Assembly (NCBI RefSeq): GCF_002259585.1
Contig: NZ_MWWS01000004.1
Coordinates: forward strand, 62,001-126,000
Length of the DNA: 64,000 nucleotides
Direction of reading: 5' to 3'
Source of the DNA: Bombiscardovia coagulans
GTDB taxonomy: Bacteria; Actinomycetota; Actinomycetes; Actinomycetales; Bifidobacteriaceae
Every line of letters starts with the position of its first letter. Position 1 is the first letter of the stretch. Under the pieces are notes generated by a model, which was not told the origin of the DNA, made no database searches, and worked only from the letters and a program-made list of their open reading frames with translations. The translations under genes and the position numbers were made by a program. Shown piece after piece: positions 1 through 64,000 of the stretch.

Positions 1-13
1 CATATATAATGGT
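1..13 (+). promoter_or_regulatory. Edge-truncated copy of the GACGC-ATA leaderless promoter box
   Basis: The window opens with C-ATATATAATGGT directly before the ATG at 14. If the missing bases are GACG, this is another copy of the box seen at 425-439, 2617-2632, 4033-4047, 8091-8105, 20236-20251 and 20275-20291. The 12-base gap from the C to the ATG fits the 10-12 range of the other copies. The key GACG lies outside the window, so this is inferred. Confidence 0.35.
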
Positions 14-268
14 ATGGCAAATATTACGACATTAACAACAGCACAAGCTGTCAGTTTAGAGCACATCATCCAAATTATGCGTTCATATGGTTTTGACCAT
101 GAAGGACAGGGAATACGTTCTTCGAACGTTCATATCGAAAATCATGAGTCATATATTGTTTTTTGGCTGGAAAGTGAACAATCAATAGCCAATGGAACAT
201 TAAATAGGAACGGCAAAGGCTTGTGGTGGCTTCGAGAAGAAGCACAACAAACTATTCACGTCCAGTAA
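14..268 (+). CDS. Small hypothetical protein (84 aa)
   Basis: I do not recognise this protein. It is soluble, with no membrane segment, and is rich in polar residues, with aromatic residues in the second half (IVFWLE, GLWWLREE). There is no Shine-Dalgarno sequence, and an AT-rich -10-like stretch lies immediately upstream, so it would be translated leaderlessly if real. Its 3' end overlaps the end of the convergent small membrane-protein gene by 17 bases. It probably belongs to the mobile element. Confidence 0.45.
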   Translation: MANITTLTTAQAVSLEHIIQIMRSYGFDHEGQGIRSSNVHIENHESYIVFWLESEQSIANGTLNRNGKGLWWLREEAQQTIHVQ

Positions 269-404
269 TAATATGGTACAAGCCTATAATGATACCGAGG
301 ATGTAACCAATAACATTGATTATAAAATTGAATGCCCACTTGAAAACAACCAAAAAAATCAATCCAATAATGGCACCGATAATGAACGCTATAGTGAAAA
401 CCAT
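252..404 (-). CDS. Small hydrophobic membrane protein (50 aa)
   Basis: The protein starts MVFTIAFIIGAIIG and is almost entirely hydrophobic, enough for one or two membrane helices, with a short polar tail (ITGRE). The ATG at 404 is preferred over an upstream in-frame start at 458 because AGGAAGG sits at the right distance before it and the longer form would run into the neighbouring gene's 3' end. A GACGC-ATA box lies just upstream, with an 11-codon leaderless ORF overlapping the start. Function unknown. Confidence 0.5.
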   Translation of the reverse strand: MVFTIAFIIGAIIGLIFLVVFKWAFNFIINVIGYILGIIIGLYHIITGRE

Positions 405-424
405 AATGAACACCTTCCTTTCAC
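389..424 (-). CDS. Candidate 11-aa leaderless leader ORF
   Basis: A GTG lies exactly 10 bases after GACGC in the upstream box and opens an 11-codon frame beginning M-K-G. It contains the downstream gene's Shine-Dalgarno and overlaps its ATG. The same layout (GACGC, 10 bases, GTG, Lys) recurs at 4048 and 8106. That supports a coupled leader peptide, but the frame is too short to test by composition. Confidence 0.3.
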   Translation of the reverse strand: MKGRCSLWFSL

Positions 425-439
425 TATTTATTATGCGTC
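425..439 (-). promoter_or_regulatory. GACGC-ATA leaderless promoter box (site A)
   Basis: On the minus strand this reads GACGC followed by ATAATAAATA and then GTG. The AT-rich part would act as the -10 element with transcription starting at or near the GTG. No good -35 hexamer is visible. An A/T-rich run (CAAAATTC) precedes the box, as at the copies in front of 2616, 4048 and 8106. Confidence 0.5.
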
Positions 440-1486
440 CGAATTTTGCATCATCCATTCATTATGCCACTGTTCAACCATTTTCGGATTCAAATGAAGG
501 CTTTTTGCAACTTTCTTCCTATCAAGATCCTTCGCGAATACTTCATTAAACAAAGCCTGTAAATCCAGTTTTGCTTCAGCACTAGGTTCAACACCGATAG
601 ACGGTATATCCTCTTGTACCTCTACTTTTTGTTCAACACCAGCAGATAAGAGATCATTAACTCTCTCTCCACGAAGAACTTGCTGCCCCCTTTTAAACAT
701 GACTTCAAAATCTTTACGACCGTTATATACTCTTCCATCAGGAAGCCGTTTTACACTGTCAGGACGCTTTGTATGAGGATTAGCGTTACGCCCATCTGAT
801 AGTCTCATACCTCCACCAAAAGAAACTCCTCGAACAATTTTATCGTTGATAAATTCCATCATATTCTCATCCCATAGTTGATCACGTATATGCGATGGAG
901 GCAAACCTCGTGTATGATGATCAATTTGCCATTGTTGAACACGTTGTTGGTATCGTAAACCAACTCTCATTTTATGCTCAGTCAGATTCCATGGTGGTAG
1001 TCGTAACACTCGTTGTATTTTCACTGGTGCTTTAACTGCGCTTGCAACGAGCTGAGGACTATAACAACGAGTCGGATCTATCGCTATCGCCTGACGTAAC
1101 CCAGCTAATCTTTCAAATAAATATCGTTCAGCTTCGCGTTGAGCATCAGAAACATTCAGCAAAAACTTGTTTAATTCACGAACCAATGGGCCAGGTTGAT
1201 CATTACTCCCTAATGCTTGTTCAACTAGCGCCATTTCTTGCTCTGGAGTACAAACCGGCTGATCGCGATAATCTGCGCTCAACCCAGGTTGAGTAGCCCG
1301 CAAATTAGATGCTAGCCACCGCCATTGTTTGTCATGACTGTCTAACTCGTTATACAAGCTGATTCTATTGCGTTTTGACTTCGGATTGTTTAAAACAGGC
1401 AAATCGCTTATATCATGCGACTTATAGTCATACTGTCCACCAGTGCCACCAGGGCTATGTTTTGGTTTTCGTGATGTGTTGCTCAT
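431..1486 (-). CDS. Hypothetical element protein, 351 aa, with C-terminal HTH-like segment
   Basis: I do not recognise the family. The N-terminus is basic and glycine-rich (KHSPGGTGGQYD), the middle is rich in Arg and Gln and probably alpha-helical, and the last 35 residues (KKVAKSLHLNPKMVEQW) resemble a helix-turn-helix. There is no membrane segment. The ATG at 1486 is chosen over a TTG nine bases earlier; neither has a strong ribosome site. It follows the sigma-like gene on the same strand after 17 bases and is probably in its operon, which suggests a nucleic-acid or regulatory role. Function unknown. Confidence 0.6.
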   Translation of the reverse strand: MSNTSRKPKHSPGGTGGQYDYKSHDISDLPVLNNPKSKRNRISLYNELDSHDKQWRWLASNLRATQPGLSADYRDQPVCTPEQEMALVEQALGSNDQPGPLVRELNKFLLNVSDAQREAERYLFERLAGLRQAIAIDPTRCYSPQLVASAVKAPVKIQRVLRLPPWNLTEHKMRVGLRYQQRVQQWQIDHHTRGLPPSHIRDQLWDENMMEFINDKIVRGVSFGGGMRLSDGRNANPHTKRPDSVKRLPDGRVYNGRKDFEVMFKRGQQVLRGERVNDLLSAGVEQKVEVQEDIPSIGVEPSAEAKLDLQALFNEVFAKDLDRKKVAKSLHLNPKMVEQWHNEWMMQNSDA

Positions 1487-1503
1487 GACAAGCAACTATG
1501 CGC

Positions 1504-2616
1504 TCATTCATCTTGAATGATGATCGCTCGTATAGTCGCTACTAGTTGATTCGCCTGATCCCGATACTTTTGATAACCTTTCGATCCTACTTGTGCTCCT
1601 CGAGGGCGAGTTTTCAGGTTCAACCGTTGGCATTCCTGATCCCAGACACTTTGCGATTCCACTCCGGGATATTGAAAAAGCTTTTGCTCGTATGCAAGTC
1701 CTGTACGAGCGTTTCTGAGAGTCATTCCTTCGCGGTTGAGAATGGCGTCAGCACGTAGATTCGGATGTTTTGCTACCAGATAGTCAGCAACCTGATGATC
1801 TAGAACTACAAGTTCTATGCTTTGTCTTAGATTTGGTTTAGGCCGTACTGATGCAAACAATGTTTTCAACTCTTGAGGATCGACCCCTGGTTGTATGATC
1901 TCTCCGTCAATTATACGTTTCAACATAGCTTGAGCTTGTTTGTATGTTACATCATGCTCATATAGCCATTGCATATTTGGTTTAAATTCTGTTAAACATG
2001 CTACTTCCGGGTTAGCGTTTTTATATGAACCTGTATATCTATCCATAATTTCTCTCTCTTTTCTATTTAAATATTTTAATGATTTACCAGAAAGCGCAGC
2101 CTTGGTTTCTTTCCACGCTTTTAGACCTCCGCAAGTACTATGTATGCCACTTTCATAGATTCCATTATGAAGGGGGAGGTATCGTGTTGTTTTTCTTTTT
2201 CCTTCTTTATAATCTATCCGTTGCTTATTATTAATTGTTTTTACTGCTTCGTCCCAAATCTCTGCTTCCGTATCATCTGTGACCACGTGTCCGAGACTTC
2301 TTATTTCAGCTTTATGCCGCTCAAAAGCATAGCCAGCACGTAAAAGGGTAATCGGCACATGGAATTCACGCTGGAAAATATGTTCCAATTTAATATTTCG
2401 AGCTATGTGAACAGTATATTTTAAAGTGAGTGTACGTTCAGGATGAAGTCTCATCACGTCGCATATTGCATTAATGATAGCTTCATGAACAAGGTCTTCA
2501 CTACGAGAGGGATTACAGATAAACGTGTTGAGCTTATATGCTGCACTATACTCATAGGAAGGATCTGAGTACTTTTGTATTACTCTTTCGAATTCGGCAG
2601 AAGTAATTGTTTTCAT
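1504..2616 (-). CDS. Sigma-70-like protein (putative element-encoded sigma factor), 370 aa
   Basis: Residues 38-90 resemble sigma region 2: SRSEDLVHEAIINA, then a basic and aromatic helix KYTVHIARNI, then VPITLLRAG. Residues 95-125 look like the region 2.4/3 junction, with an LGH-VVTDDTEAEI pattern like the LGR-PT-EEIA of sigma factors. Residues 180-195 (LKYLNRKEREIMDRY) resemble region 4.1. A C-terminal part of about 170 residues has no visible relative. The ATG at 2616 is preceded by the same GACGC-ATA box found before int, xis and others, so it may drive its own promoter. Length and tail are unusual for an ECF factor. The family call is by eye. Confidence 0.5.
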   Translation of the reverse strand: MKTITSAEFERVIQKYSDPSYEYSAAYKLNTFICNPSRSEDLVHEAIINAICDVMRLHPERTLTLKYTVHIARNIKLEHIFQREFHVPITLLRAGYAFERHKAEIRSLGHVVTDDTEAEIWDEAVKTINNKQRIDYKEGKRKTTRYLPLHNGIYESGIHSTCGGLKAWKETKAALSGKSLKYLNRKEREIMDRYTGSYKNANPEVACLTEFKPNMQWLYEHDVTYKQAQAMLKRIIDGEIIQPGVDPQELKTLFASVRPKPNLRQSIELVVLDHQVADYLVAKHPNLRADAILNREGMTLRNARTGLAYEQKLFQYPGVESQSVWDQECQRLNLKTRPRGAQVGSKGYQKYRDQANQLVATIRAIIIQDE

Positions 2617-2640
2617 ACTTCTTATATGCGTCCAAAATCG
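2617..2640 (-). promoter_or_regulatory. GACGC-ATA leaderless promoter box (site B) of the sigma-like gene
   Basis: On the minus strand this reads TTTTGGACGC, then ATATAAGAAGT, then the ATG at 2616: 11 bases between GACGC and the start, with no room for a Shine-Dalgarno. A TTGACC lies upstream, but it is 23 bases from TATAAG, too far for a standard -35. Confidence 0.55.
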
Positions 2641-2734
2641 TTAAAAGGAGGTCAAGCACCAATTGATACAACGGACGCGCTCTGTTAGCACTTGGTAAAC
2701 AACAGTGGATTGTCTCTATGGCATAGGTTCAGGT

Positions 2735-3805
2735 ATGGCACTACATGCAAATAGGAACGATCGTCGTCCATGTATTGAACTGTCCGCAACTATGGTCACA
2801 CTTATGCTGGTTCTGCTAGCCATCCAGCTTGGATGGCAGTATGTTGGCACTGGCCTTGATCAGGACACTGTTTCTCAGCAGCTAGAGACGAGAAGTAAAC
2901 AGCCAGTAAGTAGTCAGGTAGCAGACCGTATTGCTCCTATTCGTCATGATCCTCCGCCTTTGGAATCAGCTCCCATCCCCGGTGAGCTTTTTGCATATTT
3001 ACGTATACCAGTTTTTAGCACACAGTGGAGGCTACCTGTTCAAGAGGGAGTGTCTACGCAAGTTTTAGACAACCTAGGCGCAGGACATTATACAAACACA
3101 GCATTACCTGGGCAAAAAGGAAATTCAGCTTACGCTGGTCATGCTACCGTAACTGACTTAGGTACCATCAATCGACTACCAAGTCATGCGGAAATTATCG
3201 TAGAAACTAGCACTGCCTGGTATATCTATCAAGTGGTACAAGGTCAAGTGGTCCAGGACACCAATACTAGTGTTATTTCTCCTGAAGCCATTAAAACAGA
3301 ACGTGGATTAACTCTTACGACCTGCTGGCCTATGCTATCTCTCACTCCTACTCATCAACGATACGTATTACACGCAGCTTATGAAGGATGGATAGCAAAA
3401 ACAGATGGTATGCCAGAAAGTTTAGCAAACACTCATCTAACATCAACCGACCAAGTTGTTCGTACCGTTCATCAAATTTCTCGACAGATACAAGTGCCGT
3501 TTACTGGCATATTAGCGATTTGTTTCTTTATTATGTGGATGATTGCAGACACTATTGCTTGGATGCTGTGGCACCACCATAAATCTTTGCCCAAACAACA
3601 CTACAATTTATTCTCCTGGATATGGTGGTTGCAAGCCGGCCCTCCTGCTTGCAATGGTTGGAAACTCGTATTCAGCAGAATTATCAGAATCGGCTTGTAC
3701 ATACTGTTATTTACGGCAATCACATTTGCTTGTTGGCATTGGTGGTGTCCTTATGTGGCGAGCAATATAAATATGTTTTCTAGCCCTCACCCTCTCATCA
3801 AATAA
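2735..3805 (+). CDS. Sortase (class C/E-like transpeptidase), 356 aa
   Basis: Sortases cut a sorting signal on secreted proteins and join them to the wall or to other pilins outside the membrane. The protein has an N-terminal membrane helix (about residues 17-35) and a sortase fold with the catalytic triad visible: His136 in YAGHATV, Cys197 in LTTCWP, and Arg209 in HQRYVLH. Two C-terminal membrane helices (about 255-278 and 316-336) resemble pilus-type class C enzymes, while the TTC-P motif and domain resemble class E. The start is uncertain: GTG at 2705 is also possible. No pilin or LPXTG substrate gene is visible nearby, which is odd for a gene inside a mobile element. Confidence 0.82.
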   Translation: MALHANRNDRRPCIELSATMVTLMLVLLAIQLGWQYVGTGLDQDTVSQQLETRSKQPVSSQVADRIAPIRHDPPPLESAPIPGELFAYLRIPVFSTQWRLPVQEGVSTQVLDNLGAGHYTNTALPGQKGNSAYAGHATVTDLGTINRLPSHAEIIVETSTAWYIYQVVQGQVVQDTNTSVISPEAIKTERGLTLTTCWPMLSLTPTHQRYVLHAAYEGWIAKTDGMPESLANTHLTSTDQVVRTVHQISRQIQVPFTGILAICFFIMWMIADTIAWMLWHHHKSLPKQHYNLFSWIWWLQAGPPACNGWKLVFSRIIRIGLYILLFTAITFACWHWWCPYVASNINMFSSPHPLIK

Positions 3806-4026
3806 TTAGGCTACAAATATACGTCCCGAATATTAAAAAATCTGTAACAATCAAACATCAATCAGGTTATCTTGTTGTCCTTTACCTGTTTATCTCTAAT
3901 TGTTCAACAGATATAAGCAGTCAACAGCTAAGCATGCTCTATATAAAGAGCAGTGAATTCTATAAAACAATACTAGAAAACGGTACGTATTTTAATCCGA
4001 TAAGCACATTTTAGGACGCGCTCCTC

Positions 4027-4057
4027 AAATTGGACGCATATATATAAGTGAAGCCAT
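4027..4057 (+). repeat. 31-bp direct repeat, copy 1
   Basis: This segment matches 8085-8115 with one mismatch over 31 bases. It holds the promoter box, the GTG and the first two codons after it (Lys-Pro). The first copy precedes the recT operon and the second the Cys-rich paralogue pair. Confidence 0.85.
4033..4047 (+). promoter_or_regulatory. GACGC-ATA leaderless promoter box (site C) of the recT operon
   Basis: GACGC is followed by ATATATATAA and the GTG at 4048. A second GGACGC (4014-4019) lies 18 bases upstream but has no following AT-rich -10. The rest of the 3806-4032 spacer is AT-rich with a small hairpin (3936-3951) lacking a T run, and nothing else I can name. Confidence 0.55.
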
Positions 4058-4095
4058 TAACCAACGCTTATAGAGGAGGTCAGCATAATGGCTAG
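4048..4095 (+). CDS. Candidate 15-aa leaderless leader ORF overlapping the recT-operon start
   Basis: GTG ten bases after GACGC opens M-K-P-L and runs for 15 codons, through the strong GAGGAGGT site of the next gene and past its ATG at 4088. The same GTG-AAG-CCA start occurs at 8106. Translation of the leader could free or couple the downstream start. Confidence 0.35.
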   Translation: MKPLTNAYRGGQHNG

Positions 4096-4627
4096 TAAAA
4101 CAATGAAAGATATCAGCGATGAACTCGCTGATGGGGAAATTACCCTGTATGAGGCTGCTGAGCAGATTACCTTAGTGACGTCTATGCAAAAGCTGTTAAA
4201 ACAGCGGCTTGATGCATTAAAAGAATTTGTTACGGCATCGCTCGACCCGAAAGAGCATTTGACTACACATACGGGAGTGGTCACATATAAGCGTGGTGCT
4301 GAGCCGAAATGGAGAGTGAAAGACCCGCAGGCTTTCGCCATATGGCTTGAAGAGCATGGTGAAAGTGAAAGCGTGGAGCAAGTGCTGGTACCTGCCGAGC
4401 ATGTAACACAGCCAGCTGCGATCGAGCATCTTGTACATCAATATAAGGGTGAACAGCCTGACGGAGTGGAGTTCGCTGGCGGAACAAGCGACACCATAGC
4501 TATAAGCAAAGTAAAAGCTTGGTCTGACATTTTTGAGGATCAGCAAATGGTAGATGCCGCAGCACAAATGCTTGGTATTGAATCAAGTGCAGCAAACAAG
4601 GAGGAAGACGAATGGGACAAGATTTAA
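4088..4627 (+). CDS. Phage-type early protein, 179 aa, upstream of recT
   Basis: An acidic, helical protein with a run resembling the coiled N-terminal part of phage Gp157-like proteins (ELADGEITLYEAAEQI, then a helix with KQRLDALKEF). No catalytic motif is visible. It starts at an ATG after a strong GAGGAGGT site and overlaps the recT-like gene by 16 bases, so the two are co-translated. Genes of this kind usually sit beside phage annealing proteins; the Gp157 likeness is weak. It could be a recombination or nuclease-modulating partner. Confidence 0.7.
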   Translation: MASKTMKDISDELADGEITLYEAAEQITLVTSMQKLLKQRLDALKEFVTASLDPKEHLTTHTGVVTYKRGAEPKWRVKDPQAFAIWLEEHGESESVEQVLVPAEHVTQPAAIEHLVHQYKGEQPDGVEFAGGTSDTIAISKVKAWSDIFEDQQMVDAAAQMLGIESSAANKEEDEWDKI

Positions 4628-5454
4628 CATCTACTACTGAATCGATTTTACATGCTCAAATGCAGTGGGCGAAGCTTGCGCAAAGCAGCAATATTATCCC
4701 GGATGCTTACAAGGGGAAACCTGACAATATCCTGGTGGCACTCGGATTCGGGCAGTCTATGGGGTTAAGTCCAGCGGAGAGCTTGTATCGGATTAATGTT
4801 ATTAAAGGTAAGCCGACGATGAGTGCCGAGCTGATAGCAGCTCAAGTACGTAAAGCAGGTCATAAGCTGCGCATCACCAAAGATGAGAAGAATGTGAGTG
4901 TGACAGCAACCATCATCCGCTGTGATGACACGGACTATCCAATTAGTGTGACACGAGATAAAAACTGGGTAGCAAGTATGGGGCTGACAGACAATCTCAA
5001 TTACAAGAAGCAGCCGATGACTATGCTGACATGGCGTGCAATTAGTGCTGTAGCACGGGAAGCCTGCTCTGAAGCTTTATATGGTGTGGCGTACACGCCT
5101 GATGAAATGCAAGATTTCGAATTCGATAGTGACATTGATATGAAATTGGAAACTACTAATCCTGAATCTTCCACACCTACCGCTGATGATACAGAAGCCC
5201 CTGTGTCAGCTGAAGTGATGGCTTCTAATGAGCAGAGGACTAAGGTCACGCAGCTTATGAAAGAGGGTGGTGTCACTAATGGCGAGCAAGCCCAGACTGC
5301 TTTTCAAGCGCTTACAGGTAAGCCACTAACCTCAAGTAAACAGCTAAGCGCTGAAGACGCTGAAACCTTACTAAGTGCCCCTGATCTTGTGGTGTCTCGC
5401 ACCAAGGAAGCACTATGTATGAAGTTTCGCAGTTTACATAACATCGTGTCCTGA
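4612..5454 (+). CDS. RecT-like single-strand annealing protein, 280 aa, 3' end rearranged
   Basis: The N-terminal 100 residues carry the RecT-family signature: KPDNILVALGFGQSMGLSP, then YRINVIKGKPTMSAELI, then RKAGH. These proteins coat single strands and anneal homologous DNA during phage recombination. The middle (PMTMLTWRAISAVAREAC) also fits. A 35-base duplication (5381-5415 and 5451-5485) shifts the frame, so the last residues (MKFRSLHNIVS) are novel. Without it the frame would run to 5505 and end in RTKEALARKVTV with a 4-base overlap onto the next start. The core is intact, so function may be kept. Confidence 0.8.
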   Translation: MGQDLTSTTESILHAQMQWAKLAQSSNIIPDAYKGKPDNILVALGFGQSMGLSPAESLYRINVIKGKPTMSAELIAAQVRKAGHKLRITKDEKNVSVTATIIRCDDTDYPISVTRDKNWVASMGLTDNLNYKKQPMTMLTWRAISAVAREACSEALYGVAYTPDEMQDFEFDSDIDMKLETTNPESSTPTADDTEAPVSAEVMASNEQRTKVTQLMKEGGVTNGEQAQTAFQALTGKPLTSSKQLSAEDAETLLSAPDLVVSRTKEALCMKFRSLHNIVS

Positions 5455-5485
5455 TCTTGTGGTGTCTCGCACGAAGGAAGCACTA
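5381..5485 (+). repeat. Tandem duplication (35 bp, period 70) at the recT 3' end
   Basis: Positions 5381-5415 recur at 5451-5485 with one mismatch, separated by 35 bases of unrelated sequence. The 70-base period is not a multiple of three, so the insertion changes the recT reading frame. The second copy keeps the original coupling to the next gene. Confidence 0.9.
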
Positions 5486-5502
5486 GCAAGGAAGGTGACA
5501 GT

Positions 5503-5793
5503 ATGAGTATACAGAGTGATATCTGTCGTATTACATATGAGGAGCATACCGATTGGGCATACTGGAATGTGAAATGCGATGCGGTGGGATGCAATACAAC
5601 TGTCGCAGTATCAAAGTACCCACTACCAGATAATGCGTATGACCACGACTTAATTGATGTGGATAAGGCTTGTTCTGCCGAGGAGGCTAAAGACTACGCA
5701 ATCAGGGAAGCCGGTTGGCAGTTAGGGACCAGAGGCATTCAGTGGGGACACGTCTATTGTCCCAAGCACCGCAGTCCTACAGAAAATGAGTGA
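5503..5793 (+). CDS. Hypothetical element protein, 96 aa, with scattered Cys
   Basis: No known family recognised. Four cysteines plus His (KCDAVGCN near the N-terminus, VYCPKH near the C-terminus) suggest a possible single zinc site. AAGGAAGGTGACAG precedes the ATG. The start overlaps the pre-duplication recT stop, and the stop overlaps the next start (GTGA). It is part of the recT-led operon. Confidence 0.65.
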   Translation: MSIQSDICRITYEEHTDWAYWNVKCDAVGCNTTVAVSKYPLPDNAYDHDLIDVDKACSAEEAKDYAIREAGWQLGTRGIQWGHVYCPKHRSPTENE

Positions 5794-6293
5794 TTATAAT
5801 GATGGAATTAGGCTTTATGCAGGATTATTACACGAAATCTGACATAAGTAAAGCATATTTTTACTGCGATACATGTCATATGGTCCGGTATCGATCTGAC
5901 TTGTGCAAGGATACGAGTAGACCGTGTCCCCTGTGCGAGGATACATCAAATCTGTATGAGCGGTATATGACCGCATTAGATACTGTAGATGCTCGCTGTA
6001 AGTCGCGGAACGATCATTATACGGGCGATAGCCAAGGTTTTCCCAGCCTAGGACCGATATTCGCTGGTAATCCTCTCGGAACAACCACGCACATACGTTT
6101 TTCCCTACAGGATGATCCCACTACCTATCCATTACTTGCTACTCGCAAGACAATCTCAACTATGTGGAAGGCCGACTATCAGGATTTGCTCTACTCCATA
6201 CTCACAGGACAGGATTTAGCGCCGGTTCGCACTCGAGCTGAGCGGCTCGTCGATTTGGTGGTCAGAGACATGGCAAGTAGGAGCGAATCATGA
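5790..6293 (+). CDS. Cys-rich zinc-ribbon-like element protein, 167 aa (family member 1 of 3)
   Basis: The N-terminal half has YCDTCH and, about 20 residues later, CPLC: two CxxC pairs typical of a zinc ribbon. The layout matches the tandem proteins at 8182 and 8719: ribbon, then a helix (YERYMTALDTV), a FPSLGP stretch, a mid domain, and a C-terminal helix ending RLVDLVVRDMASR (versus AQAVVDLCRHDLRER). Sequence identity is low, so this is a divergent paralogue. The GTG start overlaps the upstream stop by four bases. Function unknown. Confidence 0.65.
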   Translation: MIIMMELGFMQDYYTKSDISKAYFYCDTCHMVRYRSDLCKDTSRPCPLCEDTSNLYERYMTALDTVDARCKSRNDHYTGDSQGFPSLGPIFAGNPLGTTTHIRFSLQDDPTTYPLLATRKTISTMWKADYQDLLYSILTGQDLAPVRTRAERLVDLVVRDMASRSES

Positions 6294-6901
6294 TCAACGG
6301 CGGTAAGCGAATGCTTGTGACAAAATCGCAGGCTCGACAGCTAGTTAAATGGGCGAAATCAGATACGAATCCTGCGCGGCAGAGAATTACCAAGTACGGA
6401 AGATACGCATACTATACCAACTCTTTTCTTGCGATCCGGTGGGATTTGGAAGATTTGAATGTGCCTGATGGGTCATGGATCGGGCTAGCGGTAAATTGCG
6501 ATGTGCTCGATGATGAAAACACGAAGTTTGACTTAGACACTGATCACAATATGGCTGACTGGTGCAAATTAGCACCGCGTCGTGCTCACTGGGATTTGAT
6601 GGATACAGACCGGTGGAATCAGCAGGACAGATCGAGTAGGTATGCTGCACGTTTAGAGGAGCTGTTTGTGTACCCGGATGTGACATACAAAGTCAAGTCG
6701 GTATCTTTCGACCCACAGTTTCTTACAGAATTTTTATCCTTTTTCGCAGCTTCTTCCGGTCCTCTCCCGGTAGAAATGAGGCCTTCTTCGAGCGAAAAGC
6801 CGGAGACAGAGGCTTGGATTTTCCGAGCGTCAATCGAGGACAGGGTGACAGGACTGCTCATGCCAATGAAAAAACACTATGTCGACGATATTAAAAATTA
6901 G
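6290..6901 (+). CDS. Putative sliding-clamp-like (DnaN domain III-like) protein, 203 aa
   Basis: The C-terminal 65 residues resemble the last domain of the bacterial beta clamp: VSFDPQFLTEFLSFF matches the F-x-P-x-Y/F-L element, and the protein nearly ends with LLMPMK, like the LxMPMR tail of DnaN. The first 130 residues (SQARQLVKWAK, GRYAYYTNSFLAIRWDL) could be a diverged clamp domain. At 203 residues it is far shorter than DnaN (about 370-380), so a ring would need more subunits. The ATGA overlap puts it in the recT operon beside replication genes. The clamp relation is by eye. Confidence 0.5.
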   Translation: MINGGKRMLVTKSQARQLVKWAKSDTNPARQRITKYGRYAYYTNSFLAIRWDLEDLNVPDGSWIGLAVNCDVLDDENTKFDLDTDHNMADWCKLAPRRAHWDLMDTDRWNQQDRSSRYAARLEELFVYPDVTYKVKSVSFDPQFLTEFLSFFAASSGPLPVEMRPSSSEKPETEAWIFRASIEDRVTGLLMPMKKHYVDDIKN

Positions 6902-6930
6902 ACATATCGATAAACGGAGGACTAAATCAA

Positions 6931-7116
6931 ATGAATCATGCTCGTATCGCGGGATGTAAATGCAAGTCGTGCACGAAGGGTGACGGCTGGTGTCCTGACT
7001 GTCGGAAAACCGCTATTTATTGTCCTAAAGCTGACAGGCATTGGATAGCATGCAATGACCCGGTTGTACGCGACCGAAAATACGCAAAACGAAGAGGTCA
7101 CTGGTGGAACATTTGA
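6931..7116 (+). CDS. Small Cys-rich zinc-binding-like protein, 61 aa
   Basis: It has seven cysteines, CKCKSC near residue 10 then CPDC, YCPK and AC, which is enough for one or two zinc sites. It is basic, ending RDRKYAKRRGHWW, which suits nucleic-acid binding. A clear GGAGGA lies before the ATG. I cannot name a family. Confidence 0.55.
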   Translation: MNHARIAGCKCKSCTKGDGWCPDCRKTAIYCPKADRHWIACNDPVVRDRKYAKRRGHWWNI

Positions 7117-7141
7117 ACCGCCAGAAAATCAAGAGGTCAGT

Positions 7142-8101
7142 ATGAGTCTTACGACGGACATCCCAATGTTGGCAATAAAGTATAAGACTTTTCGAAGAAA
7201 GAAATACACAATGACTAACGAAAATCTCATTAGAGAATGGTACGAAGAACTCGATATTAATGATTTTCGATATCTACATATTCGTGTAGTCATGGAAAAC
7301 GGGGACATTTTTTGTAACAAATTGTCCCCAATGTCCGACGATGACTATGCTGTAGGTGTCAGCGTAGATAATGAAAAGCTCCCTCTTGAAATTCCGATTC
7401 TCATGCGATCTTGCGCTGAAAAGTTTGTACGATATTCCTTTACCGGAATCCCCAAACCTGTACAACGTTTAACTAACTGGGAGCCTTGCCTGGGTGTTCA
7501 AGAGGTATCTCTTGTCTATGATGAGCGCGAATGGACTGTAATAAACCTTGAAGATGCATGTCCAGGTGATGCGGTCGTCATCAATAACTGTCGATACAGC
7601 GTGCAAAGTGCACCAGATCAAGGTCATATAACAATACGCACATATCCTCAATGTGTGGTGGAAGTTTCGTGTGATGCTGTGACTGTTGCTTTACGACCTA
7701 TATCAACACCACTAATACCAGCCAATCCTGGATTTTATATGAATAAAGACCAATCCATCTGGATGTACACACGATATCGTAAATGGTGGTGTCTTGCAGG
7801 CGAAAATGATTCGACTGAACAGGTGGCACCCGATGACATCACACCTATATGTTTTAAGCAAACAGCTACTCCACCATTTGAAACCACTGATGCAATACCA
7901 GATAGCGCACAAGTGGAATTTTATAAGTGTAAAAAAGGCAAAATTTGGATGCGCACACAATATAAAAATTGGTACGTACTCAATGCTTGGAATCGTCCTG
8001 TCAAAGTAAAGCCAGATAAGCCCACAAACTATATGCCGCTTAGGCGTGTGACTCCTGTGCAGGTCGAAAAACAGAGAGAGCAGAAAATTGGACGCATATA
8101 G
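7142..8101 (+). CDS. Hypothetical element protein, 319 aa, with a repeated Trp/Tyr-rich motif
   Basis: No known family recognised. The C-terminal third holds two copies of a beta-like unit: SIWMYTRYRKWWCL near residue 200 and KIWMRTQYKNWYVLN near residue 270. The start at 7142 follows AAGAGGTCAGT. A longer frame opens at 7055 but would overlap the Cys-rich gene by 62 bases, so it is rejected. Its stop codon lies inside the second promoter box at 8091-8105. Confidence 0.55.
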   Translation: MSLTTDIPMLAIKYKTFRRKKYTMTNENLIREWYEELDINDFRYLHIRVVMENGDIFCNKLSPMSDDDYAVGVSVDNEKLPLEIPILMRSCAEKFVRYSFTGIPKPVQRLTNWEPCLGVQEVSLVYDEREWTVINLEDACPGDAVVINNCRYSVQSAPDQGHITIRTYPQCVVEVSCDAVTVALRPISTPLIPANPGFYMNKDQSIWMYTRYRKWWCLAGENDSTEQVAPDDITPICFKQTATPPFETTDAIPDSAQVEFYKCKKGKIWMRTQYKNWYVLNAWNRPVKVKPDKPTNYMPLRRVTPVQVEKQREQKIGRI

Positions 8102-8115
8102 ATAAGTGAAGCCAT
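8085..8115 (+). repeat. 31-bp direct repeat, copy 2
   Basis: This copy matches 4027-4057 with a single G/T difference. It overlaps the last codons and stop of the preceding gene, so the box has either inserted at or been recruited from this gene end. Confidence 0.85.
8091..8105 (+). promoter_or_regulatory. GACGC-ATA leaderless promoter box (site D)
   Basis: GACGC, ten bases (ATATAGATAA), then GTG at 8106. It gives the paralogue pair and the ssb-to-replication genes a second, internal promoter separate from that at 4033. Confidence 0.55.
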
Positions 8116-8150
8116 CGTTTAAACCGGTGTCTTCTAAAAAGCATAGTTAA
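8106..8150 (+). CDS. Candidate 14-aa leaderless leader ORF
   Basis: The GTG sits ten bases after GACGC and opens M-K-P-S-F, sharing M-K-P with the leader at 4048. It ends with TAA 31 bases before the next gene's preferred ATG at 8182. The shared start may simply follow from the 31-bp repeat. Confidence 0.3.
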   Translation: MKPSFKPVSSKKHS

Positions 8151-8181
8151 TAGTTGTTTTATGCGAAAGAACAGGAAAATG

Positions 8182-8682
8182 ATGAAATTAATTAAAAAAG
8201 TAAACTATATAGACGATAAATATTGCAGCGTATATGAGTGTGATAAATGTCATGCGTATCTCTTTGATAAGATTCTGCTTTCACGCGGTGACTTGAATGA
8301 AGAGGTATGCGAGCCAGAGTGCGCGTTTTGTAACGCTAATGCTTTGCTGTCCCAACAATATTGGATGGCTCTCTGTACGGTAGCTTGGACTTGTCAGCCG
8401 AACGAAAAATTTGTTGAAACTGCTCCAGCTTTCCCGTCTTTTGATAATGTGCTCGCCTATGACGGCAATATCGTAGGTGTATTGCTGAAATTAGACTTCC
8501 GAGGACGCACTGTCTTCGCAGAAGCATCATCAGTGCGGACTCTCACTATAAACACCACGGAATTTAAATCGATATTAGATGACAATGGCACTGATTATAA
8601 TCAGCGGACTTTGGCTCAAGCGGTGGTTGACTTGTGCCGTCATGATTTACGGGAAAGAAATAATCGCAATGATGCTGAGTAA
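8182..8682 (+). CDS. Cys-rich zinc-ribbon-like element protein, 166 aa (family member 2 of 3)
   Basis: Strong paralogue of the next gene: both have MKLIKKV-like starts, a VYECDKCH ribbon half, a CAFC half, LLSQQYWMALCTV-WTCQP, APAFPSF, and end in AVVDLCRHDLR. Two CxxC pairs indicate zinc binding. The ATG at 8182 is preferred to 8161 because it aligns with the paralogue's start. Family function unknown; the enclosing operon suggests an early-phase accessory role. Confidence 0.65.
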   Translation: MKLIKKVNYIDDKYCSVYECDKCHAYLFDKILLSRGDLNEEVCEPECAFCNANALLSQQYWMALCTVAWTCQPNEKFVETAPAFPSFDNVLAYDGNIVGVLLKLDFRGRTVFAEASSVRTLTINTTEFKSILDDNGTDYNQRTLAQAVVDLCRHDLRERNNRNDAE

Positions 8683-8718
8683 ATGGATGGAATGCTTAGA
8701 CGGGAAAGAAATAGAACA

Positions 8719-9216
8719 ATGAGGCTAATTAAAAAAGTATATTATAAAGACGATGATTATTGTGGCGTATATAAGTGCGATAAATGTCATGCTTATATCT
8801 TTGATAAGATTCTGATTTCATACGATATCAATGATCCAGAGGTATGCGAGCCGAAGTGCGCATTTTGTGACCCTGACGCTTTGCTGTCGCAACAATATTG
8901 GATGGCTTTGTGCACAGTAGTTTGGACCTGTCAGCCGGACGGAGATTGCGTTGACGCTGCTCCAGCTTTCCCATCTTTTAAGTATGTAACCGCCGATCAA
9001 GGATCTGTCACAGATTCATCTCTGTGTTTTACCTTCCGAGGAATCTACATTGATGCACACGTGAATTCTGTGCGTCCTTGCACTCACAGCAAGCAGTTTA
9101 GATCGATATTAGACGACAATTGCAATGATTTTGATCCGCGCTTTTTGGCTCAGGCCGTAGTTGATTTGTGTCGTCATGATTTACGAGCCAGAAATAATCG
9201 CAAGGAGGCTGAGTAA
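8719..9216 (+). CDS. Cys-rich zinc-ribbon-like element protein, 165 aa (family member 3 of 3)
   Basis: A tandem paralogue of the preceding gene, more than half identical by eye, with the same CDKCH and CAFC pairs and the AVVDLCRHDLR tail. The middle, about residues 85-125, is the most diverged part, as if that face meets a changing partner. The in-frame ATG at 8683 abuts the previous stop, but the family start is at 8719. Its stop overlaps the ssb ATG by one base. Confidence 0.65.
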   Translation: MRLIKKVYYKDDDYCGVYKCDKCHAYIFDKILISYDINDPEVCEPKCAFCDPDALLSQQYWMALCTVVWTCQPDGDCVDAAPAFPSFKYVTADQGSVTDSSLCFTFRGIYIDAHVNSVRPCTHSKQFRSILDDNCNDFDPRFLAQAVVDLCRHDLRARNNRKEAE

Positions 9217-9746
9217 TGGCTGGAGAAACACTAATCACCATGGTGGGTAACCTCACCGCAGATCCTGAAGTACGTACCACCGGTAATGGCGGTACTGTAG
9301 CTAATTTCACGATAGCTTCCACCCCGAGACTGTTCAACCGCAATACAGGGCAGTGGGAAGACGGCGATGCTCTCTTCATACGATGCTCTGCTTGGGATTC
9401 GCAATACAATCCAACCGCATCAAACATTCAAGCCAGCTTAGCGAAAGGCATGCGAGTTATCGCTCAAGGTACGCTCTCTCAGCGCTCCTACCAAGACAAG
9501 CAGGGTGCAAAACATACGGTGATGGAAATGCATGTGCTTGAGATTGGTCCTGCTCTTACTCGCAATAACGCTCAAGTGGTACGCAACCCGTCGCAAGGAC
9601 AAGGTGGCTTCCAAGGCGGACAGGCTCAGCCTCAATCTACCCAGTGGTCGCAATCTGCACCAGCTGGATCTACGCAGAATAGTGATCCGTGGGGGACACC
9701 TGACGATGGTGGGTTTGGAGGTAATAGTGATGAGCCAGCATTCTAA
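9216..9746 (+). CDS. ssb: Single-stranded DNA-binding protein (element copy), 176 aa
   Basis: The OB fold spans about residues 1-110 (TLITMVGNLTADPEVR, then NFTIAS, FIRCSAWD, GMRVIAQG, then SYQDKQG). A Gly/Gln-rich linker follows and the acidic tip ends DEPAF, the usual SSB docking tail for partner proteins. It coats single strands during element replication and recombination and is a natural partner of the RecT-like protein. Length fits actinobacterial SSB. Its end overlaps the next small gene by 17 bases. Confidence 0.93.
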   Translation: MAGETLITMVGNLTADPEVRTTGNGGTVANFTIASTPRLFNRNTGQWEDGDALFIRCSAWDSQYNPTASNIQASLAKGMRVIAQGTLSQRSYQDKQGAKHTVMEMHVLEIGPALTRNNAQVVRNPSQGQGGFQGGQAQPQSTQWSQSAPAGSTQNSDPWGTPDDGGFGGNSDEPAF

Positions 9747-9867
9747 CCCTTTCTTCGAGGCTGAGCAGCCACCAGAGTACGAGTACTGCGAGTACTGCGG
9801 TAGTCCCCTTAATGTCAGCCACCAGTGTATGAGCCACTGCCACGGATACGAGGAGAGCTTCCTATGA
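9730..9867 (+). CDS. Small protein with a CxxC-type ribbon, 45 aa
   Basis: Starts within the ssb 3' end (ATG at 9730) and stops with a 4-base overlap onto the nuclease gene at 9864. It contains YCEYCGSPLN followed by HQC and HCHGY, which looks like a compact zinc site. Overlaps on both sides support a real coupled gene. No family known. Confidence 0.5.
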   Translation: MSQHSNPFFEAEQPPEYEYCEYCGSPLNVSHQCMSHCHGYEESFL

Positions 9868-10277
9868 CACGGAATCGTAAGAGCGCGAAGCAAGCTGGAG
9901 CACGCTTTGAGAAAGCCGTGGCTGACTACTTGGCATGGGCTTTAAACGACCAGCGGATCGAACGCAGACACTTATCAGGCAGCGAAGACCGGGGTGATAT
10001 TACCGGTGTCATGCACGACCAGCAGCGCGTCGTCATCGAATGCAAAAACACGACCCGCATGGACGTAGCTCAACACTTAGCAGAAGCTAAGCAGGAAGCC
10101 GGGAATGACGACGCACCCTACTGGGCTTTGATACAGAAAAGGCGTGGTATCGGCATGAGCGATATAGAAAGCACCGGACAGCAGCTAGTACTCATGACCT
10201 TAGAACAATACGCGCTGCTCTTGAACCACGGACAACAACTCGGACCAGAAGCAGAACAGGAATTCAAGAGGTATTAG
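9864..10277 (+). CDS. Holliday-junction-resolvase/PD-(D/E)XK-type nuclease, 137 aa
   Basis: The sequence shows a basic N-terminal helix (KQAGARFEKAVADYL), SGSEDRGDITG with a candidate metal-binding Asp, and VIECKNT, the ExK core of PD-(D/E)XK nucleases. This layout matches phage-borne resolvase-like nucleases that process recombination intermediates. The ATG at 9864 overlaps the previous stop (ATGA); an earlier in-frame start at 9825 is rejected. It sits directly after ssb. Confidence 0.72.
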   Translation: MTRNRKSAKQAGARFEKAVADYLAWALNDQRIERRHLSGSEDRGDITGVMHDQQRVVIECKNTTRMDVAQHLAEAKQEAGNDDAPYWALIQKRRGIGMSDIESTGQQLVLMTLEQYALLLNHGQQLGPEAEQEFKRY

Positions 10278-10279
10278 AC

Positions 10280-10678
10280 ATGACTCAAGAAACGATAAAA
10301 ATTAAGCGATTTGCTGATAGACCTGTAATTGACTCCGGCATCAAAGAAGGCGTGGAATGGTGTATTTACGAGTCTCCACTAGGGTGGTGGACATGGTATG
10401 GATACGCGAGATTATCCGATGATCACCCATGGCGCAATCAAGATTTAGTCTCGGTCATGCCCGATGAGGATCTACCACATCCTGAAGTACATGGTGATAT
10501 CAGTTACGGGCCAGATGATGAGGGATGGATCGGCTTTGACACGATACATGCAGGAGACTACATGCGATTTGATTATGGAGCCGGGGTCGAAGAGATCGAG
10601 GGACATCGCTGGACCATAGACGAAGTGAGAGAAGAAATCTTCCGCTTGATTAAGCAAATAATACAGGTTAGGGGGTGA
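10280..10678 (+). CDS. Hypothetical phage protein, 132 aa
   Basis: Acidic and rich in Trp and Asp (SPLGWWTWYGYARLSDDHPW) with a helical C-terminus (DEVREEIFRLIKQII). No motif I can assign. Preceded by AAGAGGT and only two bases from the previous stop; the next ATG follows one base after its own stop. Position in the recombination/replication operon is the only clue to its role. Confidence 0.6.
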   Translation: MTQETIKIKRFADRPVIDSGIKEGVEWCIYESPLGWWTWYGYARLSDDHPWRNQDLVSVMPDEDLPHPEVHGDISYGPDDEGWIGFDTIHAGDYMRFDYGAGVEEIEGHRWTIDEVREEIFRLIKQIIQVRG

Positions 10679-10679
10679 G

Positions 10680-11075
10680 ATGGTGACTGACTATCGGATT
10701 ATTGTCACGGGCGGTAGACATAGGCATCGTAAGGAAGACGGGCGGAAACTACTAGCCGTACTTGAGACCATTAAAGCTCAAAGGTCTGATCCTTGTCGGC
10801 TGGTGATTGTGCAAGGAGGATGCCCCACTGGTGTAGATGCCATGGCTCGAAGCATTGCAAGAGAGTATAAGCTACCAGTCGAAACCTACACAGCTGACTG
10901 GGATAAGCATGGGCGTGCTGCTGGTCCTATCCGCAATCAGATAATGGCAGACGCTGGCGCTAATTTGTGTCTCGCTTTCCCGGATACAGACAAATCACCG
11001 GGCACGTGGGATATGATCCGGCGTGCTTGCGCTACAGGAATCGAAACCCGCATTTATCCAAAGGTAATGTCATGA
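10680..11075 (+). CDS. SLOG/YAcAr-type (DUF2493-like) protein, 131 aa
   Basis: RIIVTGGRHRHRK at the N-terminus and VIVQGGCPTGVDAMARSIA around residues 40-60 match the SLOG (SMF/DprA-LOG-like) Rossmann fold, including the GG-x-x-GVD loop. Later AGPIRNQIMADAGANLCLAFP also fits. Family members bind nucleotides or nucleotide-derived signals; many occur in phages without a proven role. GGGGGTGAG precedes the ATG, and its stop overlaps the methyltransferase start. Confidence 0.75.
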   Translation: MVTDYRIIVTGGRHRHRKEDGRKLLAVLETIKAQRSDPCRLVIVQGGCPTGVDAMARSIAREYKLPVETYTADWDKHGRAAGPIRNQIMADAGANLCLAFPDTDKSPGTWDMIRRACATGIETRIYPKVMS

Positions 11076-11556
11076 CGAGCATGTGTCCTACAGTGTTAGA
11101 CCCTGCATCTGGTGGCAGGATGATGTATTTCGACAAGCACGATCCACGTGTACTCTTCGGCGATATTCGAGACGAGTCTTGGGAGCTGTGTGATGGTAGG
11201 CGCTTTGATGTGCACCCTGACCAACTTATGGATTATCGCAAATTACCGTTTAAAGATAACTCCTACCGGTTAGTTGTTTTTGACCCACCTCATCTAGAGC
11301 ATGCCGGAAGTAATAGCTACATGGTGAAAAAGTATGGGAAATTACCGGCAGACTGGAAGCAAAATCTGACAGACGGTTTCACGGAATGTTTCCGAGTTTT
11401 AGCTGGGGGGGGGTACTCATTTTTAAGTGGAATGAGACTCAGATTGCTTTACGTGAAGTGCTTGCTTGCACGCCGCAGCGGCCACTTTTCGGGAATCGCC
11501 AGCCCAAGCAGACAGGCACGCATTGGATTGTATGGATCAAGGAGGCGGACTCTTGA
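11072..11556 (+). pseudogene. Phage DNA methyltransferase-like gene, out of frame at a G9 tract (pseudogene or phase-variable)
   Basis: The protein opens normally after an ATGA overlap and shows VVFDPPHLE at residues 67-75, a DPPH catalytic-type motif of phage DNA methyltransferase-like proteins. At nine consecutive Gs (11405-11413) the zero frame leaves the family sequence. The expected continuation VLIFKWNETQI, RPLFGNR and THWIVWIKEA is encoded in another frame ending at 11556. Ten or seven Gs would restore one 161- or 160-residue protein; as written the frame runs on to 11569 with an unrelated tail. This may be a broken gene, a sequencing error, or an on/off switch. Confidence 0.75.
11405..11413 (+). 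repeat. G9 homopolymer in the methyltransferase gene
   Basis: Nine uninterrupted Gs inside a coding region of an AT-leaning genome. Slippage by one base (to G10) or two (to G7) would put the downstream methyltransferase motifs in frame. Confidence 0.9.
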
Positions 11557-11711
11557 AATCATGGCTTGACGAGTACACGCTTAGCATCGCTCGAGAGCTA
11601 CGCAAACCCGCAACACGAAAACAGTACTTACAAAGGTTACGCAATCTTGACCCAGAATACAAGGAACAAAAAGATAATGCCGAAAAAACTATCACTCGCA
11701 TATTTTCCTGA
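11553..11711 (+). CDS. Small helical protein, 52 aa, TTG start
   Basis: AAGGAGG lies seven to eight bases before a TTG that overlaps the methyltransferase stop, a coupled start of the kind used along this operon. The product (KSWLDEYTLSIARELRKPA, then KQYLQRLRNLD) is helical, basic and short. Not recognised. Confidence 0.5.
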   Translation: MKSWLDEYTLSIARELRKPATRKQYLQRLRNLDPEYKEQKDNAEKTITRIFS

Positions 11712-11939
11712 CGCTAAAAGGAAAATTGAAGACTTACGAGGATAACAATATGGACTCCTAACCGTCATAAACTATGCCGGTATGAATAGTGGGCGTCAAC
11801 CGCTATGGCTGTGCAAGTGTGAATGCGGAAAACAGACGAATGTAACAGAGCCCATCTCAAAAAAGGGAACACAAAATCCTGCGGGTGCCTTAAATCGAAC
11901 CGTAAGAAACTACGAACACACAAAATACATGATTTATAG
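11677..11939 (+). pseudogene. Decayed phage zinc-ribbon/AP2-type DNA-binding protein gene
   Basis: Pieces of a familiar phage pattern can be read: KIEDLRG, an in-frame TAA at 11743, then QYGLLTVINYAGMNSGR, WLCKCECGKQT, and after a frameshift at an A6 run (11859-11864) GNTKSCGCLKSN. The Cys pattern C-x-C-x-C and SCGCL is typical of the N-terminal part of AP2/HNH-type phage proteins. Two lesions make it nonfunctional as written. A possible start is the ATG at 11677, overlapping the preceding small gene. Confidence 0.55.
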
Positions 11940-11951
11940 GAAGTGATGACG

Positions 11952-12833
11952 TTGGCTAGACGTGGTTATGCAAAATTCAAAAACGATTTTTACATCAACG
12001 GTAAAGCTCGTGAGCTGCGAGCTGTCTGCCCATCAGCGTTAGGAGCTTTCGTATTTATAGTCACGTATTGTTCCGATAATCTCACAGATGGCAGAATCAG
12101 TGACAGAGATTTGCGTTACACGTTAGGTGTTACGAGTGAGGAAATAAAAGCCTTATGTTCGGTAGAAATGCTTGAACCTGATAGCGCTGAAGGTTATATG
12201 GTTCATGATTACACTGACCATAATTCAACACGTAGTCAAGTAGAAAAAAAGAGTATTGAAAATACTCAATATTATCAAAAAAAGAAAAAACACTCCTATT
12301 CAAGTTCTAGTGAGGGTCACTTCAGTAACGATTCAGATACCATTCAGCAATCTGAAAGTGATCTTAATCGGACTAAACACAAGAACACAAGAACACAAGA
12401 ACATTCATCTAAAGATGAATCCCCCTATAGTCCCCCACAAGGGACAGATTGTAACGGTGTTTCCAGATGGGAACCATCTGAGGAACCGAACTTGCAGTTC
12501 AAACAATTCTGGTCATTGTATCCCAATCATGATTATCCAGACGCTGCTGTACGCGAGTTTCGACGGGTGCGCCGTAAAGGAGTAAAACTCGAGGCTCTTA
12601 TGCAAGGAGCACAGATTCTTGCTAACGAGCATCGTGACCCTAAGTATATTCCTACGGCCAGCAGGTGGCTTCATGATGGAGGATGGAACAACAAGCCTAA
12701 ACCTCCAGGACAAGCTCAACAAACGGCACCAAATCGTAGTCAGCAAAACCAGGATGCAAATGCAGCCTTGATAGTCCGGTATGCGCAAGAGGAAGCTGAA
12801 CAAGCAGGAAGGGAGATTACTGATGAGCCTTAA
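11952..12833 (+). CDS. Phage replication initiator / replisome-organizer-like protein, 293 aa
   Basis: The N-terminal 85 residues (RRGYAKFKNDFYINGKARELR, then a DNA-binding-like helix with ISDRDLRYTLGVTSEEI) resemble the winged-helix domain of phage replication initiators. A low-complexity polar linker (about 90-170) follows, then a C-terminal domain (FKQFWSLYPNHDYPDAAVREF, then PTASRWLHDGGW) typical of replisome organizers that recruit the helicase. The TTG at 11952 is eight bases after AGGAAG; ATG 11946 and GTG 11943 are too close to it. The linker holds an 8-bp tandem repeat whose unit is not a multiple of three. Confidence 0.68.
   Translation: MARRGYAKFKNDFYINGKARELRAVCPSALGAFVFIVTYCSDNLTDGRISDRDLRYTLGVTSEEIKALCSVEMLEPDSAEGYMVHDYTDHNSTRSQVEKKSIENTQYYQKKKKHSYSSSSEGHFSNDSDTIQQSESDLNRTKHKNTRTQEHSSKDESPYSPPQGTDCNGVSRWEPSEEPNLQFKQFWSLYPNHDYPDAAVREFRRVRRKGVKLEALMQGAQILANEHRDPKYIPTASRWLHDGGWNNKPKPPGQAQQTAPNRSQQNQDANAALIVRYAQEEAEQAGREITDEP
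12376..12403 (+). repeat. Three tandem copies of AACACAAG inside the replication gene
   Basis: Three perfect 8-base units (12376-12399) and half of a fourth. Because eight is not a multiple of three, gain or loss of a unit would shift the frame between the two domains of the replication protein. Confidence 0.9.
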
Positions 12834-13323
12834 TCTTGCTGAAAGCACGCTCGTACTAGCGAAGATACGAGCTCACCACGGTAATGCTCCCATAACTGAT
12901 TTAGAGGCTCGTACCTTCCAGGAAGAGCTTCGTGCTGATGCTACCTTGTCGGATGCTTTGGAAGCGGTGAAAAACTTTTACGCGGCTAATACAACAGGCC
13001 GCTGGATGCTTAGCGGTGACGTGAATGCTGGTATACGAGCCATCCGAAAGAAACGACTACCTGAGGAAGCACAGATCGATAAACTCATGGCTCAAGCAAG
13101 CATTGACTCGGATCATGCTCTCACCTATCGTCGCCAGCTCATTAAAGCAATGAGTATGGGACAGGATATTACACAGGCGCACGCTCTCGCGGTCGAAGCA
13201 TCACACAGACTGGCTATCGAAGCACCTAAGCCGGACCACAAGCCCAAACCGGAGAAGCAGCTCACCGGGACGGTTAGAGCCGCAGACATGAACCTTGAAA
13301 ACATGATTGGAGGAACACTATGA
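12823..13323 (+). CDS. Phage replication accessory protein (candidate helicase loader, G39P-like), 166 aa
   Basis: The first 85 residues fit a small helical domain seen in actinophages next to replication initiators: AESTLVLAKIRAHHGN, then LEARTFQEELR, ALEAVKNFYAAN, and GDVNAGIRAIRKKRLP. That arrangement resembles the G39P/helicase-loader group, which binds replicative helicase. The C-terminus is a Pro/Lys-rich linker and an acidic end. It overlaps the initiator gene by 11 bases, and its stop overlaps the next start. The loader role is inference from position and shape. Confidence 0.5.
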   Translation: MSLNLAESTLVLAKIRAHHGNAPITDLEARTFQEELRADATLSDALEAVKNFYAANTTGRWMLSGDVNAGIRAIRKKRLPEEAQIDKLMAQASIDSDHALTYRRQLIKAMSMGQDITQAHALAVEASHRLAIEAPKPDHKPKPEKQLTGTVRAADMNLENMIGGTL

Positions 13324-13598
13324 GCAGAATGTATCGACCGAACATGAATCGGATTTTATGGAACATTAGTGAACTAATAATGGATTCTTTATTGGCTGAT
13401 TTTTTATTTTGGAAGCACGAGTGGGCATGGATGGCGTTGGAATTGTTTTTCTGTGCGTTAAGTATTTACTTGATTGTTTTTGAGCTCAGAAATTCATACG
13501 TACTTGTCGAATCAGGACATATTGAAGTTGGATACAACATGGAAATCATTAATTCCCACAAGGAGCGGTATAAGCATAAAGCAAAGGAGATAGCATGA
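13320..13598 (+). CDS. Membrane protein, 92 aa, one or two helices
   Basis: A hydrophobic stretch at about residues 37-58 (AWMALELFFCALSIYLIVFEL) should cross the membrane, and a weaker one precedes it. The tail is basic (HKERYKHKAKE). ATGA overlaps at both ends place it firmly in the operon. Not recognised. Confidence 0.55.
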   Translation: MSRMYRPNMNRILWNISELIMDSLLADFLFWKHEWAWMALELFFCALSIYLIVFELRNSYVLVESGHIEVGYNMEIINSHKERYKHKAKEIA

Positions 13599-14281
13599 GT
13601 ACCAAAAAACCAGACAGATTACTGTGGATTGATATTGAGACAGGCGGACTAGACCCGAACGAATCCCCATTATTGGAGGTAGAGCTGAGAGTCACTGATC
13701 GCATGGCTGCCACAGAATTTGAGCGCATCCACCGTCTAGTGTCAATTACTGAGGACAGTCATATCACACTGGACCAGGAAGCTGAAAAAATGCACCGCGA
13801 AAACGGGTTAATATGTGACCTGAAAGAACAAGGCATTGATTATACACGCCTATACTCCGACCTGTCAGCATTCACTATCCAAGCCAGTAAGCATGCTCAC
13901 CTCATACCAGCCGGTTCCAGTCCTCATTTTGATCTCGAGTGGATGGATAAGCAGTATCCCGGTGCTTTATTCGGTATAAGCCACCAGCATGTGGACGTGA
14001 GCAGTATCCATATTTTCCTCGACACCATCAACCCCAAACTGATGAACAGTATTCGCAAACATGTCCCGTCTACGAATCATCGCACCTCACAATGTTTGGA
14101 CCGTGATATAGCACAGTACAAGCTGATGCTTGGAACCCTAACCAACATGATAAGTGACACTACTGCGAGCGCACATACTTGCGTGAGCATCTACTCAATG
14201 ACAGGTGAAGCATTTTCTGATAATCAGCGTACGCTGCTCTCAATGCCCATGAAACCGTGGGAGGTAAAAAGTAATGCGTGA
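13595..14281 (+). CDS. Oligoribonuclease-like DEDD 3'-5' exonuclease, 228 aa
   Basis: LLWIDIETGGLDP (residues 9-21) is the ExoI motif with the first Asp and Glu, as in Orn. PAGSSPHFDLEWMD carries the second Asp, and NHRTSQCLDRDIAQYK is the ExoIII region with His and Asp. In Orn the His and Asp are separated by four residues; here six lie between them, so the active site may be altered. Orn clears two- to five-base RNA; here it could degrade short DNA or RNA products during element replication. Overlaps on both sides put it in the operon. Confidence 0.75.
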   Translation: MSTKKPDRLLWIDIETGGLDPNESPLLEVELRVTDRMAATEFERIHRLVSITEDSHITLDQEAEKMHRENGLICDLKEQGIDYTRLYSDLSAFTIQASKHAHLIPAGSSPHFDLEWMDKQYPGALFGISHQHVDVSSIHIFLDTINPKLMNSIRKHVPSTNHRTSQCLDRDIAQYKLMLGTLTNMISDTTASAHTCVSIYSMTGEAFSDNQRTLLSMPMKPWEVKSNA

Positions 14282-14498
14282 CATGTTTTGGATAAGCTGT
14301 ATTAGTTTCTTCATCCTGTTAGACATGGTTTGCGCGGGAATGGAATACCAACAAGCTGCTTGGGGACATATATTGGTCACAATGTCTTGTGCTTTAGTGT
14401 TCGCTTGCACGCTTTATTTGAAGCACTCCTCAAGGAAGCTGCTTACCAGGATTGTTTCTGAAGACAGGATTAGCTCGATAACAGAGGAACCATTATGA
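14274..14498 (+). CDS. Small membrane protein, 74 aa, two helices
   Basis: Two hydrophobic stretches (ISCISFFILLDMVCAG and ILVTMSCALVFACTLYL) form a likely hairpin in the membrane, with a short basic and acidic tail. Overlaps the exonuclease gene by eight bases and the HNH gene by four. It could be a small holin-like or effector protein, but nothing proves that. Confidence 0.5.
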   Translation: MRDMFWISCISFFILLDMVCAGMEYQQAAWGHILVTMSCALVFACTLYLKHSSRKLLTRIVSEDRISSITEEPL

Positions 14499-14845
14499 GC
14501 CAACCGAGTGCAAAGACATGTCGTCTAGTAGATCGGAGAGATAACTGCCGATGTATCCGATGCGGCAAAAACTTGGAAATGGTAGCTGGTAGTCGTCATC
14601 ACAGAAGACTGCGCTCGCATCCTTGGCCGGGCCTACATTTGCCGTCGAATCTCGTACTGCTGTGTGGGTCTGGGGATACGGGCTGCCATGGTTGGGTGCA
14701 CGCTCACCCGTCAGAAGCCCGTTTAGAAGGTTATATGGTGCATGCTTGGGAATATCCGCAATCGAAGCCTATTTATACCATGCGCCACGGGTGGGTGCTT
14801 TTAGATGATGAGGGTGAATATCACCCAGTAAACATGAATAACTAA
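14495..14845 (+). CDS. HNH endonuclease-like protein, 116 aa
   Basis: CIRCGKN, then SRHHRRLRSHPW, HLPSNLVLLCG and GCHGWVHAHP follow the HNH order (CxxC zinc pair, His-His, Asn, Cys-His). Phage HNH proteins of this type often sit beside terminase genes and nick DNA for packaging. Here no terminase follows and the small-gene array begins instead, so the role may differ. The start overlaps the upstream stop (ATGA). Confidence 0.8.
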   Translation: MSQPSAKTCRLVDRRDNCRCIRCGKNLEMVAGSRHHRRLRSHPWPGLHLPSNLVLLCGSGDTGCHGWVHAHPSEARLEGYMVHAWEYPQSKPIYTMRHGWVLLDDEGEYHPVNMNN

Positions 14846-14861
14846 CAGAGAGGAGTAAATA

Positions 14862-15272
14862 ATGGATAATGAGGGAAAGAATCTTGGGAAAGTTTTCGCT
14901 ATTTATAATAGCGAGTATCCGGTTTTCGGAATTGAGTTTATTCGTGTAGAGGATGAAGATCAGATTTATGAGGTTGCTCAGCAATCAAGTGAGCTTTTTA
15001 ATGATGAGGAAATTGATGTAATTCGTGAAAGACTTATAGCGATTCGGGTCGAGTATTTAGATGATTATGAGGATTTAGACTCTCCTGATGCGATTAAAGC
15101 TTATTCGCAATACGGATGGCAAACGTCTGAATCTGAGCTTGTGCCCGATGGGAGTTTATCGGATGGCGACTCGATTAGCAACTCTGATTTATCTACGTAT
15201 CAAGAAGACCAATACGACCGGTGCGAGACAACGTACCCGGATAAATATAACCCCGGGGCGGTGGAAGCATGA
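14862..15272 (+). CDS. Acidic hypothetical protein, 136 aa (TYPDKYxP family, copy 1)
   Basis: A very acidic protein (VEDEDQIYEVAQQ, LDDYEDLDSPDAIKAY) ending CETTYPDKYNPGAVEA. The next gene encodes a relative with the same middle (DDxxDLxSPDxI) and end (TYPDRYKPEEAA), so this is a duplicated family. Acidic small proteins in mobile elements often act as DNA mimics against host nucleases, but no such evidence exists here beyond charge. GAGAGGAG precedes the start. Confidence 0.55.
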   Translation: MDNEGKNLGKVFAIYNSEYPVFGIEFIRVEDEDQIYEVAQQSSELFNDEEIDVIRERLIAIRVEYLDDYEDLDSPDAIKAYSQYGWQTSESELVPDGSLSDGDSISNSDLSTYQEDQYDRCETTYPDKYNPGAVEA

Positions 15273-15655
15273 CACAACAAATGAATATCAGCGACAAAGT
15301 GTTTGTGGTTATGGCAGGAGATGACCCTGAGGATACGCAGCTTGTTCGGGCTGAGAGTGCTAATAAGGCAAGGTCTATGTGTGACGGCATGTCGATGGTG
15401 GAGTACAGGTATTTGCGTGCTAAGAGGGTGCCGTGGCTTGATGATTTTGTTGATTTGGGTAGTCCTGACGTGATTATGGCTTGTTTGCGGCATGAGTGGT
15501 TTGTGGATAATCATGGTTTTATCCCAGAGTATAGCGATAACGAGCTTATAGATGCAGACGTTATAGCTGCTGAAGGTGAATCAGGCTATCGACGGTACGC
15601 ACAGCTTATTGGAGCTACTTACCCGGACCGGTATAAGCCCGAGGAGGCGGCATGA
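15269..15655 (+). CDS. Acidic hypothetical protein, 128 aa (TYPDKYxP family, copy 2)
   Basis: Paralogue of the preceding gene: VFVVMAGDDPEDTQLVRA aligns with the first copy's N-terminus, DDFVDLGSPDVIMAC with its middle, and TYPDRYKPEEAA with its end. The encoded tail supplies GAGGAGGCGGC as the ribosome site for the next ATG. No known function. Confidence 0.55.
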   Translation: MTQQMNISDKVFVVMAGDDPEDTQLVRAESANKARSMCDGMSMVEYRYLRAKRVPWLDDFVDLGSPDVIMACLRHEWFVDNHGFIPEYSDNELIDADVIAAEGESGYRRYAQLIGATYPDRYKPEEAA

Positions 15656-15906
15656 GTGAGACAGAGTATGAGGTTGATCGTGCGACTGGCGAAACATGGC
15701 ATTCTCACGGTGAGGGGGCTGCGATCTCGCACGAAATCTGGGCTGATGATCCTGCTTTACCGTCCCTTAACGTGACCAAAACAGGCGGGATGCTGTGCGT
15801 AGAGCTATACACGGAGCACGGGAGCATGAATACCAGCATCAGCGTCACGAATACAAGAAGACTGGCTCAATGGATACTCGAGCACACGAGTGAGGAGGAA
15901 GCATGA
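15652..15906 (+). CDS. Hypothetical protein, 84 aa (LAQWILEHTSEEEA family, copy 1)
   Basis: The protein is a paralogue of the one at 16295, sharing WADDPALPSL versus WSDAPTPSL, LCVELYTEHG versus LCIEIYTEQG, SISVTNTRRLAQW versus SLSVTNARRMAQW, and an identical end. Probably a compact alpha/beta domain. The last codons (Glu-Glu-Glu-Ala) double as a Shine-Dalgarno for the next gene. Function unknown. Confidence 0.55.
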   Translation: MSETEYEVDRATGETWHSHGEGAAISHEIWADDPALPSLNVTKTGGMLCVELYTEHGSMNTSISVTNTRRLAQWILEHTSEEEA

Positions 15907-16298
15907 CACGACAGATAGATCATATGGATACAGAGAATATGGTATGCCCTTATTGCGGGTATGAGGAGGACGAAACGTTGGAGTATCCCGACTATGGTGT
16001 TGAGGAGTGCCCAGAATGCGGGCGTGAGTTCGTTTTTTCATCGGATACGATACGATACTTCTCTTCATCCAGGTACTCGGGAAGGACTAGTGAAGGGTAC
16101 GCTTTCGGGCCAAAGATGGGGGCCTCGCACCTAGTCAAGAAGTGTGGATTGTGCGGCAAGGTGCTCGATAGTGATCACGACTATCCAGCATTGTATCAAC
16201 GGTGTCCCGTTTGTCAGAAGATCGTATGCCATGAGTGTGAGGCGGACCGCAGACCGTGCTGCGAAGAATACAAGCGCTGGAGCGAGGAGGAAGCATGA
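15903..16298 (+). CDS. Double zinc-ribbon protein, 131 aa
   Basis: Five cysteine clusters: VCPYCGYEE, ECPECGREF, KCGLCGK, RCPVCQK and VCHECEADRRPCCEE. The first two make one zinc ribbon, the next two a second, and the last may form a third. Such tandem ribbons usually bind nucleic acid or other proteins. It sits between the two related WILEHTSEEEA genes and ends in the same Glu-Glu-Glu-Ala. Not assignable to a named family. Confidence 0.6.
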   Translation: MTRQIDHMDTENMVCPYCGYEEDETLEYPDYGVEECPECGREFVFSSDTIRYFSSSRYSGRTSEGYAFGPKMGASHLVKKCGLCGKVLDSDHDYPALYQRCPVCQKIVCHECEADRRPCCEEYKRWSEEEA

Positions 16299-16576
16299 AG
16301 ATCACAGGCGATACGCCACTTAAAGAGTATTTCGTCGATCAGAACGGTGAAGTATGGCAATATTGCAGATGGCGCACTCTCAATGAAAGAGCTGTGAAAT
16401 TCAACGAGACCTGGTCTGATGCTCCTACTCCGTCTCTTAGTGTTATCAATCTTGACCAAGAGCTGTGTATAGAGATATACACAGAGCAAGGAGGAATAAG
16501 TCACAGTCTCAGCGTCACGAATGCGCGAAGAATGGCTCAATGGATTCTCGAACACACGAGCGAGGAGGAAGCATGA
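16295..16576 (+). CDS. Hypothetical protein, 93 aa (LAQWILEHTSEEEA family, copy 2)
   Basis: Paralogue of the 84-aa protein at 15652 with a different N-terminus (MKITGDTPLKEYFVDQNGEVW) and a conserved C-terminal half. The start is set by the ATGA overlap with the ribbon gene and the GAGGAGGAAGC ribosome site. Confidence 0.55.
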   Translation: MKITGDTPLKEYFVDQNGEVWQYCRWRTLNERAVKFNETWSDAPTPSLSVINLDQELCIEIYTEQGGISHSLSVTNARRMAQWILEHTSEEEA

Positions 16577-16761
16577 TAGGCCCAATTATATTACTGATAG
16601 CAGCCGTACTTGGCTTCATAGCATCGATGATTGCGATGAAGCGGGACGAAAGCGATTCTTATGTTGCACCACGCTTGTGGGGTACCGCAGCGTTTTCTTG
16701 TCTCGTAGCCGCATGTGCTGTTTTCTTTATGATAATGATTAAGGTTTTCGGATGGGCGTAA
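16573..16761 (+). CDS. Small membrane protein, 62 aa (MIGxII family, copy 1)
   Basis: N-terminal helix MIGPIILLIAAVLGFIASM and a second helix FSCLVAACAVFFMIMI, with a short charged loop (KRDESD) between. The gene at 16826 begins almost identically at DNA and protein level (MIGKIILLIVALIFF). Same ribosome-site module as its neighbours. Confidence 0.5.
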   Translation: MIGPIILLIAAVLGFIASMIAMKRDESDSYVAPRLWGTAAFSCLVAACAVFFMIMIKVFGWA

Positions 16762-16829
16762 AAACGTTCGAAATAGTGGCAGTTAAAGTGATCATCGACG
16801 AAGACCGTTGTACGGGGGAGAAGGCATGA
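16752..16829 (+). CDS. Candidate 25-aa coupled mini-gene
   Basis: ATG at 16752 overlaps the end of the previous gene and the stop overlaps the next ATG (ATGA at 16826), exactly the coupling used along this array. The 25-residue product contains EIVAVKVIIDED. It also provides GGGGGAGAAGGC as the next gene's ribosome site. It may be only a coupling device. Confidence 0.3.
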   Translation: MGVKTFEIVAVKVIIDEDRCTGEKA

Positions 16830-17059
16830 TAGGCAAGATCATTTTGCTGATAGTAGCACTGATTTTCTTCATACTGTACATGATGGCATTGCTACAAATA
16901 GTTTGCTACATAGTAAGCATGATGGCACTGGCGGCAATGACAGTCCTGTTGCCGCTTGATAGCGAATCGAACAAATTTCTCTTTGTTTGTTCGTCGAGTG
17001 CTGCGCTTGGGATTGTCTTGTTGATTATGGTTTTTGGCTTGATGTCGAGGTTCGTATGA
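16826..17059 (+). CDS. Small membrane protein, 77 aa (MIGxII family, copy 2)
   Basis: It has three hydrophobic stretches: IILLIVALIFFILYMMALLQIV, SMMALAAMTVLLPL, and AALGIVLLIMVFGLM. It is related at the N-terminus to the gene at 16573 and shares SxALGIVLLI with SIGIVILID of the gene at 17142. No function known. Confidence 0.5.
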   Translation: MIGKIILLIVALIFFILYMMALLQIVCYIVSMMALAAMTVLLPLDSESNKFLFVCSSSAALGIVLLIMVFGLMSRFV

Positions 17060-17145
17060 GTGAACAAAGTAAGCAGTCTCACACTTTGCAAAAATATCAA
17101 AGTGCAAGACAACCTACCCGAATAAAAATAACCCAAGAAAAATGA
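17056..17145 (+). CDS. Candidate 29-aa mini-gene derived from a frame-shifted TYPDKYxP tail
   Basis: ATGA overlaps occur at both ends. Positions 17103-17134 match 15222-15253 in 28 of 32 bases, the tail of the acidic family copy 1, but read in another frame. This is either a decayed copy kept as a coupling ORF or a small new gene. Confidence 0.25.
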   Translation: MSEQSKQSHTLQKYQSARQPTRIKITQEK

Positions 17146-17339
17146 AAAGCATGGCAGTCAAGATTCGGTTTTTGCTGATATTAGCGATGATTTGTTACAC
17201 AGCATGGATGGCAACAATGATACTGCATGAGTTCTTTGATAAGAAATCAACCAAATTACTCTTGGTTGAGCGGTGGAGTCGCTCGATTGGGATTGTCATA
17301 TTGATTGACCTAATCACGGTAGCGTGGATTCTTGCATGA
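17142..17339 (+). CDS. Small membrane protein, 65 aa
   Basis: Two helices (IRFLLILAMICYTAWMATMIL and GIVILIDLITVAWIL) around a basic loop. The arrangement resembles the MIGxII membrane proteins upstream. It is the last member of the coupled array; the ATG overlaps the preceding mini-ORF's stop. Confidence 0.45.
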   Translation: MKSMAVKIRFLLILAMICYTAWMATMILHEFFDKKSTKLLLVERWSRSIGIVILIDLITVAWILA

Positions 17340-17402
17340 GTATCGAGTATAGGATGTCTTGCTAGCGCTTCATCGGAAATTCGTTAGAAGGTGTACCTAA
17401 TA

Positions 17403-18038
17403 ATGAGGATGCGTGATATAGACGTACGACAGGCGATGCGTTCTACGTTGCAACACCGCAAGGAAAATGAGTCGGCACTCATACTGGACGAGTTTGATTT
17501 GTGTGGTGAGGTACGAGTCGATATCGCGGTTCTCAATGGTCATTTATGTGGGTATGAGCTTAAAAGCGCAAGCGACAATCTCAAAAGATTGCCGAAACAG
17601 GTGCGATATTATTCAGCGGTGCTGGACTATTGCAATCTTGTTGTAGCTGAAAACCATCTTGATGAGGCTTTAAACATGATCCACGACTTCTGGGGAGTAT
17701 ACATCGCAAGACAAACCAGTAATGGACGGACCTTCATCAGGAAGCTGCGGAATCCAAAATCAAACAAATCTAATATAGATCCACACGCATTGGTCCAGCT
17801 CTTATGGAGAGACGAAACCATTGATATTCTGACTCATTACGGTTTCGACCGGGGTGTTCGCTCTAAAACTAGAACTACATGTTGGGACAGGATGGTGGAC
17901 AGCTTTTCTCTTCCTCAACTACGAAAATTGGTACACACCCAGTTAAAGACGCGCACCAATTGGAGGTGTGACAATCTTTCTCTTTCAAACCCAGACACTA
18001 CGCCAGAAATAGAAGGTCACACGCTGACCTGTGATTAG
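17403..18038 (+). CDS. sce7726-family protein (possible PD-(D/E)XK nuclease), 211 aa
   Basis: MRDIDVRQAMRSTL, then EVRVDIAVLNGHLCGYELKSASDNLKRLPKQ fit the sce7726 family, with VDIAV-x-GYELKS reading as a PD-(D/E)XK-like core. YYSAVLDYCNLVVAENH and WGVYIAR also belong to the family. Members occur scattered in mobile elements with no settled function. The ATG at 17403 follows AGAAGGTG; GTG at 17391 is possible. The gene stands alone, 63 bases after the small-gene array. Confidence 0.72.
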   Translation: MRMRDIDVRQAMRSTLQHRKENESALILDEFDLCGEVRVDIAVLNGHLCGYELKSASDNLKRLPKQVRYYSAVLDYCNLVVAENHLDEALNMIHDFWGVYIARQTSNGRTFIRKLRNPKSNKSNIDPHALVQLLWRDETIDILTHYGFDRGVRSKTRTTCWDRMVDSFSLPQLRKLVHTQLKTRTNWRCDNLSLSNPDTTPEIEGHTLTCD

Positions 18039-18384
18039 CCTGGATGCGAAGAGCAAGCCAGCGTGGTGAATACTGCTGCTTCGAAAGGCATTCAAGTGCT
18101 GTAGAAGTGTGGACTGATAAGTACGGAACAAACTGGTTTCAAACATCAAATGGTAAAGAATAGTGTCCCGAACATCATTATGAAGTAACCCCAGCGCTCG
18201 CAAGCACGGGAAGAAAAGCATGCAAGTCATTACAACTTGAAAACATAGATTTAGCATTAGCATATCAATAATAACTGTATGCACTCAAAATCGCTGGGTT
18301 TTCGCTATTGATTCCAGCATATAGCTGTCAATATATACCTACCAGATACAGATAGCAACCAGAAAGGACACTAGCATGTTATGT
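18039..18384 (+). other. Gene-poor spacer
   Basis: No open frame with a ribosome site on either strand. I see only AT-rich sequence leading into a promoter-like pair at 18385-18414. Confidence 0.5.
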
Positions 18385-18414
18385 TTGCTTTTATGGACAC
18401 TATCGTGATATAAT
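18385..18414 (+). promoter_or_regulatory. Promoter of the candidate small RNA
   Basis: TTGCTT (18385-18390) and TATAAT (18409-18414) with an 18-base spacer. This is the clearest standard promoter in the element, and no ORF follows it within the terminated transcript. Confidence 0.55.
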
Positions 18415-18420
18415 AATAAC

Positions 18421-18500
18421 ATTAGTTCATTATTAGACATTGCTTTGGCTATATTGAGTTAAGGGTTCTAAGCATGCACTTGGAGCCCTTAACTCTTTTT
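18421..18500 (+). ncRNA. Candidate small RNA of about 80 nt
   Basis: A standard promoter lies just upstream and a Rho-independent terminator closes the transcript 80 bases on. No ORF with a start site fits between them. The loop of the terminal hairpin (about 20 bases) contains GCATGC and could be the accessible part. The position next to int is like that of regulatory RNAs in phages; target unknown. Confidence 0.4.
18456..18500 (+). terminator. Rho-independent terminator
   Basis: GAGTTAAGGG (18456-18465) pairs perfectly with CCCTTAACTC (18486-18495) and is followed by TTTTT. It ends the candidate small RNA. Confidence 0.75.
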
Positions 18501-18626
18501 AATAAGAGTCGTGACTCGACATTTCAGTTTATAAACATTTGGCTGCCAAACTATCCTAATGAGTATAATTTGAATACATACGTACATCAGATATATTGTT
18601 TTACAGACATACTAAGGAGCATGATT

Positions 18627-18809
18627 ATGACAATACAATCGCAACAGCTTCCATGGTCTGTACAAATGAACGAGAAATCACGACAACTTTTAGAGAATCC
18701 TGAAGAATATTTTCGTAGGGCTGATGAAAACAATTCCAAGTCTATCAACGAAGAGAAAATTTCTTTCAAGAAACTGTTTTCTCATTTAACTCAGGTCTTC
18801 CATTCTTGA
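18627..18809 (+). CDS. Small hypothetical protein, 60 aa
   Basis: AAGGAG is eight bases before the ATG at 18627. The product (QLPWSVQMNEKSRQLLENPEEYF, given here in parts: LPWSVQMNEKS and LLENPEEYFRRA) is helical and resembles the short NPEEYF-type proteins encoded near integrases in actinobacterial elements. No function known. It is convergent with int, 160 bases away. Confidence 0.55.
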   Translation: MTIQSQQLPWSVQMNEKSRQLLENPEEYFRRADENNSKSINEEKISFKKLFSHLTQVFHS

Positions 18810-18969
18810 GCACAGGCGATGATTAAATCATCCTGAGAACAATAAGCTCAACAAGCAGGTTCCATCTAATTTGTTCAGATAAAACCTTTGCATAATGTAT
18901 TGAATTTACCGTAACACTCTCAGCAGGTGATATACACAACAACCGCATTAAACAGCATTGAAAAAACAA

Positions 18970-20235
18970 CTACAGCATAATGTCTTTGCTAATCACGTCA
19001 GCAACTTCGTTAGTACGTTGTGGCCACAGATCAGCATACGTGTCAAGAGTCTCCGTAGCTGAAGCATGCCCCAAAACTGCCTGTAATGTTTTCACATCTG
19101 CACCAGCTTTAATAGCCAATGACGCGTATGTATGACGCAAGGAATGAACAACCAGACCATCTATGACATCCATACCTGTTTTCTGCAACGCTGGAACCCA
19201 AACACGCATCCTCCAATTATTTGTTGTTTGCCGTCCGCCACGAGGACCACGAAACAGGTAATCCGAATCAGCATGACCAGACAATAACAATCGCAAACAG
19301 GGGAGAAGCGGCTCAGGAATAGGTACAATCCTCGTCCTATTCCCCTTCGGCAAGGTTTCCACTAAACGCGATTGTGCGTCAATAGACTGCGTCCTTAAAA
19401 TACGTATACTTCGTGATTTCAAATCAACATCAGCACACCGAAGCGCGAGCGCTTCACCTATTCGTATACCCGTGTATGCAAGCACATACACTAAGCTAGC
19501 GTTCGGCGCGTCCATTGCATCTGCCAGTGTTTTTACTTCTGTTGGAGTTAGATATATACGTTGTATTGCTTGTTTAACACGAGGTATCTTGACCGGGTTA
19601 ACTGGATTATCGTTAATCCAGTGCAACCGTACTGCTGTATCAAGTATTGATTTCAAAACAATTTTTACAATGGACCGTATAGAAGCTGCTGCTAACGGGC
19701 GAGCCTGGCCTGTTTTCCCAGCATACGGGGCAGTACCTTGGCCTAATTGAGCTACCCATTGTTGAATACCATCGACTGTGATTTGTCCTACTGGTACCTG
19801 TCCCCATCTAGGTAGTATCCATGTTCTTACTTCTCTGCGGTACCTGGCTTCAGTAGAACCTTTAATGGTCCCAGGTAAGCCTTCTAACCAGATGTCAGCA
19901 ACCTTGCTCAATGGATTCTTTTTGTCCTTGTTGTTCACATATTTACCGGACAGAATAGTGTCTTCGCATTCTACTTGAAATAATTCTGCTTCAGAACGGG
20001 ACGCGAAATTCTTTTTTTGACGTTTACCGTCCGACCACCAGTACACGCTCCACCGTAAACCCTTCCCATAATCAGTTGTCCTGAACTCTGTAGGTACAGC
20101 GGCTTTCATAGGGTCAGAAGCCCTAGTTAAAGCGCGTTTTACCTGGCTTGACGGTGCGACCTTTACCTTATTACCGTCGGGTAATGTTGTATAAACACTT
20201 TTTAACCAACGGTCGTATATCCATGCTTTAGCCAT
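18970..20235 (-). CDS. int: Tyrosine-type integrase of the element, 421 aa
   Basis: The protein catalyses site-specific integration and excision. An N-terminal arm-binding/SAM-like domain (YGKGLRWSVYWWSDGKRQKKN, then a core-binding helix region around GTIKGSTEARYRREV) precedes the catalytic domain with Arg in AYTGIRIGEAL, HSLRHTY, LGHASATETL and the nucleophile Tyr at about residue 400 (DTYADLW). The start at 20235 (MAKAWIYDRW) is preferred to 20253 and would be leaderless behind a GACGC-ATA box. Adjacent tRNA-Pro is the likely target. Intact. Confidence 0.93.
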   Translation of the reverse strand: MAKAWIYDRWLKSVYTTLPDGNKVKVAPSSQVKRALTRASDPMKAAVPTEFRTTDYGKGLRWSVYWWSDGKRQKKNFASRSEAELFQVECEDTILSGKYVNNKDKKNPLSKVADIWLEGLPGTIKGSTEARYRREVRTWILPRWGQVPVGQITVDGIQQWVAQLGQGTAPYAGKTGQARPLAAASIRSIVKIVLKSILDTAVRLHWINDNPVNPVKIPRVKQAIQRIYLTPTEVKTLADAMDAPNASLVYVLAYTGIRIGEALALRCADVDLKSRSIRILRTQSIDAQSRLVETLPKGNRTRIVPIPEPLLPCLRLLLSGHADSDYLFRGPRGGRQTTNNWRMRVWVPALQKTGMDVIDGLVVHSLRHTYASLAIKAGADVKTLQAVLGHASATETLDTYADLWPQRTNEVADVISKDIML

Positions 20236-20251
20236 ACATAGAATATGCGTC
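20236..20251 (-). promoter_or_regulatory. GACGC-ATA leaderless promoter box (site E) of int
   Basis: On the minus strand GACGC is followed by ATATTCTATGT and the int ATG: 11 bases. TATTCT serves as -10. It forms one arm (20243-20252) of a perfect 10-base inverted repeat with 20274-20283 (ATATGCGTCA and TGACGCATAT), 21 bases apart. Confidence 0.55.
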
Positions 20252-20274
20252 ACGTGTTATTGCGTGAATACCAT

Positions 20275-20291
20275 GACGCATATATATAGTT
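20275..20291 (+). promoter_or_regulatory. GACGC-ATA leaderless promoter box (site F) of xis
   Basis: GACGC, twelve bases (ATATATATAGTT), then the xis ATG at 20292 with no ribosome site. It faces the int box, so int and xis should respond to the same factor. Confidence 0.55.
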
Positions 20292-20513
20292 ATGGATACT
20301 AAAAACACAAACAATACTAATGGAATTGAAACATCAGAGCTTCTTACTCCACAGGAAGTCGCTTCTCTCTTAGCTATACCGATATCCACATTAGCTCGGT
20401 GGCGGCAGGAACAGCGCGAAATAGCATATATACGTTTCGGCAAGTATGTCAGGTATCGACGTGAAGATGTGAACTCGTATATAACCGACCATACGGTAGA
20501 ACCTAGGGAATGA
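20292..20513 (+). CDS. xis: Excisionase-like HTH protein, 73 aa
   Basis: LLTPQEVASLLAIPISTLARW is a MerR/Xis-type helix-turn-helix, followed by IRFGKYVRYRREDVNSYI, the usual wing and second helix of HTH_17 excisionases. Size and place between int and the tRNA fit an excision factor that bends DNA at the attachment site. Divergent from int, with 56 bases between the two starts. Confidence 0.82.
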   Translation: MDTKNTNNTNGIETSELLTPQEVASLLAIPISTLARWRQEQREIAYIRFGKYVRYRREDVNSYITDHTVEPRE

Positions 20514-20608
20514 TCTTCAAAAACTTCTCCAATGTCCCCTGAATGTCCCCTAGGAGATTTTAAGAACAGAAGATAGGGTTTAAAATCGTTGGTATTCCAA
20601 CCCTTTCG
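20514..20608. other. Element/chromosome junction (att) region
   Basis: The sequence between xis and the 3' end of tRNA-Pro includes two short direct repeats (AATGTCCCCT at 20531-20540 and GAATGTCCCCTA near 20541) that could be integrase arm sites. The tRNA 3' end points toward the element, as expected if its 3' half is the attachment core. The partner att copy should lie left of the window; I saw none within it. Confidence 0.5.
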
Positions 20609-20682
<74 letters not shown>

Positions 20683-20847
20683 ATGGTGCAATCGCACCAA
20701 GCATGTATAGTAGCACAAAATAAGACATCTTCCAACAACATGACGCGTCAGGCAAGTAGAGGTCTAAAATAACGATTATCTGAGGTTTTTTCGCTAATTC
20801 ATCGTTCTAGGGTTAAACTAGTTTTCTGTCTTTACGGAAGGAGACCG

Positions 20848-22278
20848 ATGAATTCCAAAGCTTTCGCACAATGCCAAGCAAAGATGCAGGCACAGGGGAT
20901 GAGCGAGATAGCTATAGCTCAGTTTAAACGACTGTATGAAACATGGTCATCAGACCAGGTAAGCGGTTCAATACGCGAACAAGATGTGGACCCCTTGCAT
21001 CATGTGCCAACATTTCAAGATATCCGGAAATCTATGGACATGGATTATGCTTTACAAGCATTTTCAAAGACTGCCTTTCTCAAATTAAATGGCGGTCTTG
21101 GTACTTCGATGGGACTTGAACAAGCAAAGTCACTTCTGCCTGTCCGCCGGCACAAGGCGCGCAAAATGCGATTTCTCGATATCATCCTCGGACAAGTCAT
21201 CACGGCGCGTAAACGTCTAGATATTCAGTTACCACTGACTTTAATGAATTCCTTTCGGACTTCTGCTGACTCAATGCGCGTTCTTAACCGGAATAAAAAC
21301 TTCACTCAGACAGACGTACCCACCGAAATTCTTCAACACTATGAACCCAAAATCGTAGCTGAAACCGGCGAACCTGTTGTCTATCCTGAAAATACAGAAC
21401 TCGAATGGTGCCCGCCTGGGCATGGCGACTTGTTTGCCGCTCTCTGGGAATCTGATTTGTTGACTACTCTGCAGGCGCAGGGTATCGAATATTTGTTCAT
21501 TTCAAACTCTGATAATTTAGGAGCTAGACCTTCACGTACCTTGGCTGGCCATTTTGCTCAGTCAGGCTCACCATTCATGATTGAAGTGGCACTACGAACA
21601 GAGGCAGACCGTAAAGGTGGGCATTTAGTAGTAGATAAACAAACAGGATGCCTGTTATTACGAGAGATGAGCCAGGTAGCTCCTTGTGATACAGCTAGCG
21701 CAATGAGTATTGACAAGCATCCATATTTCAATACCAATAGCATTTGGGTGAGAGTGGACGCACTTAAAGAAAAACTTGAAGAATACCAGGGAATCTTGCC
21801 CCTGCCAGTCATTGCAAACAAAAAAACGGTGAATCCTGCCGACCCAAATAGTCAGGCAGTAATTCAACTTGAAACTGCTATGGGTGCAGCAGCATCACTG
21901 TTCCCGAACGCAACGTGCGTTCAAGTCGACCGCATGCGTTTCTTGCCCGTAAAGACTACTGACGACTTGTTTATCGCACGTTCTGATCGGTTCCACCTTA
22001 CCGATTGCTACGAAATGGAGGATGGCAATTACATCTTCCCAACTGTTGACCTAGACCAACGGTATTACAAGAATATTGCAGATTTCGACGAGCGTTTCCC
22101 ATATGGTGTACCAAAATTAGCAGCAGCGAACTCTGTTTCTATACAAGGAGATTGGACCTTCGGTCGAGATGTCACCTTCTTTGCAGATGCACGGTTAGAA
22201 GACCAACATGTGCCCTCTTATGTGCCCAATGGTCAATTCGTGGGACCACAGGGGATTGAACCTGATGATTGGATATAG
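20848..22278 (+). CDS. UTP--glucose-1-phosphate uridylyltransferase (UDPGP type), 476 aa
   Basis: The enzyme makes UDP-glucose from UTP and glucose-1-phosphate for the galactose (Leloir) pathway and polysaccharide synthesis. LKLNGGLGTSMG is the nucleotide-binding loop of the eukaryote-type UDPGP family, and NSFRTSADS, WCPPGHGD and FISNSDNLGA are other family blocks. Length fits. Bifidobacteria use this family rather than GalU. A good GGAAGGAG precedes the ATG. Single gene, first chromosomal CDS beyond the tRNA. Confidence 0.93.
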   Translation: MNSKAFAQCQAKMQAQGMSEIAIAQFKRLYETWSSDQVSGSIREQDVDPLHHVPTFQDIRKSMDMDYALQAFSKTAFLKLNGGLGTSMGLEQAKSLLPVRRHKARKMRFLDIILGQVITARKRLDIQLPLTLMNSFRTSADSMRVLNRNKNFTQTDVPTEILQHYEPKIVAETGEPVVYPENTELEWCPPGHGDLFAALWESDLLTTLQAQGIEYLFISNSDNLGARPSRTLAGHFAQSGSPFMIEVALRTEADRKGGHLVVDKQTGCLLLREMSQVAPCDTASAMSIDKHPYFNTNSIWVRVDALKEKLEEYQGILPLPVIANKKTVNPADPNSQAVIQLETAMGAAASLFPNATCVQVDRMRFLPVKTTDDLFIARSDRFHLTDCYEMEDGNYIFPTVDLDQRYYKNIADFDERFPYGVPKLAAANSVSIQGDWTFGRDVTFFADARLEDQHVPSYVPNGQFVGPQGIEPDDWI

Positions 22279-22369
22279 CACATTACTCGAAATCAGCTTT
22301 TCAAGAAAAGAATAGATTGATTTAAACATTCCGGTACCAATAAGATAGAAAACAACCTATTATAGAAGA

Positions 22370-22389
22370 TATGCGTTCACCAACGCATA
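22370..22389. promoter_or_regulatory. Inverted repeat upstream of the WYL regulator gene
   Basis: TATGCGT and ACGCATA are perfect complements six bases apart, 33 bases before the regulator's ATG. This could be an operator for autoregulation. It resembles the element box superficially but lacks GACGC and the start spacing. Confidence 0.35.
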
Positions 22390-22422
22390 GCATATAAACA
22401 TGTTAATGATACGCGAGGACTG

Positions 22423-24393
22423 ATGGCAGAGGGAACAAACGGTAGGCGACGTTTTTCGGATAAGTGGGGCAAGCACGAGCTTGATGTCCTAGCTGTTTTG
22501 TCGTCAGCTTTCCCCCAGTGGCTTACTTCCCGACAGATAGCCCAAAGGGTTAAGGCATATGCCGATTCATACGGTGAACTAGCAGATCAAGCTGCAAAAG
22601 CGGCTTTTGCTAAGCAGTTCCAGAGAGATCGAGCTAAGTTGGCTGCCATGGGCATTGCCATTGAGTCTCGCCAGCCTGAATATTCTTCTAAGTCAGAAGG
22701 ACAAGACTTTGCGTCTTACCGACTGCAACTTGGTGACGAACCGCGCATTCGTATGCACTTTGAGCAAGAAGATTTGCCAATTCTGGCTGCTGCAAACTAC
22801 TTAGCTCGCTCCATTGCTATGTCGCAGGAAGCTTCACAGCCGGCTCGTCCTGTATCCAGAACCACACCGAGAGTACCTCAAGTACCGATACCAGGATTAG
22901 GATTGGATTCTATCGCCCCTGGACTGGGAACTCAACATTTACCAGATTCTTTGGTCAAAGTTATCGATTCTAGACGCTTTGCAGCAACTGTAGATGTTGA
23001 TGGTGAGCATATCAACGTAGCATATACGGATTCCGACGATTTAGCGATGTTTGTTCTAGAACATCCTGGAGCTTCAATTGTCAGCCCTCAAGAGGCGGTC
23101 GATGCCTTCCACCGTCGTCTGCATGCTGCGGAACAGTTCTCACTAGCAGAGGAGTCGATCAGTTCCTCAGCAGCTACTGGTAATTCGTCTGAGATCAGCA
23201 GAAATCAGAAAAATGGACTCGCCGTACTACCAGTTGAGCCTGAAGAGGATGCCCAGTCTATACAGGATGAGCCTCAGCCACGAAAGAGTTCAAATGCTTT
23301 CCAAACTGGATCAGAGGTAGACCGCCGTTTACGACTGATGCTCTTCTTGTCTGCCCACTTAGGTGAGGAATTCTCCTTAGCTGAATTAGCTGAGCGTTTT
23401 ATAGGGAAAACACACACAGAAGACGAACTCAAAAAATACGTCAATATTATTCATAAAGATATCAACACGTTAACTACCGTTTCTGACGACGGAGAAATGG
23501 CGGGAAGTCAGTTCTTCGATATTGACTGGACACTCTTAGATGAGTCAGGTATCGTTTCAGCCACAAATTCCTTAGGCTTGGAACGCTTAGCAGGCATTTC
23601 ACCTCAGTATTTGAGTATGCTCACAGCATCACTTAACTACTTGGCTCACTCACCCCTTATGTCTGAACAATCACGCCAGCAAGCTGAGACTCTGTATCAA
23701 AGATTACGATCACATGTGGGGCCGGGGGAGACACCTTGGCTATCTTTGACAGGTTACGAGACAGAACCTCCCAGTTTTTCCCTGGTCAAGAGAGCAATTA
23801 GCACTGGTTCTTTGCTTGACATGGAGTACACAGATGGAGCTGGTCGAACCAGGCGTAAAATAGTGGCCCCAGCTAAAATATTAGTGGATGAAGGCCGTTA
23901 CTATGCTGTGGTGTGGACTGATATAGGTGACGCAGCAGAGGGCACGACAACAGAAGCTGATGCTAGTAATCAGTCCGAAAAACAACACACACCTTCGAAG
24001 CAGGGGGCAGGGCGAGATCGACAGTGGCAGGTCTTACGCTTGTCTCGAATTGAGCACGGAGAGCTCATTGCTCCTAAGCACAAACTCGATATTCCAGATG
24101 TTCCTGCTAATGAATTGCGTAAGTGGAGCTTTGACAATGGCACCGCAGCAATCTTTATCACAGATACGCCAGACGCACCTTTTATTACGTCTTTACCAGG
24201 TGCTTCAGTGGAACCCTACGGCAAGGGTCAGAAGGTGCAGCTTGTTGTGTCATCTGATTCATGGTTTGTAGCATTCTGTATTGCACATGCTCGCCACATC
24301 AGCGCCGTTGCGCCAGAAACACTGCGTAAAATGATCTTAGCGCGTGCACAACGCGAACTTAGTGTCAGTGAGGATGGACAAGACGAAGCATAA
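22423..24393 (+). CDS. PafBC-like WYL-domain transcriptional regulator, 656 aa
   Basis: This looks like a fusion of two HTH-WYL units, as in PafB plus PafC, which activate the DNA-damage response in actinobacteria. An HTH-like N-terminus (ELDVLAVLSSAFPQWLTSRQI) is followed by a weak WYL segment (VKVIDSRRFAATVDV), a long acidic linker (about 240-300), a second HTH-like region (LMLFLSAHLGEEFSLAELA) and a clear second WYL domain (KRAISTGSLLDMEYTDGAGR, then DEGRYYAVVW). A HelY-type helicase follows two genes later, as after pafBC in actinobacteria. No proteasome or tat genes are in view. Confidence 0.75.
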   Translation: MAEGTNGRRRFSDKWGKHELDVLAVLSSAFPQWLTSRQIAQRVKAYADSYGELADQAAKAAFAKQFQRDRAKLAAMGIAIESRQPEYSSKSEGQDFASYRLQLGDEPRIRMHFEQEDLPILAAANYLARSIAMSQEASQPARPVSRTTPRVPQVPIPGLGLDSIAPGLGTQHLPDSLVKVIDSRRFAATVDVDGEHINVAYTDSDDLAMFVLEHPGASIVSPQEAVDAFHRRLHAAEQFSLAEESISSSAATGNSSEISRNQKNGLAVLPVEPEEDAQSIQDEPQPRKSSNAFQTGSEVDRRLRLMLFLSAHLGEEFSLAELAERFIGKTHTEDELKKYVNIIHKDINTLTTVSDDGEMAGSQFFDIDWTLLDESGIVSATNSLGLERLAGISPQYLSMLTASLNYLAHSPLMSEQSRQQAETLYQRLRSHVGPGETPWLSLTGYETEPPSFSLVKRAISTGSLLDMEYTDGAGRTRRKIVAPAKILVDEGRYYAVVWTDIGDAAEGTTTEADASNQSEKQHTPSKQGAGRDRQWQVLRLSRIEHGELIAPKHKLDIPDVPANELRKWSFDNGTAAIFITDTPDAPFITSLPGASVEPYGKGQKVQLVVSSDSWFVAFCIAHARHISAVAPETLRKMILARAQRELSVSEDGQDEA

Positions 24394-24438
24394 CTCAGCT
24401 CCGTATACAACGAATATAGTGAGCAAGAGGAGGTAGTG

Positions 24439-24753
24439 ATGCCCGGTTGGGTGTGGCCATTCTTGGTGCTTTTCATGATTATCATCTTTGTAGTAGGCGT
24501 TGTTTATGCTGTTCGGAAAGCTCTTCATGCTTCTCGAATCGTAGGTTCACTTGCCCAAACAGTACAAAACAGCCTGAGTACGGCCCAGCAGAATGAAGAT
24601 GCTGTTACCCAGCAAGCACCTGCTTTTACTCAACCCTTGTCCTCTTCCTCTGAGCGTTATGCTCAAGCACATGCTCATGTACTGGAACGTAAAGCTTCAG
24701 CACATAGTAGACATCTGCAACGATGGCAGGTTTGGAAACATTTCAACGAATAA
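24439..24753 (+). CDS. Small single-span membrane protein, 104 aa
   Basis: One N-terminal helix (WVWPFLVLFMIIIFVVGVVYAV), then a polar, Gln/Ser-rich cytoplasmic tail. GAGGAGGTAG precedes the ATG. In many actinobacteria tatA lies here between pafC and helY, and this gene holds that position, but it lacks a TatA amphipathic motif (F-G-x-x-x-L-P). Function unknown. Confidence 0.6.
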   Translation: MPGWVWPFLVLFMIIIFVVGVVYAVRKALHASRIVGSLAQTVQNSLSTAQQNEDAVTQQAPAFTQPLSSSSERYAQAHAHVLERKASAHSRHLQRWQVWKHFNE

Positions 24754-24781
24754 ACTGCTTTTTGAATGATATAGAGAACAA

Positions 24782-27481
24782 GTGATATCGGCTGCCACAA
24801 GCAACAAATACATGTATGGGGAGAGAGCCCAAGTGTCACGTCATGCACGCGGATTATCAAAGAAGGCAAACGTTAAAAGGATTGATACTGCCTTGACTAC
24901 CAACAGTGAAGCGGAACCCAGTCCTTCGCAACGATACGCCCGTTTCCAAAACATGCGACAGCATGCCAAAACTGCTGCTAATGCTTTCAGTAAACAACTC
25001 GCCTTCGAACTTGATGACTTTCAAATACAAGCTATCGATGCTTTGGAAGCAGGAAATAATGTAGTTGTAGCTGCTCCAACGGGTGCTGGGAAAACTATCG
25101 TGGCAGATTTTGCAGTGTTCCTTGCTCAAAAGCAGAATGTAAAAGCTATTTATACTACCCCGGTAAAAGCGTTAAGCAACCAGAAATACCATGATTTAGC
25201 TACCGTTTATGGTGAGGATCGAGTCGGATTACTCACTGGAGATAACTCCATAAATCCTGATGCAGATATTGTCGTCATGACTACTGAAGTTTTACGCAAC
25301 ATGATATACGAACGTTCCACTCAATTGAGTGCACTTCGTTATGTTATTTTGGATGAAATACACTACTTGGCAGATCGTTTCCGAGGTCCCGTTTGGGAAG
25401 AGGTTATCATTCATCTGCCAGATGCTGTAAAGGTAGTTGGACTTTCAGCCACAGTCTCAAATGTAGAAGACTTTTCAAACTGGATTGCATCTGTGAGAGG
25501 TGATACCCAGCTAGTCGTCAGTGAACAAAGGCCAGTACCTCTCGAACAGCACGTTATTGTTCAAAATGACGATGAGACAGAGCCCGAGGTCTTTGACCTG
25601 TACCAGAACAAGATTAAGAACTCACAGACAGACACTCTCAATCGACAGCTTATTTCCAGGTTAGATCAATTAGACTCCCTCGCAACACGTCACCGCAATA
25701 AACAACGCCCCAAAGCTTTCAACGGATCACGCAAAGCGCACAGAGGACGTCAAATACTTAAGAGCAGTAACCGCTATACTCCAAAACGTTGGGCTGTTAT
25801 TGATGAGCTTGACTACTTGAAAATGCTCCCTGGTATTTATTTTATATTCTCTAGAGCTGGTTGCGACCAGGCAGTTAAACAGTGCATCGACGCTGATTTA
25901 CAACTAACGACAGACGATGAAGCAAAACAAATAAGAACCATCGTAGATAGAATGGTAGAAGGGGAGCTTAGTCGTAGTGATCTACAAGCTCTTGGCTATT
26001 CACAATTCAGATTTGCTCTTGAACGTGGTATAGCTGCACATCACGCAGGCGTCATCACGCTTTTCAGACAGGTAATTGAGCACTTATTTGAGTTAGGACT
26101 AGTAAAAGCAGTATTTGCAACAGAGACATTAGCTTTAGGTATCAATATGCCTGCTAAATGCGTGATTATAGAGCAGTTAGATAAGTTTGATGGTGTATCA
26201 CGTGCGCCGCTTACAGCAGGAGAGTTTACCCAACTCACAGGCCGAGCAGGGCGCAGAGGCATAGATACTCTTGGGCATGCTATTGTGGTGGACCATAAAG
26301 GCTTCAAACCAGAAACCATGGCAGCTCTTTCAAGTAAGAGGGTCTATCCTCTGCATTCAAGTTTCAAACCAACCTTTAACATGGCAGTAAATTTGCTCAA
26401 TAGCAGCGACTATGAAACTGCAAGAGACACACTGGCTCATTCTTTCGCGCAATGGGAAGCAAATGGATCAGCTTCAGAACTGGAAAGCCAAATCAATAAG
26501 ATCGAACAAGCCATGAGCGACTACGAGCATGCCGCCCGGTGTAGCATGGGCGATATTACAGAGCTAGCTCTCATTCGTTCGGGTTTGTCATGCATACAGA
26601 AACAAGGCTACCGTTCTCTAAAACGGCAAGTCTTTGACACGGAGTCTGAAAGACGAGAAGCTACAGCGGTTTTAACTCGCAAGGTAGCAGACCTCAACGA
26701 ACAGGACCGTAATCATCCCTGCCGAAGCTGCCCACACTTGCAAGACCACTTAAAGTGGATGCGTCGTTGGATTCGTGAACGTCGAAAACTTGAACTTTTA
26801 CAAGAGCGGTATACCTCTCGAACAGGTTCAGTTGCTCGTCAGTTTGATAAGATTTGCAGTATATTGCAAAGACTGGGATATCTGAGACAGGTCGAAAATC
26901 GTTGTAATGACAACGGAGAGATACGTTGGCGTAAAAATTACAAATTGACCGAGAGTGGACAGTTACTGAGACGAATCTACAGTGAACAGGATTTGGTGAT
27001 TGCTCAAACTTTGAGGTCAGGAGTATTAGACAAACTCGATCCTAAAGAACTGGCAGGTGTCTTAGCCGGTTTAGTTTATGTTGCACGTAGGGGAGGAGTT
27101 AGTACTCAAGCAAAGTCTTTCCCTCAGACAACCAGTCAAAACATGGCCAAGGCTTCGCTGGATATGCAAGGTATTTGGGAAAGTGTGGCCAAAGCTTGCG
27201 AAGAAGCTGGTTTATCAATGGAATTACCGGAATTAGATTTTGGCCTAGCACAAGTAATGTACGCTTGGGCAGGGGGAGAGAGTCTGACGCAGATTCTTAC
27301 TGAGAATGGCTTGACGGCAGGAGATTTCGTCAGAAGCACCAAACGACTTATCGATGTGTTACAACAGATTTCGCAGGTCGAACCATACTTAGAACTTGAA
27401 TCAAAACCACTCATTGTGCATGCGAGACAGGCTGTTTCACTCATCAATCGTGGCATAGTGGCTTATACTGGATTAGATTAA
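24782..27481 (+). CDS. Ski2/HelY-type DEAD/DEAH-box RNA helicase, 899 aa
   Basis: An ATP-dependent RNA helicase of the HelY group. AAPTGAGKT (residues 97-105) is Walker A, ILDEIHYLAD (189-198) the DEVH-type box, GLSATVS motif III, and LTGRAGRRG the motif VI arginines. A DSHCT-like C-terminal region follows (LDPKELAGVLAGLVYVARRGG). The cluster CRSCPHLQDH in an arch-like insert is typical of actinobacterial HelY. The start is uncertain: GTG 24782 is the longest, while ATG 24812 or GTG 24833 after GGGGAGAG are possible. Confidence 0.88.
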   Translation: MISAATSNKYMYGERAQVSRHARGLSKKANVKRIDTALTTNSEAEPSPSQRYARFQNMRQHAKTAANAFSKQLAFELDDFQIQAIDALEAGNNVVVAAPTGAGKTIVADFAVFLAQKQNVKAIYTTPVKALSNQKYHDLATVYGEDRVGLLTGDNSINPDADIVVMTTEVLRNMIYERSTQLSALRYVILDEIHYLADRFRGPVWEEVIIHLPDAVKVVGLSATVSNVEDFSNWIASVRGDTQLVVSEQRPVPLEQHVIVQNDDETEPEVFDLYQNKIKNSQTDTLNRQLISRLDQLDSLATRHRNKQRPKAFNGSRKAHRGRQILKSSNRYTPKRWAVIDELDYLKMLPGIYFIFSRAGCDQAVKQCIDADLQLTTDDEAKQIRTIVDRMVEGELSRSDLQALGYSQFRFALERGIAAHHAGVITLFRQVIEHLFELGLVKAVFATETLALGINMPAKCVIIEQLDKFDGVSRAPLTAGEFTQLTGRAGRRGIDTLGHAIVVDHKGFKPETMAALSSKRVYPLHSSFKPTFNMAVNLLNSSDYETARDTLAHSFAQWEANGSASELESQINKIEQAMSDYEHAARCSMGDITELALIRSGLSCIQKQGYRSLKRQVFDTESERREATAVLTRKVADLNEQDRNHPCRSCPHLQDHLKWMRRWIRERRKLELLQERYTSRTGSVARQFDKICSILQRLGYLRQVENRCNDNGEIRWRKNYKLTESGQLLRRIYSEQDLVIAQTLRSGVLDKLDPKELAGVLAGLVYVARRGGVSTQAKSFPQTTSQNMAKASLDMQGIWESVAKACEEAGLSMELPELDFGLAQVMYAWAGGESLTQILTENGLTAGDFVRSTKRLIDVLQQISQVEPYLELESKPLIVHARQAVSLINRGIVAYTGLD

Positions 27482-27575
27482 CCAAGAGCGCAAGGAATAA
27501 TTATATGGTCCGAGCTGTTCTGTAGCTTGGTAATTAGAGTAAACAAAAGTTGTAGTTGTCTGGCATGGAGGAAGA

Positions 27576-27926
27576 ATGGCTGAACGTAGTCTTCGTGGTA
27601 TGAGTATTGGTGCAAAATCACTTGAGTCGGATGAGAATGTTGATTTTGCACCTCGCCGAGAGGTTGCATACGTCTGCCCAAATGGACACCGCACAATTCT
27701 TCCCCTTGCAGAAGGCGCGGATGCTCCGGATGAGTGGGAATGCCGTTGTGGGCAAGTAGCCCGCTTAGAAGGCCAGGATGACAACGATCAAGGTGATGCA
27801 AACAGCAAAGCCATCCGGACCCACTGGGATATGCTCATCGAAAGACGGAGTGAGGATGAGCTGAAGACCGTTTTAGACAAGCGTCTGAAGATGCACCGTG
27901 AAGGTTGGTTCCCTGACTACGAGTAA
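27576..27926 (+). CDS. rbpA: RNA polymerase-binding protein RbpA, 116 aa
   Basis: RbpA stabilises the open complex of RNA polymerase with the housekeeping sigma factor in actinobacteria. The sequence has the N-terminal tail (MAERSLRGMSIGAKSLESD), the zinc-ribbon-like core (VCPNGHRT and WECRCGQVA), and the sigma-interacting C-terminal domain (RTHWDMLIERRSEDEL, then LKMHREGWFP). Length is typical. It is highly diagnostic for Actinobacteria. GGAGGAAG precedes the start. Confidence 0.95.
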   Translation: MAERSLRGMSIGAKSLESDENVDFAPRREVAYVCPNGHRTILPLAEGADAPDEWECRCGQVARLEGQDDNDQGDANSKAIRTHWDMLIERRSEDELKTVLDKRLKMHREGWFPDYE

Positions 27927-27936
27927 GAAAGAAGAT

Positions 27937-28659
27937 ATGAATTCTCCAGGCCGTAAGATCGTTTTACTAGACTTGGACGGCACATTAACTGCTTCAGATC
28001 CAGGGATTATCGGTTGTGTACGGTACATTTTTACAGAACTCAATGAACCTATGCCTTCTGAGGCAGCTCTAAGAGGGTTTATAGGACCTTCTATAGCTCA
28101 TTCTTTACGAGTGAATGGCGTAAAGGAAGAGTTGATAGATCAAGGCATCGCTATTTATCGAAAGTACTATAACGACCTTCCTGTATTCGATGATCCTAAT
28201 CATCCAGGTAGGAAGGTAGTCGGCCGTCTGTGTTCAAAGATTTATCCTGGTATTCCTCAACAGCTGACAAAGCTACGGTCATTAGGGTATCATTTATCAG
28301 TTGCCTCTTGTAAACCAGAATACCAAGCGAAGCCGGTATGTGAGTATTTCGGTTTACAAGAGTACCTGGATGATATTTTCGGGGCAAGCCAAGATGGTAG
28401 CAGAACTAATAAAGACCAAGTTATTCAGTACGGATTTGATCAGCTAGCTTTTAATCCAAACCAAGGCGATAGAGCCCTAATGGTTGGTGACCGATGGACT
28501 GATGTAGATGGCGCACGAGCTGAAGGTATTGATTGCTTAGGATGTGGCTGGGGTTACGCTGAACCAGATGAATTGCTTTCTCACGGTGCTTATCGTGTTA
28601 TAGACGAGGTTTCCCAGTTAGCAGATGCGATTAAAGAGTACTTTGCATCTCATGAGTAA
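27937..28659 (+). CDS. HAD-family phosphatase (Gph/PGP-like), 240 aa
   Basis: VLLDLDGTLTASDPG is motif I with the nucleophile Asp, ASCKPEYQ a motif II-like segment, and GDRWTDVDGARAEG motif III/IV. The cap domain and length fit phosphoglycolate-phosphatase-like enzymes that clear small phosphorylated metabolites; the true substrate cannot be read off. The ATG at 27937 follows AAGAAAGAAG; a longer frame from 27898 overlaps rbpA and is rejected. Confidence 0.82.
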   Translation: MNSPGRKIVLLDLDGTLTASDPGIIGCVRYIFTELNEPMPSEAALRGFIGPSIAHSLRVNGVKEELIDQGIAIYRKYYNDLPVFDDPNHPGRKVVGRLCSKIYPGIPQQLTKLRSLGYHLSVASCKPEYQAKPVCEYFGLQEYLDDIFGASQDGSRTNKDQVIQYGFDQLAFNPNQGDRALMVGDRWTDVDGARAEGIDCLGCGWGYAEPDELLSHGAYRVIDEVSQLADAIKEYFASHE

Positions 28660-28763
28660 TGTATGTATGTAAGTAAGTAATCGTAAAGCCGATAATGTAC
28701 GTTATGTCAGATTACATTAAATGATGTCCTAATTCTGTTATGGCATACCCCCTACATATAGCT

Positions 28764-28791
28764 GTGCACACAGTCCTACGGCTGTGTGCAC
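28764..28791. terminator. Hairpin between convergent genes
   Basis: GTGCACACAG and CTGTGTGCAC pair perfectly over ten bases around an 8-base loop, between the ends of the HAD gene and the convergent MerR-like gene. There is no clear T run, so it may terminate weakly in both directions or serve as an RNA end-stabiliser. Confidence 0.45.
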
Positions 28792-28814
28792 GTTCACATT
28801 GATTTGTATGTTGT

Positions 28815-29486
28815 TTATACAAAATGCATAGAAGCATATTCTCTGTGTTCACTTTGCTGTCGAGCAATTTTCTGGCGCAGTCGTTCAATAGCCATTTCTT
28901 CGAGTGGTCTGCGCATTTTCCCGCACAGCTCCGAATGCTCATCAAGATCGATATAATCTTCTGTTGACAAATCATCTTGGACTTGTTGCCAAATAACATT
29001 AACCGACATTGCGAATACTGCTTTTCCGGAAGTCATGATTTCGAACAGCTGTTCTGAGCTTTTACAATCAACAACCTGATCCCCATCGCAAACAATGGTT
29101 ACCGCTCCCAACTCGTTCGTAGACTTTTGACTAAGGAACGATACCGCAGAAGTTGCATTCGGAAGATTTACCCCTATATCGAGTAGATGCTTTAATACAG
29201 CCAATACCACTATGTCTTTGACTGAATATAACCGACGCGAACCGGAACCATGCGACTGTGTTATGGATGGTTCCATGATCTGCTTACGAGCCCAGTAGTC
29301 TAACTGCCGGTACGTGATTCCCGCAACCTTCGAAGCCACACTCCCCCTGTAGCCCCTAGTAACCTGTTCGTCGCCACTCATCGAAAACAGTTGTCCCTGA
29401 ACAGCATCCGGACTGTCGCCGTGTTCCTGCATGTGATTTGCACCTTCAGATGAAGTGCTCGCACTTTGAGAGCTTGTCATAGGCAT
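28815..29486 (-). CDS. ftsR: MerR-family regulator (FtsR-like), 223 aa
   Basis: GITYRQLDYWARKQIMEPS and GSGSRRLYSVKDIVVLAVLKHLL are the MerR winged-helix signature. The place directly after an FHA-domain gene in the DUF881 cluster matches FtsR, which in corynebacteria controls ftsZ. A disordered N-terminus of about 40 residues precedes the HTH, and the C-terminus is a ligand-free-type helical domain. AGGGAAG six bases before ATG 29486 sets the start; a TTG two codons earlier is in frame. Confidence 0.8.
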   Translation of the reverse strand: MPMTSSQSASTSSEGANHMQEHGDSPDAVQGQLFSMSGDEQVTRGYRGSVASKVAGITYRQLDYWARKQIMEPSITQSHGSGSRRLYSVKDIVVLAVLKHLLDIGVNLPNATSAVSFLSQKSTNELGAVTIVCDGDQVVDCKSSEQLFEIMTSGKAVFAMSVNVIWQQVQDDLSTEDYIDLDEHSELCGKMRRPLEEMAIERLRQKIARQQSEHREYASMHFV

Positions 29487-29634
29487 TGACAACTTCCCTT
29501 CTATGCTCTACATGTTCTCAATATCTTTCTATGCTCACTTTACGATAACGAATGGAAGTAGGAGATGCAATTGAACAATTCTCTTGAAACACGCACAAAT
29601 GACAATCAAGAAATTACAAGTTTGTCACAAATTG

Positions 29635-30081
29635 TCATCCATTGCCTTGTATGATTGCGGAATCAGAGAAATACACCAAGCGGAACTTCCCTATCATAAT
29701 TTCATCACCGTTGTGTAAAACGGCCTGATCCACCCGCTCTCTGTTCACATAGGTGCCGTTCAAACTACCAGCATCCTCCACACTATAAGTTCTGTCGTCA
29801 CGGCGAAAAATGGCATGCATGCGGGAGACTGTTGAATCATCGAGCAATATGTCGGCATGTGGATCTCTACCGACACTAACTGTATCTTCATCCAGTAAGT
29901 ATCGTGAACCTGACACTGCTCCCCTGGTTGAGATTAGCAGGGCAGTACCACGTTCTAAACCTGAGATAGTTTCCAAATCTTCCTGAGTTAGTGGTCTATC
30001 TCCCGTTGCGGTTACTGGAATATGTAGGGCAGGCATACCTATGATAGTTGTCTCGCCTGCTGCTGGAATCGGTTCTGTCAT
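29635..30081 (-). CDS. garA: FHA-domain protein (GarA/OdhI-like), 148 aa
   Basis: The C-terminal FHA domain binds phosphothreonine: VSVGRDPHADI, then STVSRMHA, then DAGSLNGTYVNRERV. The N-terminus has GETTIIGMPALHI, with a Thr-Thr pair like the kinase-target ETT of GarA/OdhI, which control 2-oxoglutarate metabolism in relatives. Gene position before ftsR supports the assignment. Which target it controls here is not visible. Confidence 0.85.
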   Translation of the reverse strand: MTEPIPAAGETTIIGMPALHIPVTATGDRPLTQEDLETISGLERGTALLISTRGAVSGSRYLLDEDTVSVGRDPHADILLDDSTVSRMHAIFRRDDRTYSVEDAGSLNGTYVNRERVDQAVLHNGDEIMIGKFRLVYFSDSAIIQGNG

Positions 30082-30085
30082 GTTT

Positions 30086-30913
30086 CTATTCTACCGTCTG
30101 TGCGTACTGATAGTGCTGAGGTTTGCGAATTTGGTCAATTCTTACATCATTTGCCTGCTCTACAGACACAGTTGCATGGAATTGAACTTTGATGCGGGAA
30201 CCCACACCACCAGCTATCTGTACTGCATTTTGTAGGGCTTCAGGATCTCCAATAGCACGAATTTCGTATGGAGAACTTAGCTTCTGTCCATCGCACTCTA
30301 AACCTTGCTTAAGATCTTTCACATAAGTAGACGTTACAACACGCACCTCATTCAAACTGATAACTTCCGAACCAGCATTTCGCAGTTCTTCAATGAGAGT
30401 GAACATAGTTGCGGCATCTATACGGTCATCATCCTCGTCTATATGAACTATTATTCCCTTACCTACTGCGGGTATATGCCCAGCTAAGATATCAGAACTT
30501 TCAGAGTTCTGCTTAGCGATTCTTGCCGCCTCCTGCTGCTTGTCAGCAGAAGACTTTATTGAACTCAATTGCTGGTTAAGCTGGCTTTTTCGCTCTTCTA
30601 ACTTATCCACTTGAGTGCTCGTTTCGTCCAGGATTCGAACTAGTTCCTCTTCACTAAGTCCCTCATACGAAGACTTGGTATTGCGTACCTGAACAACATA
30701 ACCGAAACCCAACAGAGCGCATAGTAGACCTACTAGTAGTGCAGTTAGGGCCTTCACTTTTAGCTGGTGTGAGGTCTTATGGGGAGGCTTACGCCTTACT
30801 ACCGGAAAGGTTCCTGTACTAGTGTCATCGTTTGCACGTTCGCCCTGGTTAGCTTTCAACGATTCTTGCTGTTGTGAATCAAGAGAACCCGGCGCTGTCT
30901 TCCGTTCTTCCAT
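30086..30913 (-). CDS. DUF881-family membrane-anchored protein, 275 aa (second copy)
   Basis: A cytoplasmic basic N-terminus precedes one membrane helix (about 48-68, LTALLVGLLCALLGFGYVV), then a coiled coil (LDETSTQVDKLEERKSQLN) and the DUF881 domain (GKGIIVHIDEDDDR, ELRNAGSEVISLN, SSPYEIRAIGDPEAL). Its function is unknown, but it is clustered with GarA/FtsR in actinobacteria and probably linked to the envelope or division. Four bases separate it from the basic-protein gene. Confidence 0.85.
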   Translation of the reverse strand: MEERKTAPGSLDSQQQESLKANQGERANDDTSTGTFPVVRRKPPHKTSHQLKVKALTALLVGLLCALLGFGYVVQVRNTKSSYEGLSEEELVRILDETSTQVDKLEERKSQLNQQLSSIKSSADKQQEAARIAKQNSESSDILAGHIPAVGKGIIVHIDEDDDRIDAATMFTLIEELRNAGSEVISLNEVRVVTSTYVKDLKQGLECDGQKLSSPYEIRAIGDPEALQNAVQIAGGVGSRIKVQFHATVSVEQANDVRIDQIRKPQHYQYAQTVE

Positions 30914-30917
30914 TCAG

Positions 30918-31250
30918 TTAACCCTTAAAAATAAAGCGACGCAGAGCAGAAACATTCGAGAAGATTCTGATGCCTAAAACGACTATGACTGCGGTAGATA
31001 GCTGCGAACCAACCCCTAATTGATTACCTAAGAACACAAGCAGAGTAGCAGTTATGACATTTGAAAAGAATGAAACTACGAAGACTCTATCTGAAAAAGA
31101 TCGCTCAAAATATGAACGCGCAGCTCCCAAAAGTGCATCTAAAGCCGCAACAACCATAATAGGTAGGTAAGGCTGTAGCGCCACAGGTATATCAGGCTGC
31201 AGGAAAAGACCAGCGATTACACCTATGATTAACCCGAGTATAGCTGCCAT
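30918..31250 (-). CDS. sbp: Small basic protein (DUF1290/Sbp), 110 aa
   Basis: Three hydrophobic segments: LGLIIGVIAGLFL, LPIMVVAALDALLGAARSY and VITATLLVFLGNQLG, with LGIRIFSNVSALRRFIFKG at the end. This matches the Sbp family found between the two DUF881 genes in actinobacteria. Function unknown; membrane protein. Confidence 0.85.
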   Translation of the reverse strand: MAAILGLIIGVIAGLFLQPDIPVALQPYLPIMVVAALDALLGAARSYFERSFSDRVFVVSFFSNVITATLLVFLGNQLGVGSQLSTAVIVVLGIRIFSNVSALRRFIFKG

Positions 31251-31252
31251 AC

Positions 31253-32206
31253 CTATTCGCTCCTCTTCGCATAAGTCACGTCAGGATCTCCCGTAGCTTT
31301 TAGTGTAATATCCTTGGAGGATGAAATTTGTAAAGTTATATTTGCAGAGCGTAAATTCTTCAAATAATTTTTTTGCTCAGATTGCGCGAAGTGCTCTGTC
31401 AGCTCTTTTCTATTCCCAATTGCTTCTATTACATAGGGGCTCTGTACCGAGTCAGTTCCGACAAGAACTGTCTGTCCAGCTAAACGAATTGATGTCTGTG
31501 TTCCGATACGTTTACCATTAATTGCGATCGCTTCCGAACCAGCTGACCAGAGTTGACTAGTAAACCACTGCAGATCAGCATCCGTTATAAGGTTGATTTT
31601 ATCGGTTTTATCCTTATTCTCTTTATTAACGATGGGATTGGTCAACGTTAGCTTGACACCTTGCCCGTGGACTGGTACGGAACCATTTAAAATATCACTC
31701 TCAGACGCTTTGTTAGCATCTGTAGCAGCACCAACCTCCCCGGTTAACCTGTCAATATCCACACGAAGTTGAGTAATTTGCGAGCTAAGAGTATCCGTTC
31801 GATGGTTAGTAGTTTGAATCTGAGAGATGAGCTTTTCTCGAACTTTTTGTCTGGGGTCCTTATGAAGAGCCTGAACAATGGATGTAACTCCCACACCGAC
31901 TACAACACAGATAATAAAAACAACAATTCTATTTGCCCAAATTGAAAACTGTGAGCGTTGAACCCTAGGCATAAGCCTAGCATCTTCAAATAAGGGATCT
32001 ACTGGTCTATTCGTAAGATTATCGATGAGTCTCAATGACTCGTCATTAAGCCTTCGACGGTTTGAAGAAGGAGAATCTTCAGTTTCTTCCTTGACAAGAT
32101 GATTTGTTAAATCGACTGTGCCTTTCGAAAAAACCGCCCTTCTATGGATCAGTGCACGTTCTGGTGGTACAGGAAAGGAGCTCGTTTGAGGGCTGTTATC
32201 AGTCAT
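31253..32206 (-). CDS. DUF881-family membrane-anchored protein, 317 aa (first copy)
   Basis: A long cytoplasmic N-terminus (about 90 residues) precedes one helix (IVVFIICVVVGVGVTSIV), a coiled coil (SSQITQLRVDIDRLTGEVG) and the DUF881 domain (GQGVKLTLTNPIV, QLWSAGSEAIAINGKRIG, QSPYVIEAIGNR). It overlaps the phosphatidyltransferase gene by eight bases, so the five genes downstream are read as one operon. Confidence 0.85.
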   Translation of the reverse strand: MTDNSPQTSSFPVPPERALIHRRAVFSKGTVDLTNHLVKEETEDSPSSNRRRLNDESLRLIDNLTNRPVDPLFEDARLMPRVQRSQFSIWANRIVVFIICVVVGVGVTSIVQALHKDPRQKVREKLISQIQTTNHRTDTLSSQITQLRVDIDRLTGEVGAATDANKASESDILNGSVPVHGQGVKLTLTNPIVNKENKDKTDKINLITDADLQWFTSQLWSAGSEAIAINGKRIGTQTSIRLAGQTVLVGTDSVQSPYVIEAIGNRKELTEHFAQSEQKNYLKNLRSANITLQISSSKDITLKATGDPDVTYAKRSE

Positions 32207-32819
32207 GATCGTGATCCTGCTGCAATAAACTTATACCTTGATGTGCGTAGACAAGTCCAGCCAACCAGTACAGAGCAACCCCCCAAATGACGGCTGCGAG
32301 AGCCACAAGGTGAAGGATCTTGAAGAATGGAGAATGCCATGCATCAGCAAGAATGAGTGCCGGAATGGCAAGCATCAAAACAGCAGTTCCAGTTTTACCT
32401 GCAAAATGAACCGGTAAAGGCCCGTAGTCATGCTGGGCTAACAGTAGAACCAGTATACCCATCAACACATCTCGTAAACCTACAAGAATCAAAAGCCACC
32501 ATGGCAGTATATTGGCAATGGTTAGTGCCAATATACTGCACAAAATCAAGAGGCGATCAGCTATGGGATCTAATATCTGGCCTAACTTTGAAACTTGGTT
32601 GAATCGACGCGCAATGATACCGTCTGCGCCATCAGAGACTGCTGATATCAGCAGCACAGCCAATGCAAGGATGAGGTGTCGGTGAGCTACGAGATAGGCA
32701 ATGACAGGTATGGAAAGAATACGCAACATGGAAATAATGTTGGGTATAGTCCAAATCACATCACGTGCATCAGGACTATACTTTCCACGAGAAAAATGCT
32801 CCATAATCGGACGGCTCAT
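32199..32819 (-). CDS. CDP-alcohol phosphatidyltransferase (PgsA-like), 206 aa
   Basis: The enzyme joins a CDP-diacylglycerol-type lipid to an alcohol in the membrane. The signature DG-x2-AR-x8-G-x3-D-x3-D is complete: SDGADGIIARRF, then KLGQILDPIADR. Several membrane helices are present. Position before DUF881-Sbp-DUF881 is that of pgsA2 in actinobacteria. The substrate (glycerol phosphate or other) cannot be fixed from sequence. Confidence 0.85.
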   Translation of the reverse strand: MSRPIMEHFSRGKYSPDARDVIWTIPNIISMLRILSIPVIAYLVAHRHLILALAVLLISAVSDGADGIIARRFNQVSKLGQILDPIADRLLILCSILALTIANILPWWLLILVGLRDVLMGILVLLLAQHDYGPLPVHFAGKTGTAVLMLAIPALILADAWHSPFFKILHLVALAAVIWGVALYWLAGLVYAHQGISLLQQDHDHD

Positions 32820-32864
32820 CTTGAACTCAGCATCCCTGTCTAGTTACCATTGGCGCGCCAATCA

Positions 32865-33539
32865 TCAAGCTTGAAAAGCTTTTTGCGCTGCTTGACGTAT
32901 ATCGCTAATTGCCTGAGCTCGATCAGCAGCTCCATACACTGCCGAACCAGCAACAAGTACATCAGCTCCAGCTTGTGCCACTATAGGTGCTGTCTGAGAG
33001 CTGACTCCCCCATCGACTTGAATATGCGTCGCCATGCCATGGGCAGTAATATAATCACGGAGGCGACGTACCTTATTCATCTGGTTGTCCAAGAATTTCT
33101 GTCCACCAAATCCTGGTTCCACAGTCATGACGAGAACCATATCAAACTCATCGATGATGTCAAAGAGCGGTTCCACAGGCTCAGCAGGACGCACCGCGAA
33201 ACATGCTTTAACCCCCATCTTCCTCAACTGACGAGCTAGACGTACTGGTGCATGGGTTGCACCAGCATGGAAGGTAATAGAACTAGCACCCAGCTGTGCA
33301 AATTCTGGTGCCCACCGATCCGGATCTTCAATCATAAGGTGTACATCTACGGGCAAGTCAGTTACTTGGCAAATGCGCTCAACAATTGGTTCTCCCAAGG
33401 TCAAGTTGGGCACAAAATGATGGTCCATCACATCAACATGAACCATGTCAGCGCTAGAAATGGCTTGTAAATCTCGTTCGAGGTTAACGAAGTCTGCCGA
33501 AAGAATGCTCGGTGCTATCTGAATATCCATAATAGACAT
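32865..33539 (-). CDS. rpe: Ribulose-phosphate 3-epimerase, 224 aa
   Basis: Interconverts ribulose-5-phosphate and xylulose-5-phosphate, which feeds the bifidobacterial phosphoketolase shunt. APSILSADF, VHVDVMDHHFVPNLT (metal ligands), DVHLMIEDP, TVEPGFGGQKF and IQVDGGVS are family motifs, and the length is typical. Start 33539 or 33530. Two bases from lgt. Confidence 0.95.
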   Translation of the reverse strand: MSIMDIQIAPSILSADFVNLERDLQAISSADMVHVDVMDHHFVPNLTLGEPIVERICQVTDLPVDVHLMIEDPDRWAPEFAQLGASSITFHAGATHAPVRLARQLRKMGVKACFAVRPAEPVEPLFDIIDEFDMVLVMTVEPGFGGQKFLDNQMNKVRRLRDYITAHGMATHIQVDGGVSSQTAPIVAQAGADVLVAGSAVYGAADRAQAISDIRQAAQKAFQA

Positions 33540-33540
33540 T

Positions 33541-34452
33541 CTATGCAGCCTTCAAGACGGATTCGCGGTGTTCCATCTCAGTAATAGTTCTGAGCTTCTC
33601 AGAGAGAAGAGAAGTACTCTTACCTCGACGATTTACTTGTATAAAAGCCACAATACCTAACATACAAACAATAATCGATACCCAAACATTAATGCGTATT
33701 CCCAAATACTGATGCGCGTAGTCAATACGTAAAGCTTCTATCCACGTTCGACCAACCGTATACCAGATGATGTAAAGGGTAAATAAGGAGCCAGCTTTCA
33801 ACTGAGTAAGAGTCTTACGCCCAATCCAAATCAACAGAGCTGCTCCTATGAGATTCCAAATCATCTCATAGAGAAAGGTAGGATGGAACAATGTACCAGT
33901 TGGACAACTTGCTCCGTCGTAGCACAGTTCATGAGAACCTATAGCGGTCCCAGAGTGATTGAGTTTCAGCCCCCAAGGAAGGGTTGTGGGAGCCCCGTAT
34001 AGTTCCTGATTAAACCAATTTCCCAGCCTACCGACGGCTTGAGCCACAAGCAGTGCAGGAGCTACCGCATCACACAGAAGAGCTGCTGGATAGTGTTTGT
34101 GCCTGCACCAAGCCCAAGCTGCTAAGCTTCCCAATAAAACAGCACCCCAAATTCCCAGACCTCCCTGACGAAGGTTGAAAATATCCCAAAAGTTGCCATC
34201 AGAGCCAAAGAAACGCTCAGGCGTTGTCACGACGTGGTAAAGTCGTGCCCCAATAATTCCTGCAGGTACAGCACAAAGAGCAATGTCGATGATTTGTTCA
34301 AAACTACCCCCCACACGTTTCCATCGCACACCTGTTATCCAGACCGCAATACCTATAGCAGCCAGCATTGTTAGAGCATAGAAATGAATGGGGAAAGACC
34401 CTATACTGAACGTTGAGATCGGCGGAGAAGGTATATAAGCGAAGGTCATCAT
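33541..34452 (-). CDS. lgt: Prolipoprotein diacylglyceryl transferase, 303 aa
   Basis: Transfers diacylglycerol to the lipobox cysteine of prolipoproteins in the membrane. Multiple helices, the GARLYHVVT segment and QAVGRLGNWFNQELYGAPT (Lgt signature with the essential Arg/Asn) are clear. HPTFLYEMIWN is the last conserved block. Substrates include the lipoproteins at 43683 and 54003. TAGGAGC precedes the double ATG. Confidence 0.95.
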   Translation of the reverse strand: MMTFAYIPSPPISTFSIGSFPIHFYALTMLAAIGIAVWITGVRWKRVGGSFEQIIDIALCAVPAGIIGARLYHVVTTPERFFGSDGNFWDIFNLRQGGLGIWGAVLLGSLAAWAWCRHKHYPAALLCDAVAPALLVAQAVGRLGNWFNQELYGAPTTLPWGLKLNHSGTAIGSHELCYDGASCPTGTLFHPTFLYEMIWNLIGAALLIWIGRKTLTQLKAGSLFTLYIIWYTVGRTWIEALRIDYAHQYLGIRINVWVSIIVCMLGIVAFIQVNRRGKSTSLLSEKLRTITEMEHRESVLKAA

Positions 34453-34490
34453 GCTCCTATACTACGATAGCGAACCAATATTCTACAGTT

Positions 34491-35684
34491 TCAGTCTTGA
34501 GGCTGTTGCTTTGTAGTCGTTTTGGCGGCTAACTGTCCGCATGCTCCATCAATATCTGAACCGCGAGTATCTCTCAGCGTAGCAGCAATTCCTGCTTTAT
34601 GGAGAATGTTCAAGAATTGTCTTTCGTCCTCAGGTTCAGAAGCAGTCCAAGGTGACCCTTCAATAGGGTTGAGCGGGATAGGATTAACGTGTACCCAGTT
34701 GTCTCCATAGTGGTTCAGTCGTTTAGCTAAAAGATGAGCATGTTCCGCTTGATCATTAATCCCTCGCATAAGCGCGTATTCAATGCTGACCCTTCGCTTA
34801 CTTGCTACATAGTAATCATGAGCAGCATCTAAGACTTGCTCAGTGTTAAACCGTCGGTTCATAGGCACAAGCTCGTCACGTAATGTATCACTAGGTGCAT
34901 GCAATGAAACGGCAAGACGTACTGGAATTTTCTCAGCTATGAGTTTGCGGATACCTGGCACAACTCCAACAGTAGAAACCGTGATATTCCGAGCTGAGAT
35001 ACCGAAGCCTTCTGGTGGTTGTGCACTCATCTGTCTTATGGCAGACAAGACCGATTTATAGTTTCCCATAGGCTCGCCCATACCCATAAATACAACATTA
35101 GACAACCGCCCCGGTCCACCAGCCATTTGCCCATCGCGTACCATTGCTGCAGCAATACGCACTTGTTCAAGAATCTCACCTGTCGACATGTTCCTCGTCA
35201 ATCCCAGCTGACCTGTTGCACAGAACGGACAGCCCATTCCGCAGCCCACCTGGCTGGAAATACACAGGGTGGTACGTTTTGGATATCGCATGAGTACAGA
35301 CTCTATTCGAGCCCCGTCAAACAGTTTCCAGAGTGTTTTTATGGTCATGCCATTATCGGCGACTTGTTGTGTTACTGCTTCGATTAACCTAGGGAAGAAA
35401 ACCTCAGCTGCCTGCTGACGCATTGTCAGGGGAAAATCACTGAAAGTATCTGTATCAGTTGACAAGCGATTAAAGTAATGATTAGCTAACTGACTAACAC
35501 GAAATTTAGGTAGTCCTAAACGTTGTGCTATTTCTGTCCGCTCCTGCATGCTCATGTCAACTAAGTGAAGCGGTGGTTTCCCTCGACGCGCATGGTTGGC
35601 AGCGAGAACATCACGAAAACCTCCCTGTTCAGCACCTGGAGTAATGCCGGTTTCTACTCGGTCATCATTCATGATAGTTGGCAT
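34491..35684 (-). CDS. rlmN: 23S rRNA (adenine-C2)-methyltransferase RlmN, 397 aa
   Basis: A radical-SAM enzyme that methylates A2503 of 23S rRNA and A37 of some tRNAs. GCGMGCPFCATGQLG holds the CxxxCxxC cluster ligands. GMGEPMGN, SARNITVSTVG, LAVSLHAPSD and the late Cys (GACGQL) needed for methyl transfer are present. Normal length. Confidence 0.96.
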   Translation of the reverse strand: MPTIMNDDRVETGITPGAEQGGFRDVLAANHARRGKPPLHLVDMSMQERTEIAQRLGLPKFRVSQLANHYFNRLSTDTDTFSDFPLTMRQQAAEVFFPRLIEAVTQQVADNGMTIKTLWKLFDGARIESVLMRYPKRTTLCISSQVGCGMGCPFCATGQLGLTRNMSTGEILEQVRIAAAMVRDGQMAGGPGRLSNVVFMGMGEPMGNYKSVLSAIRQMSAQPPEGFGISARNITVSTVGVVPGIRKLIAEKIPVRLAVSLHAPSDTLRDELVPMNRRFNTEQVLDAAHDYYVASKRRVSIEYALMRGINDQAEHAHLLAKRLNHYGDNWVHVNPIPLNPIEGSPWTASEPEDERQFLNILHKAGIAATLRDTRGSDIDGACGQLAAKTTTKQQPQD

Positions 35685-35750
35685 TTGCCCTCTTCCTTCA
35701 CGTCTGTTTCTTCACTCACTCGTGTTCTATTAGCGACTAGACTAGGGCTC

Positions 35751-36764
35751 TTACAAGCCTGTTACCCAGAGAATTAATGCAATGAATGGAGCTGACATCA
35801 ATATTGAATCTACCCGATCCAACACTCCCCCATGTCCTTTGAGCAAATGACCCATATCTTTAATACCTAGATCGCGTTTAATGAGAGATGCACTTAAATC
35901 GCCGAAGGTGCCAGTAATTCCTACAACAGCTCCCAGTAAGAGGGCAACCCACCAAATTCGGCCCCAATCTTGCCGAGCATATGTACATGCGAACATAACA
36001 AATGTTGCAACGATACACATGATCATCGATCCAGCCAAACCTTCTAAAGATTTTTTAGGAGAAATACGAGGTGATAATTTATGCTTTCCTAGCCATGCGC
36101 CAAAAGCAAGGCCACTAACATCGCCCACTGCTGGAAGAAAAACGGACATAATAGCATGTGCAGTAGGATGGTCGCCGAAAGTAGTAGGTAATACAATGAA
36201 ACAAGCCAAAAATGTTATATAGATGACTGTTAGCAGTGAAACACCTACATTGGCGTAAAGCCCCTTATTCTGTTGTTTGCTCTTATTGCAGGGAGCAGTG
36301 TGCCCACTATGATCAGATATAGCAGTCGAAGACGTAATTTGCAGCTTGTTTGCTACTGCTCGTTTCAATCTGGTACTACTACGGCTTTGGAAGCTAGCAC
36401 AGATAGTCACTATTAGAAAAGTGAGGAATATAGAGACTGTCAGCCACACCACATGATCTGAACTGTAAAACATCGCTAGCATGGTGGCTGCCGAACAAAT
36501 CCATAACGGCACTATAGGAATTGATAAACCAGCGGTTGCAAAGTCGACCCTGAGCTCCCATAATCCCAAAGACATAAAAAAGACGATAAGGATCATGAAA
36601 GCATCAGAACCCAGGTAAAGGCACACTAAGATAAGAGCTACTAGCAAGACAGCAGTAAGGATAGCCTGGGGCATATTGCGTCCGGTACGAGAATTAATCG
36701 CATCCAAAGTTTGGTTGGACTGTATTTTTTGCGGCTCTTCCTTAGTTCTTTCCGCGTGGCACAT
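35751..36764 (-). CDS. cdsA: Phosphatidate cytidylyltransferase, 337 aa
   Basis: Makes CDP-diacylglycerol for phospholipid synthesis. Many membrane helices; VGDVSGLAFGAWLGKHKLSPRISPKKSLEG is the CdsA core (parts shown: GDVSGLAFGAWLGKHKL, SPKKSLEG), and the C-terminal signature reads GDLSASLIKRDLGIKDMG. The 55-residue polar N-terminus and a Ser-rich cytoplasmic loop are extra. ATG 36764 follows GGGAAGG. Downstream of frr. Confidence 0.92.
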   Translation of the reverse strand: MCHAERTKEEPQKIQSNQTLDAINSRTGRNMPQAILTAVLLVALILVCLYLGSDAFMILIVFFMSLGLWELRVDFATAGLSIPIVPLWICSAATMLAMFYSSDHVVWLTVSIFLTFLIVTICASFQSRSSTRLKRAVANKLQITSSTAISDHSGHTAPCNKSKQQNKGLYANVGVSLLTVIYITFLACFIVLPTTFGDHPTAHAIMSVFLPAVGDVSGLAFGAWLGKHKLSPRISPKKSLEGLAGSMIMCIVATFVMFACTYARQDWGRIWWVALLLGAVVGITGTFGDLSASLIKRDLGIKDMGHLLKGHGGVLDRVDSILMSAPFIALILWVTGL

Positions 36765-36806
36765 ATTCCTTCCCAATTCTTACTAGTAAGCCGATACTCG
36801 CAGGGA

Positions 36807-37361
36807 TCAGACTTCGAGGATTTCTTTTTGCTTGCTTTCCAGAAGTTGATCGATTTCAGTACTCATTTGCTTGGTTACAGCATCGAGATCTTTTTGAAAG
36901 CGCTCTCCTTCGTCTTCACCTAAATCACCATTTTTAACAGCTTCCTCAAGTGCTTCTTTGGTCTTACGCCTAATATTACGTAAAGCCACTTTGCCTTCCT
37001 CTGCTTTAGTTTTAGCGATTTTCACATAGTCTTTACGTCGTTCTTCAGTTAGCTCAGGCATGCTGATACGAATAACGTTTCCGTCACGGTTAGGATTGAC
37101 ACCTAAATCTGAATCTCTAATGGCTTTTTCTACAGCTGAAACCTGTGAATTATCAAAAGGAGTAACAGCCAAAGCACGTGGCTCTGGAACAGATATAGAT
37201 GCTAGAGATTTTATTGGCGTAGGTGCACCGTAGTAATCGACCACTATTCCATTGAGCAATGATGGGTTTGCTCTCCCCGTGCGAATACCTGAGAAATTCT
37301 CCTTGGTAGACTCCAAGGTTTTTTCCATTTGTGCCTGTGCCTGTTCGACAGCGTTTACCAT
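36807..37361 (-). CDS. frr: Ribosome recycling factor, 184 aa
   Basis: Releases mRNA and subunits after termination together with EF-G. FSGIRTGRANPSLLN, VDYYGAPTPIKSLAS, IRISMPELTEERRKDYVK and RNIRRKTKEAL span the family. AAAAAGGAG precedes ATG 37361. It follows pyrH by 43 bases, the usual pyrH-frr pair. Confidence 0.97.
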   Translation of the reverse strand: MVNAVEQAQAQMEKTLESTKENFSGIRTGRANPSLLNGIVVDYYGAPTPIKSLASISVPEPRALAVTPFDNSQVSAVEKAIRDSDLGVNPNRDGNVIRISMPELTEERRKDYVKIAKTKAEEGKVALRNIRRKTKEALEEAVKNGDLGEDEGERFQKDLDAVTKQMSTEIDQLLESKQKEILEV

Positions 37362-37404
37362 GAGCACTCCTTTTTACCTTAATAAATAAATCTAGTATTT
37401 GACC

Positions 37405-38163
37405 TTAACGGGTAGCAGAATCTTCTGAACACACTAATGTACCCAACTTTTCTCCCATTAATGTGCGTGTAACATTACCATCTTCTTCCAAACCGAAAAC
37501 ACGGATTGGCATTTCATTGTCCCTGGCCATTGACAAAGCTGACGCATCCATAACTGCAAGATTATCAACCAGGGCACGGTTATAACTCAATTGAGTAAAC
37601 ATCTGTGCGTGCTGGTCTTTCCTGGGATCTGCTGTATAAACGCCATCCACGCCATTCTTTCCCATCAAGACCTCAGTACAGTGTATCTCTAGGGCCCGTT
37701 GAATAGAAACTGTATCTGTCGAAAAGTAAGGTAACCCAGCTCCTGCTCCGAAAATAACAACGCGATTCTTTTCCAAATGCCTGATGGCTTTGAGAGGAAT
37801 ATAAGGCTCAGCTACTTGTCCCATGGTGATCGCTGTTTGAACTCTGGTTGCTTGGCCAGCTTGCTCCAGGAAATCTTGCAAGGCTAAGCAATTCATAACA
37901 GTACCCAGCATTCCCATATAATCACCACGCGAGCGTTCTATTCCTGCTTGGCTAAGTTCCGCTCCCCTGAAGAAGTTACCGCCACCGACGACGATAGCTA
38001 CTTGTACACCCTGTTGAACGGCTACGTGTATTTCCTTAGCTATGCGACGCACAACAGCAACATCAACGCCGACAGATCCGCCTCCAAATGCTTCTCCGGA
38101 CAATTTAAGCAGTACTCTACGAACTGAATCGGGTTGATTATCGCTTGTCTTGGAACAGGTCAT
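37405..38163 (-). CDS. pyrH: UMP kinase, 252 aa
   Basis: Phosphorylates UMP to UDP; amino-acid-kinase fold. [55 protein letters not shown] and [12 protein letters not shown] are typical. The ATG at 38163 with AGAAAGG upstream is used; a longer frame to 38277 runs through the terminator behind tsf and is rejected. Confidence 0.96.
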
Positions 38164-38255
38164 AGGAAGCCTTTCTAAGCTTTCAGGAGGTGGTATCAGG
38201 CGCATGAAAGCCTTAGTTAACAGTAGTCGTGAACTGAGACAAGCTACAGTACAGC

Positions 38256-38294
38256 AAAAGGGCTGTCTCCTCTGCAATAAGGAAACAGCCCTCA
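38256..38294 (-). terminator. Terminator downstream of tsf
   Basis: Read on the minus strand, AGGGCTGT (rc of 38285-38292) pairs with ACAGCCCT (rc of 38259-38266) around an 18-base loop, followed by TTTT. It separates rpsB-tsf from pyrH-frr. Confidence 0.75.
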
Positions 38295-38318
38295 GAAGTA
38301 AACGAATACTGATATGAG

Positions 38319-39170
38319 TTACTCTTCTTCGCCTTTACCGACTTCAAGGCGTGCGAAAGACAAAGCTTGCCCGCCTACTTCTTTGAAAATATCGCCGACT
38401 GTCTTGGAAGGATCCTTGACATACTGTTGGTCAAGCAGCACAGTCTCTTTGTAGAAGGCATTCAACCTACCTTCAACGATCTTGGGAATGATCTGCTCTG
38501 GCTTGCCCTCAGCCTGGGATTTTTCAGTTGCAACGCGTCGTTCTGACTCGATTACCTCAGCAGGAACATCTTCACGTCGTAGCCACTTAGGATTCATAGC
38601 AGATATCTGCAAAGCTGCTTCATGTGCTACAGCAGAACCAGCTTCATCCGTCGCCACAATAGCAACAATAGACGGGGGCATTTCGACTGACTTGCGGTGT
38701 GAGTAAATCTCAACACGTGGTCCTTGAATCTTAGCGAACTGTCCAACCTTGACATGCTCGTGGAAGAGAGCTGCTGCCTCTTCCACAGTATCGTGCACAG
38801 TACCGGCTTGAGATGGAGCCTTCTCAACTTCCTCTACAGAAGAAGCATCGGCTTTTGCAACATCTGCAATAACCTCATCGCCCAGTTGAACAAACTGTGG
38901 TGTCTTGGAAACAAAATCTGTCTCAGAGTTCAGCTCTACAGCGTAAGCAACTTGACCTTCTGCAACGTCAACAACAGCAGAAGCGATAAGTCCTTCTTGA
39001 GCCTTGCGCCCTTCACGGGCTCCAGCAGCTTGGATACCTTTAGCACGAATGATTTCCTTGGCCCGATCCATGTCGCCTTCGGCCTCAGTGAGCGCCTTTT
39101 TGACGTCCATCATACCAGCACCGGTCTGGTCACGCAGTTCCTTAATAAGTGCAGCAGTGATTGTTGCCAT
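38319..39170 (-). CDS. tsf: Elongation factor Ts, 283 aa
   Basis: Nucleotide exchange factor for EF-Tu. [20 protein letters not shown] and [13 protein letters not shown] are the N-terminal signature, and [15 protein letters not shown] the second. The AGAGGAG site and MATITAAL at 39170 set the start. Co-transcribed with rpsB. Confidence 0.97.
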
Positions 39171-39235
39171 CTTATCTCCTCTTATTAGCAACTGGGGGCG
39201 GGAAGTTCCCGTCCCCAGAAACATCTGTCAATAGC

Positions 39236-40090
39236 TTACTTTGCTTCGGCTGACTGAGACTGATCCTTTTCGGTTGTTTCATCAGCAGCTTTTACTGATT
39301 TGTCACCATTCTCGGAGTCGTCGTCTTTCTTCTCGAGCAAGTCCTTTTCCCATTCAGCCATTGGCTGGTCACTGGTCTCATCAGCCTTGACAGCCTTGTT
39401 TGACCGCTCTAGGAGACCTTCAGCTACTGCATCAGCCATAAGGCTGGTCAGCAGGTCAACGCCACGGATGGCATCGTCGTTAGCTGGAATTGGATAAGTA
39501 ACTTTTTCTGGATCGGTATTGGTGTCCACCAGAGCCACCACTGGAATCTGCAGCTTACGTGCCTCTTCCACAGCCAAAGCTTCTTTATTGATATCAACAA
39601 CAAAAAGAACAGAAGGTGTACGGTTCATGTTGCGGATACCACCAAGCTGACGCTCCAACTTGTCCTTCTCACGACTGAGCAAAAGGAGTTCCTTCTTGGT
39701 GTAACCGGAACCACGCACGTCGTTGAAGTCCATTTCCTCGAGTTCCTTGAGGCGATCAACTCGTTTGGTTACGGTCTGGAAGTTTGTTAGCATACCACCA
39801 AGCCAACGTTCGCAAACGTATGGCATATTTACTCTTGTAGCCTGAGTTTTGATAGCTTCCTGAGCCTGCTTCTTTGTTCCTACGAAAAGTACGGTGCCGT
39901 TGTGAGCAACTGTCTGCCTAATGAAGTCGTAGGCTTGATCAATCATTCCTAGGCTCTTAAACAGATCAATAATATGGATGCCGTTACGCTCCATCAAGAT
40001 GTACTGCTTCATCTTAGGATTCCAACGACGGGTCTGATGACCGAAGTGGACTCCAGCTTTGAGCATCTCGCTCATCGTAATCTGTGCCAT
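39236..40090 (-). CDS. rpsB: 30S ribosomal protein S2, 284 aa
   Basis: [46 protein letters not shown] and [12 protein letters not shown] are S2 hallmarks. An acidic and Lys-rich tail of about 40 residues ([15 protein letters not shown]) extends the C-terminus, as in other actinobacteria. ATG 40090 is preceded by AAGAAAGGT. Confidence 0.97.
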
Positions 40091-40301
40091 AGTATTACCT
40101 TTCTTGTCGGTTCTTGCCTGGTCATGTGCTCCTGCATGCAACTTCCAGTGGAAGCCGACCGACACAGGGCGCCGCGAGCATGACGCGAATTTGTATGCTG
40201 TTTGTCGAACTTGTAGTAATCCTCTCGCCCGCGACAGCTAGAGGGGTACATCTTGCATACATCAAAGAGAATAGCATAAAGTCCGCTCATTCTCAGCTCA
40301 A
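40091..40301 (-). promoter_or_regulatory. rpsB promoter and 5' leader
   Basis: On the minus strand TTGAGC (rc of 40296-40301) and TATGCT (rc of 40273-40278) are 17 bases apart, placing transcription start near 40266. This gives a leader of about 175 bases before rpsB, long enough for the S2-dependent autoregulation known for rpsB-tsf in other bacteria. CTTCCACTGGAAG (rc of 40142-40154) is a perfect short hairpin within it. Confidence 0.5.
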
Positions 40302-40356
40302 TGGTGAATTGTGTTGGCTGTGAAGTGAACGGACTCTAGTTCAACATTCTTCGTAG

Positions 40357-40836
40357 TTACCTAGATCGTAGCTGTCTCATGGCTTGTCTACGCGCATCCT
40401 TTTCCAATCGATCAAGATAAACATGCCCGTCTAAATGATCACATTCATGCTGAAGCATACGTCCCATGAGGCCTTTACCTTCCAAAGTAATCTCTTTTCC
40501 TTGGAGGTTTATACCTTTTACTTTGGCGTAGTCAGCACGTCGGGTGGGGTACCAAAGATTGGGAACTGATAGGCACCCTTCTTCACCATACTGTTCTCCA
40601 CTCGTTTCTACAATAATGGGATTAATCACATAACCTAATTTTCCCCCAATATTGTAGGAAAACACCCGCAAACTGACCCCTATTTGATTCGCTGACAACC
40701 CTGCTCTTCCTGGATCGTTCACGGTATCAAGCAAGTCAGTCACTAACTGATGAACAGCTGGGGTAATCGTTTCAACTGGCTCACAGGCTGTTCGTAATAC
40801 AGGATCTGGGACAACACGAATTTGACGGATAGCCAC
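40357..40836 (-). CDS. def: Peptide deformylase, 159 aa
   Basis: Removes the formyl group from nascent proteins with a metal ion. GLSANQIGV (motif I, with Asn where most enzymes have Pro), EGCLSVP (motif II) and QHECDHLDG (motif III, HExxH-type ligands) are all present. The GTG at 40836 after AAGGAG is preferred; the longer frame overlaps the upstream gene by 59 bases. Confidence 0.92.
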
Positions 40837-40843
40837 TCTACGA

Positions 40844-42871
40844 TTACTCCTTTTCGTCAGGCTCGGTAGTTTGACGATTGTGCTCTTCGTCAGTATCGTC
40901 AATATCTTTATCGTTTAAAGTTGCTTCCCTAAGTCGCTCTGAAACAGAGGCCAAGGAATCACTAACACTGTTTTTTGCTTTGTCAAAGATAGGAGCAACT
41001 GCTTCGGTTGTCTTCGCCTTCAACTTGGTCGATGTTGCGGGCTGGTGTAAGGTACTAGCCTTGGGTGCATACAGGACACGATCGATCAAATCTGCATTTT
41101 GTTCGATGACTTTCGGGCGTATAACCTTCAAGCTCGGAGTCATCGTTCCCTGTTCTTCACTAAAGTCCTCAGGGAGAATGAGGAATTTACGAACCGATTC
41201 GGCACGAGAAACATCACTGTTAGCTTGGTCAACGTACTGCTGCACGAAAGCACGCACAGCATCATTATTAGCCGCTTGTTCCATGCTCATGTTTTCATCA
41301 AGATGCTGAGATTTGAGCCAAGTGCTCAACAGACCCTTATCTAAGGTGATCAATGCACCAATAAATGGGCGTCCTTCACCGACAACCACAGCTTGAGAAA
41401 CTATAGGACAGGTACAAATTGTTTCTTCCATAGGTGCTGGAGACACATTCTTACCACCTGCGGTGATAATGATATCTTTTTTCCGTCCAGTAATAAAGAC
41501 AAATCCCTGGTTATCTATTTGCGCCAAATCTCCAGTATGCAGCCAACCATCTTTATCTATAACGGTTGAGTTCAAGGTTTCATTCTTGTAATAGCCCAAG
41601 AAAACACTCGGGCTTTTTACTAAGAGTTCGTTATCATCGCTGAGGCGAACAGTAATACCGGGGCCTGGACGGCCTACTGATCCTACCTCATTAGCATCTT
41701 CAAAGTTCACACAGCATGGTGCTGCAGTTTCTGTCATACCGTATCCCTGTATGAAGGTAATACCGTCAATGCCGTTAAAGAAATGCGCTAGTTCAGGATT
41801 CATTGGTGCACCACCACAGGCAAGGAAGCTGAGGTTTGAGCCCAAGGCTGACTGAATCGTATTGCCAACTGCCTGCATATAGAACGTGTGCTTCATACGT
41901 TCTGTAAGTGAATGACCCCTGCCCTCTTGTTCGTCTTGGGACCACTGAGCAAAATGCTTGTATGCTCCTGCAAATATCTTACCAGAGAGTCCAGTTCCTG
42001 CTTTTTGAGACGCGGCATTATAAACTTTTTCAAATACTCGAGGTACTGCCAACAGATAGGTGGGACGGAAAGAGCGCAAATCAGACAACAAGTGTTTTGA
42101 GGACGAAACGTAGCCGACCACACCCTGGGCTCCAATAGCCACATACTGAATGTATCGAGCAAAACAATGCGCAAGAGGCAAGAACAACATGAGCCTGGAG
42201 GGGGCAGCCAGCATATGATACAGGGCTTCCCAGCCTGCAAACACAATATGAGTGAAGTTACGACTCGACAGCATAACCCCTTTTGGTTTACCTGTTGAAC
42301 CAGACGTGTAAACAATAGTGGCTAGATCATCTGCGTCTACTTGTGCAATTGCTTTATCAAGTTCCTCATCGCTGATGGACTGTCCAAAATCACAAACCGC
42401 ATTCAACCCTTCAGCTTCGAAGTTGAAGACATATTTGATATTTGGCCTTGTTTGTCTCAGCTGCTCAAGCACCTGTGCATGCTGCGAATCCCCAGCAAAA
42501 GCTATAACGCAGTCGACATCATCTACAATCGTCTCAGCTTGTTTGCTTGAGTCTGTCTCATAAATAGGAACCGAAACGGCACCCAAAGCTGCGCAAGCAA
42601 AATCCGTAACCCCCCAGTCATAGCAGGTTGCTGCATAAATGACTACCATGCTGCCCTTACGAACACCAAGTGCTAAAAGGCCCTTAGCGACTTGTCGCAC
42701 CCTATCATGCATCTGTCCGGCGGTTACGTCGTGCCAGGATCTAGTATCAGGATCCTGCCACTGTGCAATCAAATCCTGCGGATCTCTCTCCACTCGATGA
42801 GCCAAGAGTGAGTAAATGGTGTCTTTGTCAGTAGTCGGATGCATATTTTCGACTGTGTATTCACGCAACAT
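40844..42871 (-). CDS. fadD: Long-chain fatty-acid--CoA ligase, 675 aa
   Basis: Activates fatty acids to acyl-CoA with [16 protein letters not shown] is the AMP-binding P-loop, [12 protein letters not shown] the second motif, and [12 protein letters not shown] with GRKKDII the third. A polar C-terminal extension of about 60 residues follows. A membrane-associated enzyme of exogenous fatty-acid use. Followed after seven bases by def. The start lacks a clear ribosome site and could be leaderless. Confidence 0.9.
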
Positions 42872-42908
42872 ACTCTAACTATATGAGTGGGGCCAGTCAA
42901 ACAGTAAA

Positions 42909-43490
42909 TCATCCCATATCAAGAAGAGAACAAACCCAGTTACTGCCTTGAACTTCGATCCGAAGATTGACTTGATAGCGCTGCCCAATAACCATAATCG
43001 AAACGATAGCTTCAGCTGCAGTTTCAGACAGGGCAAATATTTCGATGTGAGTAGGCACAATAGGCGGATATGATAACGATGAATCTGAGTGTACCAAAAC
43101 ACCAATAGGTGAACCATGAGGTCCTGTGTGCAGAATTCGCACAAACAAGGCAAACTTTTGTATACAGATCGGGGTTAACAAGCCTTGTAAATAATCAATT
43201 GAAAGATGACCTCTAGCTATATCAACAGCCTTGCAAGCAAGTGTCGAAACATATTCCGCCAAATCCTTCACCCATGTTTCATCTACCGACCCCTGTGTGA
43301 GACCAGGATCAATATAGCGAACTGGCGCTGACCAATTACTCATACCTAATGTGATTCTCGTCTTTATCGAAGTAGTTGAAGTCCCCAAGTAGGTGCTTGG
43401 TGATGTATGCACTAATCCGGATCCGTTCGATGTTGGATCAGAAAGATCGAAAAGGGTTGGTTGCTTATTGCTGCTTTGTTCTGTAGCCAT
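42909..43490 (-). CDS. Rv3235-family protein, 193 aa
   Basis: The C-terminal two thirds look like the actinobacterial Rv3235 family: helix with DLAEYVSTLACKAVDIARG, LQGLLTPICIQKF, then beta-rich ALFVRILHTG and QRYQVNLRIEVQGSNWVCSLLDMG. The N-terminal 50 residues are low complexity. Function unknown; it often sits near secA. Alone here, 37 bases before the acyl-CoA ligase start. Confidence 0.6.
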   Translation of the reverse strand: MATEQSSNKQPTLFDLSDPTSNGSGLVHTSPSTYLGTSTTSIKTRITLGMSNWSAPVRYIDPGLTQGSVDETWVKDLAEYVSTLACKAVDIARGHLSIDYLQGLLTPICIQKFALFVRILHTGPHGSPIGVLVHSDSSLSYPPIVPTHIEIFALSETAAEAIVSIMVIGQRYQVNLRIEVQGSNWVCSLLDMG

Positions 43491-43682
43491 AGTTACCTCT
43501 TATAGTCTTCCGACCGTAAATGCAGACAGGTAAATAATCTTTTCGAAATCAGTATGCTACTAGGCTATAAACGTAAGCAATTGCTTAAACAGGTAGATGT
43601 GTACATGTGCATGCAAAGACATACAATAATCATTTGTACAACTGCAAAGCAGTCCATAGTGAACCAAGCAAGAGGAGCAATA

Positions 43683-45302
43683 GTGAGGTTGAGGAACTTA
43701 AGAACTACCAAAGGTTTTACAGTTCTTACAGCAGTATGTTTGGTGTTGAGTCTATCCGCTTGCTCGAATGATCGTTCATCACATGCAACCCCTGCTGCAA
43801 GCAACACAGCTCAACATGCCAGCGCTGGTCAAGTGGCGATATTCACACCTTCTGACGGAATTACTCTCTCACAGCACACGCCGATCAACAAATGGGCTGC
43901 ATTGATACCATATCTTGAACAATCTTTAGCGAAAGAAGGGTTCAAAAAAAACGACATCACCAGTAGAACCAATAAAAGTTTAGACCAACAAAGTCAAGAG
44001 GTTCAAGACTATGTGGTATCGCAAGTCACTCATCGGAGCAACAAAGATTCCAGTCAAGACCAAGTACCCACTACTATCGTTGTTGCTCCTGCCCTCCAAT
44101 CCTCCTCTGTAACGCGTCAGTATGGCGACTACACGAGTCACATTACCAATGCCCGAAGAGAAGGCCAATTATCTGATTCGAGCGCAGACGGAATGGGCAA
44201 GAAAGCAGACACGACTCACGATCACTCAGATTCACTTGCTAACAAAGATGCCTATCAACGCTTAGTATCAGCTCTTCAGCTTGCACAGAAAAATGGCATG
44301 CACGTAGTACTTCTAGCCAATGATATCCACGAAATAGTTCCCGATCTCTTTGTTAGCATGTCCACAGCTGAAGAGATTGGACGCCTTCAAGCTCAACAAC
44401 TTGTCAGCAAGTTAGAACTTGACAAAGCTAGTGCCAACAACCCTCGATACATTGAAGTCTTATTACCAAAAGAAGATAGCCTCGCTCAAGCCGAAGAATT
44501 ACCAACAAACAAGAACAGCGATGAATTCGCACAAGCAGCATTCAAGGGTATTTGGCATGTTCTTTCACCTTACTTTCAGGATGGTCGAGTAGTTTGTCCA
44601 TCAGGACTACTGACCAAAAAGAGCACAGAGAGTGACTGGAGTTTCATCAGCTACGACCCTGGTAACAATACTGAAGCGACCGTCGAAGAACTCACCCGTA
44701 GGTTACGTAAAGACAAGACAGCTACGAATAAAGACCAACTTGTTGAAATTGACGGCGTTCTTGCCATGAACGATTTCGTAGCCTCAGGATCTATAACGGC
44801 TCTTAGTGATATGGGGTACGTAGGAACGTCAGCAGACATCAATCCTGAAATATCTATAGGTGGAATTGTAGGCAGTATAACCGGCAAAAAGGATGTACAA
44901 CGCCAACCCGTTCCTCAACCGCAATCTAAAGTAACGACAGAAGAACCAGGAGATGCACGCAACCAGCAAGATCATGCTCCACAGGCAAACCGTGATAGAA
45001 CACCGCGTTGGCCTATTGTCACAGGTTATGGAGCCTACCTCGATAACATGCAACAAATAGTAGACGGAAGACAATGGATGACTGGTTTAGAGGACCGCTC
45101 AGGCTTAGCTCAAGATATAGCCTCAGCTTGTCGTTCACTCAACAAATCTCAACCGATTAAGCAAGGCAGAGTCTCAAAAATCGAAACCGCAGGCAGGTCT
45201 GTTCTTACTCTATCCAGACCCTTACTTGCTATTTCTGCAAGCAATTTGAAAAACGGCTTGATAGATCCTGGATATATTAAACCAGCAGATGCCGGTTTAT
45301 AA
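43683..45302 (+). CDS. Lipoprotein with a periplasmic-binding-protein-type-1 fold, 539 aa
   Basis: Signal peptide with lipobox LSLSAC (Cys27) makes it a surface lipoprotein. The C-terminal parts VDGVLAMNDFVASGSITAL and VGTSADINPE resemble xylose/ribose-type sugar-binding proteins, with two long hydrophilic inserts (around residues 155-190 and 400-445). No permease or ATPase gene lies beside it, so it may sense sugars rather than import them. The GTG at 43683 after GAGGAG gives a proper signal peptide; longer starts do not. It ends three bases from the convergent M23 gene. Confidence 0.72.
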   Translation: MRLRNLRTTKGFTVLTAVCLVLSLSACSNDRSSHATPAASNTAQHASAGQVAIFTPSDGITLSQHTPINKWAALIPYLEQSLAKEGFKKNDITSRTNKSLDQQSQEVQDYVVSQVTHRSNKDSSQDQVPTTIVVAPALQSSSVTRQYGDYTSHITNARREGQLSDSSADGMGKKADTTHDHSDSLANKDAYQRLVSALQLAQKNGMHVVLLANDIHEIVPDLFVSMSTAEEIGRLQAQQLVSKLELDKASANNPRYIEVLLPKEDSLAQAEELPTNKNSDEFAQAAFKGIWHVLSPYFQDGRVVCPSGLLTKKSTESDWSFISYDPGNNTEATVEELTRRLRKDKTATNKDQLVEIDGVLAMNDFVASGSITALSDMGYVGTSADINPEISIGGIVGSITGKKDVQRQPVPQPQSKVTTEEPGDARNQQDHAPQANRDRTPRWPIVTGYGAYLDNMQQIVDGRQWMTGLEDRSGLAQDIASACRSLNKSQPIKQGRVSKIETAGRSVLTLSRPLLAISASNLKNGLIDPGYIKPADAGL

Positions 45303-45305
45303 AAA

Positions 45306-45941
45306 CTATTCAGGTTTGAGAATAATTTTACGAGACTTAACCTTACTCAAAGGGTTCATATATGTCTGCTGGGCTGTTTTCACTCCCCAATGCAGACAGC
45401 GTCCATCACAATGGTCTGAGTGTCCTTCGACTCGAGCGAATTCTTGTCCTGATTCGACTACAGTGCCAGCCTTCAAACCTGTAACAGCGGGTTCAAACGT
45501 AACCGTAAAATTATCAATTCGTAAGCTCACTACTTGTTTTCCTGCGACTACCCCCGCAAAAGATAGCTGACCCTGACTAGGAGCAACGATTGGTGCTCCT
45601 AAATCAGCTGCTAGGTCCACTCCCCTATGCCCAGGTAGCCATGGCTCTACTGGATTATCGAATTCAGCAATCACTATCTGGTCCGATTTACTTCTTGCTT
45701 TCAATGGCCATTTCCAAGCGGCTACACAACCTCTAGCTTTGCCTAATTTCGTAGTGGCGGTTTCTTGTGCGTGTACCAGCTTGGAATGCATACCAATCGC
45801 AACACAGTTTTCAAAACCAACAAGACTTGTAGCCAGTATCAGGCAGCAGCCAACTGACAACCATCGTAGAATTTGTGCTTTCTGAATTTTCCTGATCATC
45901 AGGAGAAATACAAACATTCGCCTGTTGTCTGTAAATCTCAT
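45306..45941 (-). CDS. M23/LytM-type peptidoglycan-associated protein, 211 aa
   Basis: An N-terminal membrane/signal segment (LRWLSVGCCLILATSLVGF) is followed by an LytM domain: PGHRGVDLAAD gives the first two zinc ligands (HxxxD), VAPSQGQLSFAG and TVTFEPA follow, and CLHWGVK holds the final ligand His. The first His of the usual HxH pair is Cys here, as in many actinobacterial relatives, so peptidase activity is uncertain. AAGGAGG precedes ATG 45941. Exported, wall-facing. Confidence 0.8.
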   Translation of the reverse strand: MRFTDNRRMFVFLLMIRKIQKAQILRWLSVGCCLILATSLVGFENCVAIGMHSKLVHAQETATTKLGKARGCVAAWKWPLKARSKSDQIVIAEFDNPVEPWLPGHRGVDLAADLGAPIVAPSQGQLSFAGVVAGKQVVSLRIDNFTVTFEPAVTGLKAGTVVESGQEFARVEGHSDHCDGRCLHWGVKTAQQTYMNPLSKVKSRKIILKPE

Positions 45942-46080
45942 TACTGGCCTCCTTGTTCTACAACTGTTCTTACAATCCACCTTGTACTCTCATCTTCTCG
46001 TAAGAGCAGCAGAACAAGCAGATTGTTCTAACATGTGGTCAAGTGAACGAAATCGGTCTTATACGTTTGCAACTAGCATG

Positions 46081-46121
46081 ACAAAAGGGCCACTCACTGG
46101 TATAGCCAGTGGATGACCCTT
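46081..46121 (-). terminator. Terminator downstream of the pyruvate oxidase gene
   Basis: AAAAGGG with CCCTTTT at the ends and CACTGG/CCAGTG inside form an imperfect stem around a 5-base loop. On the minus strand it ends in TTTT, placed 52 bases after the oxidase stop. Confidence 0.6.
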
Positions 46122-46172
46122 TTCTAAAACTGATGTTCCAAGAATTACTGGAATACTACTGACAACGACATC

Positions 46173-47939
46173 TTATTTACTTTCTTGTGCAATCCAGTAA
46201 TCTAGAGACTTAAGTGACCCGGCTTGCCAGCGATCAACAAAGCCTTTAATTTGTTCGGGATCCTTGCACGTTTCTGGGAACCGCATACATCTTGTATCAA
46301 ATGGGCAATCACGTGATAGTTTGACGTCGATGACAGTGGATCGATCAGCATTCTTGGCTTCGGCAAATGCACGCCGAGCATCATCTATAGTTCGAACAGT
46401 GTAGCCAATAGCACCATAACCTTGAGCAACAGTGGCCCAATCAGTATCCGGCAAATCCACCCCTGAAAGCGGCTGATGAGTATCATCACGCTGTTCAGCC
46501 TCAATAAAGCCCAACGATTCGTTAGAAAATACAACATTGACGACAGGAGCATTGTACTTTAACTGTGCCAGAATCTCTTCACTCAGCATGGCAAAACCAC
46601 CGTCTCCTGAAAGCGAGTACACCGTAGAATCTGGATATTCAAGCTTAGCTGCCAGTGCAGCTGGCACAGCAAAGCCCATAGTTGCATGCTTCCCAGAAAC
46701 GCACCATTTGTTAGAAGGCTTTATCTTAGCAAGCCGCAAGAAGTTAATATCCACATTACCTACATCAGGAATCAAGATATCGTGTTCTTCCAATTGCTCG
46801 TTCAGAATGTTAAAAATGGGTTCAGGCCGCAGCGGAGTGATTGAGTCATTTGCAAAAGAGTCGATCCATTCTTGCCAGTTTTGCTTGCTTCGTATGCAAG
46901 CCCGATAATACGGCTGAGATGCTTGCTCATGACCACAATCAAGCATTGCGCGCAAAGCTAACTTAGCGTCAGCCTGAATGGCAACAGATACTTCTGGCTG
47001 GAAGCGCTTGCCAAGTTTAGAACCATCGTTATCAACTTGAATTACCTTCGTGTATGGTGCAACAAACATTGATCCAAATGGGTTATCTGATCCTACCCAA
47101 ACCATCACATCGCACTTATACTGAGCCTCCGTGGCAGTCTTAGTTGCCACCCTACCAGCAGATTGCAGGTAGGCTGGATACTCGTCTTCTACGATACCCT
47201 TAGCTGGGAAAGAAGAGATCAATGGCATCTTAAATTGCTCAGACATTTCCACAAGCTCGTCATGCGCCTCTCGAGCACCCATACCAAAATACAGCATAGG
47301 AGCTTTTGCTGACTCGATGAGACGGACCGCCTCTTCAATTAAATCTTGATGTGGAGGAATAGGCATAGGCTTCCGGAAATTTTTAGCGGTAGCAACTGGG
47401 AGGTTGTCTATGTCCTGCCAAGCTAAATCCTTTGGAATAGTAATAACAGATACCCCGTTATACTTGTATGCACGACGGATAGCTTCATCTACCAGGCCGG
47501 GTAACCCTTGAGCGTTAGTAGCAGTGCGGTTGAAGACTGCAACATCAGCAAACATAGGTTCTTCATCCATAGCCTGGAAGAAGTCTATGTTCATGAATTG
47601 TTGAGGAACCTCACCAACGAGCGCTAAAACAGGTACACCATCTTCACGGGCGTCATAAAGACCATTCAACAGATGGACAGCACCAGGACCGGATGAGCCG
47701 AAACAAACACCTATCCTACCAGTCAGTTTTGCCTCAGCGCTCGCAGCCAGTGCACCGCCCTCTTCATGGCGGACCTGTATAAAATCAATGCGCTCACGTT
47801 CATTGTGAATGGCATTCATCATGGAGTCAAATGAGCCACCAGGCATACCGTAAATCCGTGGAACCCCCCATGCTTCAAGTACACGAAGAACCGCATCTCC
47901 AGCATTGATCTTGTTTGGAGCAACAGTTGCATTTGACAT
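46173..47939 (-). CDS. spxB: Pyruvate oxidase (ThDP/FAD), 588 aa
   Basis: It probably converts pyruvate, phosphate and O2 to acetyl phosphate, CO2 and H2O2. HEEGGALAASAEAKL has the catalytic Glu of ThDP enzymes, GSSGPGAVHLLNGLYDA the second domain loop, and GDGGFAMLSEEI with VVFSNESLGF the ThDP-magnesium motif. It most resembles lactobacillus/streptococcus Pox/SpxB in domain order and length. AGGAGGGTT precedes the ATG. A stand-alone gene, unusual for a fermentative bifidobacterium; acquisition from lactic bacteria is possible but not shown. Confidence 0.88.
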   Translation of the reverse strand: MSNATVAPNKINAGDAVLRVLEAWGVPRIYGMPGGSFDSMMNAIHNERERIDFIQVRHEEGGALAASAEAKLTGRIGVCFGSSGPGAVHLLNGLYDAREDGVPVLALVGEVPQQFMNIDFFQAMDEEPMFADVAVFNRTATNAQGLPGLVDEAIRRAYKYNGVSVITIPKDLAWQDIDNLPVATAKNFRKPMPIPPHQDLIEEAVRLIESAKAPMLYFGMGAREAHDELVEMSEQFKMPLISSFPAKGIVEDEYPAYLQSAGRVATKTATEAQYKCDVMVWVGSDNPFGSMFVAPYTKVIQVDNDGSKLGKRFQPEVSVAIQADAKLALRAMLDCGHEQASQPYYRACIRSKQNWQEWIDSFANDSITPLRPEPIFNILNEQLEEHDILIPDVGNVDINFLRLAKIKPSNKWCVSGKHATMGFAVPAALAAKLEYPDSTVYSLSGDGGFAMLSEEILAQLKYNAPVVNVVFSNESLGFIEAEQRDDTHQPLSGVDLPDTDWATVAQGYGAIGYTVRTIDDARRAFAEAKNADRSTVIDVKLSRDCPFDTRCMRFPETCKDPEQIKGFVDRWQAGSLKSLDYWIAQESK

Positions 47940-48207
47940 TATGTATAACCCTCCTCAGCGAAGGCAGACTATCGATTTATAGCCCGCTGTACAACTCGGA
48001 TTGCTGTCCTCATCAACAACAACCAAGCCATATCTCGAGACTATTACAAAAACCGAAAAAAGAACACTCGCTGCCAGAATTCGTGATATACATCACACAC
48101 GCAAAAAGTAATTACTACTTGAACTACCCCGTAATTTACGTGATCTTCAGCATGGAATCACCTAATCATGTTCATCAAGTGCGGCAATGCTGAGGACGTA
48201 AGACCAA

Positions 48208-49731
48208 CTAGTATGAATGAACCTTTGCTGGAAGATCGTTCAATAGGTCAGTACAACAGTGATGACCGTCGGTATCGGCCCACTCCAGAGTAGCTAACGA
48301 GGGATCAGTATCATCATGATGCTGACCTGGCTTGAACTGCAAAGAAGCCCAACTACTATTACCTTGCCAGAACAACGTTAGTGTCGATTGAGCCTCGTCT
48401 ACCTCATATGAGAAATCTCCGTCGAAGGCATCGAGCGTATTGCGGAGCCGGCACAGAGCATTCAACGATTGAACAACTGGTCGTTGGAGATTATAGTCGA
48501 TGTCAGCGCACGAATAGAAACGACGGTTGATATCGCGCCCATTATGCGTTCTCTCCAAAAGATCCATATCATTCGTTCCCGCTAGAGCACCTACGTAGTA
48601 CACCTGAGGTATACCAGGTGTGAAGAACTGTAGTGCTCTTGCAGCCAAGTAGGCTCTATCCTTGCATGCTAATGCTGAATAATAGGTAGAGTTTATCTGA
48701 TAGAGATCCAAGTTACTTGCTGCTGCGCCAGTTGCCGCTAAGGATTGCCCGCCAGTATTGTGGTGAATTTGTGTGACCAAATGATCAACATCTTCATCAG
48801 AAACTAATCCTGCTAGTGATCGGTTCATTTGGTCAGAACCAATATCTATCACACCAATACCATCATGAGTGTCCAAGACTGTCACTGCATTATCTGGTCG
48901 CACATCAATCCAATGAGCCAACGCCTCAATATCACCGGTAAAAATGGAATGGAGTATAAGAGGAGGCAAAGCAAAGTCATATACTCTATCGACTTTTGTG
49001 GCTATCTCGATTTGTTTTTGATAATAGGAATGAACTTCAATAAGCGTTTCAAGACCCCGAGTAGATGCCTCTGTTTTTATACGTTCGATAAGTTTAAAAG
49101 TCTTAGGAATCATAAAACAGCTGGTACCTGCTTCCTTGGCACCATAACCAACAGCATCTAAGCGTATATAACTGACATGACTGTCAGCCAAGCGATCTAA
49201 GACAGAGAGCAAGTATGCCCAGCCCTCTTGCGAGTCAGTGTCGATATCAACTTGCTCAGGCGTAAATGTTGTCCATATGAGTCGAGCCTTTCCTGCCACG
49301 TTATAATGCGTAAAAGGGAGCCCAGGACGAGGTCTATATATTCCAGCCAAATCTTTTTCATCTACGCCGTTCGGGAAAACCGAAGACAGCGTGAGAAACA
49401 TCGGAAAGTAAGGACTTCTGTCCCCTCGAGATAGAACGTCCTGGAACTGATATGATTTCCAAGACATGTGATTAACGATCGTGTCTACCATGATCTTATG
49501 GGTTTTACTCAGCTCAGTTACTTCGTTCCACGAACCAAGTCGAGGGTCAACTTTGCGATGATCTATCGGATCAAAACCTGCATCTGCGCCATCGTATGGA
49601 GAGAAAAAAGGTAGCAGGTGAACACCTTCGTATACTCCAGAAAACCGGGACCGTAGAATTTGTGTCAGCGATGCTAGATTGCCATCACCTAGTCTGTCAA
49701 CATATGTTATTAACTGAACTTTGTTGTCCAT
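48208..49731 (-). CDS. scrP: Sucrose phosphorylase (GH13_18), 507 aa
   Basis: It splits sucrose with phosphate into glucose-1-phosphate and fructose; the UDPGP enzyme at 20848 can use the product. VHLLPFFSPYDGADAGFDPID, YIRLDAVGYGAK (nucleophile Asp), LIEVHSYY (acid/base Glu) and VLDTHDGIGV (third Asp) are all intact. Length is normal. AGGAGGT precedes the ATG. Divergent from the LacI gene, sharing a 188-base control region. Confidence 0.93.
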   Translation of the reverse strand: MDNKVQLITYVDRLGDGNLASLTQILRSRFSGVYEGVHLLPFFSPYDGADAGFDPIDHRKVDPRLGSWNEVTELSKTHKIMVDTIVNHMSWKSYQFQDVLSRGDRSPYFPMFLTLSSVFPNGVDEKDLAGIYRPRPGLPFTHYNVAGKARLIWTTFTPEQVDIDTDSQEGWAYLLSVLDRLADSHVSYIRLDAVGYGAKEAGTSCFMIPKTFKLIERIKTEASTRGLETLIEVHSYYQKQIEIATKVDRVYDFALPPLILHSIFTGDIEALAHWIDVRPDNAVTVLDTHDGIGVIDIGSDQMNRSLAGLVSDEDVDHLVTQIHHNTGGQSLAATGAAASNLDLYQINSTYYSALACKDRAYLAARALQFFTPGIPQVYYVGALAGTNDMDLLERTHNGRDINRRFYSCADIDYNLQRPVVQSLNALCRLRNTLDAFDGDFSYEVDEAQSTLTLFWQGNSSWASLQFKPGQHHDDTDPSLATLEWADTDGHHCCTDLLNDLPAKVHSY

Positions 49732-49785
49732 CCGACCTCCTATGCCCGGCTACCGACGCTATTAGAAACAGTTAGCAAAACAGTA

Positions 49786-49799
49786 CCTAATCGCTTATC
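49786..49799. promoter_or_regulatory. Possible LacI-type operator between scrP and lacI
   Basis: CCTAATCGCTTATC resembles the centre of the clearer palindrome at 55306-55323 (CTAAACGCTTAGA), matching at 10 of 13 positions. It lies in the divergent control region, so one regulator may act on both sugar units. Confidence 0.35.
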
Positions 49800-49919
49800 A
49801 TGCCTTAATATATTATATGGTAAGTACTTCTTATTAAAGTGTTGAGGAGCAGAGAATAACCATCGTACTATTTACATGGTAGCGACCTTCGATGCAGCAT
49901 TGAGAAATAGGAGAAACTT

Positions 49920-50945
49920 ATGGGCAGGCAGGCTACCATAACGGATGTGGCTAGAGCTGCAGGTGTTTCAACCTTCACGGTCTCCAAAGCCCTGCGAAAT
50001 CAACCTCATGTGGCACCAGCAACACGACAACGCGTCTTAGAGGCTGCATCGAAGTTGAATTATGCAGCCTCAAAATCAGCTGCTGCTTTAGTAAGCGGCA
50101 AAACCAAACGTGTTGCTTTGCTAATCGGCGAACAGATTACCGGCTGGTTTAACGGCTGCATCCAAGAAGGCATTTACGATGTCCTCAGCACCCGTGGATA
50201 TGACCTTCTTATTTACCGGGCAGGGAGCAGTAAGGAAAGACAGTCATTTTTTGAACATTTACCGGCGAAACGAAATGCAGATGCCATTATCGTGGTTTCC
50301 TTTACGCTAACCGATGCGGAGACTCAGGCATTACAGGCTCTAGATATGCCAATTATTGCTATCCATTCAGATACCACAGACTTTAGTCAAGGATCAGTGC
50401 GTATAGACGATAGACAGGCAGAGATAGAAGCAGTCCACTATTTATCGACACTGGGACACAAGCGTTTTTCTTTTCTTGATCGTTATAACCCTTTGCCCGA
50501 GTACTCATGGGGAGCAAACCAACGCATTAACGGATACAAGGAAGCCATCAAACGATTCAACCTCGTCGACTGCGGCGTGCTTAGTATGGACAATAGTGGA
50601 GAACATCCTGCTAAGAAAGCTGCTGCTGCGATACTGTCAATGCCTAAGAGACCAACCGCAATTTGTGCTTGGTCAGATAATTGTGCACTTTCTTTGATAT
50701 CAGAACTACGCCAGTCAGGTATCCTCATACCCGAACAACTCTCTGTCATGGGTTTTGATTCTTCGGATGTAGCCGAGCTAGGAGGACTATCTTCAGTCTC
50801 CCAGCCAGCCCGTGCCATCGGTGCGAATGCAGCCAAAAAGGCTTTGGATCTTATCAATGGTGTATCACTCGCCGATGCACACACACTCATAAAGACCCAA
50901 ATCATTCCTAGGGACTCTACAGGTCCGGCCCCAGTCGTTCCGTAG
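49920..50945 (+). CDS. LacI-family transcriptional regulator, 341 aa
   Basis: TITDVARAAGVSTFTVSKAL is the LacI HTH, VAPATRQRVLEAASKLNY the hinge region, and the effector domain follows (KRVALLIGEQITGWF, FLDRYNPLPEYSWG, VMGFDSSDVAELG). It likely represses the ABC importer/GH1 operon and possibly scrP in response to a sugar. It converges with the GH1 gene, overlapping it by 29 bases. Confidence 0.9.
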   Translation: MGRQATITDVARAAGVSTFTVSKALRNQPHVAPATRQRVLEAASKLNYAASKSAAALVSGKTKRVALLIGEQITGWFNGCIQEGIYDVLSTRGYDLLIYRAGSSKERQSFFEHLPAKRNADAIIVVSFTLTDAETQALQALDMPIIAIHSDTTDFSQGSVRIDDRQAEIEAVHYLSTLGHKRFSFLDRYNPLPEYSWGANQRINGYKEAIKRFNLVDCGVLSMDNSGEHPAKKAAAAILSMPKRPTAICAWSDNCALSLISELRQSGILIPEQLSVMGFDSSDVAELGGLSSVSQPARAIGANAAKKALDLINGVSLADAHTLIKTQIIPRDSTGPAPVVP

Positions 50946-52116
50946 CCGTAACCACTCCTGTCCTCGCTGCTTTACCTAGCCAGGCGAGAGAAGGCTTAGG
51001 AAGGCGCTCGAAAGTGGTGCGATCCACAGCAACCAAACCAAAGGTTGGGGAGAAAGAACCCCACTCATAATTATCCAATAACGACCAGTGAAGATAACCT
51101 AAGACTGTAACACCGCCTTCCATCTCTTGTAGGAGTGAGGCGAGAGCCCCATATGTATAGTCTATGCGCCTACTGTCGTTATCAGTTGCAATACCGTTTT
51201 CAGTGACAAAAACAGGCTTACCTCCAGTTAGCTTCCAAGCTGTTTTCACACCTATACCCAAAGCCGGGGGAAAATACTCCCACCCATTTTTTGTTTTCTC
51301 AACATCATCTGGGACAGGCAAGGGCCCATGTTTACCAATGAAGGTCCGCAGATACGCCTGAACACCGATCCAATCATCGTCAACGGCTTGCTCAAAGAAA
51401 AATGTTTCTCGCCAATACGCATAGTCTTGGGTCTCATTCTCACAACCCGGCATAGCATGAAATGCTTGAGCCGCCACAGACCATCCTACTTTTTTAGCCG
51501 GATCCTGTTTCAGCAACGCTCTTGCTTTGTGGTGAGCTTCAGATATGGTATGAGCAATATCCACATTGGGCTCTGGGAGCGATGAAGCGACCATATCTTC
51601 CCCGGTCTCACCACCCTGAGTCATTGCTACCATATTGGGTTCGTTAATAGTACAAATCCAAGTAACCCCGTCAAGCAAGGGTTGAAGAAAACCAACGTAT
51701 CTGGAGAACAAATTGGGAGCATTAGGATTACGCCAACCCCCTTGTGCTGCAAACCAGTTTGGTACCGTGAAATGGTGGAGGGTGATCATTGGTTCGACAC
51801 CCTGCTCCCAGCAGAACTCAACGATTCTCCTGTAGTGCAGAAGTTCTGCCCGAGAAAAATATCCTTCTTCAGGCTCAATCCGAGCCCACTCCACAGAAAA
51901 ACGGTACATAGTAAGACCCGAATCTGCGAGTAAGGAGATATCTTCCTTATAACGATGGTAACTATCGCAGGCATCGCCAGATGGCTCCTTGATGTCCGTG
52001 GCTACAGCATGCTCTCTAGCCCACCAGTTGTTATTGACATTGTTTCCTTCTATCTGATGGGCTGCTGTTGAAGCACCCCATATAAAACCTTCCGGAAAAT
52101 GCAAATTTTCTAACAT
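50917..52116 (-). CDS. GH1 beta-glucosidase, 399 aa
   Basis: FIWGASTAAHQIEG is the family-1 N-terminal signature, TINEPN holds the acid/base Glu, and FVTENGIATD the nucleophile Glu. It has no signal peptide, so it acts on beta-glucosides after uptake by the importer encoded upstream. GH1 enzymes also include 6-phospho-beta-glucosidases, but no PTS gene is in view, which favours an unphosphorylated substrate. Last gene of the operon starting at 55286. Confidence 0.9.
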   Translation of the reverse strand: MLENLHFPEGFIWGASTAAHQIEGNNVNNNWWAREHAVATDIKEPSGDACDSYHRYKEDISLLADSGLTMYRFSVEWARIEPEEGYFSRAELLHYRRIVEFCWEQGVEPMITLHHFTVPNWFAAQGGWRNPNAPNLFSRYVGFLQPLLDGVTWICTINEPNMVAMTQGGETGEDMVASSLPEPNVDIAHTISEAHHKARALLKQDPAKKVGWSVAAQAFHAMPGCENETQDYAYWRETFFFEQAVDDDWIGVQAYLRTFIGKHGPLPVPDDVEKTKNGWEYFPPALGIGVKTAWKLTGGKPVFVTENGIATDNDSRRIDYTYGALASLLQEMEGGVTVLGYLHWSLLDNYEWGSFSPTFGLVAVDRTTFERLPKPSLAWLGKAARTGVVTATERLGPDL

Positions 52117-52157
52117 ACTCTACCTTTTCTACCGCTGACATTTGCTTTTCGCTGTTT

Positions 52158-53039
52158 TTACTTGATGCCACTCATAGTCACACCCTGGATGAAGTACTTT
52201 TGTAGGAAGATGAAGAGCAAGAGTATTGGCGTTACCACAAGCACGGCACCAGCTAACAGAACACTATAATTGGTGGCATTTTGCCCAGTCGAGTATAAGG
52301 ATAAGGCCACTGGCAAGGTATACATCGTATTCGATTGTGCAGCAACTAAAGGCCATAAGAAATTATTCCAGGACGATAAGAAGGTTAGAACCGCCAAAGT
52401 GGCTAGGGGCGGCTTGCACTGTGGTAAAACTATTTGGAAAAAAATTCGTAATTCACTCGCTCCGTCTATACGTCCAGCTTCCAAAAGGGCGTCAGGAATC
52501 CCCTGCATAAACTGCCGCATAAGGAACACGCCTATCGGCTGTGTAAGGAAGGGCAATATTAGAGCAAAATAAGTGTTTAACATATGTAAGTTCGATATGA
52601 TCACAAAGAGAGGAATAAAAGTTGCAACACTTGGCACCATTAGGGTAATCATAACCAACAGGAACAGGATATTCTTACCAGCGAAATCAATCTTAGCTAG
52701 CGCATACCCAACCATAGAACAAAATATCAGATTCCCCAACATCGTAAAGAAAGCGACTATGAAACTATTACTAAAGTAATTACCAAAGTGAAGCTGTGTA
52801 AACCATTGAACAAAGTTTGCTAATGTTGGATTTTGCGGAAGCAAGGTTGGAGGAACTGCCATAATTTCTCTTTGGGTTTTTAGCGAACCAAGAACCATCC
52901 AGAAAAATGGAAATACCCATATGATCCCAACAATGGTTAAAACAACATACGTGATTCCATGTGCCTTTCGAAACCGCTTCCACAAACTTATCCGATTGAG
53001 CTGAACATACTGGGGTAACTTCGTTGATACATCTGACAT
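52158..53039 (-). CDS. ABC sugar importer permease (MalG type), 293 aa
   Basis: Six likely membrane helices; the EAA loop reads PDALLEAGRIDGASELRIFF, which contacts the ATPase. WVFPFFWMVLGSLK near the N-terminus and IQGVTMSGIK at the end are typical of the second permease of CUT1 importers. Thirteen bases after the first permease gene. Confidence 0.92.
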   Translation of the reverse strand: MSDVSTKLPQYVQLNRISLWKRFRKAHGITYVVLTIVGIIWVFPFFWMVLGSLKTQREIMAVPPTLLPQNPTLANFVQWFTQLHFGNYFSNSFIVAFFTMLGNLIFCSMVGYALAKIDFAGKNILFLLVMITLMVPSVATFIPLFVIISNLHMLNTYFALILPFLTQPIGVFLMRQFMQGIPDALLEAGRIDGASELRIFFQIVLPQCKPPLATLAVLTFLSSWNNFLWPLVAAQSNTMYTLPVALSLYSTGQNATNYSVLLAGAVLVVTPILLLFIFLQKYFIQGVTMSGIK

Positions 53040-53052
53040 ATTCTCCCCTCCC

Positions 53053-53994
53053 CTAATCCTCTGACTTCAGAATCTTGAATTGCAAGAGACTTACCACCGC
53101 AATAATGATGAAAAGCACATAGCTTGCCGCTGAAGAAATACCGTATTGCCCGAATCCAAACTTTTCGTAAATATAGTAAGAAGCCGACAAGGTTGAATCC
53201 AGAGGACCCCCTTGGGTCATTACGAATGATTCCTCAAAAAATTGCAAGTAGACAACCGACTGCAAAACTGCCCCTAAGAGCAAGGTAGGCTTTAACAAAG
53301 GAAGCGTGATACTACAGAATGTACGCCATTGTGAAGCACCATCCATTTGTGCTGCTTCCAAAACTTCTTCAGAAATAGATTGAAGACCAGCCAAGAAAAT
53401 AATCATTAACGTACCCATATTCCGCCACAAGGTCATGATCATGAGTGCAGGCAAAGCGGTTCTGGTGTCGTGTAACCAATCTGGTCCCTGTATTCCTACA
53501 AAGGCCAAAATTGTATTCAGTAAACCGTCTTGCTGTAGGATGTACCTCCAAACAACTGAAACAGCAACCGTACTGGCCACAACCGGCGCATAAAAAAGAG
53601 CTCTAAAGAAGGCATTAAGATGACGTAATCCTTTGTTTAATGCCATCGCAAAAGCCAGAGCCACAATCATAGTTAGCGGCAAGCCCACAATCACAAACAT
53701 ACCTGTTGTTCCCAACGAATGTAGGTACCTGGGATCCTGGAAAAGATGAATATAGTTGCTTAAACCAGTAACATTAACGTTAAATGGCGTCTGAATGTCC
53801 CTGGCTGTTATATCCGTAAAAGACATCAACAATGAGGCAAGCAAAGGAATCAACATAAATATAGCAAAGACCACGACGAAAGGTAAGGAAAATCCCCAGG
53901 CAATAAGAGTTCTTCTACGACGAACGAATTGCATTGAGCCGTTCTGAGTAGAAGAACCAATTCGCCTGTTGTCTAAACGAGGCAAAGAACTCAT
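53053..53994 (-). CDS. ABC sugar importer permease (MalF type), 313 aa
   Basis: Six helices with the EAA loop (SEEVLEAAQMDGASQWRTFC). FVVVFAIFMLIPLLASLLMSF and TQGGPLDSTLSASYYIYEKF are conserved in CUT1 first permeases. No ATPase gene is in the operon; bifidobacterial importers commonly share one encoded elsewhere. Confidence 0.92.
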   Translation of the reverse strand: MSSLPRLDNRRIGSSTQNGSMQFVRRRRTLIAWGFSLPFVVVFAIFMLIPLLASLLMSFTDITARDIQTPFNVNVTGLSNYIHLFQDPRYLHSLGTTGMFVIVGLPLTMIVALAFAMALNKGLRHLNAFFRALFYAPVVASTVAVSVVWRYILQQDGLLNTILAFVGIQGPDWLHDTRTALPALMIMTLWRNMGTLMIIFLAGLQSISEEVLEAAQMDGASQWRTFCSITLPLLKPTLLLGAVLQSVVYLQFFEESFVMTQGGPLDSTLSASYYIYEKFGFGQYGISSAASYVLFIIIAVVSLLQFKILKSED

Positions 53995-54002
53995 AGCAGA
54001 CC

Positions 54003-55286
54003 TTACATTCCTGTCCCTATAGAGTCCGCCTGTTGCTGGAGTTCTTTGAGCCCTTCATCGACAGAAATTGTGCCTTTGTTCATCTTTTCGTAGATAGTGT
54101 CGGCGGTCTTGCTCATTTCACCCCAGGTATACGTGACAGGCATTGACTGCACGTGTTTAAGCTGTTCTCCAAACGCTTGAAGTTTCGTGTTTTCAGTAAG
54201 TTCTTTATCTTTCCAAGCCTGATTCGAAGCTGGTAAATCAGCAGTAACCTTATACCAATTAACTTGCGTTTTCGGCTGAACGAACCACTGAATAAATTTC
54301 CAAGCAGACTGCTTATTGTTAGAGGACTTGAATACAGACAAGTTGCAGCCTCCTACAAAGGAAGTAGAAGATGTCTTTGCAGGCATAACAGCTGTAGCAT
54401 ACTTGTCGGAAAAACCTGGACCTCCCAGTTCGTTAATCTGCCCAGCAGCTGTCGGCCCTTCGAGCATCATCGGCGTTGCTCCAGAAACAAACTGTTGCAT
54501 GTTAGCACCCGGAGTTACATCCGCATTGACATTTGCCAGACCATCTTTGAAGAGACTCGTTGTATAGTTCAGTGTTTCTTTAAGCTCAGGAGTATTAAAT
54601 GTATAAGACTTGTTGTCCTTGCTCACAAACTGCGAACCAGCTGAGAACGCAAAAGGAGACATGCCTTGGAAGCTATCGGTTCCCGTGGGGAACATGAAAA
54701 ATCCAAATTTGACTCCATCGACTTTCTTTAAATCCTGAGACATCTTCTGTAGTTCATCCCAGTTCTTAGGAGCATGTCCCCAACCTGCCTGCTGAGCGAT
54801 ATCAGTGCGATAATACAAGACTCTTGTATCTACATACATAGGAACTCCTACCTGCGTATTACCTACTTTGCCACTTGATTTCAGTCCTTCGTTCAAATCC
54901 TTCATATCCAAGTTTGATGGAACTGGAGAAAGTGCCTTGGAATATGTAGCCATATCCGTATTTCCCATCATGGCAACATCTGGACCAGTACCTGCAGCAA
55001 TGGCTGTTTGAAACTTGTCCTTGTAACTAGACCACGGGATAGAGGTGACAGAAATTTTGACGTCAGGGTTCTCCTTTTCAAACTGCTTTATAAAGCCGCC
55101 CATCTTCTCACCCTCGTTACCCATAGCCCAGATAGTCAACTGACCGTTGGCTTTTGAACTATCAATACTCGTCACAGCAGTATCATCTTTTCCCGCATCC
55201 TCTTGAGTGCGTCCACATGCAGTGAGCGAGACTAAAGCAGCAATGCTGACCATCCCTGCAATAAGAGTATGAAAACGCGATATCAT
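54003..55286 (-). CDS. Sugar-binding lipoprotein of the ABC importer, 427 aa
   Basis: Lipobox ALVSLTACG marks a lipoprotein processed by Lgt. NGQLTIWAMGNEGEKMGGF, NPDVKISVTSIPWSSYKDKF and ALNKG-type later blocks fit extracellular solute-binding family 1 proteins. The Gly/Trp-rich pocket is typical of oligosaccharide binders. First gene of the operon, directly behind a LacI-type operator. Substrate probably a beta-glucoside, from the GH1 partner. Confidence 0.92.
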   Translation of the reverse strand: MISRFHTLIAGMVSIAALVSLTACGRTQEDAGKDDTAVTSIDSSKANGQLTIWAMGNEGEKMGGFIKQFEKENPDVKISVTSIPWSSYKDKFQTAIAAGTGPDVAMMGNTDMATYSKALSPVPSNLDMKDLNEGLKSSGKVGNTQVGVPMYVDTRVLYYRTDIAQQAGWGHAPKNWDELQKMSQDLKKVDGVKFGFFMFPTGTDSFQGMSPFAFSAGSQFVSKDNKSYTFNTPELKETLNYTTSLFKDGLANVNADVTPGANMQQFVSGATPMMLEGPTAAGQINELGGPGFSDKYATAVMPAKTSSTSFVGGCNLSVFKSSNNKQSAWKFIQWFVQPKTQVNWYKVTADLPASNQAWKDKELTENTKLQAFGEQLKHVQSMPVTYTWGEMSKTADTIYEKMNKGTISVDEGLKELQQQADSIGTGM

Positions 55287-55305
55287 CTGAACCTCCTTGA
55301 TCAGG

Positions 55306-55323
55306 TATCTAAACGCTTAGATA
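55306..55323. promoter_or_regulatory. LacI-type operator of the ABC/GH1 operon
   Basis: TATCTAAACGCTTAGATA is a near-perfect 18-base palindrome with the central CG of LacI-family operators. It lies 20 bases before the binding-protein start, behind a CCTCC (AGGAGG) ribosome site. Confidence 0.7.
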
Positions 55324-55725
55324 GCAACATCAGTATAAACGATTAGGTGCACTCGTGTCAACTGTTTAAGGCACTACAACAATGAGCAAATAACAGACTT
55401 TAGACATACTGAATTTATCCATGTATGTCCGTTAACTAGATGCCGATATGTAGCACTTTTCTGAGTAGAAATAACAGCATGTAATACAGTGCTTGTTACT
55501 TACGTTCACACTCACCATAGATGAACAAGAAACAATCGAAACTGTTACCATATCTTGTCTGAGACATTCATAGGCTCGGAGAGTCTCACTGCATACGTTC
55601 ATCAGTCAGAACACAGAATGAAACATTCTGTCATGTACACTGATAAGTAGAGAAGAATCGCTTTTTCAGCGTGCATGTACTATTTCGCCAATAACCACAG
55701 CGTCAACAAGACTACCAGCTATCCG
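55324..55725. other. Noncoding, decayed spacer
   Basis: No convincing ORF on either strand. It contains the promoter side of the importer operon. I found no readable protein fragments here. Confidence 0.5.
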
Positions 55726-55914
55726 TCATGCAACTGTTTCTTCCGCATCAGCAGCTTCAGCAGGTTCTTCTTTCCAATACTTACGCATAGGCCAAGCAAG
55801 AAGTGCAGCTATGAATGAAATCACAGCAGCCAGCAGAAAAGTCTCTCTAAAACCAAAATACGTAGTAACAAATCCCGCTGCCTGGGAACCGATAGCAAAT
55901 CCGATAACACCCTG
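55726..55914 (-). pseudogene. MFS transporter remnant (C-terminal 62 codons)
   Basis: The minus strand reads QGVIGFAIGSQAAGFVTTYFG, then FRETFLLAAVISFIAALLAWP and a polar Glu/Ala-rich tail before a TGA. This is the last two helices and tail of a major-facilitator sugar-type permease. A stop codon abuts the upstream end (915-917 of this block) and no start is present, so the gene is 5' truncated. Confidence 0.6.
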
Positions 55915-56551
55915 TCAGCAAGCGTTGATAGTTCTTCTTCACTCAACTTATTCCAGATGACAAACGCACAATCCCCAAGTTGTTAATTTATCCTAATACT
56001 TTCTGGTCATTTTACTGCCAGTATGGTGAACCCTCCTCTGAGCTTGTCCAAAATGTGGACTGTAGTGGAAAATACTTATCTGCGAAGACAACCTTATCAG
56101 CACAAGAACAGAAAAGTCGCTTGCAAAGCTGACTTACCGGAATAATAAATGAATTGTTTCCAACTTTTTTGCGGATGTTTCTAGTTGTATTTATACACAT
56201 ACGACGTCCTGCATATGGTCTATCTTCAGGGCAACCACCGTCTCTACGAAAACTAGTTGATCGATTCTCTTATTTTCAGTATTACTTTTTCAAGTAATTA
56301 TGGAAGATCGACCATTCCTCAGCAAATTGGAATGAGACAGTATGTTGCTCAAGTTCATACCCATTACCAGTAACTAGGAGGAGTATTTAGTACCTGCATA
56401 ATCATATGCGAACACCACATATACCAGCCAGGCAATCATAAGAGATAAAGCACTATGATCTCCCTGCCCAGCACATCCAAACCCAACCTCTTGACCGAGT
56501 ACAGCTGAGTCCTTGTCGCTTGAGAGTGAGAAGCAATGGTTGGAGAGAAGC
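55915..56551. other. Decayed spacer before tRNA-Asn
   Basis: Minus-strand 56374 to about 56550 stays open for some 58 codons without a start and includes a hydrophobic end (SLMIAWLVYVVFAYDYAG), perhaps another gene remnant. Just left of it a 62-codon minus ORF (56012-56200) has no ribosome site and looks accidental. Nothing else is recognisable. Confidence 0.35.
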
Positions 56552-56581
56552 AAAATAAAAGCCGCCGACGTATCGGCGGCT
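56552..56581 (-). terminator. Terminator behind tRNA-Asn
   Basis: GCCGCCGA and TCGGCGGC pair perfectly around a 4-base loop, and the minus strand continues TTTTATTTT. It closes the tRNA transcript. Confidence 0.85.
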
Positions 56582-56587
56582 AGTGAG

Positions 56588-56660
56588 CTCCCGCGGCTGG
56601 GCTTGAACCAGCGACATTTCGATTAACAGTCGAACGCTCTGCCAACTGAGCTACGCGGGA
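56588..56660 (-). tRNA. tRNA-Asn (anticodon GTT)
   Basis: Minus-strand cloverleaf: acceptor TCCCGCG/CGCGGGA with discriminator G, D arm GCTCAGTTGGCAGAGC, anticodon stem TTCGA/TCGAA with loop CTGTTAA giving GTT, T arm TGGTTCAAGCCCA. CCA is not encoded. Confidence 0.95.
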
Positions 56661-56772
56661 ATGTAATCTTGCTTAGCGATTACTAAGCACAGTTTCTATA
56701 TATTAACAACCGACGTACACTCTCGCAAGGCGGCGTGTCGAGTACTTCCCTACATTCAGGGATAACGAATCC

Positions 56773-57069
56773 TCAGTCTTCCCCTAATAGTTCCTTGAGG
56801 TTTGTTAGATATAGCTGAAAGGCAGCCTGTCCCTGACTCGTTACACTAACATACGTGACTGGCTTGCGTCTTTCAAAAGTCTTGAACATGGTCACATATC
56901 CAGCATCTTCTAATTTAGTCAGATGGACAGAAAGGTTGCCAGAGGTCATTCCCAGCATGGTACGAAGCTTTTCAAAGGACAACTGCTCTTGAGTTCCGAT
57001 TTTGGAAAGCACCGTCATGATTCGCAGACGGGAAACAACATGGATGACAGGATCAAGTTTTATAGCCAT
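56773..57069 (-). CDS. Winged-helix transcriptional regulator (HTH_27/MarR-like), 98 aa
   Basis: RLRIMTVLSKIGTQEQLSFEK, then LGMTSGNLSVHLTKLEDAGYV and a wing (FERRKPVTYVSVTSQG) form a minimal winged-helix repressor. It is paired with a membrane-protein gene five bases upstream, a common one-component arrangement where the repressor controls its partner. Effector unknown. Confidence 0.8.
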   Translation of the reverse strand: MAIKLDPVIHVVSRLRIMTVLSKIGTQEQLSFEKLRTMLGMTSGNLSVHLTKLEDAGYVTMFKTFERRKPVTYVSVTSQGQAAFQLYLTNLKELLGED

Positions 57070-57074
57070 ATCAC

Positions 57075-57827
57075 CTATCTCCTTGTATGAGTGCTGCCCA
57101 TACCTCTTCGACCCCGAAAGACAAGAGCTGCAAGAAGCAAGAACGAACCACCACCTATGACTGCCATCGTAAAGAAACCAACCGTCCCAGACAGGAAAGG
57201 CATGAACATGCCCATAAGCAACATCAGCAGACCGCCAAGGAACATAGGTAAATCAAATGCATCGAGGATGCTGCCAGACATGTACAAAATACCGACAATA
57301 AGAACAGCTATGCAATTATAAAGAATAGCTATCCGATCATCCGACAGATTCAATCGCTGAACTAAACCAGTGCACATGAACATGCCAGATACGAACGCTA
57401 AACACCAAGACCAGCCATAGACAGTACCTCTGACCTTTGATTGTCCCCTTCTACCATGAACGGACTTGACACCACATACGATGCTCACTACTACCCCTGC
57501 AAGAAGCAACAATCCGTAGATAGTAAAAGCTAGCCCACTGGGCCCCCCAACATTTCGTAAGGATGAGATAGCAAGCACTAGGTAAGCCACCACCCATACC
57601 AAACCCCAGGTCACATACAAGTTCTGTCCGCTGGAAGCAAACAAAGCATCAAGCTTACGATTCTCAGCCTCAACTAAACCTAAAGCATGAGCTGGGTCTG
57701 TGATGACAGAATCATCAGACGGGTAACTGTTTCCGTTAACCTGAACTGTTTCAGAATGTTCCGATTGAATTTGCCTACCTTCTTCATTTTTCATCGTGTG
57801 AAGCTCTTTGGTTTTTTGAGCACTCAT
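57075..57827 (-). CDS. Multi-pass membrane protein, 250 aa
   Basis: After 75 polar residues come about six helices (LYVTWGLVWVVAYLVLAI, LAFTIYGLLLLAGVVVSIVC, GWSWCLAFVSGMFMCTGLV, IAILYNCIAVLIVGILYM, PMFLGGLLMLLMGMF, FFTMAVIGGGSFLLLAALVF). No transporter motif is visible. AAGGAG precedes the ATG. Co-transcribed with the winged-helix regulator, which may control it. Confidence 0.75.
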   Translation of the reverse strand: MSAQKTKELHTMKNEEGRQIQSEHSETVQVNGNSYPSDDSVITDPAHALGLVEAENRKLDALFASSGQNLYVTWGLVWVVAYLVLAISSLRNVGGPSGLAFTIYGLLLLAGVVVSIVCGVKSVHGRRGQSKVRGTVYGWSWCLAFVSGMFMCTGLVQRLNLSDDRIAILYNCIAVLIVGILYMSGSILDAFDLPMFLGGLLMLLMGMFMPFLSGTVGFFTMAVIGGGSFLLLAALVFRGRRGMGSTHTRR

Positions 57828-58153
57828 AGGGACTCCTTATACCTTATAGACAGTAAGAACTTAATGTTTCTATGTTAACTTTACATCGCAAAGTTGTTTA
57901 CTGCAAAATTTGAGATACGTTGTGTCTGTTTATTTGGTTGTTTCCACACCAAGAGAAAGAGGCGGCTTAAGCTCTCACATACCACTCAAGGCAACGAATA
58001 CGAAACTCAGCAGGTTTTGTTTCTATAAACACACACCGACACTGTTTGTTTTACTATCAAATAAGCATTAGTTGCTACTCAGATGCATCCACTTACCCGT
58101 TATACCAATGTGGACCATACCAAAATCAACAAACAATCACGGAAGCTCTGCTC
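57828..58153. other. Spacer with no gene
   Basis: AT-rich sequence between the membrane-protein promoter and the end of tsaD. No ORF or clear structure seen. Confidence 0.6.
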
Positions 58154-59206
58154 CTACCTGCTGTATTGGTAAATTTGCTCCATCGGCATGGCAGAGTCAA
58201 TAGAGAAATTCATAGCTGAAGGTCGAACGCCCGCCTCAACCAAGTTAACTCCCAACATGGCCACCATGGCACCATTATCAGTACATAGCCTAATATCAGG
58301 TACGCGCACGTCGACACCACACTCCTGACCAAGCTCTAGTAGCTTAGACCGAAGTTGGGAATTCGCAGTGAAACCACCACCCACAATCAAGGTATGTGAA
58401 TCGTATTGTTTACAGGCTTTCATGGCCTTTTTTGATAAGACACTTGCCACAGAATCAGCCAGAGATGCACAGATATCATCCACAGGTATTGCTCTGCCTT
58501 CTGCCTCCTCCCCCTCAATCCAGCGAGCCACTGCGGTTTTCACACCAGAAAAACTGAAATCATAAGGGTGCTCCTGACCTGCTTTACCTTGGGTTAGCCC
58601 CTGCGGCACACGAATAGCATGAGGATTTCCTGCCATAGCATGACGATCAATGTGAGGCCCCCCAGGGTATGGAAAGCCGAGCAGTCGTGCCACCTTGTCA
58701 AAGCATTCGCCAGCAGCATCATCAAGGGTAGTTCCGACCACATCGACATGCTTGGCAATATCTTCCACATGAAGGAGTGATGTATGACCTCCGGAGACAA
58801 TCAGCGCTAGGGTATCAGCTGGAAAAGGACCGAATTGAAGCTGCGTTACGGCTATATGCCCTATGACATGATTTACCCCATATAGTGGTTTCCCTGCCGA
58901 CCAAGCAAGAGCTTTGGCTCCAGAAACTCCTACTGCCAGACAGCCAGCTAGTCCAGGACCAGCTGAGACAGCTATTGCATCCACGTCAGAAATGTTCATA
59001 TCTGCCTGAGCTAAAGCCTGTGAAACTACAGGAACGAAGGATTCTGCATGCGCTCGAGAGGCAATTTCGGGAATAACACCTCCATAACGAGCATGCTCAT
59101 TCATGGAAGAGGCAACTACATTTGATACGAGAGTGCCACCGCGAACTACAGCCGCCGCCGTCTCGTCACAAGTAGACTCTATTCCTAACACAACTGCTCG
59201 GCTCAT
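58154..59206 (-). CDS. tsaD: tRNA N6-adenosine threonylcarbamoyltransferase TsaD, 350 aa
   Basis: Final step of t6A formation at A37 of ANN-decoding tRNAs, with TsaB and TsaE. LGIESTCDETAAAVV, YGVNHVIGHIAV (two metal-binding His), ALIVSGGHTSLLHV, and DDAAGECFDKVARLLG are canonical. ATG 59206 gives the usual length; 59230 is in frame upstream. Confidence 0.96.
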   Translation of the reverse strand: MSRAVVLGIESTCDETAAAVVRGGTLVSNVVASSMNEHARYGGVIPEIASRAHAESFVPVVSQALAQADMNISDVDAIAVSAGPGLAGCLAVGVSGAKALAWSAGKPLYGVNHVIGHIAVTQLQFGPFPADTLALIVSGGHTSLLHVEDIAKHVDVVGTTLDDAAGECFDKVARLLGFPYPGGPHIDRHAMAGNPHAIRVPQGLTQGKAGQEHPYDFSFSGVKTAVARWIEGEEAEGRAIPVDDICASLADSVASVLSKKAMKACKQYDSHTLIVGGGFTANSQLRSKLLELGQECGVDVRVPDIRLCTDNGAMVAMLGVNLVEAGVRPSAMNFSIDSAMPMEQIYQYSR

Positions 59207-59216
59207 GTCCTTATCC

Positions 59217-59729
59217 TTATTCCTGTTCATTAATCACTGCGTTCATATGAGTTGCGCTCTCGTTACCAGATTCAGGTGATATATCAGAAGCACCTATATT
59301 CACAGCCATAGTGTAGGCGTCAATACCCTCAGGCTGGTAATACCGTTTACGTAGTCCTAAACGTTGAAAACCAAACGAACTATACAAGTTGAGAGCTGGC
59401 TCATTGTCTACACGAACTTCCAAGAGCATACGCTTGGCACCTTGTGAGCCAGCTCGCGCTATGAGCTGGGCAAGCAATTGCCTAGCTAATCCTTGCCTAC
59501 GGAAGTTCTGCGATACACCGATGGTCATCAGTTCTGCATCTTGCCCGTCATACCAAAAACCACCATATGCTGCTATACCATCTGCATCCTCATACAGCAA
59601 ATATGTGCGTGCCGGAGCGTTAAATTCTTGCTGGAGCATTCCAACTGTCCACGCATCAGCACCAAAAACCTCTTTTTCCAACTCAGCAAGAGAGACTATG
59701 TCATCAGCCTCTATATGACGTAACTTCAT
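59217..59729 (-). CDS. rimI: Ribosomal-protein-alanine N-acetyltransferase RimI-like, 170 aa
   Basis: A GNAT acetyltransferase: VSQNFRRQGLARQLLAQLI holds the acetyl-CoA loop (RxxGxA), and NEPALNLYSSFGFQRLGLRKRYY the closing motif. A C-terminal tail of about 25 residues is extra. Between tsaB and tsaD, as in most actinobacteria. It overlaps tsaB by four bases. Confidence 0.92.
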   Translation of the reverse strand: MKLRHIEADDIVSLAELEKEVFGADAWTVGMLQQEFNAPARTYLLYEDADGIAAYGGFWYDGQDAELMTIGVSQNFRRQGLARQLLAQLIARAGSQGAKRMLLEVRVDNEPALNLYSSFGFQRLGLRKRYYQPEGIDAYTMAVNIGASDISPESGNESATHMNAVINEQE

Positions 59730-60547
59730 ACCTGCATCACATGCTTCGATGGGTTTGGTATCGAAATGTCTGGCCTGCGCAAGTAGAGCGGTTCTATACT
59801 CCTAACAGGCTCTAGGGCACTGGTTTGCGCACAAGCAACAAAACAGTCGATACCATCCAGCCCGTGGTCAAATAATGAATCCTCCTGCACAACTCCAGGG
59901 AAAATGAGGTTATGCCAACTATCAGCATACTTGTCAACACCTCGACCAGTCACGTTGACTACAATTCTAGAATTAGGGTCAGCAGATACAATCTGTGAAC
60001 ACATCTTATTAACCCGATCAACAATACGGTCAGGATAGTCAATATCCATTGTTAGTAGAGGCTTTCCGCTCTCATAACGCGACGGTACTGGTGAATCATA
60101 CAATGCAAAATACAGTTGCCGTCTTCGAGCATCGTTAACCACCAGTGTCAGTTGACGTACGGGCTCCGAAGCTTTACCTACTATCATTCCATTTGTCTGC
60201 ATGCAGGAAGCTGCCCACACTGCCTGGGCACTGAGAATGTCTTGTCCTAGTAGCTGAGAACCCACAGTATAAGCAATAGCTTTCGCTGCAACGATACCAG
60301 TACGCAAACCAGTAAAAGGTGCTGGTCCGATACCCACAACAATGGTGTCAATATCTTGAGGCTGCTTACCTGCATTACTCATCAGTTTGGCAATTGTAGG
60401 TTGCAGCAGTTCAACGTGCTGATGAGAATCGTGTTCAACGATGACATCTTCACCTGCAAGACCCACAGTCAGACCATAGGAGGTGTCAATAACAAGAGTT
60501 ACTGAACCCTTATTACTTCTTTTATCGTGGTTGTCAAGTTCTATCAT
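59726..60547 (-). CDS. tsaB: t6A-synthesis protein TsaB, 273 aa
   Basis: Partner and scaffold of TsaD, same ASKHA fold: LVIDTSYGLTVGLAGE, IDTIVVGIGPAPFTGLRTGI and AYTVGSQLLG are diagnostic. The ATG at 60547 overlaps the tsaE stop by four bases; a longer frame to 60589 is rejected. Confidence 0.93.
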   Translation of the reverse strand: MIELDNHDKRSNKGSVTLVIDTSYGLTVGLAGEDVIVEHDSHQHVELLQPTIAKLMSNAGKQPQDIDTIVVGIGPAPFTGLRTGIVAAKAIAYTVGSQLLGQDILSAQAVWAASCMQTNGMIVGKASEPVRQLTLVVNDARRRQLYFALYDSPVPSRYESGKPLLTMDIDYPDRIVDRVNKMCSQIVSADPNSRIVVNVTGRGVDKYADSWHNLIFPGVVQEDSLFDHGLDGIDCFVACAQTSALEPVRSIEPLYLRRPDISIPNPSKHVMQV

Positions 60548-61158
60548 TGTGCCAGTGCCTCTTCTAGCTGTGACATACGGCCTGTCCAAGTCGAGCCTAC
60601 CGCATGAATAGAAACGACGCGCAAACCATCACTACTCAGTACACAGTCGCTATTTTCACTTGCTGTTGAGCGAACTGATAGAGGCCGTTCAATATACACT
60701 TCCAACCGCTCTTGTGCTAAGGCTGACGCCATTTGTTGACCCCACTCCATCAAAACCACAGAATGTTCGTCAGGATCTTCTAATTCTTCATCCAAGCCTA
60801 ACGATTCAAGCTCATCAAGCAACCTATCGGCACTATTTTGTCCTGGTTCATACTCTGTAGAACCTAAGCGGTAGGCATCGACATGAATGAGACGTACAGG
60901 TTCTCCCAGTACAGTATGCCCATGAAGTTCTCTAGCAATAGTAAAAGTAGGTGAAACCACCGGAGCATCTACGTGCAATCCTTGCCCAAACCCCTGGGTC
61001 AATGTTGTTTTACCAGCACCTAGTGGACCAGAAAGAACTATAACCTCTCCACCTGTGATTTGACCTGCGAGAACCCGTCCAAGTTGTTTCATTCTTGCAG
61101 TTGTTGGAACATTTACCCGGAACACATGTGGTTTTCCGTTATTATTTTTGATGCTCAC
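60544..61158 (-). CDS. tsaE: t6A-synthesis ATPase TsaE, 204 aa
   Basis: P-loop ATPase of the TsaBDE complex. LSGPLGAGKTTLTQGFGQGL is Walker A, VSPTFTIARE and LIHVDAYRLGSTEYE hold the next motifs, and VVLMEWGQ the Walker B-like strand. A Ser/Glu-rich insert lengthens it compared with typical 150-residue TsaE, as in relatives. Confidence 0.94.
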   Translation of the reverse strand: MSIKNNNGKPHVFRVNVPTTARMKQLGRVLAGQITGGEVIVLSGPLGAGKTTLTQGFGQGLHVDAPVVSPTFTIARELHGHTVLGEPVRLIHVDAYRLGSTEYEPGQNSADRLLDELESLGLDEELEDPDEHSVVLMEWGQQMASALAQERLEVYIERPLSVRSTASENSDCVLSSDGLRVVSIHAVGSTWTGRMSQLEEALAQ

Positions 61159-61160
61159 TG

Positions 61161-62192
61161 TTACCGTCCCTTCCGAGCTATCAGTAAAATAGCTCGTTCA
61201 AGAGCGTAAACTGGGTCTCCACCTACCCCTTTGGCTTCTGCATCCGCATGGGCAAGCGATTCAATAACAGCTGACATGCCACCAGAAGTCCACCCTCGCA
61301 GTTGGCGGCGAGCAGATCGTATTTGCCAAGGTGAAGCTCCCACTTGACCCATAGTTATTTTTCCCGCGTCTAGGCTGGCTATTTTCGCTAACAATCGTAT
61401 CTTGTATGTAATAGCACCTACCATAGCTAAAACGTCAACCCCTTGTTCGATACCTTGACGCATCGCTAAGACAGCTTGAGATCCTTTTCCGTCCACAGCC
61501 AAATCTGCTACTCGGAAGCCACTCGACTGCGGATTGTCTGTGAGATACTGCTCAACAAGAGTTAATGGGACAGGGTCTTCATCAAAGTCGAAGCAGACTT
61601 GCTCACACATAGCTGCCAGTTCGTCTACACGGTCTCCAAGCACACTGACAAGCACTTGTGCAGCTTGGGGCTCCACCTGCCGTCCGTATCGTTGAAATTC
61701 AGACATAACGAAAGACAGCTTCGAATCAGCTGTTTTGAGATCAGCTACTTTTTCTTGATAGGCACCAGCCTTGCATAGATTCGTAACAAGTTGCTTGTTC
61801 TTGTTACCCCCTGCATATTGACAGATTACGATACTACTCTCTAATGGTGTTGCAGTAGCTTCTTTACAGAAGGCCAATAGCGATTTTTGTAAAGCTTCGT
61901 TCGCGTTCTCAAGATGATCTACAAGCACTATTGCTGATGGTGACAGCAATGAAGGACTCACTGCCTCTTCAAACGAGTAAGCGTCACAATCATCTGCATC
62001 CAACGTTACAGTATCTGCATCTGGCCTGCTCTCAAGGGCCGATTGCTTGAGAGCATGGAATGCCCTATCCCTAAGGAAAGCGTTGCCACCAGCCATAATA
62101 GTGACTGGTGCGAGCGCGGCTTGAACTGGTGTCATACAGCTAATTTCTCCCGATAGGTGGACAAGATGCTGATTATGCAGATGTTCTATCAT
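61161..62192 (-). CDS. holA: DNA polymerase III delta subunit, 343 aa
   Basis: Clamp-loader subunit that opens the beta ring. VTIMAGGNAFLRDRAFHALK, SPSAIVLVDHLENANEALQ, LVTNLCKAGAYQEKVADLK and the C-terminal FRVADLAVDGKGSQAVLAM, ALERAILLIARKG fit actinobacterial HolA. ATG 62192 overlaps the comEC stop; ATG 62135 (MTPVQAAL) is the alternative. Confidence 0.92.
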   Translation of the reverse strand: MIEHLHNQHLVHLSGEISCMTPVQAALAPVTIMAGGNAFLRDRAFHALKQSALESRPDADTVTLDADDCDAYSFEEAVSPSLLSPSAIVLVDHLENANEALQKSLLAFCKEATATPLESSIVICQYAGGNKNKQLVTNLCKAGAYQEKVADLKTADSKLSFVMSEFQRYGRQVEPQAAQVLVSVLGDRVDELAAMCEQVCFDFDEDPVPLTLVEQYLTDNPQSSGFRVADLAVDGKGSQAVLAMRQGIEQGVDVLAMVGAITYKIRLLAKIASLDAGKITMGQVGASPWQIRSARRQLRGWTSGGMSAVIESLAHADAEAKGVGGDPVYALERAILLIARKGR

Positions 62193-64000
62193 CCATTGCG
62201 GTTAGAACTAATAAGACTCCAACTCTGAGTCCACCACTGCCGCAAACGTTCCCACCAAGAACGGTTGTATGGAGCTCCATACCTGCCAGTCAGCATTTCT
62301 ACTGGTTCCCTGCCCCATCCAGAATCCTTTTGCAATAATCGCAGTCGCCATTGGATCAGCACCATCCTCATTAAAAGAATCAGGGCAAGTTCAATCACTA
62401 CTGCACACAGCGCACCAACACACCCACTAGGCCATGGAAGAGATCCTACACTCGAACCACCCAACCAACTCGCGGTAAAAGCCATAACAGATGTGCCCAA
62501 ACTCGCAAGTTGCACAAAGACCAAAGCTAACCCAGGCAGGCAGCATGCAGTCATCAGCCCTAATAACCCACAGACCGTAGCAAAGTCCACAAACGGCGAA
62601 ACCATCAAATTAGCCAAAGGTGAAAGCAGAGGAACCTGTGGCGACATCAATATTTGAATCGGCATTGTCGCTGCTTGCGCCATGAGCGTTGTCGCTAAAG
62701 ACTCAGCTATAGTTCGGGGTAAATGCCGTGCAAATACAATCGAAAGCGGCTGTGAACATGTACTTATAGCTAATACCGCTGCGCACGAGAGAGCAAAACC
62801 AAAAGAGCATGCCATTGAAGGATCAAAAAGAATAACAGTTATGGCTGTCCACGATAAAACACTAATTGTTTGCGATCGGCGCCCTGAAATTGGTATAACA
62901 GCAGCCATGAGCCCCATAGCTTGAGCTCGCAACACCGAATCCGAAGGATACATAACTCCTGCCAGAGCGATAATACTCGTTATGTGTAATGACGCTTTTA
63001 ACCATTCAGGGAAGCGCAGACAGACACATATTTTACGAACAAATACTCCTAGCAGCAAAAAATGGCCTCCAGATACTGCCATCAAGTGCATAATACCTGC
63101 TTGTTTACAATCACGAGTCAGCTGTGCAGCGTATGCGGGAACAATGTCATCATTGTCATTGTTGGTATCAGATTGAACTGAAATAAAGGGATCTTGTCCC
63201 ATCACGCCCATGGTCAACCCGGGGACTAAGATCTTTCCTTGATCATCTAGCCTTCGGGTCAGCCGAAGAAAAGTGTCTTGCATCCTAGTGACCATTGTGC
63301 TGATTGAATTTGCAGGTGAAAGCTCTACAAGGTTGCTCCTACTATTCTGACCACTGGAGTGGTTTGCATCACCTGATCTCTTCTCAGAAATAAGAGTTAA
63401 CCAGACGCGCGATTGACCAAAAGTTGCCATCTCAACTTGCGCATGCACCTGGTAAACAGCTTGTTGTTGAACTCTACAGTCTGAACGGTTAGCATACATA
63501 CGTGCTTTAGCGTTACTGTGAGCAGATACTCCACTAACTGTTATGGTTTCCACTCGTATATCATTTCTACAATCGAAACCACGGCGTTCTGAAACCATAG
63601 TCGGTGACAGCACACGAACCCTCGCATCTACGACTGTTTTATGACTTGCGGCAGTCAAAACGGCAACATCACGGTCACGCACGATACAATGCGCAAGCCC
63701 CGTGGATGCCGATGCAAGCAGTACAGAGCACAGGAGCATAAGGTGAAGCCCGAGGCCGAATAGATCAGTCCACAGACTACCGCCCTGATTCTCTTGAGCA
63801 TTGTTCAAGAGAGATTGAAATCTGTGAGTTCCTCCTACTAGAGTTGCTCGTATCCATAGAGCAGTAACAATAAGACAACAAACCAAGAGTGTGAGCGATA
63901 AAATAAGCGATGGTGTTCCTACTACGTCATAAAGGTGTGTACTGAACACTTGTTGGTGCGCTGCCGTGATGGGACTGAGGTAACGCTCAAACAGTACTTG
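62189..64000 (-). CDS. comEC: ComEC/Rec2-type DNA-uptake channel protein, cut by the window edge
   Basis: The inner-membrane channel for single-strand DNA in natural transformation. It has N-terminal helices, an OB-like periplasmic domain (about 100-250), then the competence domain with MHLMAVSGGHFLLLGVFVRK and at least eight helices. The C-terminal beta-lactamase-like domain of larger ComEC proteins is absent. A GTG at 63949 could start it, but the frame stays open to 64000, so the true start is probably outside. Confidence 0.88.
   Translation of the reverse strand, partial: QVLFERYLSPITAAHQQVFSTHLYDVVGTPSLILSLTLLVCCLIVTALWIRATLVGGTHRFQSLLNNAQENQGGSLWTDLFGLGLHLMLLCSVLLASASTGLAHCIVRDRDVAVLTAASHKTVVDARVRVLSPTMVSERRGFDCRNDIRVETITVSGVSAHSNAKARMYANRSDCRVQQQAVYQVHAQVEMATFGQSRVWLTLISEKRSGDANHSSGQNSRSNLVELSPANSISTMVTRMQDTFLRLTRRLDDQGKILVPGLTMGVMGQDPFISVQSDTNNDNDDIVPAYAAQLTRDCKQAGIMHLMAVSGGHFLLLGVFVRKICVCLRFPEWLKASLHITSIIALAGVMYPSDSVLRAQAMGLMAAVIPISGRRSQTISVLSWTAITVILFDPSMACSFGFALSCAAVLAISTCSQPLSIVFARHLPRTIAESLATTLMAQAATMPIQILMSPQVPLLSPLANLMVSPFVDFATVCGLLGLMTACCLPGLALVFVQLASLGTSVMAFTASWLGGSSVGSLPWPSGCVGALCAVVIELALILLMRMVLIQWRLRLLQKDSGWGREPVEMLTGRYGAPYNRSWWERLRQWWTQSWSLISSNRNG

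Follow-up and report, generated by a model that had tools for sequence, protein, structure and literature searches.

SigX (ComX) of streptococci is an alternative sigma factor that reads one short CIN-box, TACGAATA, standing before many genes and also at prophage prx genes (PMC6224593). The ConjTn1549 family of streptococcal ICEs is described as carrying a sigma factor gene of its own, with a possible role in regulating transfer (PMC4701971), and in Akkermansia muciniphila and Bifidobacterium pseudolongum 10–15% of transcript starts are reported to be leaderless (PMC4782308). Here we analysed a 64,000-nucleotide stretch of Bombiscardovia coagulans DNA (the window), part of which belongs to an integrated element carrying a short repeated box, GACGCATA. 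This box shares 6 of 8 letters with TACGAATA by eye. The streptococcal regulon is, however, host-encoded competence as far as those passages go, whereas the candidate reader here is encoded by the element, and the leaderless geometry and two box classes found in this element are absent from the SigX passages. For the ConjTn1549 family the available description notes the gene alone, whereas here a box regulon occurs with two related sigma-like proteins and two box classes. The leaderless starts reported there belong to general transcripts of the species, whereas the presumed ones described below go with a box that is largely confined to elements. Shared with actinobacterial and bifidobacterial ICEs are the integrase, an excisionase-like gene, a tRNA attachment site, and VirB4-like and FtsK-like ATPases; the publications found on bifidobacterial ICEs mostly concern resistance and mobilome surveys.

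Results

The element is a large ICE-like island of the conjugative type, inserted at tRNA-Pro. Its integration hallmarks are an integrase and a 38-bp direct repeat at 20606–20643, which overlaps the 3′ end of tRNA-Pro(ggg) (20608–20682, minus strand) and has its second copy at G000:C8:12699–12736, G000 being the window's own genome. Conjugation ATPases, VirB4-like and coupling protein-like, were recognized by AAA_10 and FtsK_SpoIIIE matches, some of them close to the cut-off, while no relaxase was found among the element proteins scanned, which are a minority of the element's ORFs. A preliminary description of the window had listed six complete sites and a seventh cut by the window edge, at which GACGC and an AT-rich, −10-like stretch stand shortly before a start codon. 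All of them are present in the sequence, and the boxes as such are real. However, the conserved motif is the 8-mer GACGCATA (class A box) rather than GACGC, which alone occurs 81 times against 84 expected. The 8-mer has 7 copies in the window against 1.67 expected, a count reached in 0 of 100 shuffles, whereas the looser GACGC-N8-14-RTG pattern is only marginally enriched (29 against 20.3 expected; 6 of 100 shuffles reach 29). Six of the seven window copies lie in the element part, and the ATG next to the remaining one (33023–33030, minus) opens only 10 codons. The edge site, of which the last four bases occupy positions 1–4 (plus), is completed in the genome at G000:C10:61997–62004.

Four of the seven start codons originally proposed are ATGs that lie 8 or 9 nt after GACGCATA and open ORFs of 73–421 codons. 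The edge box stands N9 before ATG 14 of an 84-aa ORF (14–268, plus), whose orthologue in the related genome G057 is likewise class A and leaderless, and the box at 2625–2632 (minus) stands N8 before ATG 2616 of a 370-aa sigma-like protein (1504–2616, minus), a gene that has a class A box ahead of it in all 5 copies seen. Near the attachment site, the box at 20244–20251 (minus) stands N8 before ATG 20235 of the tyrosine integrase (18970–20235, minus; Phage_integrase and PHROG integrase matches), and that at 20275–20282 (plus) stands N9 before ATG 20292 of an excisionase-like HTH_17 protein of 73 aa (20292–20513, plus). The other three codons are GTGs and not gene starts: the frame opened at 424–422 (minus) runs for only 11 codons, that at 4048 for 15 and that at 8106 for 14. 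The first follows the box at 432–439 (minus), which precedes a small gene (252–404, minus) most likely starting at ATG 404 after GGAAGG. The second follows the box of the recT operon (4033–4040, plus), the first gene of which starts at ATG 4088 after AGGAGG (4074–4079) and is not leaderless, and the third follows the box at 8091–8098 (plus).

The spacing was evaluated over six element stretches containing 84 boxes, a set that includes the close relatives G031 and G040. In 38 of the 84 cases an ATG lies exactly 8–10 nt past the box and begins an ORF no shorter than 50 codons (33 of 74 without G031), and no ATG-ORF lies at N6, N11, N13 or N14. When G031 is left aside, GACGCATA is the commonest 8-mer in the N8–10 slot, with 33 of its 74 occurrences there. 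One of 400 control words of the same composition has 91 copies in these stretches, above the 84 of the box; at N7–12, however, the box leads 40 ATG-ORFs and no control word more than 15. Of the 58 spacers at leaderless sites of both classes, 55 contain none of GGAG, GAGG and AGGA. Many other boxes stand before genes with Shine-Dalgarno leaders, where the distance to the start codon varies. These Shine-Dalgarno-led calls are permissive; at least two in G057 (1150942 and 1103040, the latter behind a class B box) are in frame within longer ORFs, and the recT-operon pair was therefore left uncounted. Judged from this geometry, it is probably the box that determines where transcription begins, and the leaderless genes would be the subset whose ATG falls at that spot, with transcripts probably starting at or beside the codon. 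Thus, an element-wide set of promoter-like boxes, present on either strand and constant in their spacing, was borne out, whereas leaderless promoters apply to this subset but not to the set as a whole.

The boxes do not follow the host SigA promoter pattern (a TANNNT −10 and a TTGA-type −35). No −35 had been visible in the initial reading, and indeed no −35 column appears in either class. Among the 42 leaderless sites in G057 and G040, 3 contain TANNNT and 1 has TTGA in the −35 zone; the same test in the window's own element gave 8 of 16 and 1 of 16. The AT-rich stretch does not belong to the box, since the spacers are GC-rich in relatives, although TANNNT is present in 6 of 7 leaderless sites of the window's own element. 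A likeness to the yeast mitochondrial promoter was dropped because this AT-rich part is not conserved in relatives.

Searched in the genome and its relatives, GACGCATA clusters in the elements. The window's own element holds 18 of the 56 boxes of its genome (2.2 expected), and the 177-kb element of G057 holds 36 of 73 (3.0 expected). Relatives in other bifidobacteria (GC 62–64%) have the same box with GC-rich spacers, and a related element of 186,745 bp in a virus collection (IMG/VR) has 39 class A boxes against 5 in the backward control, while an exact search of IMG/VR with a long G000-style motif gave 0 matches. In G057, G040 and G031 the element limits follow a visual judgement of box positions and homology rather than att sites, and the G031 contig contains 29,980 bases read as N. 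Whole-genome counts of GACGCATA-N7-11-ATG (17 in G116, 16 in G112 and 15 in G117 versus 17 in G000 and 13 in G031) fail to separate carriers, and since the sites in G116, G112 and G117 are spread across contigs, it is the clustering that discriminates. Where the VirB4 is distant and the 370-aa gene was not detected, the element stretches read have no more than one class A box (0–1). One of these elements, in G173, has one class A and two class B cores with six other CGCATA-led ATG-ORFs in 36 kb, and it may hold a weaker or different box set. One complete box lies outside the element (C14:36247), and box-led integrase modules also occur in genomes where the 370-aa homologue was not detected.

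A second class of box, CGCATAG-N8/9-ATG (class B), precedes transfer genes, and a single factor reading GACGC, as first proposed, would leave it uncovered. The elements hold 9 of 21 class B sites in G000 (0.7 expected) and 12 of 25 in G057 (1.0 expected), 2 of these 12 being also class A (GACGCATAG). Class B enrichment was first counted on the discovery data; a partly independent check comes from the IMG/VR record, which played no part in the discovery and shows 13 sites versus 0 backward. Boxes are kept before orthologues of 28–63% identity, and all 7 groups of leaderless orthologues (7 of 7) keep their class, a count excluding groups conserved solely between near-identical elements. Class A genes serve integration, DNA processing and DNA modification and include the 370-aa sigma-like gene, while class B genes comprise the transfer genes and a second sigma-like gene. 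A third frequent slot word, GCATTCCGG, was rejected, being mostly G057 repeat copies rather than gene starts.

The likeliest readers of the boxes are these two adjacent, distantly related sigma-like proteins, to which weak but mutually consistent signals point. The second one (351 aa, 431–1486, minus; the "354-aa family") starts at ATG 1486, 9 nt after a class B box at 1496–1502 (minus) that comes directly after the 370-aa gene's stop codon, and its orthologues are class B too; each gene is thus led by a class of its own. Kinship of the two families was detected with hhalign (probability 94.3%, E 1e-7). The 370-aa protein has a weak match to sigma-70 region 2 (E 0.015 in the genome scan, E 0.019–0.09 in profile libraries), and sigma rows in structure comparison and the FecI register are further signals, although hhalign against known sigma factors was not significant. 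The same comparison aligned no sigma row to the C-terminal half, where a region 4 helix-turn-helix was sought. For the 351-aa protein, no significant Pfam or NCBIfam match was obtained, and a low-confidence structure model ranks sigma chains high. Foldseek searches against PDB and BFVD gave nothing at E 0.001, PDB sequence searches gave no sigma factor, and sequence comparison revealed no kinship with any particular sigma group. The 370-aa protein had no tblastn match in plasmids and phages, and among 396 genomes of the order a profile search matched 1, the genome of the window. This genome encodes an RpoD and a single ECF-like factor. A phage-type single-subunit RNA polymerase (PF00940) as candidate reader had 0 matches in it, but likewise none in the control genomes, so that this search carries no weight for or against such a reader.

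Discussion

With a probability of roughly 60% from the sequence evidence, we take the boxes to form the core of promoters that are specific to the element and read by a sigma-like factor it encodes. Such an initiation factor would bring the host core RNA polymerase to GACGCATA without a −35, and transcription would start about 8–10 nt past the box, leading to a leaderless mRNA when an ATG occupies that spot and otherwise to a leader with a Shine-Dalgarno-led gene. Class A would drive the genes for integration and for DNA processing and modification, together with the 370-aa gene, which, being among them, is probably self-activating. CGCATAG would form a second register, covering the transfer genes as well as the gene of the 351-aa protein. 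A more detailed proposal, which we put forward tentatively, is that a family of large bifidobacterial conjugative elements governs its life cycle by a private two-class code of two highly diverged paralogous self-activating sigma factors, one using GACGCATA for DNA processing, modification and integration/excision and the other CGCATAG for the mating apparatus, with no −35 and largely leaderless mRNAs.

The box is short and invariant, and the window's own sites carry the TATA-like sequence after it, as would also be expected if an element repressor or activator bound GACGCATA as an operator beside host-sigma promoters, the spacing then reflecting promoter overlap. Integrative elements often carry a master regulator, which adds to this explanation. 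We nevertheless regard it as rather unlikely, as the box is non-palindromic, its distance to the start is constant to 1–2 nt, and the near absence of TANNNT and TTGA from the leaderless sites of G057 and G040 leaves no host promoter visible beside it. Direct use of the boxes by a host sigma factor, either RpoD or the single ECF-like factor, would require no element-encoded reader, and both factors are present in the genome. It would accommodate the complete box outside the element, the integrase modules in genomes where the 370-aa homologue was not detected, and the leaderless starts reported as common in one Bifidobacterium (PMC4782308). This is improbable, however, as boxes cluster in elements instead of spreading over genomes, distant VirB4 elements are nearly devoid of class A in the stretches read, and GC-rich elements almost lack TANNNT.

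The marginal enrichment of the earlier loose pattern would suit a spacing produced by chance and AT-richness, or a box that works in translation rather than transcription. Either is hardly credible in view of the enrichment, the N8–10 peak and the conservation before divergent orthologues. The box would also lie outside the RNA if transcripts start at the ATG, and boxes precede leader-bearing genes at varied start-codon distances, both of which argue against a role in translation.

If the element has its own promoter language, read by its sigma-like proteins, its regulon would be readable from sequence alone and these proteins would constitute a single switch, open to testing, that controls excision and transfer. 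Such a very short, fixed-geometry promoter with leaderless mRNAs would also be a compact model for initiation without a −35. The box further helps to recognize relatives, such as the 186,745-bp member in the virus collection. No paper on the box or its regulon was found in the literature searched, which covers few subscription journals and no preprints. As bare letters, the 8-letter string GACGCATA does occur in published texts.

Spacing and Flanking Bases of the Box

The preliminary description had listed six sites of GACGC with an AT-rich stretch in the window, plus a seventh cut by its edge; all were found, and the genome sequence completed the seventh. GACGC by itself showed no enrichment in the window, and the loose pattern of GACGC at a set spacing before a start codon was marginal there. 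For the 8-letter motif GACGCATA (class A box), the window has 7 occurrences (1.67 expected), a count reached in 0 of 100 shuffles. Four of the seven proposed start codons are ATGs that lie 8 or 9 nt past the box and open longer ORFs; the other three are GTGs opening 11, 15, and 14 codons. Two of these three GTG sites are followed by a Shine-Dalgarno-bearing gene, with AGGAGG (window 4074–4079) before ATG 4088 and GGAAGG before ATG 404 on the minus strand.

Among 84 boxes in six element stretches, an ATG-initiated ORF of at least 50 codons begins 8–10 nt past the box (N8–10) in 38 cases, and none begins at N6, N11, N13, or N14. ATG-ORFs at N7–12 numbered 40 for the box versus a mean of 0.69 (maximum 15) for 400 control words of the same composition (with CpG). 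When all 8-mers were compared in five stretches, GACGCATA was the commonest in the N8–10 slot, which holds 33 of its 74 occurrences. At such sites the predicted transcript begins at the codon (leaderless), and a Shine-Dalgarno-like motif was present in 3 of 58 spacers from three genomes together.

In the GC-rich related elements, only two bases directly 5' of the box (G; then G or T) rose above the threshold used. Their alignment has no −35 column, and TTGA lies in the −35 zone of 1/42 leaderless sites of G057 and G040, two bifidobacterial genomes with such elements, in agreement with the earlier remark that no −35 is visible. The AT-rich −10 also noted there does not belong to the conserved motif, because TANNNT occurs in just 3 of the same 42 sites, but it could matter locally, being present in 8/16 leaderless sites of the window's own element. 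Boxes lacking an ATG in the slot often stand ahead of a Shine-Dalgarno-led gene under permissive calling. From these sequence patterns we infer that the box is positioned relative to the transcript start, the leaderless genes being the case in which the ATG coincides with that start.

The Element and Its Relatives

The window corresponds to G000:C10:62001–126000. A 38-bp repeat at window 20606–20643 overlaps the 3' end of tRNA-Pro(ggg) and recurs at C8:12699–12736, so the element was taken to comprise C10:1–82.6 kb and C8:1–12.7 kb, about 95 kb plus any unassembled DNA between the two parts. It contains 18 of the 56 genome copies of GACGCATA, where the density elsewhere in the genome predicts 2.2. 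Judged from its predicted proteins, namely an integrase, an excisionase-like protein, a VirB4-like AAA_10, two FtsK-like ATPases, and a ParA-like protein, the element is ICE-like; no relaxase was found among those element proteins that were scanned. It also carries a sortase gene (PF04203; window 2705–3805 plus) and a 1850-aa ORF without Pfam match (G000:C10:20793–26345), which looks like a surface protein. An N-terminal motif like RKPKxSPGGTGGQYD recurs in several element proteins that are otherwise unlike (window 431–1486 minus; G000:C10:30469, 35673, and 54486; C8:618). One box-led stretch is present in three copies (G000:C10:323, C10:30967, and C8:485), identical across the bases compared. 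Two of these copies lie near contig ends, so the repeat may account for a break in the assembly of the element.

Homologues of the element's 370-aa protein (window 1504–2616 minus) were detected in 4/189 family genomes, that is, three besides its own, and in a 186,745-bp IMG/VR record. By tblastn, 40 of 130 candidate element ORFs match in the analysed stretches of these relatives. The GC content of the related elements is 0.62–0.64, yet the same box is present. G057 holds 36 of its 73 copies within a 177-kb element (3.0 expected), and 21 of its 24 GACGCATA-N7–11-ATG sites fall inside a single 169-kb stretch; the IMG/VR record has 39 copies versus 5 for the backward control. The G057 element has conjugation-type ATPases and is closely related to this record (IMGVR_UViG_2687453622_000001; L054, L078), which is kept in a virus collection and may have been classed as a virus despite being a conjugative element. 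The VirB4-like gene is interrupted at a shared position, near residue 298 of the query, in both G057:C1:1165440–1169036 and G029:C27:23917–27537; the interruption spans some 1.6–1.7 kb within a single open frame, the pattern expected of an intein. The G057 element further contains eleven copies, on both strands, of the repeat GCATTCCGG-N9-ATGCATNNGTATGCAT (e.g., C1:1097916, 1129741, and 1229946).

A Second Class of Box

The core CGCATA led to a second set (class B), in which CGCATAG is followed by 8–9 nt and ATG, with the upstream bases free. Within the elements lie 9 of 21 genome-wide sites in G000 (0.7 expected) and 12 of 25 in G057 (1.0 expected), 2 of the 12 being also class A; the IMG/VR record has 13 versus 0 backward. 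Divergent class B pairs stand on the palindrome CTATGCGCGCATAG in G057 and G040.

Class was kept between orthologues of diverged elements in 7/7 leaderless groups that include G000: class A for the 370-aa protein and an 84-aa protein, and class B for the VirB4-like, FtsK-like, ParA-like, and 321-aa proteins and the 354-aa family, to which the 351-aa protein (window 431–1486 minus) belongs. One Shine-Dalgarno-led pair (359/357 aa) is likewise consistent, with class A in both. Among the broader group of 354-aa family paralogues, class A precedes one G057 copy and its L054 counterpart. Class A genes encode, among others, a primase-polymerase, PD-(D/E)XK nuclease, SNF2 helicase, exonuclease, four methyltransferases, integrase, and excisionase, and include the recT operon; class B genes encode, among others, VirB4-like, FtsK-like, and ParA-like ATPases and a lysozyme/CHAP hydrolase. 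This functional split is a tendency, since Pfam gave no match for several of the class B proteins.

The 370-aa and 351-aa proteins are sigma-like and are candidate sigma factors. The box set would work like the SigX/CIN-box system, whose box is TACGAATA in the excerpt of PMC6224593; excerpts of two further reports describe streptococcal ICEs with a sigma factor gene (PMC4701971) and leaderless starts as common in B. pseudolongum (PMC4782308). The literature searched held no account of an element-wide, two-class, −35-less box set or of its tie to leaderless starts.

Boxes beyond the Element

A complete G000-style class A box lies outside the element at G000:C14:36247 (L038:6248), at N9 to the ATG of a 64-aa ORF and about 0.7 kb from tRNA-Lys(ctt), suggesting either the leftover of a different element or the capture of a host gene. 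An integrase with a divergent small gene has class A boxes at N9 at G000:C8:16905, G139:C1:828018–828114 (L070), and G026:C1:217432–217528 (L072), all places without a detected 370-aa homologue. Of these integrases, that of G139 is broken and that of G026 has 422 aa; such loci may be remnants or may represent small elements dependent on a borrowed reader of the box.
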